Positions 1 to 23,502 of a stretch of 23,502 nt of DNA are shown here, piece by piece; the stretch's first letter is position 1, and each line of letters opens with the position of its first letter. Under the pieces are notes generated by a model. The model worked only from the letters and a program-made list of their open reading frames with translations. It was not told where the DNA came from and ran no database searches. The translations under genes were made by a program, and so were the position numbers. Origin of the DNA: a virus; the IMG/VR virus record IMGVR_UViG_3300036817_000341, positions 1 to 23,502 of that record. The stretch is one strand, 5' to 3'.

Positions 1-166
1 TGAGGGTTGCCGTGGAGGTATTACTACAACCACAGGGTTCCCCATTAACCAAACGACATACCCTACAACCCGGTAAATCGGTGGTAATGGTATATCCCTC
101 ATAACTATTTATTTCCACTAAAACCCCCAATTGAATAGGGGGATTTATTTGGGCGATGATTTCCAT
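1..166 (-). CDS. Small Cys-rich protein, 3' end beyond the window
   Basis: The reading frame opens at ATG (166-164) and stays open to the left window edge, giving 55 codons with no stop. The start is set by an AAAGGA Shine-Dalgarno about 9 nt upstream. The visible protein begins MEIIAQINPP and carries a cysteine cluster, GCRVCRLVNGEPCGC, with CxxC and CxC spacing. That suggests a small zinc- or metal-binding knuckle; the family is not recognised. It overlaps the preceding gene (stop at 145) by 22 nt, so the two are probably translationally coupled. Function unknown; the true length cannot be judged from this window. Confidence 0.7.
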   Translation of the reverse strand, partial: MEIIAQINPPIQLGVLVEINSYEGYTITTDLPGCRVCRLVNGEPCGCSNTSTATL

Positions 167-360
167 TTGTTGTGTTCCTTTGCGGTTATTTCGACTATTA
201 CCCCCTCCAACTCCCTCTCCGCGGTGCTTCTAAACCTATATATGCGTTGTGTCAGATAGTAGGGTTTGCTGGCATCGGTTCGCAATCTCTCAATTACCCA
301 ACGACCATCTAGTGGGGTAATACGCCACTCAGGCAGATTATTCTCCGGGGTATTTTTCAT
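145..360 (-). CDS. Hypothetical small phage protein (71 aa)
   Basis: The frame can be extended to a TTG at 414, but that would overlap the zinc-ribbon gene by 77 nt. ATG at 360 leaves only a 23-nt overlap and follows AGGG directly, so I chose it (start MKNTPENNLPEW). The protein has two short beta-like stretches (WRITPLDGRWVIERL, RIYRFRS) followed by a helix (TAERELEGVIVEIT) and a basic tail. This beta-beta-alpha layout resembles the small proteins at 6076-6282, 6284-6490 and 17442-17660. No family is recognised and no function is proposed. Confidence 0.6.
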   Translation of the reverse strand: MKNTPENNLPEWRITPLDGRWVIERLRTDASKPYYLTQRIYRFRSTAERELEGVIVEITAKEHNKWKSSPK

Positions 361-679
361 CCCTAAACTCGAAGTTTTGAATGTTACATACCCTAAGTCT
401 ACATATTCCCTCAATGTTAACCCATAACACCTTGTGGTCCGCCCTTAATAATACCTCCACCTGTTCGGGACCGTTTATATCCAACATCTCTGTTACTTTT
501 ATTTCCATATCTTTTTTGGTACGATTCTTACGTCTCATTTGGTAGTTGCAATTTAAGCAACGACGATGCATATAACCTGGATCGGATTTATAAAGGGGAG
601 TGTGAACCTGAATGTTCCTTTCCTTACTCCACTCCCAATCTTGGGTTGCCAGGATATCACCACATTTAGGGCATTTCAT
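338..679 (-). CDS. Zinc-ribbon protein (113 aa)
   Basis: Residues 1-46 contain two Cys pairs, MKCPKCGD and RRCLNCNY, about 37 residues apart. This is a CxxC...CxxC zinc ribbon interrupted by an aromatic and charged segment. The C-terminal half (EIKVTEMLDINGPEQVEVLL onward) looks like a small beta-rich domain. Zinc ribbons of this kind occur in phage DNA-binding or transcription-modifying proteins, but I cannot assign a role. It is the first gene after the terminator at 685-720, with only a few bases between the U-tract and ATG, so it needs read-through or a promoter I cannot identify. The upstream AAGAT is a weak ribosome site. Confidence 0.75.
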   Translation of the reverse strand: MKCPKCGDILATQDWEWSKERNIQVHTPLYKSDPGYMHRRCLNCNYQMRRKNRTKKDMEIKVTEMLDINGPEQVEVLLRADHKVLWVNIEGICRLRVCNIQNFEFRDEKYPGE

Positions 680-684
680 ATCTT

Positions 685-720
685 AAAAAGAAGAGGAGAG
701 GGATTTCTCCCCCTCCCCTC
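685..720 (-). terminator. Rho-independent terminator after the acidic protein gene
   Basis: On the minus strand a 10-bp stem (GAGGGGAGGG pairing with CCCTCTCCTC, one G-U pair) with an 8-nt loop is followed at once by TTCTTTTT. It lies 20 nt past the stop of the gene at 740-1378 and directly before the zinc-ribbon gene. Confidence 0.8.
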
Positions 721-739
721 CTAGTACCTATGAAACTAT

Positions 740-1378
740 TTAAGCCTCTTCCTCCTCGAGTTCCTCCTCTTCCTCCTGGTTTTGGGCCGCAGCCTGTGCC
801 TTTACCTTTTGACCGGTAATAGCCGCATGTTGCTCCCTATAGGAGGTACGAGCCTGGGTGACAAAGTCATTCAGACCTATCTTCACCTCCTTGATAGCAT
901 AACTCGCTACCTTGTCCATGGAGTCCACAAACTTATCCTCCGAGGATTTCTCGGATCGGTTAAGTTGGGGCTTCATTCCCACCTTACGCAGATCCTTGAT
1001 TTTCCATACCTGCCCTGTTTCAGGATTGATCTCCTCGTTTAGGCAGGCTTCCACCTCCTCGGGGTGATCTTTCACCCTCCAGATAACACTTAACTCATTG
1101 TTAAGCGTGGGAACCTCCAAACCCCTATAATCAATAAGAGCTTGTTTGAGTTCCTCCTTGGTGGTACCATTCTCAATGACATATTGAACGGCTTGGGGGA
1201 AGTATGCCTCGTATTGTCCGAAGGCATTTTTCCACTTGGTCATCAGGGTGGCGAGACCCTTACTTACGGCAACCGTTTTGGGCTCGGCTTTCTGCTCTAC
1301 CTGCTCGTCGACCTGCTCCTCGGTCTCCTCCTCCACCTGAGGACGGGCTCTATTCTTCATTACCACTTTTGGCGGCAT
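740..1378 (-). CDS. Hypothetical protein with acidic C-terminal tail (212 aa)
   Basis: The protein starts MPPKVVMKNRARP, followed by an acidic, Gln-rich stretch (about residues 15-33), a folded-looking middle (residues 40-190, with NNELSVIWRVKDHPEEVEACLN) and a very acidic end, QEEEEELEEEEA. Acidic tails are typical of single-stranded-DNA-binding proteins and DNA mimics, but no fold is recognised here. The start ATG has AAAGG 12-15 nt upstream, somewhat far. It is alone in its transcription unit: promoter at 1447-1475, palindrome at 1420-1436, a 62-nt leader, and a strong terminator right after the stop. That isolation suggests a highly expressed or separately controlled protein. Confidence 0.75.
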   Translation of the reverse strand: MPPKVVMKNRARPQVEEETEEQVDEQVEQKAEPKTVAVSKGLATLMTKWKNAFGQYEAYFPQAVQYVIENGTTKEELKQALIDYRGLEVPTLNNELSVIWRVKDHPEEVEACLNEEINPETGQVWKIKDLRKVGMKPQLNRSEKSSEDKFVDSMDKVASYAIKEVKIGLNDFVTQARTSYREQHAAITGQKVKAQAAAQNQEEEEELEEEEA

Positions 1379-1419
1379 AACAAATATGTACCTTTCTTAT
1401 TTCAATGAACTACTGCGAT

Positions 1420-1436
1420 TTAATAATCGTTATTAA
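1420..1436. promoter_or_regulatory. Operator-like palindrome, copy 1 (TTAATAATCGTTATTAA)
   Basis: 17-bp inverted repeat with one arm mismatch. It lies at about +5 to +21 relative to the promoter at 1447-1475, in the leader of the acidic protein gene. That position suits a repressor or roadblock site. Confidence 0.75.
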
Positions 1437-1446
1437 ACCGTCCCTT

Positions 1447-1475
1447 AATATAACCTCATATGTATCAAATGTCAA
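1447..1475 (-). promoter_or_regulatory. Sigma-70-type promoter, TTGACA-17-TATATT
   Basis: On the minus strand TTGACA (1475-1470) is followed by a 17-bp spacer ending GAGGT and TATATT (1452-1447), predicting +1 near 1440. It shares TTGACWTTT and GGTTATATTA with the promoters at 2676, 9114 and 13077. The -35 overlaps the stop codon of the upstream gene (1472-1474). Confidence 0.85.
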
Positions 1476-1681
1476 CATCTATTTATCATAAGGCTATCTA
1501 AATATAATTTCTTATATTTATTTACCCAACCTCCATAGGTTTTTGCCGTATTAGCTTCAAGCATTTTATTACCATTACTTTTACGGTTACCTTCAAGAGA
1601 AGAATTAAGCCATTCCAATCTAGCTTTTTCCCTAATCTCCTTTTGAACTTCTTTTGGTAAATCTCGTATAGAGATATTCAT
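1472..1681 (-). CDS. Small basic protein, possibly RHH-like (69 aa)
   Basis: It starts MNISIRDLPKEVQKEIREKARLEW, which looks like the strand-helix opening of a ribbon-helix-helix DNA-binding protein. The rest (KTYGGWVNKYKKLYLDSL) is basic and aromatic and does not complete a clear RHH. The ATG overlaps the stop of the 252-residue gene as TAATG, implying coupled translation. It is the last gene of the unit starting at the promoter at 2676-2704. The RHH call is an inference from about 25 residues; it could equally be a short helical protein of other function. Confidence 0.6.
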   Translation of the reverse strand: MNISIRDLPKEVQKEIREKARLEWLNSSLEGNRKSNGNKMLEANTAKTYGGWVNKYKKLYLDSLMINRC

Positions 1682-2439
1682 TATTTCAACAAATCCTCCT
1701 TAATCGAGTTATAAGACACCTCCGATAGGTAGCCATTATCCATACAGGATTTAATCATCCTAACAAACAACTCTGGACTTTGCCTACATATCTTTCTACT
1801 ATCCTGTACCCATACCAAATCTGCATTGGGAGCAATATAACTGGTATCCTTTTTCTCCTCCGGTTTTGGCACCACCTTTAACTCGGGCTTGGAGGTCATA
1901 CCGGCCAACAATTCTGGGGCATTAACCACTCCCTCTGCCTTATCCTTCTCCAATTGCTTTCGTAATCTTTCTGCCTTATGATCTACCGACTCCTTACCTT
2001 CCACAATATTCTTAATCTTCTTATCACTCATGGATGCCCTAATCCACATGGCATTAAAACTTTTGCAATTTAGAAGATCATTATAATTCTCTTTAGTTCT
2101 ACAAGCCACCTTGGCAATTCGAGGAACCAAAGAAGAAAAGGAATGATACTGAGTTTCCTCCTCTGACCCCTTACCATATTTTTCTCCTGCGGGTATACAA
2201 TAAGCTTTACAAAAACTTCTCCTTAACATTCCCTTAATTTTAACTTCCCCATATCCATATTTAACATGTGCCTCGTGGGCATCATTACATATATTAATCA
2301 TGTTTTGTCTATCATTTATGGTATAGGCACTTACTGATAAATCAAGCTTTGCTTGCACCGCCAATAAAGTGGTATCAGTATACCTGGGATCAGTATTGTC
2401 CCTTATATCAGTCAATTTAGACGTTTTTACTTTGGTCAT
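1681..2439 (-). CDS. Hypothetical protein (252 aa)
   Basis: No family recognised. Residues 1-155 look folded and mixed (a Cys-containing segment MLRRSFCKAYCIPAGEKYG, then FSSLVPRIAKVACRTKENY). Residues about 150-205 form a charged helical and linker stretch rich in Lys, Glu and Pro. Residues 207-252 (IAPNADLVWVQDSRKICRQSPEL onward) look like a small C-terminal domain. No Shine-Dalgarno is visible; the gap to the upstream gene is 15 nt, so translation may depend on coupling. Second gene of a three-gene unit (2670 to 1472). Confidence 0.7.
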   Translation of the reverse strand: MTKVKTSKLTDIRDNTDPRYTDTTLLAVQAKLDLSVSAYTINDRQNMINICNDAHEAHVKYGYGEVKIKGMLRRSFCKAYCIPAGEKYGKGSEEETQYHSFSSLVPRIAKVACRTKENYNDLLNCKSFNAMWIRASMSDKKIKNIVEGKESVDHKAERLRKQLEKDKAEGVVNAPELLAGMTSKPELKVVPKPEEKKDTSYIAPNADLVWVQDSRKICRQSPELFVRMIKSCMDNGYLSEVSYNSIKEDLLK

Positions 2440-2454
2440 GTTATTTCAAAGAAC

Positions 2455-2670
2455 TTAATTATGTGAGGTAATTTCTTTATATACCTCTTGTACACTTTTT
2501 CCACTATTTCTATATTTCTCAAAAAGAGGTTGAGGAATAAAGGCAACGGTAACCGCCATCTTTATTATTTCCTCAAACTCCTTAAGAGTTACCATTGGAT
2601 TAGCTTTCGCAAATTCGGCGACTGTCTTGTCCATCCTCCTTTGCATTGCCTCCTTATCTTTCTTACCCAT
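2455..2670 (-). CDS. Hypothetical small protein, possibly from a leaderless mRNA (71 aa)
   Basis: The frame can be extended to a TTG at 2688, but that codon lies in the promoter spacer, so the real start is ATG at 2670 (MGKKDKEAMQRRMDK). The -10 box at 2681-2676 places +1 at 2669-2670, on the ATG itself, predicting a leaderless message. The protein is mostly helical and charged: residues 5-25 basic/acidic, then TLKEFEEIIKMAVTVAF and QEVYKEITSHN. No family recognised. First gene of a short unit with the 252-residue and 69-residue genes. Confidence 0.7.
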   Translation of the reverse strand: MGKKDKEAMQRRMDKTVAEFAKANPMVTLKEFEEIIKMAVTVAFIPQPLFEKYRNSGKSVQEVYKEITSHN

Positions 2671-2675
2671 AATAT

Positions 2676-2704
2676 AATATAACCCCAAAAGGGGATAAAG
2701 TCAA
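2676..2704 (-). promoter_or_regulatory. Sigma-70-type promoter, TTGACT-17-TATATT
   Basis: TTGACT (2704-2699), a 17-bp spacer containing the inverted repeat CCCCTTTTGGGG, and TATATT (2681-2676). The predicted +1 coincides with the ATG at 2670. Same GGTTATATTA end as the other three promoters. Confidence 0.9.
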
Positions 2705-2721
2705 CTACTATTTTTATCCAT

Positions 2722-2747
2722 AAATCTCTGAATTCAGAGATTTTTTT
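2722..2747. terminator. Perfect palindromic hairpin, probable terminator, copy A
   Basis: AAATCTCTGAATTCAGAGATTT is a 22-bp perfect palindrome (contains GAATTC). On the plus strand it is followed by T7; on the minus strand only by TTTATGG. It sits between the stop of the gene at 2778 and the promoter at 2704, where a terminator for the upstream minus-strand unit is expected. The same element recurs at 13020-13045. It could also be a DNA-binding site. Confidence 0.65.
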
Positions 2748-2759
2748 GCCCTCTACCAA

Positions 2760-2776
2760 TTAATAACGATTATTAA
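2760..2776. promoter_or_regulatory. Operator-like palindrome, copy 2 (TTAATAACGATTATTAA)
   Basis: 17-bp inverted repeat with one arm mismatch. It begins one base past the TAA stop of the gene at 2778-3113. It is the only copy with neither a start codon nor a promoter immediately downstream; a hairpin follows instead. Confidence 0.7.
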
Positions 2777-2777
2777 T

Positions 2778-3113
2778 TTAGGCTATAGCCCCACACTTAA
2801 TACAGTAACCCTCAGTTAGTCCCGTCGCTTGATTAGTGCGTACATCAAATAAATGATCGCATTCTAAACCATGTAGCCTTTGTCTTTCGGGGTTATCGGG
2901 GGTATGTCTTTTTACCTCCTCCCCCAGCCAATAACGTTTCAGATACTGTACCTTAGCACTATGCCTATACTTGTCCGATTTCAGCAATTCGATGGTCCGA
3001 TCTACTATCTCCTCTACCAGCTTAGTTGATACCGGTTTGTCCACATATTCCAGCAACATGTTGCCAAAGTCCTCATCGAAGGGATCCCGCCAAGCTGTGG
3101 TAAAATTAATCAT
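2778..3113 (-). CDS. Hypothetical protein with C-terminal zinc-finger-like motif (111 aa)
   Basis: The frame has ATGs at 3122 and 3113. GGAGG is fused to the first and 9 nt from the second, so 3113 is chosen (MINFTTAWRDPFDEDF). The body is helical and charged (KLVEEIVDRTIELLKSDKYRHSAKVQYLKRYWLG). The end has Cys/His residues in ECDHLFDVRT and GYCIKCGAIA, a plausible CxH...CxxC zinc site resembling the short zinc ribbons found in many phage hypothetical proteins. Its start lies inside the end of the 37-residue membrane-protein gene (8-nt overlap). Function unknown. Confidence 0.7.
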   Translation of the reverse strand: MINFTTAWRDPFDEDFGNMLLEYVDKPVSTKLVEEIVDRTIELLKSDKYRHSAKVQYLKRYWLGEEVKRHTPDNPERQRLHGLECDHLFDVRTNQATGLTEGYCIKCGAIA

Positions 3114-3219
3114 AATCGTCATCCTCCAGGGGAGCCCTACGTAGGAAATAAATAATTATCCCTGCCATAATTATCCAAAGTAAAATGGCTCCCCCCAATA
3201 CCCAGCAACACCAACACAT
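3106..3219 (-). CDS. Tiny single-pass membrane protein (37 aa)
   Basis: An ATG at 3219 opens 37 codons ending in TAA at 3106-3108. The protein starts MCWCCWVLGG, has one hydrophobic span (about residues 6-25, ILLWIIMAGIIIYF), then RR and an acidic tail LEDDDYD. The positive-after-membrane pattern predicts the C-terminus inside. Support comes from packing: the ATG follows the upstream TAA (3221-3223) after 1 nt, and the gene's end carries the ribosome site and start of the next gene. Three cysteines in the first five residues are unusual. No Shine-Dalgarno is seen. Role unknown; phages use such proteins in lysis, exclusion or membrane recruitment. Confidence 0.6.
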   Translation of the reverse strand: MCWCCWVLGGAILLWIIMAGIIIYFLRRAPLEDDDYD

Positions 3220-3220
3220 A

Positions 3221-3418
3221 TTAATCATTAGTCAAGGGCATCATGTATTCCTTTTTACCTATATTTTTACCTATCTTTTCCTCAATGGCCAGTACCACCT
3301 TGATGGCCTCCTCTATTCGAGGATCTCCCTCCTTTAATTCGGCACTACCATATTGCCCTCCCAGCAAATGCACCACCGCTAATACCCTGTTGTAGGGATC
3401 TGTTTTTATGATTTCCAT
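3221..3418 (-). CDS. Hypothetical small protein (65 aa)
   Basis: The frame can be extended to 3451, but the ATG at 3418 follows a consensus AAAGGAGGT by 3-4 nt and cuts the overlap with the resolvase gene to 13 nt, so I use it (MEIIKTDPYNRVLAVVHLLGG). Residues 30-55 are predicted helical (RIEEAIKVVLAIEEKIGKNIG). No motif recognised. It sits immediately after the RuvC-like gene and is probably coupled to it. Confidence 0.7.
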   Translation of the reverse strand: MEIIKTDPYNRVLAVVHLLGGQYGSAELKEGDPRIEEAIKVVLAIEEKIGKNIGKKEYMMPLTND

Positions 3419-4002
3419 ACCACCTCCTTTGTGGGTTGTTGATTTTGCCAATAAAATCTTTTCCGATCATAAATGGTAATCCAGTATCGAGCAATCATGA
3501 TGGCATCAATTACATCATCACTGGCGGTACGGGCCAGTCGTTTAGCTCCCTCCCCAAAGTAATGAATAAATTGATTTCGGGTTACATTTTTGGGGGTGGT
3601 ACCCTTCCATTGCATGGGGGTCCACAAAACTATATGCTCATTTTTGATGTTTAACTTACCCGCCAGGTATCCCACCATACTGGATAGATTAAGGGTATGA
3701 TTTTGCTGTGCCGCAATTTTACCCCTCATACTGTTAAAAAAGGTGGGCCATTCACTAACAAAATGGGTGGGAGTAATTCCCTGTAATCCCAGGGAGGACT
3801 CCAATTGTAAAAAGGCTTGCTCCCACCGATACTGTATGGACTTGGTGGGATGCATGGTTATCAGTTCATAGTTCCATAGTCGATCATTTCTAATATCATA
3901 GTAATCACTACCCTCGGCTTCATTTAGATTTACCGTAGCCCAACCCATGGATCTTACACTGGGATCCAGGGATAGTAATATGGGCAGATTTGTCTTTTTC
4001 AT
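3406..4002 (-). CDS. RuvC-like Holliday junction resolvase (198 aa)
   Basis: The RNase H-like fold of RuvC is readable: LSLDPSVRSMGWA (Asp13, first strand), HFVSEWP (Glu84) and the C-terminal helix TASDDVIDAIMIARYW (Asp162/163, Asp166). These are the acidic residues that bind two metal ions. A phage-typical PMQWKGTTPK element lies at about 129-138. Such enzymes cut branched DNA during replication, recombination and packaging. The start has a good ribosome site, AAGGAA, 6 nt before ATG, and lies 83 nt inside the polymerase gene in another frame. Palindrome copy 3 sits 17 nt upstream, so resolvase expression could be uncoupled from the polymerase. The family call is confident; the precise substrate is not. 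Confidence 0.85.
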   Translation of the reverse strand: MKKTNLPILLSLDPSVRSMGWATVNLNEAEGSDYYDIRNDRLWNYELITMHPTKSIQYRWEQAFLQLESSLGLQGITPTHFVSEWPTFFNSMRGKIAAQQNHTLNLSSMVGYLAGKLNIKNEHIVLWTPMQWKGTTPKNVTRNQFIHYFGEGAKRLARTASDDVIDAIMIARYWITIYDRKRFYWQNQQPTKEVVWKS

Positions 4003-6079
4003 ATAGTTCCTTACCCAATTTAATAACCGTTATTAATTCTCGTCTAAACTCCTCCTTATTATGATGTTTTATCTCCGCTACCTCGGCAGCATTCTTAACA
4101 CTGACATATAACTTGGCTCTTAGGGGTATATTATTAAATAAAGGAGAAAATCGTTCCTCCATATTGAACAATAGGTCCTCCAATAACCTCACAATTTGAT
4201 ATTCCGGCAATCCCAGACTAATTCTACCCGCGCATTCATCATGGGTGGTACCCGTTAATACCCCAAAGGAGTATAATTTCTTATAGGGATGATATATAGC
4301 GGGATGCCAGGTCTCGGAATAACGATCTAATTCATGTAGGGTTCTATAGTTAGCCACCGTCATGGCTTTGGGTATACTCCCCGTCCCACATCCCTGGATA
4401 AGATACGCCACCACCTTGTAGGCATCATTCACATCCCCGCTATAAATGTGTCCAAAGGGATCTTTGATATATCCCTCCCTTATAATGGTCTCCCTAACTA
4501 TAGCTTGTAGTTTTCTAATAGCGGGACAGGCTCTATGTACCTCCTCAAATAGTTTTCGAGCCTGTTCCTTACCCATCCCCACATTGGCGGCAAACTTATT
4601 GGATCCCATACCAAAGTTTAACGCCAGTTTAATCGTCTTGTACTGTTTGTAAATACTCCAGGCAGGATTTACTCTGCTGGTTTGCCTATCTAGGGTCTCC
4701 TTATCAAAGTTGGTATGTAGTATCTCATTACAAATCCAAACATACTCATTCCAATTTTCATCTTCCCTATAGGCTTGCTCCCTGATCAGGTCCTTACTAG
4801 CCCAGATGTGGGCCACATTTTCGATTTGTGTGGAATCCAACCAAAATCCCAGCCATCCGGGAGGTACCAGTTGAATTACCTTGCTTCTCTTGTTTTGGTT
4901 TTGGAAGTTAATCTTATACTTGCTACCACTTCGAAATCTTCGGGTCCGTGCGGCACTTAGGTAGTAGGCTTTGGGAATCGAAACCTTACTGTTAGGGGTT
5001 TGCCCGTTACCCTCACCTGAATCCCCTGTCGATTTAGTACCATCTGTAACATTGCCAGAAGGTATATCGCCGATTGTCCCCCTATGGTTAGTTCCATTTC
5101 TTCGCTGTTCGAATTCTCCAGCTCGAAGATAACTTCTGAAGTATCCAATAACCTTGGTGATGTCATAAACCTGGTAGGAAGCATATATTAGCCAATCCCT
5201 CAACTTTAGGGTTTTGGGATCCACCGTAATATCCTCTATAATTTGTAGTTTGTCTGATTTACGTAGTAGAAAATTACCCGCCTCTGATATAACAAATTCC
5301 AATTTAAAGTACTCATGTAGGAAGGCGGTTAGTTGCTTATTACTGGCAATGTTAGGTATTTTTCCGTTGGTTCGTCGAGATGCCTCCCTTACCCATCCCT
5401 CCTTTTGCCCCTCCAACTTGGTAATTTCTGCCTTGATTTGTTCGAGGTCGATATACTCCCTACCTAACCATACCATCTCATGTAGAGGCTCCCCCATAGC
5501 AAGTTCTAAATGGGTATATACCTCCCAATGTCGAGGATGTTGTACTAACTCCCATAATACCCTGAATACATTTCGGGTTTGGGTAACATCATGCTTACAA
5601 TACCTTTCCAATATATCGCTGGGTGCCGTGTACATGAACTTCTTATCCAACGTACCCCTAATTAACCATTCATTTAACTGATATTCCGGTTCATGCCAGG
5701 CATCCTCGATGGATTGTCCCATATCCAGTATTAGATTTACCGCCTTTAGGGAATAACTGGGAAAGGTGGGATGTACCGTTTTTAATGCTAGGTACATATC
5801 AAATCGATTAATGGGATTTACCCACATACCATGCCTCCATAACACTAGATCATCGAAGTTAATCCCATTGTAGCTCACCTTAATAATTTTGGGATCTCCC
5901 ACTAGATTTGCAAAAGCCCTCCTTTCTTTTTTATCATTCAAATCTACCAATTCTGGGGTACCCTCTAATCCCACCTGAAATGCTAGCATTTTTAGTTTAC
6001 AATAGGGCGCATATACACTGGTGGTTTCTATGTCATAGAATACAATTCCCTTTTCGGGTATGTCCTTAAGGTATATCAT
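3920..6079 (-). CDS. Family A DNA polymerase with 3'-5' exonuclease (719 aa)
   Basis: Residues 1-190 are a DnaQ-like exonuclease: YDIETT (Asp16, Glu18), YNGINFDD (Asn71, Asp76) and YCKHD (Tyr160, Asp164). The polymerase part shows motif A LDSTQIEN (Asp415, Glu420; compare DYSQIELR), motif B KTIKLALNFGMG (Lys484) and motif C THDE (Asp614, Glu615). It therefore copies and proofreads phage DNA. No 5'-nuclease domain is present, as in T7 polymerase. Residues about 321-365 are a Gly/Asn/Thr/Ser-rich low-complexity segment just before the template-binding region. The start overlaps the upstream stop as ATGA. The end overlaps the resolvase gene, and palindrome copy 3 is encoded in frame (residues about 682-687, LITVIK). 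Confidence 0.95.
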   Translation of the reverse strand: MIYLKDIPEKGIVFYDIETTSVYAPYCKLKMLAFQVGLEGTPELVDLNDKKERRAFANLVGDPKIIKVSYNGINFDDLVLWRHGMWVNPINRFDMYLALKTVHPTFPSYSLKAVNLILDMGQSIEDAWHEPEYQLNEWLIRGTLDKKFMYTAPSDILERYCKHDVTQTRNVFRVLWELVQHPRHWEVYTHLELAMGEPLHEMVWLGREYIDLEQIKAEITKLEGQKEGWVREASRRTNGKIPNIASNKQLTAFLHEYFKLEFVISEAGNFLLRKSDKLQIIEDITVDPKTLKLRDWLIYASYQVYDITKVIGYFRSYLRAGEFEQRRNGTNHRGTIGDIPSGNVTDGTKSTGDSGEGNGQTPNSKVSIPKAYYLSAARTRRFRSGSKYKINFQNQNKRSKVIQLVPPGWLGFWLDSTQIENVAHIWASKDLIREQAYREDENWNEYVWICNEILHTNFDKETLDRQTSRVNPAWSIYKQYKTIKLALNFGMGSNKFAANVGMGKEQARKLFEEVHRACPAIRKLQAIVRETIIREGYIKDPFGHIYSGDVNDAYKVVAYLIQGCGTGSIPKAMTVANYRTLHELDRYSETWHPAIYHPYKKLYSFGVLTGTTHDECAGRISLGLPEYQIVRLLEDLLFNMEERFSPLFNNIPLRAKLYVSVKNAAEVAEIKHHNKEEFRRELITVIKLGKELYEKDKSAHITIPGSQCKIHGLGYGKSK
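4020..4036. promoter_or_regulatory. Operator-like palindrome, copy 3, inside the polymerase gene (TTAATAACCGTTATTAA)
   Basis: Perfect 8-bp arms around one central base. It lies within polymerase coding sequence, 17 nt upstream of the resolvase ATG and just before its ribosome site. This shows the site is kept even where it must also encode protein. Confidence 0.85.
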
Positions 6080-6282
6080 GATTGTCCTATCGTGGGAGTA
6101 TCCTCCTCTATGGGCTGTTCCGGCATATGTTGTAAAACTATTAATACCTTTTCTATTGCTTCTATTGCCTCTTCCCGGGTTCCTCTATAGGTACAGTAAT
6201 AACCCTTGGATTTCCACCCTCCTATACTAACCCGCAAACATATGGGATCTCGAGGTAATCGAGTAATGGATACATTGGTCAT
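6076..6282 (-). CDS. Hypothetical small phage protein (68 aa)
   Basis: Starts MTNVSITRLPRDPICLRVSIGG. Predicted strands (ICLRVSIGG, KGYYCTYRG) are followed by a helix TREEAIEAIEKVLIVLQHM and an acidic tail. The layout resembles the next gene upstream (6284-6490), which also ends in a strand-then-helix segment (YFTSLSDALDVMEELTALY), so the two may be diverged duplicates. The start lies one base after the upstream stop, and the stop overlaps the polymerase ATG as ATGA. No function recognised. Confidence 0.7.
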   Translation of the reverse strand: MTNVSITRLPRDPICLRVSIGGWKSKGYYCTYRGTREEAIEAIEKVLIVLQHMPEQPIEEDTPTIGQS

Positions 6283-6283
6283 A

Positions 6284-6490
6284 TCAAAATATCCCCTCCA
6301 GTACTAATCCCAATCTATATAGGGCGGTTAGTTCCTCCATTACATCCAGGGCATCAGATAAACTGGTAAAGTATTTATTCATAGTGCTTCCTAGAAACCT
6401 AATTCTAAAACCCCTCCTACACCTAACCACATACCACCTTCTTTTAAAGGGAGGGGGAAATTTTCTACTAAAGGCTGCAATTCGGGTCAT
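6284..6490 (-). CDS. Hypothetical small basic phage protein (68 aa)
   Basis: The frame extends to a TTG at 6505, but ATG at 6490 overlaps the upstream stop as ATGA, the commonest junction in this genome, so I chose it (MTRIAAFSRKFPPPFKRRW). The N-terminal half is very basic (FKRRWYVVRCRRGFRIRFLG), followed by a helix (SLSDALDVMEELTALYRLGL). It could bind nucleic acid, but no known fold is evident. It is probably related in layout to the 6076-6282 protein. Confidence 0.65.
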   Translation of the reverse strand: MTRIAAFSRKFPPPFKRRWYVVRCRRGFRIRFLGSTMNKYFTSLSDALDVMEELTALYRLGLVLEGIF

Positions 6491-7044
6491 AATCCACTTT
6501 GCCAAAAATGGTGCCAGTTTCTATACATGGGTAAGGTGTAATCAATTTTAATATCGATTTGAGCCTCCTGTGCCGCCTTACCCAATATTCGGGTTATATC
6601 CACAAATAGGGAGGGATCATACAGAGCCGCATCGGGCACATTGGTAATCCAAGCATGATTTACTCCCGCCTCCATAAATCGGGGTTTTACTCCCCAATAG
6701 GTACCTACCCTTTTCTTTAGAACCGAACCTTTGGTAAGACATTCACTGGCCAATTTACCCATACCCACCACTGAGCAGGGTTTATTAGCTATCATGAAAT
6801 CCTTTAGGACCTCAATATGGGGTTCCAGAAATCTTTTTCGTTCCCATGCCTTACTGGGTATATGCTTAAGGTTTCCCTCAAACACATAGGTATGTATCCA
6901 CCTATCCCGGGGAATGGATAATCGTTTAATCATCCAAACCAGGAACTGTCCCCCGTCATGTACCAGGGGTGTTCGTTCCCTTATCTCCTGCCAACTCCGG
7001 GTCTCCAGTACTATTAGTAGCTTCGGTTGGGGTAGATTCTGCAC
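6487..7044 (-). CDS. Uracil-DNA glycosylase-fold protein (185 aa)
   Basis: The pattern resembles family 4/5 UDG-like proteins: an N-terminal strand LLIVLETRSWQEIRERTPLVHDGGQ (residues 9-33), a helix (FLVWMIKRLSI), a central FMIANKPCSVVGMGKLASECL (residues 83-103; compare the family's 'VALGRxAaxxLL') and a C-terminal VPDAALYDPSL (residues 136-146) where active enzymes have HP. The usual GE/AxPG active-site motif is not evident, so it may bind DNA or act in replication rather than excise uracil. The only plausible start is GTG at 7044, with no Shine-Dalgarno, overlapping the upstream gene by 89 nt. It lies two genes upstream of the polymerase. Confidence 0.65.
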   Translation of the reverse strand: MQNLPQPKLLIVLETRSWQEIRERTPLVHDGGQFLVWMIKRLSIPRDRWIHTYVFEGNLKHIPSKAWERKRFLEPHIEVLKDFMIANKPCSVVGMGKLASECLTKGSVLKKRVGTYWGVKPRFMEAGVNHAWITNVPDAALYDPSLFVDITRILGKAAQEAQIDIKIDYTLPMYRNWHHFWQSGL

Positions 7045-7252
7045 GTAATTTGCCGGTTCTAATATTCCTATGGGTTACCATGCTTTGTAGAGTCTCCTGA
7101 ATAAAACCCAAACCCTCGGTTACCTTTCGAGGTCTAACTCCTTTGGACTTTGTTGCGCGAGCTATTGCCCTCAGGTAATATTCATTCAGAGCCTCTATTA
7201 CTAGATTCAATTCCCTCGGATTTAAAACTAGGTTCTCCCTTTCTATATTCAT
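6956..7252 (-). CDS. Hypothetical protein (98 aa)
   Basis: Starts MNIERENLVLNPRELNLVIEALNEYY after AGGA about 9 nt upstream. Residues 10-62 are helical (RELNLVIEALNEYYLRAIARATKSKG, EGLGFIQETLQSMV). Residues 68-98 are a disordered Thr/Glu/Gly tail, exactly the part that overlaps the UDG-fold gene in another frame. No family recognised. The ordered part precedes the overlap, as expected if the tail evolved over an existing gene. Confidence 0.65.
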   Translation of the reverse strand: MNIERENLVLNPRELNLVIEALNEYYLRAIARATKSKGVRPRKVTEGLGFIQETLQSMVTHRNIRTGKLRAESTPTEATNSTGDPELAGDKGTNTPGT

Positions 7253-7379
7253 CTATAAGTTCCTGTAAACTTTTATGAAGATTTCTTTCCGGTTCTCCAT
7301 AGGCCTCGGGGAATCTTTGTTTTAAGAATTCCAGAGCCGTAATGGTCTCCTTTATTGATATAATTAGATGTGAGATCAT
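7182..7379 (-). CDS. Hypothetical small helical protein (65 aa)
   Basis: Starts MISHLIISIKETITALEFLKQRFPEAYG. Residues 1-47 form two likely helices, followed by a polar tail overlapping the next gene by 71 nt. The ATG is six bases after a 10-bp G+C-rich hairpin (7386-7409) and has no Shine-Dalgarno. Initiation may be regulated by the hairpin or by read-through from the ssDNA-binding gene. Function unknown. Confidence 0.6.
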   Translation of the reverse strand: MISHLIISIKETITALEFLKQRFPEAYGEPERNLHKSLQELIDEYRKGEPSFKSEGIESSNRGSE

Positions 7380-7385
7380 ATTTTA

Positions 7386-7409
7386 AACGGGGGAGTTTTC
7401 TCCCCCGTT
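7386..7409 (-). terminator. Strong hairpin, terminator or translation-control element
   Basis: AACGGGGGAG, loop AAAA and CTCCCCCGTT form a perfect 10-bp stem on the minus strand, followed by TTTAAAATATG. It stands after the ssDNA-binding gene and palindrome copy 4. The U-tract is short (GTTT), so partial termination is as likely as full termination. It also sits six bases before the next ATG. Confidence 0.6.
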
Positions 7410-7420
7410 CTGTACCTAAT

Positions 7421-7437
7421 TTAATAACCGTTATTAA
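7421..7437. promoter_or_regulatory. Operator-like palindrome, copy 4 (TTAATAACCGTTATTAA)
   Basis: Perfect 8-bp arms. The TAA stop of the gene at 7434-8144 is part of the palindrome. A strong hairpin follows 11 nt downstream. Confidence 0.8.
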
Positions 7438-8144
7438 TAGGGCGTATTCTCGCGATAGGCCTGAATTACCTCATTATCACATTCCCCCTGGATGGAGAAA
7501 TGTTGATAATCCACTCCATTGTAATGTTGATAGGTTACCTTGAGATTAACTCCGGGTTTTTCCTTGGTTATAGCCTCAAAGGTGGCCTCCAGATTCTCAT
7601 CGAAGTCCTCATCCACGGCGGGTATCTCATATCCCAATCGAGCCAGATCATTACCTAGTGCCCTAATACCCCCCATTACCGGATCTCCATCCTTGTTTAT
7701 TAACATTCTCCAATCCACCAATTGATTTGCCTCGGAGAAGTCCTCCCCACATAGTTCGGCATTAATCCTAACTGATTGTCCCTTGGCATCGGGAGCCTGC
7801 AATACAAAGGATCTTATCAATGCCTCATATACCCCCGCTTTAACGTTGGTAGCATTATTGGACATGGGTACCGCGGCAAAGGCCTGAGCCAATGCACTTT
7901 TCTTTGTCGGTTTGGCCATGGTTTTAATCATCTTCTTGGGTGGAGGAGCTACCTCTTCCTCCTCGATTTCCTCGTCATCCTCCTCCTCGGCCATCTTGGC
8001 TATGGGTACCATCTTCTTTTTGGGAGGAGTGGGACGAGTTTCCTCCTCCAATTCCTCCTCCAATTCCTCCTCCTCCACGGGTTCGGGAGGGGCTACCTGT
8101 TGTTTGGGTAATATCTTACTTAGCTTCTTTTTGGGTGGTAACAT
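7434..8144 (-). CDS. Probable ssDNA-binding / recombination partner protein (236 aa)
   Basis: Residues 1-85 are low complexity, alternating Lys/Pro-rich blocks (LPPKKKLSKILPKQ, PPPKKMIKTMAKPTKK) with acidic blocks (EEEELEEELEEET). Residues 95-236 form a folded domain starting NVKAGVYEALIRSFVLQAPDAKGQ and ending DYQHFSIQGECDNEVIQAY. This resembles the SSB/DUF669-like proteins that sit next to Sak4-type ATPases in phages, and the ATPase gene lies directly upstream with a 29-nt overlap. A ribosome site AAAGGAAA is 9 nt before ATG. The role as ssDNA-binding protein is inferred from context and general pattern, not from a definite motif. Confidence 0.65.
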   Translation of the reverse strand: MLPPKKKLSKILPKQQVAPPEPVEEEELEEELEEETRPTPPKKKMVPIAKMAEEEDDEEIEEEEVAPPPKKMIKTMAKPTKKSALAQAFAAVPMSNNATNVKAGVYEALIRSFVLQAPDAKGQSVRINAELCGEDFSEANQLVDWRMLINKDGDPVMGGIRALGNDLARLGYEIPAVDEDFDENLEATFEAITKEKPGVNLKVTYQHYNGVDYQHFSIQGECDNEVIQAYRENTPY

Positions 8145-9090
8145 GTTTTATTTCCTTTGTTGGTTTTGCTACACTGGTGGTGGTCTCATCATCGACCCCC
8201 ACATACAGTCTAACAAATTCTCTTTCCGCATTTTGTCCCGCTTCGGGACTGTTCGTAAAAAATGATTGCCATTGTTTCCAGGGAGGATTATCACTCTGTG
8301 CCGTGGGAGGAGTTACAATATACTTGTTGGGTATATACACCTTTCTTATACGGGTTCCAGCCATGAGGTAATCACTACCATCGAAGGAGATCATTCTATC
8401 CCTATCCTTATTACCCCTTCGTTTCCTGCTAAAGAATCCATGCATAATCACATCCGATTGGGTGTGACAGAACTTTTGCACCCCTCCCGGCAGGCTGGTT
8501 TCCTTTTTAGGACGACCCCCCATGATTCGAGTTTCATCGGAACCCTTTTCGGTACTATGGGTAATTACCGCCACTCCACAACCCAGTTTTACCAGTCTAT
8601 TGTAAAACATTCGTATGGGTCTGGTTTGTAATAAATCCCATCCTCTACCAAAATCTCCCCCCTCCGAGGGATGGTCCACATGTGCCAGGGCGCAGTAGTG
8701 ATCCGAGGCCATCTTAGTTGCCATGTCTATGGTATCCACCACCACCATGCTATAAGGACATTGATTTTCGAGTTCCTCCAATAACTCCATAGCAGAGGTG
8801 TAAACTATACCATCCTCGTCTTGATCCCATCCCAATTTCCTTTCCTTAAAACTTCTATCCCAGGAGGTAATTACCACCTTGGGACAATCCACCTCGGCAT
8901 AACCCGCCTCAAAGGCCAATAGACAGGTATCAGGGCATCCCGAGAAGAAGGTGGTCTTACCCCATTTAGGGGGTCCTATCAACATATACTTCAAACGTTC
9001 TGGACGCCATACCGTGGGTTTGCTACCCAGGGGTAAAATACTACTATCCCGAGCTTTGTCTAATATTCTCAACTGTTGTGGCTGTGGCAT
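8116..9090 (-). CDS. RecA-like / Sak4-type (AAA_24) ATPase (324 aa)
   Basis: Walker A is LIGPPKWGKTT (residues 37-47) and Walker B SMVVVDT (114-120). A sensor-like VAVITHST (173-180) is followed by a segment ending in a conserved-looking GGVQKFCHTQSDVIM. This is the core of the phage AAA_24/Sak4 family, small RecA-like ATPases that assist single-strand annealing and recombination-dependent replication. The C-terminal 60 residues are polar and less conserved in appearance. The gene is first after its own promoter (9114-9142). Palindrome copy 5 separates +1 from ATG and no Shine-Dalgarno is present. It overlaps the probable ssDNA-binding gene downstream. Confidence 0.85.
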   Translation of the reverse strand: MPQPQQLRILDKARDSSILPLGSKPTVWRPERLKYMLIGPPKWGKTTFFSGCPDTCLLAFEAGYAEVDCPKVVITSWDRSFKERKLGWDQDEDGIVYTSAMELLEELENQCPYSMVVVDTIDMATKMASDHYCALAHVDHPSEGGDFGRGWDLLQTRPIRMFYNRLVKLGCGVAVITHSTEKGSDETRIMGGRPKKETSLPGGVQKFCHTQSDVIMHGFFSRKRRGNKDRDRMISFDGSDYLMAGTRIRKVYIPNKYIVTPPTAQSDNPPWKQWQSFFTNSPEAGQNAEREFVRLYVGVDDETTTSVAKPTKEIKHVTTQKEAK

Positions 9091-9093
9091 GAT

Positions 9094-9110
9094 TTAATAA
9101 TGGTTATTAA
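9094..9110. promoter_or_regulatory. Operator-like palindrome, copy 5, over a transcription start (TTAATAATGGTTATTAA)
   Basis: 17-bp inverted repeat with one arm mismatch. It covers about -3 to +14 of the promoter at 9114-9142 and ends three bases before the ATG at 9090, a classic place for a repressor to block RNA polymerase. Confidence 0.85.
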
Positions 9111-9113
9111 TCT

Positions 9114-9142
9114 AATATAACCTATTATGGGTAAAAAGTCAA
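9114..9142 (-). promoter_or_regulatory. Sigma-70-type promoter, TTGACT-17-TATATT
   Basis: TTGACT (9142-9137), a 17-bp spacer ACCCATAATAGGT-like in its second part, and TATATT (9119-9114); +1 near 9107. It drives the recombination/polymerase unit beginning with the Sak4-like gene. Confidence 0.9.
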
Positions 9143-9153
9143 GTTCCGTTTAT

Positions 9154-9564
9154 TCACGGAGACAACTTCTTCCATAGTTCTTCGTTTCTAACTAACTCCA
9201 CCACCGTTTCATGCCCCTCCCTAGCTTGATTCCAGGTTTCATAACGCCATTGATAATCTAGGGCTTCCTCTAAATTCTCTCCCTTAAAAATCATGGTTTC
9301 AAACCATTTGGGTGATCCACCAAATCCATGATCTACACATAGAAAAACGGTGCTAACTAATAATCCATTAACCATATCTCTTCCCACCCTTCTATTCTCG
9401 ATTACCTTCCACCATTCCTCCCATTCCATTATTCTCTGATGGGAAATTCTAACCACGTTGTGTTGCTCATCCAGCATCGCCAGGTAGGACAGATGCCGGT
9501 CAGCATAGTTGGCAAACTCCTCAAACGTTTTGCGAGGGATCAATTCATCTTCGTCCATATTCAT
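9154..9564 (-). CDS. Conserved phage hypothetical protein (136 aa)
   Basis: The second half carries VSTVFLCVDHGFGGSPKWFETMIFKG and YQWRYETWNQAREGHETVVELV. The pattern '...DHG...GxPxxFETM.F...RYxTWxxAxxGH' recurs in short proteins of many phages and some plasmids. Its function is not known to me. The first half is helical and acidic (MNMDEDELIPRKTFEEFANYADRHL). The ATG overlaps the stop of the nuclease gene as TAATG. It is the last gene before the promoter at 9114-9142, with no terminator between, so upstream transcripts can read on. Confidence 0.75.
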   Translation of the reverse strand: MNMDEDELIPRKTFEEFANYADRHLSYLAMLDEQHNVVRISHQRIMEWEEWWKVIENRRVGRDMVNGLLVSTVFLCVDHGFGGSPKWFETMIFKGENLEEALDYQWRYETWNQAREGHETVVELVRNEELWKKLSP

Positions 9565-10592
9565 TATTCTATAGGTGTTTCAGTGGGTAATAATTCTTCA
9601 TGTTTTACTTCTCGGGTATCATATTCGGCCAACATAAGGGGTCCATCTTTGCATAGGGGTAGGAATTCACAAAAACTACCATAAATATGACAATGCCCGG
9701 TATTCATGGACATGGATAATGCCTCGCAAAGGGAGGGGTTTACCTTGGAGCTTCTCATGTGTCTAAACATATTAATATGAGGATCTAACATCTCCTTTTC
9801 GAATCGTTCCAACATTCCCGTTTGTAGGGGCATACGTTGTCTATAGAAGAATTTAGGTCTTTGGGCCCAGAAATCATCCTTTACCCTTGCCAGGTAAGCC
9901 TCCCTCGATTCCTTCTCCTTGGTTTTCTTATTTACCTGGGAGATTTTTAATTGGGTTTTTAATAGTCCGTTAGCCATGGTACCCATCGGTCTTATACCCG
10001 TGGCCCTCCAGTATAACCAACAGTAGAATAGAAACTGAAATCTAAAACTCCAGGCATCCAACATTTGGGCATCAAATCTACCCGCCGTCTTAAAGTCCCA
10101 AATAAATATCCCATCCTTAAGTTTAGGGTGGGCCACCAGATCAATTCTACCCGTTAGTTTCATACCCCTCCAAACAACCTCATAATCTGTTTCCGTGGAA
10201 ACCACCTTCATGGCACAATCCTCCCCATGATAATGCCATCGATAGGCATTAAAGGCTATTTGTACCTTAGCCCTCACAAACTCGATTTCCTCCCTTACCC
10301 CGGGAGCCAGCAACATTTCCCTAGGAAAAACCATTTGAGGAACCTCTATAGGATGGCCTCTAGGATGGTAAACATATAATCCCTCCCCATATAATCGAGC
10401 CAAAGCCCCATGCATTAAACTACCATAAATAATATGATAATTAGGAACCCCCCTTCTATCCAACATTAGAGCATATCGATAATACCACTTCCGGGGACAT
10501 GCGGCCCGGGTCATTATCTCACTTTGGGTAATTATATTATAGAGGGATACCTGTACGGCCCTCTGATCAAAGGGAAAACTCTCTTGCTTCAT
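9564..10592 (-). CDS. PD-(D/E)XK nuclease, Cas4/RecB-like, probable Fe-S protein (342 aa)
   Basis: The nuclease core is clear: GSLMHGAL (His61), GRIDLVAHP (Asp151), IWDFKTAG (Asp166, Lys168) and RFQFLFYCWLYW (Gln186, Tyr190), the RecB-family order. Cys32 (ACPRKWYYRY) near the N-terminus and Cys301, Cys308 and Cys314 near the C-terminus match the split cysteine layout that holds a 4Fe-4S cluster in Cas4 and AddB. The likely role is end-resection exonuclease feeding the Sak4-like/ssDNA-binding pair. No cas genes or repeats are nearby, so CRISPR adaptation is not suggested. The start overlaps the stop of the HTH-like micro-gene as ATGA. Confidence 0.85.
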   Translation of the reverse strand: MKQESFPFDQRAVQVSLYNIITQSEIMTRAACPRKWYYRYALMLDRRGVPNYHIIYGSLMHGALARLYGEGLYVYHPRGHPIEVPQMVFPREMLLAPGVREEIEFVRAKVQIAFNAYRWHYHGEDCAMKVVSTETDYEVVWRGMKLTGRIDLVAHPKLKDGIFIWDFKTAGRFDAQMLDAWSFRFQFLFYCWLYWRATGIRPMGTMANGLLKTQLKISQVNKKTKEKESREAYLARVKDDFWAQRPKFFYRQRMPLQTGMLERFEKEMLDPHINMFRHMRSSKVNPSLCEALSMSMNTGHCHIYGSFCEFLPLCKDGPLMLAEYDTREVKHEELLPTETPIE

Positions 10593-10741
10593 AAACGATT
10601 AATCAATTGCTTTCCTCTTTTTATTACCAAATCAATTTGGGCTGGAGTAAATCCATACTTTTTGATAATTTCAGAATGAGGCATACTGTAGCTAATTGCC
10701 AACAGTATAAGTTTGATTTCTTTTTTAGTTAATTTCACCAT
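10589..10741 (-). CDS. HTH-like microprotein (50 aa)
   Basis: An intact 50-codon frame starting MVKLTKKEIKLILLAISYSM. Residues 8-20 and the pair SEIIKKYG / TPAQIDLVIKRG (residues 23-42) look like a three-helix helix-turn-helix with a basic recognition helix. Its ATG is one base from palindrome copy 6, it has no Shine-Dalgarno, and its stop overlaps the nuclease ATG as ATGA, which supports it as a real gene. It is a candidate regulator, possibly autoregulatory through the adjacent palindrome, but nothing in the sequence proves binding. It could instead be a small replication accessory. Confidence 0.7.
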   Translation of the reverse strand: MVKLTKKEIKLILLAISYSMPHSEIIKKYGFTPAQIDLVIKRGKQLINRL

Positions 10742-10742
10742 T

Positions 10743-10759
10743 TTAATAACCGTTATTAT
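10743..10759. promoter_or_regulatory. Operator-like palindrome, copy 6 (TTAATAACCGTTATTAT)
   Basis: One mismatch at the outermost base. It spans the junction of two genes: the TAA stop of the 10756-10908 gene lies inside it and the ATG of the HTH-like gene is one base beyond it. Confidence 0.8.
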
Positions 10760-10908
10760 TTGTTAGTACGACGAGCCAACTCCTCATTAACCTCCCCCAA
10801 CATAGGAGTCACTTCCTCCCTTATACCTGCTATACCTCCAGCCAATGCCAATCCCGTACCTAACATAGCCAATTCATCATTATTGAAGGGTTTAAATCTA
10901 TTACTCAT
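10756..10908 (-). CDS. Hypothetical small protein (50 aa)
   Basis: A 50-codon frame starting MSNRFKPFNNDELAMLGTGL. Residues 13-28 are Gly/Ala/Leu-rich and moderately hydrophobic (AMLGTGLALAGGIAGI), followed by a charged helix (EEVTPMLGEVNEELARR). It could be a short amphipathic or weak membrane protein. Evidence for reality is the packing: ATGA overlap with the helicase stop and a TAA supplied by palindrome copy 6. No family recognised. Confidence 0.65.
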   Translation of the reverse strand: MSNRFKPFNNDELAMLGTGLALAGGIAGIREEVTPMLGEVNEELARRTNK

Positions 10909-12221
10909 AAATCTCTCTTATACTCCTCACATATTTTGGTGGCAATTTCAATCAGGATGGTTTCCTGATTTTTGTTCTCATCTATTTTTTTGTGAATGGA
11001 GGAATCGGGGAACTTGTCCGTGGCGAATCTATAATAGTATGAACTTTTTGAAATGCTACTCTTACGGTTGGTCCTACCCCTTGCCTGCTCATAACCCAGG
11101 GAAGAAAAGTTAGTCGAATAAAATAGACTATACTTAACATTCGCGAAATCATTAAGACTCGCACCACTTCCAATGGTAGCGATGGTAAGGGGTATTTTTC
11201 CACTACGCCAGCCCGAAACATTAAAATGGTCATGGCTTGTAAGTAGTGTACTTTTGCCAGGTAGTACGCCAGATAACATCTGGGCCGAGTAGACAAACCC
11301 CGTCCATATGATAGCCCTTTCACCGGCATCCAACAATTCTGCGCATATCTCCTTGAGTCTATGTAATTTAGATGAATTAACACCCAGGTAGTTTTTCTCA
11401 GATACCTTAACAAATCCATCCGATATTTGTTGTAGTTTGACCACCAATGACATTGCATTTTTGATCTGTAAGACCTCTCCCCTGTTTTCCAATAACCAAT
11501 TCTTAACCAATTCATGTTTGAGTTCCAGTTGTTCCGACGTGGGATCCACATTTATTTTTATGTCCCTTATAATCCGAGACTCTTTAGGGAAGTATACATC
11601 AATGTTATTTACCAGTTTTTGTTGTATGGATTGCAGAGCACCCTTCTTAGGAAATCTCTCCAAAAAACCCGCATAGTTGGTAAGGGGTATTTCAAACTCC
11701 TGTCTAAAGCCCGTGAGGCTGGAGGATAATTTCTTATCCAAATTCAATGCCCTTGCCTGTCCATATACATCCTCTATGTTACCCGCGGTCATTAGGGATC
11801 CCGACAATCCCAGCGAGGGCATTCGATGAGTCATTTGGGACAACATTTTACTACGTTTAGATTTGGGGTTCTTATACATCCACAATTCATCCGCCACTAT
11901 ACAATTAAGGGACTCAAAATCGATTATCAACTTGTTCCTTCGACTAAGTAACCCCACACTCATAAATCGGGGTTTAATAATCCCCCTTAATCCCACTAAT
12001 TTTATTTCATCCCTCCATTGTCGAAAAGCCCCGGGAGAGCAAATAATTAGGGGTCTAGGATGCTCCGCCACCATAAACATCCAGGCCAGGGCAATTCGGG
12101 TCTTACCCTCCCCCACCCTCCACCAGGCAATACCATTCTCCTCACTATGGGCAATTCTCTGGGCCGCCTCGAATTGCTCCGTGGTCAATAGGGGTCTTAA
12201 TTTATCTAAGGGGAGATTCAT
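10905..12221 (-). CDS. SF2 DEAD/SNF2-type helicase (438 aa)
   Basis: Motifs in order: Gln16 (TTEQFEAAQ), Walker A VGEGKTRIALAW (GEGKT, residues 37-41), motif Ia-like IICSPGAFRQW (59-69), motif II VADELW (DEL, 111-113), motif III-like LSGSLM (139-144), and in the second RecA lobe IIWTGFV (304-310), TIATIGSGASLNDF (346-359) and motif VI YEQARGRTNR (377-386). It is compact compared with cellular SNF2 proteins, as is usual for phage helicases at replication loci. Likely role: unwinding or branch migration in phage DNA replication. It begins inside the end of the AAA+ gene (20-nt overlap). Confidence 0.9.
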   Translation of the reverse strand: MNLPLDKLRPLLTTEQFEAAQRIAHSEENGIAWWRVGEGKTRIALAWMFMVAEHPRPLIICSPGAFRQWRDEIKLVGLRGIIKPRFMSVGLLSRRNKLIIDFESLNCIVADELWMYKNPKSKRSKMLSQMTHRMPSLGLSGSLMTAGNIEDVYGQARALNLDKKLSSSLTGFRQEFEIPLTNYAGFLERFPKKGALQSIQQKLVNNIDVYFPKESRIIRDIKINVDPTSEQLELKHELVKNWLLENRGEVLQIKNAMSLVVKLQQISDGFVKVSEKNYLGVNSSKLHRLKEICAELLDAGERAIIWTGFVYSAQMLSGVLPGKSTLLTSHDHFNVSGWRSGKIPLTIATIGSGASLNDFANVKYSLFYSTNFSSLGYEQARGRTNRKSSISKSSYYYRFATDKFPDSSIHKKIDENKNQETILIEIATKICEEYKRDL

Positions 12222-12966
12222 TTTCTATAAAGTTTATTAGGTCCATTACCCGGATGTCTCCACCCTTTCTTATACATCTACCAGCCCATAATAGAAAGAC
12301 ATTCTCAATTTCTGCCCCCGACAAATCGAATTGGGACAATCTGGCAAACTCCTCTATGGTAGGAAATATCGGAAATCTAAGGGGCCACTTGGCTTTCCAA
12401 ATTTGAAATCTTAAATCTTCATCAGGTCTTTCAAACCTTACCTTGGCAATTAACCTCCTTTCTAATGCCTCATCCAACATATGAACCATATTGGTAGCCA
12501 ATATTACCAATCCCGGGTATTTGCCGATCTCCACCAATAGAGCATTGATGGGTTCCAACAACCATACCATATCGGGTCCCAGTTTATCCCGATTCATTAG
12601 CATGGCATCACACTCATCCAGTAGTATAATGGGTAAATGTCTCTTCTCCAATCGAGCCAGAGTTTGTTCCCCCTCAAATATCTTCTTAATATTTCGGGCA
12701 AGTTCTCCAGGCTCATCGGAACCATAATCCGCCATTGATATGTTGGTTACCACTAGATGTAGTTTCTTACCTATATAATAGGCGGTAAGGGTTTTACCCG
12801 TACCGGGGGGACCATATAACAATATGGCGGTTCCCTGCTCCCTTATCTTATCCAAACCCCATTTCTTCCAAAGACTACGTTTGGCGTAGGCCTGTATGGC
12901 ATCCTCTATTCTATTCTCCACCTCCGGAGATAGAATGGGGATATTATATTTTTCCTTTTGCTTCAT
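12202..12966 (-). CDS. AAA+ ATPase (254 aa)
   Basis: Classic AAA module: Walker A LLYGPPGTGKTLTA (residues 49-62), Walker B IILLDECDAM (113-122), sensor 1 LATN (156-159), arginine-finger-like EALERRL (166-172) and sensor 2 DLSGAEIEN (214-222). The layout matches FtsH/proteasome-type AAA domains, without a protease or extra N-terminal domain. In this operon it probably loads or remodels replication proteins such as the helicase; the partner is inferred. First gene of the replication unit, with a promoter at 13077-13105 and a structured leader of about 104 nt. Palindrome copy 7 stands one base before ATG and there is no Shine-Dalgarno. Confidence 0.9.
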   Translation of the reverse strand: MKQKEKYNIPILSPEVENRIEDAIQAYAKRSLWKKWGLDKIREQGTAILLYGPPGTGKTLTAYYIGKKLHLVVTNISMADYGSDEPGELARNIKKIFEGEQTLARLEKRHLPIILLDECDAMLMNRDKLGPDMVWLLEPINALLVEIGKYPGLVILATNMVHMLDEALERRLIAKVRFERPDEDLRFQIWKAKWPLRFPIFPTIEEFARLSQFDLSGAEIENVFLLWAGRCIRKGGDIRVMDLINFIENESPLR

Positions 12967-12967
12967 T

Positions 12968-12984
12968 TTAATAACCGTTATTAA
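12968..12984. promoter_or_regulatory. Operator-like palindrome, copy 7 (TTAATAACCGTTATTAA)
   Basis: Perfect arms. It ends one base before the ATG of the AAA+ gene, at the 3' end of that gene's leader. Confidence 0.8.
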
Positions 12985-12990
12985 ATAGTA

Positions 12991-13063
12991 CGGTAATAAA
13001 ATCAGAATTTTTACTCCATAAAATCTCTGAATTCAGAGATTTTTTATTCTGAAATTATTACCG
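12991..13063 (-). promoter_or_regulatory. Nested inverted-repeat leader of the replication operon
   Basis: Outer arms of 18 bp with two mismatches (12991-13008 and 13046-13063; each reads CGGTAATAA at its outer end and CAGAAT at its inner end) enclose a perfect inner hairpin at 13020-13043. In the minus-strand transcript this would span about +8 to +80. It could be an attenuator, an antitermination target or a protein-binding structure. Confidence 0.65.
13020..13045. terminator. Perfect palindromic hairpin, possible attenuator, copy B
   Basis: AAAATCTCTGAATTCAGAGATTTT, the same core as at 2722-2743. The plus strand continues with a T6 run; the minus strand reads TTTTATGGAG. It lies downstream of the promoter at 13077-13105, so it must be bypassed for the replication operon to be expressed. 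It may also stop late transcripts leaving the endolysin gene. Confidence 0.6.
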
Positions 13064-13076
13064 CGGCTATTACTAT

Positions 13077-13105
13077 AATATAACCCTAAAGGGAGAGAAA
13101 GTCAA
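13077..13105 (-). promoter_or_regulatory. Sigma-70-type promoter, TTGACT-17-TATATT
   Basis: TTGACT (13105-13100), a 17-bp spacer containing CCCTTTAGGG, and TATATT (13082-13077); +1 near 13070. It stands between the endolysin gene and the replication operon. Confidence 0.9.
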
Positions 13106-13117
13106 CTACCTATTTAT

Positions 13118-13810
13118 CTACGCAGTTAGTTTAGGGTATACCCCATTCATAGCTATGGTATGCATGGCATCTAACTGCCAATCATCTAGTGCTAACAATT
13201 CCTTATAATATTTTGTTCGGTAACTACTGGCTCTAATCAATTTGTTGGTATGATTAGTCAACCAATTATGACGAGCATTAAGGTATTGGGAGGTCCATTT
13301 TTTTTCATTGCCCCCTTGGACCGGAGTGGTCTCCGAAAACTTATTCCTTAAACTGGACATTATACTTCCTGAATGGAGGTAACTATCGCAAATAATCAGG
13401 TAACTAAAGGGCTCCACAAATCCCTCCTTCTCTCCCCATTTAAGAGCGGGAGTCAAATATAGTTCCGAAAACATACCCTCCTGTACCTTTCCCATAATGG
13501 GATCCTCCTCCCCCGCACTTCGTAGGAGATTTTTGAAGACCGAGTTATTAACCGTATTAGGATCCTTCATAAGGGAGGTAAATTGAGACAACTCCTCCCC
13601 ATACTTACTATTGGGATTAGCCACATAGACCCTTAGTACCTTTTCTAAATTACCCCCATATTGGGTAAAACCTATACTTAAGGTAATTTGTTTTTTACCT
13701 CCGGGACCATCTGCCATCACCTCCACCTTACCATAGGGAATGGTTTGTACCCCCTGTTCGGCAACGGTTAAAACATTCCTAATTCGATTTAAAGTTTTCT
13801 CATCTACCAT
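13118..13810 (-). CDS. Endolysin candidate, GH46/lysozyme-like fold (230 aa)
   Basis: The N-terminal pattern of GH46 chitosanase-like/lysozyme-superfamily enzymes is visible: a catalytic-type Glu in LTVAEQGVQTIPYGKV, then ADGPGGKKQITLSIGFTQYGG with its Asp, and later LIICDSYLHSGSI. It should hydrolyse cell-wall glycan. There is no signal peptide, so release depends on a holin; the gene upstream encodes a two-span membrane protein. Three ATGs are possible (13825, 13816, 13810). I chose 13810 (MVDEKTLNRIR) because AAGG lies 7 nt before it. It overlaps the holin candidate by 11 nt. The fold is fairly sure; the exact substrate (peptidoglycan versus another glycan) is not. Confidence 0.8.
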   Translation of the reverse strand: MVDEKTLNRIRNVLTVAEQGVQTIPYGKVEVMADGPGGKKQITLSIGFTQYGGNLEKVLRVYVANPNSKYGEELSQFTSLMKDPNTVNNSVFKNLLRSAGEEDPIMGKVQEGMFSELYLTPALKWGEKEGFVEPFSYLIICDSYLHSGSIMSSLRNKFSETTPVQGGNEKKWTSQYLNARHNWLTNHTNKLIRASSYRTKYYKELLALDDWQLDAMHTIAMNGVYPKLTA

Positions 13811-14045
13811 TATCATTCCTTCCATTCTTTTTGTCCCAACTATTTAAACCTGCCAATCCAAAAACCAATCCTGCTAGGATGGCATGATAACTTTCTAAAT
13901 ACTTAAATTCCGCGGTATGCTCCTCTAATTTTAACCAGGGGGATTGAATAGCCGCTATCTGTACAATCCATACTAAAATTGGTAAACCAAGAAACATACT
14001 AATTGTTCCCCAGCACAATGCCCTTCTCCACAGTGGTTCCTTCAT
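13800..14045 (-). CDS. Holin candidate (81 aa, two membrane spans)
   Basis: Two hydrophobic stretches, about residues 10-32 (LCWGTISMFLGLPILVWIVQIAAI) and 55-70 (AILAGLVFGLAGL), are separated by a polar loop. The C-terminus is charged (SWDKKNGRNDNGR). Size, topology and position directly before the endolysin fit a class II-like holin. No spanin genes are evident nearby. The start overlaps the upstream stop (ATGA) and its end carries the endolysin ribosome site, giving tight coupling of the lysis pair. Confidence 0.7.
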   Translation of the reverse strand: MKEPLWRRALCWGTISMFLGLPILVWIVQIAAIQSPWLKLEEHTAEFKYLESYHAILAGLVFGLAGLNSWDKKNGRNDNGR

Positions 14046-14275
14046 TGATCCTCTAATTTTCGGATTTTGTTACTATCAATGGGTAATGCCAACCATTTGT
14101 TACCTCCACTCATTTCATAGACTATCCCATTCTCACCTAGAGCATAAAGAAGTAGACGAGGTTTTACCTTACCATCCCTCTCATCGGTTTCCATAAAGTG
14201 AACCACCTCAAACTGTATAGCCTTAATGATCGAGTCGGAATTTAGTTTTACTCGGTTATTTTTTAGAGTTGTCAT
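14042..14275 (-). CDS. Hypothetical small protein between fibre and holin (77 aa)
   Basis: Starts MTTLKNNRVKLNSDSIIKAIQFEVVHF. It looks beta-rich (IKAIQFEVVHFME, PRLLLYALGENGIVYEM, KWLALPI). Such proteins are seen next to tail fibres in many phages, but I do not recognise the family. Both ends overlap neighbours as ATGA, so fibre, this gene, holin and endolysin form one coupled string. Confidence 0.7.
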   Translation of the reverse strand: MTTLKNNRVKLNSDSIIKAIQFEVVHFMETDERDGKVKPRLLLYALGENGIVYEMSGGNKWLALPIDSNKIRKLEDQ

Positions 14276-15639
14276 GTCTTTATAATTTTATTCACCGCCA
14301 AATAGGGCTGCATGGTATTATGAGGCTGTCCACCTCCTATATTGGAGGAGTTGAAGATACCTCCACCCCCCGCTTGTATGCTGATATTGGCTCCCGATGC
14401 ATAAACGGACATACCTGTACCCGCTCCATAAATACCTATGCTAGTATAGGCCCCATAAATGCCTACCCCCACTCCGGCAGCAGCGGTATCAGGAGGAGGT
14501 AGAATTTGATTTGTCCATGCGCGATTTCCAAAACCGGCCAGGTGACAGTTATTGCCATTACCGATTACCTCTGTTAAATCCATTTGGTAACCGGGCCACA
14601 TTCCATGATGATGTGCCGGATCTGCTACACTATGAGCATGGGTGGGATCATATACACTATGAGCATGACTGGGATCATATAAACTATGTGCATGTCCATA
14701 ATCATTTACCCCATGGGTATGATTAGGCAAATTAACACTATGACCATGGGTCGGCATTTGACTGGTGGTTAATGCCGTATTCTCCTCCCCTCCAATCCCT
14801 GCTAGAGGTCGATTGCCTAAGCCCGGTCCCTGTCCCGCTCCTATGGCAACCCTACCCCGAAAGTCGGGTAAACCAAAGGTATTAACTCCATCTCCCGCTC
14901 CAAATCTGACCCCAATGGTACTAAACAAACCCGGATAGGCGGCCCTAGATACCACGGAACCATCACACCATAACCACCCACCCGCAGGAAGGGAGGCACC
15001 CCCATATTCCCACATAACTCCCGTGGGCACCAAACTAGCGATGATAACATCTAAACTGGTCGTGTCTCCCTTATCCTGTAATAGAAGGGTATTGGTGGGG
15101 GAGGTTAAACGCTTATAATAGAGAATACTTCCTATTTTGTCCCTGAATAAACCGGGTCCCACCGTATCGGGACCAATATTTTGGGCAGTTACATCGGTAC
15201 CCGCATTAACTACCACTGAAAAATTAACGGTCCTATCAATTTTAATTACTATCTCAACGTTCTCGATAATGACTGCTCCCGTGGAATCGGGAATGAAGTC
15301 TGCCTGATCGAAGGCGTTAGCCACCGTATAAAGTATTTCTGGACCATTATCAATGGTGGCCCTAACCCCTAACTCCCTAAAATAAAAACCCGTGGTAACA
15401 TTCTTACTACTTAGGTTTCCTATGAGGGTAACCTGTCCCTTTCCATCATCGGACCAACTGACTAAAGGAAAATCCATTATCCAATGTTTTAACTGGGTCA
15501 TACCCTCCATCTCGGTATCACCAGTGACGGTACCGTCCCCCGCCTCCATCATAACAAAGGCTAACTTTCCTCCCGCCAAGGCATCAGCTAGGGTATCCCA
15601 TCCAATATCTGTTAATATACTATGATCAAAACCTGCCAT
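14272..15639 (-). CDS. Tail fibre with DUF3751-like N-terminus and collar domain (455 aa)
   Basis: Residues 1-165 match the phage tail-collar fibre N-terminal type (LTDIGWDTLADALAGGKLAF, FYFRELGVRA, VEIVIKIDR), which attaches fibres to the baseplate. Residues 203-270 are a tail-collar domain (PAGGWLWCDGSVVSRAAYPGLFSTIG, NTFGLPDFRGRVAIGAGQG). Residues 296-346 hold HxH motifs in a 9-residue tandem repeat (HAHSLYDPS, HAHSVYDPT, HAHSVADPA), which in T4 gp37-like tips bind iron. It ends with HNTMQPYLAVNKIIKT, the usual collar-protein end. It follows gene I, where the P2 fibre gene H stands. It should recognise the host surface. Confidence 0.9.
   Translation of the reverse strand: MAGFDHSILTDIGWDTLADALAGGKLAFVMMEAGDGTVTGDTEMEGMTQLKHWIMDFPLVSWSDDGKGQVTLIGNLSSKNVTTGFYFRELGVRATIDNGPEILYTVANAFDQADFIPDSTGAVIIENVEIVIKIDRTVNFSVVVNAGTDVTAQNIGPDTVGPGLFRDKIGSILYYKRLTSPTNTLLLQDKGDTTSLDVIIASLVPTGVMWEYGGASLPAGGWLWCDGSVVSRAAYPGLFSTIGVRFGAGDGVNTFGLPDFRGRVAIGAGQGPGLGNRPLAGIGGEENTALTTSQMPTHGHSVNLPNHTHGVNDYGHAHSLYDPSHAHSVYDPTHAHSVADPAHHHGMWPGYQMDLTEVIGNGNNCHLAGFGNRAWTNQILPPPDTAAAGVGVGIYGAYTSIGIYGAGTGMSVYASGANISIQAGGGGIFNSSNIGGGQPHNTMQPYLAVNKIIKT
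14627..14707 (-). repeat. 27-bp tandem repeat encoding HAHSxxDPx in the fibre
   Basis: Three adjacent 27-bp units (14627-14653, 14654-14680, 14681-14707). The first two are nearly identical and the third is diverged. They encode the 9-residue His-rich repeat of the second fibre. Confidence 0.75.
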
Positions 15640-15642
15640 ATA

Positions 15643-16227
15643 CTAATAATGTGGGGTTGGTTTTAAATAGGGGTTTGTGGCCACAGGAATCTTATTTATC
15701 TTTATCCGGGCAATCGCAATTCCTATATACAATTGTTGTATAACCTGAAAGGTAACATCAAACTCATCCATCCAGGACCGAGCATTTTTGACGGCATTAA
15801 TAGCCGTTAGTAACGTATCCAATTTATCGGGAGGAATTTGTTCCTTTAGAATAACCCGAAAATGATAGGGAGTACCTCCATACTGATACCACTCAGACAC
15901 ATAACCCTTAGCAAAGACCGTCTGTACCATCTGCTCGACAGCATACTTGGTCCCCTTATGCTGATGCCAGTCCACGGACTTTGCAATTAACTCCCTTTTC
16001 TTTTCTACCGTTAGGTCCCCCTCAAATCCCTGCCAAACATCAACATGCATCTCCCAGGCTAATACATCCAGTAGGGGAGGTACCTGTTGATCAACAAAGG
16101 GCCAAAAGCAGATGGAGGGAATGCAATCATAAATCGATTGTAACTCCGCATCGATGGCCTTACAAGCAGCCTGTACCTGGGGATCATTACGAATTGACGA
16201 GGGAACTATATCAATGGTATTCCACAT
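15643..16227 (-). CDS. I: Tail protein I, P2 type (194 aa)
   Basis: The sequence follows the Tail_P2_I family: VQAACKAIDAELQSIYDCIPSICFWPFVDQQVPPLLDVLAWEMHVDVW, then KRELIAKSVDWHQHKGTKYAVEQMVQTVFAKGYVSEW. The hallmark 'WHxHKGTKYAV' helix lies at about residues 87-98. Protein I is a baseplate wedge component linking J to the tail fibre, and here it lies between J and a fibre gene exactly as in P2. The ATG is one base after palindrome copy 8, with no Shine-Dalgarno. Length is typical of the family. Confidence 0.92.
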   Translation of the reverse strand: MWNTIDIVPSSIRNDPQVQAACKAIDAELQSIYDCIPSICFWPFVDQQVPPLLDVLAWEMHVDVWQGFEGDLTVEKKRELIAKSVDWHQHKGTKYAVEQMVQTVFAKGYVSEWYQYGGTPYHFRVILKEQIPPDKLDTLLTAINAVKNARSWMDEFDVTFQVIQQLYIGIAIARIKINKIPVATNPYLKPTPHY

Positions 16228-16228
16228 T

Positions 16229-16245
16229 TTAATAACGGTTATTAA
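16229..16245. promoter_or_regulatory. Operator-like palindrome, copy 8 (TTAATAACGGTTATTAA)
   Basis: Perfect arms with G centre. It fills the J/I junction: it starts three bases after the J stop codon and ends one base before the I start codon. Confidence 0.8.
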
Positions 16246-16248
16246 TTT

Positions 16249-17445
16249 CTACTCATCCTCCAAACCCATATAGGTACAAGCGGAACCTATTACCTCCTGA
16301 GCTACATGTTCGTTACCCACGGGGACATAAATAAAGGTGGTACTACCGGGAATATCGGTTCTCTTGGCACCGGCACCCACCATCATCTGATCGCACTTTG
16401 AGGGGTTAATATCCCTACCTATTTTAGTCTTTTGCCAAATTAAATAGTTTGCATATGCCTCCTGTACCCTTTGCATAATGTCCGCTTCAAACTGTCCATC
16501 CTTGGTCTTTATCCAAAAACCCACATTGGGGGTATAATTATCTACAACAGGAGCGGAAACAAATACCTGATCTGTTAGGGGTCTAATCCTATCAGCATTA
16601 ACTATCTCATAAACCTTGTCGCAAATTTCGGGGGAGGGTAATACCCCATCCTTCATTAGGGGGTGAATAAAAACCTTACCCGCATTGGGAGGATCACTCC
16701 ATACATTAACATCAATAATCTCGGGACTGGCACCAGCGGCCCAGGACTCATATGCCTCCACAGGTCCCGCGGTGGAAAAGGATTCTGGAGCCATCCAAAT
16801 TCGAGCCCGTAGGTGATCATCCTCCTCCTTGTTCGATCCTCCACTACTGGTGCTAATGTTGGTCGCACTAACCAAAAAGGGGGCATTCCAACTTACCAAC
16901 TGATTAATCTGTCCCGGTAACAATCCATTTTTATCGGGTCCCGCCTCCTGTGCCTCTGCCTCAATATCGGTGCTAAGTTGGGTGGCAGATATTCTTCCCT
17001 CCACCTTGGTGGCGAATTTGATTCCACTAGAAGTCTGTACCAGAGTTTTTAGGGGTATTACGGCATCAATGGTTAGAGTAGTAGCCAGGGTAAAGCGTAG
17101 GGTGGTTAATGCCTTTTGGGGAGGTAATCTTTTGACTCGTGGTCCCCACTTAGCACCCACATTATCTAGGTCCGCCCCATGACTATACTTCAGTAAATTT
17201 TCCTTTCCCGTCGAATCAGTGATACTCCTTTGCACCACCAATTGGTAAATAATGGTAAGCAGAAAAAGTCTGACCGGATCGGCCCTTCCCAGGGTCTTAT
17301 TAACCTTTGTTGCCAGATTGTAGTAATGCTCATAGTTGGTAATCACCTCCGATTCCACCACGGAGGCATCCTTTACACAAAAGTCAATATCCGGCACTAT
17401 GGTGGAATCAAAGCCAAATAAAGATAATTGAACACCATTACTCAT
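16249..17445 (-). CDS. J: Baseplate protein J (398 aa)
   Basis: The sequence matches the Baseplate_J family. An N-terminal part leads to TLTIDAVIPLKTLVQTSSGIKFAT; the middle has the family's characteristic region NKEEDDHLRARIWMAPESFSTAGPVEAYESWAAGASPEIIDVNVWSDPPNAGKVFI (residues about 205-260), followed by NADRIRPLTDQVFVSAPVV. J forms the wedge that changes shape during sheath contraction. Length is usual for the family. The start overlaps the stop of the 72-residue gene as ATGA. Unusually, it is separated from the gp25/W gene by a large fibre gene and the small gene. Confidence 0.93.
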   Translation of the reverse strand: MSNGVQLSLFGFDSTIVPDIDFCVKDASVVESEVITNYEHYYNLATKVNKTLGRADPVRLFLLTIIYQLVVQRSITDSTGKENLLKYSHGADLDNVGAKWGPRVKRLPPQKALTTLRFTLATTLTIDAVIPLKTLVQTSSGIKFATKVEGRISATQLSTDIEAEAQEAGPDKNGLLPGQINQLVSWNAPFLVSATNISTSSGGSNKEEDDHLRARIWMAPESFSTAGPVEAYESWAAGASPEIIDVNVWSDPPNAGKVFIHPLMKDGVLPSPEICDKVYEIVNADRIRPLTDQVFVSAPVVDNYTPNVGFWIKTKDGQFEADIMQRVQEAYANYLIWQKTKIGRDINPSKCDQMMVGAGAKRTDIPGSTTFIYVPVGNEHVAQEVIGSACTYMGLEDE

Positions 17446-17660
17446 TTCGACTGTTCTCTATCTACATAATCCTGTTCACAAGCCTTCTTTGCTTCTTCCA
17501 ATGATTTGAATTGACTCCCTAATAAGGTTGGCATAGGCATTCCCGTTTCATCCATAATCATTAGACTAACTGTATATTCCTTCATAGCGGGATTAATTCT
17601 GTATACCCCATATTCAGTTTGGGCATAAAAACGTTCCTCTTGTTTCCAATTTAGTGCCAT
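17442..17660 (-). CDS. Hypothetical small protein (72 aa)
   Basis: Starts MALNWKQEERFYAQTEYGVYRINPAMKEY. Two or three predicted strands are followed by a helix (SLEEAKKACEQDYVDRE), the 'f.SLeeAK..ce' ending common in small phage proteins that look at sequence context around a beta-hairpin. Function unknown. Its ribosome site AAAGG is 7 nt before ATG. A second ATG, attached to palindrome copy 9, lies 14 nt upstream and opens only a 7-codon frame, so I reject it as start. Confidence 0.7.
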   Translation of the reverse strand: MALNWKQEERFYAQTEYGVYRINPAMKEYTVSLMIMDETGMPMPTLLGSQFKSLEEAKKACEQDYVDREQSK

Positions 17661-17675
17661 AACTTACCTTTCATT

Positions 17676-17692
17676 TTAATAACCATTATTAA
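17676..17692. promoter_or_regulatory. Operator-like palindrome, copy 9 (TTAATAACCATTATTAA)
   Basis: One arm mismatch. It begins one base after the stop codon of the 946-residue fibre. An ATG follows after one base (17674-17672) but is not the start of the 72-residue gene. Confidence 0.75.
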
Positions 17693-17693
17693 A

Positions 17694-19640
17694 TTACCAT
17701 CCTGTATCTGCTACATAATCAAATATTGCTGGAATGGCTCCATTACCGGGAATGGTTTGTGTATTAACCGTTATAGTATTGAATCCCATTGTAGTTACCC
17801 CCTGTCCTGCAGATGCCGGATTAACCGTTCCCTGAACAAAAGCATTGTTAATAACTCCCGCATAATAAATAGTTACAGCGGGAATTTTAGCCATAGGCTT
17901 AGGAAACTTAAAAGCACCTCTTATCGTATTAGCCCAATAGTAGTAGACAGGGGCAAACAAATCACCTCCACCACTAGCACCCGGAGGTTGGCCATAATCT
18001 GCGCTCTTATGAAAATATCTCAAGCAGTTATCATAGTTCTCCTCAAATGGACAATCGATAGGTACGGTACAAATAGATCCCGGCTGATGCTGAACAAAGG
18101 CAATATCAAAAGTTGAACCCACTGGATTGTTAGCAAAATTGTCCATACCAATTGGCGCATAAGCTCCAGGAGCCCAAACATCGTTAGCTTGAGCTATTCT
18201 ATCTGAACCTGCTGCCAAGATTAATCCTAACCAATAACCTAATACTCCTGGTGCAAGATTAAAATTACCTTCATTAGGCCAAATTGGTAGATTAGGTAAT
18301 TTTATTAAATTCCAAGTATTTGCTAATCCCAAAGTACAGAGTTTAGGCAATCCATACCATCCTGTACCAGTATCAATACTCTCTAAATGAAAACCAAATT
18401 TTAAATTGTCCACACTGGAACGTACTAGCAATGAAGTCGAATGAACATCATTAATTAATTCTCGTAAACGTGGTCCTTCAATACCCTGCCAAACACTAAG
18501 GTCATCACTTGCTGCTGAAGCTGTTTGATTTGCAGTTAGTGTAAATCGTAGAATTTTACTAGTAATCAAAAAATTAGTTCCAGGTATAGGAACGTTAGCA
18601 GTAATTTGTTGGCTATCAATACCCATTGTACCAACCATTCCCCAACTCCAACGATCTAATGCATAACTACCACTAGTACTTCGAATTCCACCTACATTAC
18701 GTTGGTCAACTTCCATTGTAGGATTACCTATGCTATTATAGCTACGAAGTCTAACGCTATCAATAACAGGCTTAACGGCCGTTTCTAAATCCTGACAGTT
18801 ATTAGTCCCGTCTACAAAATCCGTTGTTAGCCCACTAACTTTCCTTAACAAACCATCTTGTGTAGTATCTGCAATTGGAGATTGAGCAGTGGAACCGGTA
18901 GGCGAAACTTTAATAATGTAGGTTAATACCAGGAACGGAGGAACATTATTATGTGCCGCACTACTTCCAGTATTTTGGTTAGTAGCAGTAGTATTCTGGT
19001 TAGTGGCAGTTGTTTGCCCAACCCTCATTTCATAAGTAGAAATAGGTATGCTAGGTACATTCACTCCTGCTCCTGCCTGAACACTAGAATACCATTGTAA
19101 TCCTGTTGAATGATCGTGCGCATTTTGTGTATGCGTATGTGCATTCTGTGCATGACTATGCACCGGCATTTCAACTACACTTAATATATGATTCTCCTCA
19201 CCTCCAGTTACTCCTAACACTCGATCAGTTAATCCAACACCCTGTCCTGCTCCTATAACAAATCTAGAACGTAAATCAGGTAAATTAAAGGTAGTACTAC
19301 CATCACCCGCTCCATAGGTAACTCCTATCAAACTAAACAAATCAGGGAACACAACACGTGAAATCTCCACGCCATCTGCTAACATCCAACTAACGGGAGG
19401 ACTAACACTAGGCCAAGCTTTAATTGAACCCACATCTTCACTACCAGATTCTCCTCTATCTCCAGTATCACCTTTGTCTCCCTGGTCACCCTTATCTCCC
19501 TTAACACCTTGATCTCCTTCCGGTATTCCAAAATCAAGTATAGCATCACTCTCGGTTCCTACATTAGTAACCGTTGCCTGACTACCTGCTGGTAAGGTAG
19601 TAGTAACACCTACATTTGTAGTTGCTGCTGGTCCTGCGGG
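17694..19640. other. Region of foreign-looking base composition within the fibre gene
   Basis: From about 19640 down to the end of the gene the coding strand loses the GGGTA/GGGAGG-rich style of the rest of the window and becomes more A+T-rich and evenly mixed. The break matches the junction between module 1 and module 2 of the fibre protein. The edges are judged by eye. Confidence 0.55.
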
Positions 19641-20534
19641 TCCGGGGGTACCATTAACCAGGTCCCCCAACAATGCCTTGATAATGTAGTTTAGCACTAG
19701 GAAGGGGGACATGTTCTCATGTGAGGCATTTCCCCCAATATTGGCTACCGATACGGTAATTGCTCCCGCCGAAACAGTTGAAATGGCTGCATAACGAATA
19801 TCGGTCCATTGTGCTAAACCTCTATCGGCTGCACCACTATAGAAATTCATCGATCGATCGCAAGCACCCGTTTGAGCCCCATAACCCTGCTGTGACTTCC
19901 AGTTAGTACTTCCTCCCGGTAAGGTAGATGCACCAGTATTGCTAGTTATTACCCCATAACCATTACCCCCAAAGCCCGAGCCACCACCTAACCAAGCATA
20001 GGTATGACTATGATTGAATTGTCCTCCTCCAATACCATGATAGTGGTCATCACCATGTAGATGATCGACACCACTACACCAGTGTGTATGATCGACTCCC
20101 GAGCAATAATGTTGGTGTCCCGAATCGGAATGGGTATGCGTACCCTGGGAAGCGGTAGCGGTATGATTATGAGCGGCCAATTCCGAAACCGTGAGAGTAT
20201 GCCTTTCTTCCCCTCCCTTCATCCCTATTGTACGATTGGTTAACCCTATACCCTGTCCAAAGCCCACCGCTACTCTGCCCCTTAAATCGGGTAGATTAAA
20301 ATTATCAATACCATCGCCCCCAAATCTGGTACCTATTACCTCATACAAATCAGGATAGTCGGCTATCAACAATTGAACCCCATCACAACCCAACCAACCG
20401 GGGGGTATAATATCATTGATCCATAAAGCTACGGTTCCCACTAAACTACCATCCAAACCCTGGGGTCCGGTATCTCCCTTATCTCCCTTATCTCCCTGGG
20501 GACCCTTAATATTACCTGTTAAAGTGGCGGGCAT
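17694..20534 (-). CDS. Large chimeric tail fibre: collagen-like plus two collar modules (946 aa)
   Basis: Residues 10-27 are collagen-like Gly-X-Y repeats (GPQGDKGDKGDTGPQG). Residues 33-100 are collar domain 1, and 120-178 have many HxH pairs. The module ends with SHENMSPFLVLNYIIK (271-286), where a normal collar protein would stop. A second collagen-like stretch (295-302, 340-363), an adaptor (VTNVGTESDAILDFGIPEG) and collar domain 2 (368-435) follow, with HxH (459-475) and a second end (NNVPPFLVLTYIIK). Residues 550-946 are an extra tip with SYALDRWSW and ENYDNCLRYF, motifs seen in receptor-binding fibre ends. Base composition changes near residue 298. It should bind the host surface. Confidence 0.9.
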   Translation of the reverse strand: MPATLTGNIKGPQGDKGDKGDTGPQGLDGSLVGTVALWINDIIPPGWLGCDGVQLLIADYPDLYEVIGTRFGGDGIDNFNLPDLRGRVAVGFGQGIGLTNRTIGMKGGEERHTLTVSELAAHNHTATASQGTHTHSDSGHQHYCSGVDHTHWCSGVDHLHGDDHYHGIGGGQFNHSHTYAWLGGGSGFGGNGYGVITSNTGASTLPGGSTNWKSQQGYGAQTGACDRSMNFYSGAADRGLAQWTDIRYAAISTVSAGAITVSVANIGGNASHENMSPFLVLNYIIKALLGDLVNGTPGPAGPAATTNVGVTTTLPAGSQATVTNVGTESDAILDFGIPEGDQGVKGDKGDQGDKGDTGDRGESGSEDVGSIKAWPSVSPPVSWMLADGVEISRVVFPDLFSLIGVTYGAGDGSTTFNLPDLRSRFVIGAGQGVGLTDRVLGVTGGEENHILSVVEMPVHSHAQNAHTHTQNAHDHSTGLQWYSSVQAGAGVNVPSIPISTYEMRVGQTTATNQNTTATNQNTGSSAAHNNVPPFLVLTYIIKVSPTGSTAQSPIADTTQDGLLRKVSGLTTDFVDGTNNCQDLETAVKPVIDSVRLRSYNSIGNPTMEVDQRNVGGIRSTSGSYALDRWSWGMVGTMGIDSQQITANVPIPGTNFLITSKILRFTLTANQTASAASDDLSVWQGIEGPRLRELINDVHSTSLLVRSSVDNLKFGFHLESIDTGTGWYGLPKLCTLGLANTWNLIKLPNLPIWPNEGNFNLAPGVLGYWLGLILAAGSDRIAQANDVWAPGAYAPIGMDNFANNPVGSTFDIAFVQHQPGSICTVPIDCPFEENYDNCLRYFHKSADYGQPPGASGGGDLFAPVYYYWANTIRGAFKFPKPMAKIPAVTIYYAGVINNAFVQGTVNPASAGQGVTTMGFNTITVNTQTIPGNGAIPAIFDYVADTGW

Positions 20535-20537
20535 AGG

Positions 20538-21341
20538 TTAATTAAATCGAAAGATATCCCCCGTTATCTGGTTTAAATATAAATCTCCCACTCTAGCACC
20601 GGGAAAGGGATCTATCGGATCAATATCTCCCACAAACCAATAACTCCCCGCATCTCCCTTGAGACCCTCGGGTATGGTAAAATCAAAAACGGCAGCATTG
20701 GAGGTTCCCACATTAACCACCAAAGCAGGGGTACCGGGTAAACCTGTTATGGTAACTCCCGCAGCAATCGAGGCGGCTTTTCCCGGCTCTCCCTGGGGTC
20801 CCGGAGGACCTGGCAGACCCGCAATTGCAACCAGTACATCTATAAAATCCGGAATATTTGCGGTATAGGTATAAGCGACCTTGGTCACCTCCCCGGAGGA
20901 GGGAGTAACTCCCGAGGGATAGAGACTGGGTAGAAACTCGGTAGCGGTAACCGCGATCATTACATTGGGATTTAATTTTCCCGCAATCCCTTCTCCGGAG
21001 TACTCAATTTGCTTAAAGAGACATCGAGGCTCATACAGGGCTACCTTCATGGCTACCTCCTGAGAAAGCATAGCCTCCGCCACGGGAATAGGTTTATCCA
21101 CCATGGTGAAATTCATCCCAAACTCTCGATCTAGGGGGACACTAAAATATTCCGTTAGTAGAATATACTTAACATTTTGAAAAACCTCCGCCACTCCCAT
21201 GGCACCAAAGTTAATATCCTGATCTAGGTAGATACCTCCCTCGGGAGTAAAGATTTGTAACCTGCCCACCATCGAGTCCGTGAAGGTATCCCGGGTTTGC
21301 GGCATCTGAGGTGTAACCTTGGTTAACTCCACTCCATTCAT
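20538..21341 (-). CDS. Baseplate wedge protein gp25/W with collagen-like extension (267 aa)
   Basis: Residues 40-132 are a GPW/gp25 domain (LDQDINFGAMGVAEVFQNVKYILLTEYFSVPLDREFG, ..VAMKVALYEPRCLFKQIEY), which starts sheath assembly in the baseplate wedge. The usual protein ends soon after, near 140 residues. Here it continues with Gly-X-Y repeats (GLPGPPGPQGEPG, residues 175-187), the fibre adaptor (LVVNVGTSNAAVFDFTIPEGLKGDAG) and a short end GDLYLNQITGDIFRF like those of fibre proteins. The frame is continuous, so it is a true fusion. The start overlaps the gene U stop as ATGA, and the next fibre starts 3 nt after its stop. Confidence 0.88.
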   Translation of the reverse strand: MNGVELTKVTPQMPQTRDTFTDSMVGRLQIFTPEGGIYLDQDINFGAMGVAEVFQNVKYILLTEYFSVPLDREFGMNFTMVDKPIPVAEAMLSQEVAMKVALYEPRCLFKQIEYSGEGIAGKLNPNVMIAVTATEFLPSLYPSGVTPSSGEVTKVAYTYTANIPDFIDVLVAIAGLPGPPGPQGEPGKAASIAAGVTITGLPGTPALVVNVGTSNAAVFDFTIPEGLKGDAGSYWFVGDIDPIDPFPGARVGDLYLNQITGDIFRFN

Positions 21342-21745
21342 GATAACAATACCCTATATTCCTTCAATTGAACATCTACTCCCGCTCCAAAGAGAACTCC
21401 CCTACCATCAAACCATCTATGTTCCTCCGTGACTCCAATGCAAACAAACAGATTGAATCCCAGAGTTACGGGGCGCATTCCCACCAACAGGGGTGCAACA
21501 AATCCCTCCTTTACATAGGTTCGCAACACCAACAGGGAGGCCGCGGGATCACTACCCCATTGCTTATTGAAATTCATTCTAAAGGTTACCTGAGTTAATC
21601 CGGGCCCGGTGAATTCCAGTATGGGCATTTGCAGATGTACATCATGCTGGGCAAACCTATTGGTATTGCTAATAGTCAGGTCCGAAAAGGTATGGACCCT
21701 TTTCCTACTACACTCAAAAAGCAATATGCCAAAGGTTCCCAGCAT
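21338..21745 (-). CDS. U: Tail protein U, P2 GpU-like (135 aa)
   Basis: The sequence aligns by eye with P2 GpU: MLGTFGILLFECS at the start, NRFAQHDVHLQMPILEFTGPGLTQVTFRMNFN, then GSDPAASLLVLRTYVKEGFVAPLLVG and GVTEEHRWFDGRGVLFGAGVDVQLKEY. GpU acts in tail tube/baseplate completion. In P2 it lies in the tail gene cluster after the tape measure (T-U-X-D), not between V and W, so the order here is rearranged. The ATG follows palindrome copy 10 directly, with no Shine-Dalgarno. Confidence 0.85.
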   Translation of the reverse strand: MLGTFGILLFECSRKRVHTFSDLTISNTNRFAQHDVHLQMPILEFTGPGLTQVTFRMNFNKQWGSDPAASLLVLRTYVKEGFVAPLLVGMRPVTLGFNLFVCIGVTEEHRWFDGRGVLFGAGVDVQLKEYRVLLS

Positions 21746-21762
21746 TTAATAACGGTTATTAT
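21746..21762. promoter_or_regulatory. Operator-like palindrome, copy 10 (TTAATAACGGTTATTAT)
   Basis: One outer mismatch. The TAA stop of the upstream gene (21759-21761) is inside it, and the U start codon abuts its other edge with no spacer. Confidence 0.8.
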
Positions 21763-22028
21763 TTGGTGTGTTTAGGATCTTCGATGGTATAGCCAGGGGG
21801 CATCTCTGGTGCTCTCCTCATCTCGAAATTCGGTTTCCCCGGATTCTCGATCCCTGTTTTCTCCATCTTCTGAATACTGGCCAGGACCAAAATGGCTGCG
21901 GCCATTTTATCCCCCTCCGTCTCCTCCAAATATTCATCATATAAATCTAAAATCTCCTTGTTAGCCATAATCTTGGCGATCTCCTGTAGAGCTCTTAGGT
22001 ACCCCCTATTTCTTATTACAAATTTCAT
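21759..22028 (-). CDS. Hypothetical protein between V and U (89 aa)
   Basis: Starts MKFVIRNRGYLRALQEIAKIMANKEIL. Residues 8-60 are helical (ALQEIAKIMANKEILDLYDEYLEETEGDKMAAAILVLASIQKM), and the rest is a Pro-rich polar tail. No family recognised. Its position within the baseplate genes suggests a chaperone or minor tail component, but that is only context. The start overlaps the V stop as ATGA. Confidence 0.7.
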   Translation of the reverse strand: MKFVIRNRGYLRALQEIAKIMANKEILDLYDEYLEETEGDKMAAAILVLASIQKMEKTGIENPGKPNFEMRRAPEMPPGYTIEDPKHTK

Positions 22029-22678
22029 GATCCATTTCCGCTGCCATCTTCATTCTTTACATGTGGATGACCAATTGTTTCCGTTTTCTGGTAGGGCTTA
22101 ATGTCATCGACCCAAAGCATTCCCGTGATCTTAGTGTTAGGTGCATCTAAGGTAATTAAGGACGCCTTGATTGTGGCATTACCACTACAAGTAATGGTAG
22201 CATTACTACAGACAATGCTAATGGGATTCGGTGAATTAATCGTCAGTTGTCCCTGTCTGCCCGCCCTGATCTGTACCCCGTCCCTGATGATTGTGGTCAG
22301 ACTCTCCCGATATTCCATAATCGTTCCATCAGCATAGGTGATGTGCCTCGTATCGGGGTCCGTTATGGGAGGAGGATTACCGGTATTATAAAATGATCCG
22401 TCGATGAAGCCATCCTCATTGGAGTTAGGTAACATCGTCACATTAACATCATCACCCACCTTCGGACAATAAAAGGAACTGGTCGAACGACTACCCTGTT
22501 GTTTAACGGGAAGCGGTTTGGATACCAAGCCCTGCTTGTCGAGGAACTGCACCCGGCAGCAGACCTGCGTTTCGTCACAGAGTACCTCCGTCACCTTCCC
22601 GTGTCGGAACATGTTTCTTAACTCCGAATCCCTACCCGTCTTGTTAACCGGGAATACACTATCAGAATCGTAATCCAT
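22025..22678 (-). CDS. V: Baseplate spike protein V (217 aa)
   Basis: The gpV family is readable: residues 22-105 form an OB-fold (MFRHGKVTEVLCDETQVCCRVQFLDKQGLVSKPLPVKQ, YCPKVGDDVNVTMLPNSNEDGFIDGSFYN). The repeated short strands of the trimeric beta-helix follow (HITYADGTIMEYRESLTTII, LTINSPNPISIVCSNATITCSGNATIKAS). The end holds HPHVKNEDGSGNGS; an HxH near the tip binds iron in P2 V. It is the membrane-piercing tip of the contractile tail. Length is close to P2 V (211). It starts immediately after the stop of the small membrane-protein gene. Confidence 0.92.
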   Translation of the reverse strand: MDYDSDSVFPVNKTGRDSELRNMFRHGKVTEVLCDETQVCCRVQFLDKQGLVSKPLPVKQQGSRSTSSFYCPKVGDDVNVTMLPNSNEDGFIDGSFYNTGNPPPITDPDTRHITYADGTIMEYRESLTTIIRDGVQIRAGRQGQLTINSPNPISIVCSNATITCSGNATIKASLITLDAPNTKITGMLWVDDIKPYQKTETIGHPHVKNEDGSGNGS

Positions 22679-22855
22679 TTAGTGAATATGTACCCCAAAT
22701 ACTCCTAGAGAATTCAATGCATACAACAAAAATATCAGCCCTAAAATAACTCCAATAATCTGAAGTGGTTGTCCCTTAATAAACATTCCACAAATAAACC
22801 AAATCAAATATAGAACCAAGCCTGCTATTAGTAATGATATTAAGGTGGAAATCAT
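22679..22855 (-). CDS. Small two-span membrane protein (58 aa)
   Basis: A 58-codon frame starting MISTLISLLIAGLVLYLIWF and ending GVFGVHIH. Two hydrophobic spans (about residues 3-26 and 32-52) are linked by KGQPLQ. It is packed exactly: its TAA abuts the V start codon (22676-22678), and its ATG overlaps the arm of palindrome copy 11. No ribosome site is seen. Small membrane proteins in tail clusters can be holins or antiholins, but a better holin candidate lies next to the endolysin. Function unknown. Confidence 0.65.
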   Translation of the reverse strand: MISTLISLLIAGLVLYLIWFICGMFIKGQPLQIIGVILGLIFLLYALNSLGVFGVHIH

Positions 22856-22867
22856 AACGGTTATTAA
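22851..22867. promoter_or_regulatory. Operator-like palindrome, copy 11, diverged (ATCATAACGGTTATTAA)
   Basis: The right arm is perfect and the left arm has two mismatches where it makes room for the ATG at 22855. The TAA stop of the upstream gene (22864-22866) lies in the other arm, so stop and start are both inside one 17-bp element. Confidence 0.65.
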
Positions 22868-23085
22868 ATCTCGGTTCCCTCTTTGGGAGATACTAGTTCT
22901 AAAATAACCCGAGTAACGGACTCTCCCGTCGCAGGATTAGGAGGAATACCAGGATTGACATCCACCCCAGAAACGGTCCAGGTAATAGTTTTATCCGGAC
23001 CAGTAATGGTACTTCCCACCGTATGCTTTGCCAGGTAACTAGCCAATTCGGCGGAACCCGTTGGAAATAAGCTATTTATTGTCAT
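22864..23085 (-). CDS. Hypothetical protein (73 aa)
   Basis: Starts MTINSLFPTGSAELASYLAKHTVGSTIT. It appears to be a small beta-rich protein (TITWTVSGVDV, SVTRVILELVSP) after one helix. No family recognised. The position upstream of spike V suggests a minor tail or baseplate component. No clear ribosome site precedes ATG; a hairpin lies at 23107-23132. Confidence 0.65.
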   Translation of the reverse strand: MTINSLFPTGSAELASYLAKHTVGSTITGPDKTITWTVSGVDVNPGIPPNPATGESVTRVILELVSPKEGTEI

Positions 23086-23106
23086 AACAATTTTAAGGTT
23101 GGCTCC

Positions 23107-23132
23107 GGAGGTGGATCTTTTATTCCACCCCC
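23107..23132 (-). other. Hairpin in the gap between two tail-region genes
   Basis: GGGGGTGGA and TCCACCTCC pair over 9 bp (one G-U) around an 8-nt A-rich loop on the minus strand. No U-tract follows, so it is not a standard terminator. The gap (23086-23145) holds nothing else that I can see. Confidence 0.4.
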
Positions 23133-23145
23133 AGAGATATTCTAA

Positions 23146-23502
23146 CTACTTTTTACTAGGAACTGGCTGGGCCGAAGGAGGTAATCCCTGTCCCGGTGAG
23201 CCCGGTGGTACGGGCCAAACTCCGGGAGGTACCTCGGTTCCGGGTGGGTAATAAATGGGCGGCATGACCACTCCTCCACCCGGAGGATAAACGGGTCCTC
23301 CACCCACTACGGGCGGTGCTGGCGGGGTTGGCCAAATTCCCGGAGGAGGTGTAATGGGTCCTCCATCCACGGAGGGTGGCAAATGTGGTGGCCATACTCC
23401 AGGAGGAGGTTGGATAACTATGGGATGGCTTGGCTGTCCCCCTGGCGGTTGTGGCCAAACCCCTACAGGAGGCTGTGGAGGCCAAACTCCTACGGGAGGC
23501 TG
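23146..23502 (-). CDS. Proline-rich PPGVWP-repeat protein, 5' end beyond the window
   Basis: The frame is open from the right edge to TAG at 23146-23148 (118 codons). The start is outside the window; internal TTG or GTG codons are not convincing starts. The sequence is built of repeats around PPxGVWPxPP (QPPVGVWPPQ, PPPGVWPPH, PPPGIWPTP, VPPGVWPVPP), with Gly-rich links (PPGGGVVMPP, PGSPGQGLPP) and a basic end VPSKK. Similar Pro/Trp-rich low-complexity proteins occur in several phage genomes with no known role to me. It could be an extended linker in the virion or an appendage. An overlapping frame of Ser/Thr/Arg-rich character is a shadow. Confidence 0.75.
   Translation of the reverse strand, partial: QPPVGVWPPQPPVGVWPQPPGGQPSHPIVIQPPPGVWPPHLPPSVDGGPITPPPGIWPTPPAPPVVGGGPVYPPGGGVVMPPIYYPPGTEVPPGVWPVPPGSPGQGLPPSAQPVPSKK
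23455..23502 (-). repeat. 27-bp tandem repeat in the PPGVWP gene
   Basis: Two nearly identical 27-bp units begin at 23455 and 23482 (the second is cut by the window edge). They encode QPPVGVWPP. Confidence 0.65.

Follow-up and report, generated by a model that had tools for sequence, protein, structure and literature searches.

Dispersed, lineage-specific palindromes of apparently lytic phages, possible sites of a phage-encoded dimeric DNA-binding protein

A 17-bp palindrome, TTAATAACnGTTATTAA, was found 12 times at up to two mismatches, against 0.1 copies expected, in a viral contig of an uncultured phage (IMG/VR record IMGVR_UViG_3300036817_000341, positions 1-23,502; this whole stretch of 23,502 nt is called the window below), and several relatives carried palindromes of their own, 14-17 bp long across lineages. 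The leading explanation, to which we give about even odds, is that these sequences are the sites of a phage-encoded dimeric global transcription regulator and serve as operators and roadblocks. Every real gene of the window is carried by the minus strand, with a baseplate and tail block followed by a replication block that contains an AAA ATPase, a helicase, an exonuclease, a Sak4-like recombinase and a DNA polymerase. Coordinates of the palindrome copies and of the features discussed with them are listed in Table 1.

Table 1 Palindrome copies, promoters and selected genes of the window
Feature	Position	Strand	Remark
212-aa helical protein, candidate binder	740-1378	-	homologues in G002, G020 and G021
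Palindrome, 1 mismatch	1420-1436	-	10 nt downstream of the -10 element of promoter 1475-1447
Sigma-70-like promoter, TTGACA-17-TATATT	1447-1475	-	upstream of gene 740-1378
Palindrome, 1 mismatch	2760-2776	-	overlaps or within 3 nt of upstream stop
DNA polymerase	3920-6079	-	part of shared replication module
Palindrome, perfect	4020-4036	-	in 3' end of DNA polymerase ORF, 17 nt before next ATG
Palindrome, perfect	7421-7437	-	overlaps stop codon of gene 7434-8144
Sak4-like recombinase	8116-9090	-	identifies the replication module that the palindromes accompany
Palindrome, 1 mismatch	9094-9110	-	3 nt after -10 element of promoter 9142-9114, 3 nt before Sak4-like ATG
Sigma-70-like promoter, TTGACT-17-TATATT	9114-9142	-	ahead of palindrome 9094
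Palindrome, 1 mismatch	10743-10759	-	between stop and ATG
AAA ATPase	12202-12966	-	part of shared replication module
Palindrome, perfect	12968-12984	-	1 nt before AAA ATPase ATG
Palindrome, 2 mismatches	15797-15813	-	within tail gene 15643-16227; may be degenerate or a chance match
Palindrome, perfect	16229-16245	-	1 nt before tail gene ATG
Palindrome, 1 mismatch	17676-17692	-	directly past a stop codon
Palindrome, 1 mismatch	21746-21762	-	overlaps stop, adjoins ATG; also at orthologous G003 junction
Palindrome, 2 mismatches	22851-22867	-	holds stop and start codon; also at orthologous G003 junction

Eleven copies had been listed in the first-pass annotation, and all of their coordinates were correct when the window was rescanned, as was the quality of their arms (four perfect, six with one mismatch, and the copy at 22851 with two). 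A scan with mismatches against shuffled sequence, which that annotation had proposed, gave the strong excess stated above; even at up to three mismatches the chance expectation was 0.14, the largest count in any shuffle of the window was 2, and a reversed-pattern control had no match in the window. The twelfth copy, within gene 15643-16227, had been overlooked. Apart from the 12 copies, the closest other sequence in the window was at least five mismatches away.

The earlier statement that the palindrome punctuates gene junctions was broadly right, except that the copy at 4020 is not intergenic and lies within the final codons of the polymerase gene. Gene interiors were avoided both in the window (2 of 12 copies, 9 expected) and in the relative G002 (1 of 20, 14 expected). 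Seven copies were said to touch the upstream stop codon; six overlap it or lie within 3 nt of it (22851, 21746, 17676, 10743, 7421 and 2760), and the copy at 16229 is 4 nt away. The six copies assigned to start codons (22851, 21746, 16229, 12968, 10743 and 9094) were found to overlap an ATG or to end within 4 nt of one, and the 17676 copy also adjoins an ATG, with a likelier start further on. Sites of the window lineage and of G002 are placed on stop and start codons, in the position of the Shine-Dalgarno sequence, which was present in 1 of 33 site-preceded genes against about 40% of other genes in the window lineage. The window has four TTGACW-17-TATATT promoters, and in two of them a site follows the -10 element at a distance of 3 or 10 nt and overlaps the start of the promoter; most sites had no promoter nearby. 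A separate observation was made in the close relative L028, where two palindrome copies flank a lyase-like gene, an arrangement that raised the idea of recombination joints between gene cassettes.

Scanning of viral contigs with the exact 17-mer gave 40 stretches, mostly single chance matches together with the true relatives G001, L028 and L036. These three and G003 are close relatives with the motif of the window, and 34 copies were counted in this lineage including the window. G003 overlaps each of two other contigs, with protein identities of 73-95% to G001 at the corresponding genes, and of 80-88% to the window at several tail genes and less elsewhere. The window and G001 thus seem to represent complementary portions of a single type of genome. 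Further relatives were obtained by a tail-sheath alignment scan, and several had their own dispersed palindrome. The palindrome was ATCATAACGTTATGAT in G002 (20 copies in 60 kb) and G007, TTAATAACGTTATTAA in G004, TTTGTAACGTTACAAA in G005 and L138, ATCATAAGRYTATGAW in G006 and perhaps TTAACAYRKGTTAAC in L140 and L141, a tentative group with few copies. A near-identical copy of G002 (G008) was left out of the counts. Scans with the Sak4 protein of the window led to G018, L282, L283, G020 and G021 at 36-48% identity, with 21, 9, 6, 23 and 73 palindrome copies, respectively; the 21 copies, spread over 26 kb, are of rTTGCAACGTTGCAAy, the motif of G021 is TTTGCAGSSCTGCAAA, and its 52-kb genome was judged complete by a 123-bp terminal repeat. 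Palindromes were present in all seven contigs found with this Sak4 family (the window, G002 and the five just named), which span two virion types, myovirus-like and podovirus-like. Copies of the own palindrome numbered 6-73 per record among the relatives against 0-0.8 expected. No comparable palindrome set was seen in terminase relatives (up to 40% identity), in bacterial prophage relatives found by the sheath (26-49%) or in the GC-rich sheath relatives L131, L133-L135 and G009, and a DNA polymerase scan found no relatives.

Copies agreed with one another within a genome, and between lineages both arms changed together and the centre varied in length. The arms were 69-91% paired in every motif group, and the half-sites of most groups kept a core near YAAC/GTTR. 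Such a pattern, with genome-wide covariation of the arms and uniform copies in each genome, is the trace expected of a dimeric DNA-binding protein whose specificity shifts. Different palindromes were also found at the same orthologous junctions: the start of the tail tube gene bears one in L036, G002, G004, G005, G006 and L138 (five motif groups), and the start of a 180-206-aa gene in G002, G004, G006 and G007 (three motif groups); the tentative L140 group would raise each count by one. For pairs of orthologous gene starts with different motifs, both members had a site in 28 cases, one in 71 and neither in 147 (odds ratio 3.3, P=1.6e-4, an optimistic value as the pairs share ancestry and are not independent). 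Conservation at orthologous junctions, suggested earlier as a check, was therefore above expectation, with considerable turnover. Sites shared by the window and G002 precede Sak4, the 740-1378 gene and the tail gene 15643-16227, whereas the AAA ATPase and the helicase have no shared site ahead of them.

The genes common to the myovirus-like and podovirus-like sets were those for replication enzymes and for the 740-1378 protein, whose function is unknown, and a palindrome lies just upstream of the latter gene or its homologue in the window, G002 and G021. The G002 and G021 members of this family matched at 27% over 125 aa (E=6e-7, single comparison). Structure models of the family gave a helical core with no PDB fold match and no detectable DNA-binding fold, and family searches with the 740-1378 protein gave nothing significant, the sole hint being phrog_12047, 'ParB-like partition nuclease' (E=0.36). 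This product is our best candidate for the binder, a tentative choice that we expect to fail more often than to hold. A host protein would match the lineage-wise changes of the sites less well than a phage protein. The ParB-like product of 2969-3571 in G001, which has a homologue in G002, was also considered because a site precedes its gene in G001; only weak matches to PHROGs of unknown function were obtained for it, no homologue was detected among podo-type records, and it was rejected.

If the sites serve a transcription regulator, one dimeric protein encoded by the phage lineage would bind the copies in double-stranded DNA and coevolve with its sites, would prevent transcription from starting at promoters that a site overlaps (1420 and 9094), and would form a roadblock or cause pausing at the numerous sites that have no promoter. 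The first-pass annotation had proposed such a dimeric protein, and the part concerning dispersed dimeric DNA-binding sites is supported by the covarying arms, the direct overlap of two copies with strong promoters and the orthologous junctions, whereas the strict temperate repressor is not. A combined repressor and roadblock is plausible, and we infer both the binding of a phage protein (perhaps the 740-1378 product) and its effect on transcription. Against a transcription regulator stand the promoter-less position of most sites, the many in-gene copies, the failure to find a recognisable repressor gene, a candidate binder with no detectable DNA-binding fold, and the lack of a preferred orientation of the central base in the window lineage. 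Regular spacing, which a transcription role does not require, also speaks against it. Sites were separated by 0.7 kb in G021, 0.6 kb in G020 and L282, 1.2 kb in G018 and 3.1 kb in G002, and in most records they were more even than random (CV 0.38-0.54 against about 0.9; P from 0.003 to <0.00025); in the window lineage, some of this evenness could stem simply from the lengths of the genes. The same spacing favours the main rival, which we consider rather unlikely. In this alternative the palindromes are loading sites for a protein that would coat, bridge or mark the entire phage genome and so serve its segregation, compaction or protection, with secondary effects on transcription, in the manner of KorB, ParB or Noc sites or of a Chi-like self mark. 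It agrees with the association with the replication module, with the use of dispersed operators by KorB for clamp loading (PMC11790492) and with the many copies within genes of G018, G020, G021 and L282, which lie mostly in one reading frame (A-x-L-Q; mostly A-T-L-Q in G018). In G021, 42 of the 73 copies were well within ORFs (gene calls automatic), and its intergenic copies are likewise just ahead of start codons. However, ParB_N was absent from every record searched, the sites of the window lineage are almost all at junctions, as are those of G002, two sites overlap promoter starts, and orientation follows transcription in G021. On the coding strand of that genome, 43 copies have CC at their asymmetric centre and 15 have GG, and among copies outside genes 20 have CC and 4 have GG (two-sided binomial about 0.0015, calculated by hand), so that the direction of transcription seems to matter; an Ala-over-Gly codon preference could explain this bias within genes, not outside them. 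In a possible but minority version, genome-wide marking or coating in lytic phages would be unrelated to lysogeny and read by a new family of switching specificity, the 740-1378 homologues. Such a marking system would accompany the Sak4-type replication module in myovirus-like and podovirus-like phages alike and would keep a palindrome every 0.6-3 kb, even dictating protein sequence within genes.

True lysogenic stoperators, which in cluster A mycobacteriophages allow an immunity repressor to keep the prophage silent, would account for the scattering of sites over short gaps, their overlap with promoters, the lineage-specific motifs and the orientation bias of G021. This analogy, drawn in the first-pass annotation, fails on two points: the arms are palindromic in all motif groups, not asymmetric, and no Phage_integrase (PF00589), serine recombinase (PF00239), ParB_N (PF02195) or HTH_3 (PF01381) was detected in the window or in any of six relatives, which include two complete or near-complete genomes, in searches whose controls were detected. 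Most of these records are fragments, and the absence is strong only for G002 (60 kb, near-complete) and G021 (52 kb); none of these families was found among 61 further proteins either (Pfam, E<=0.01). A remote or novel integrase could escape detection. As these genes were not found, classical lysogenic stoperators are not supported and are considered improbable. Still less probable are origins, primase or recombination signals of the shared replication enzymes, acting as hairpins in single-stranded DNA. The palindromes do track the Sak4, polymerase and helicase module at a spacing on the order of Okazaki fragments, but copies of the window are confined to gene junctions, the AT-rich arms form a weak hairpin (computed as RNA), and a priming signal should not differ in every lineage. 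N4-like hairpin promoters were rejected, since loop size would differ between even and odd palindromes and there was no sign of a giant virion polymerase. The least probable explanation is an RNA-level element for translation control, termination or processing, to which the Shine-Dalgarno position of the sites and the rarity of that sequence in site-preceded genes would point. Window copies fold as RNA at about -0.1 kcal/mol, so the features of an intrinsic terminator (GC-rich hairpin and U tract) were absent; the palindromes of window positions 1-13200 were not among the terminator-like sites there, and an Rfam search gave no match. Without an RNA fold or Rfam match, and with G018 copies lying inside genes of either strand, the palindrome was taken as a DNA site. 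The earlier preference for DNA over RNA is favoured by the folding energy, whereas its argument from C-A pairs is weak because the varying column falls within the hairpin loop. Palindromes of some other lineages fold at -2 to -6 kcal/mol and may have an RNA role.

Dispersed phage operators are known from a few temperate phages, with one binder each. The present sites belong to an apparently lytic clade with two virion types and with repeated concerted replacement of all genome sites. Two testable questions are raised, namely how a DNA-binding specificity with tens of targets can change, and what benefit a lytic phage derives from having a protein bound at roughly each kilobase of its genome. 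As the site is recognisable from sequence alone, new genomes can be screened immediately.

The stoperators of cluster A mycobacteriophages such as L5 number about 30 at most and are scattered over promoters and short gaps between genes, with a motif that varies between lineages together with the repressor and an orientation that follows transcription (PMC9283540, PMC6550527). The copies of the window lineage are likewise many and dispersed in short intergenic gaps and promoters, and the centre of G021 shows a similar orientation bias, which the central base in the window does not. However, stoperators are asymmetric 13-mers, and their binder is a monomeric immunity repressor of temperate phages, which carry an integrase or parABS besides that repressor, whereas the present sites are 14-17-bp palindromes, are often in genes in the podovirus-like lineage, and were found without lysogeny genes. 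The SPBRE sites of Bacillus phage SPbeta were also found in silico first, and their binder MrpR decades later (PMC10516654). They give about ten peaks in promoter regions with a 15-bp motif, and MrpR is a recombinase-like master repressor of the prophage; no PF00589 match to its tyrosine-recombinase fold was obtained here, and a degenerate fold could escape. KorB operators are palindromic, and Noc sites are comparable. The present sites resemble those of KorB, ParB and Noc as dispersed short palindromes along one replicon. The KorB operators (OB) of plasmid RK2 are dispersed clamp-loading sites with long-range silencing (PMC11790492). Unlike these systems, the seven records gave no match to PF02195, the CTP-binding ParB_N family, and their sites are denser (0.6-3 kb) and lineage-specific. 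Within and between genes of cyanobacterial genomes, HIP1 is a highly repeated palindrome. It is an octamer of cellular genomes, whereas the palindromes described here are 14-17 bp long, belong to phages and differ in sequence with the lineage.

A second inverted repeat, AATCTCTGAATTCAGAGATTT, is present in two copies in the window, each with a palindrome copy nearby and a gene start close to it. A strong promoter, TTGACW-17-TATATT, recurs in the lineage of the window, with TATAGT replacing TATATT at the last of the sites listed for G002, a 60-kb near-complete relative.

Features of the window and its relatives
Feature	Sequence	Position	Strand
AATCTCTGAATTCAGAGATTT	window	13020-13043, about 2722-2742	
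Promoter	window	13105, 9142, 2704, 1475	-
Promoter	G001	6987	
Promoter	G002	5702, 33587, 39562, 47228, 48643	coding
DpdA, QueE-like, FolE2, QueD	G001 (L011)	7766-10660	
ArdC-like	G001 (L011)	1303-2214	
ArdC-like	G002 (L233)	6069-6947	
Lyase-like gene	L028	701-2131	
Palindrome	L028	749, 2128	

The sister contig G001 encodes DpdA, a QueE-like protein, FolE2 and QueD, from which 7-deazaguanine DNA modification is probable, and shares with G002 an ArdC-like antirestriction protein with a zincin-like metallopeptidase domain. Palindromes were not found in the relatives L131, L133, L134, L135 and G009 (55-57% G+C), despite sheath identities of 61-76% to G001. G021 (L290-L292) is a complete 52-kb podovirus-like genome encoding a virion protein of 2449 aa, and Shine-Dalgarno sequences are very rare in it (9% among genes without a palindrome site).

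In L028, a close relative, a lyase-like gene with a parallel beta-helix appearance, absent from the corresponding place in G001, has a palindrome copy at each end, an arrangement resembling insertion of a cassette at these sites.
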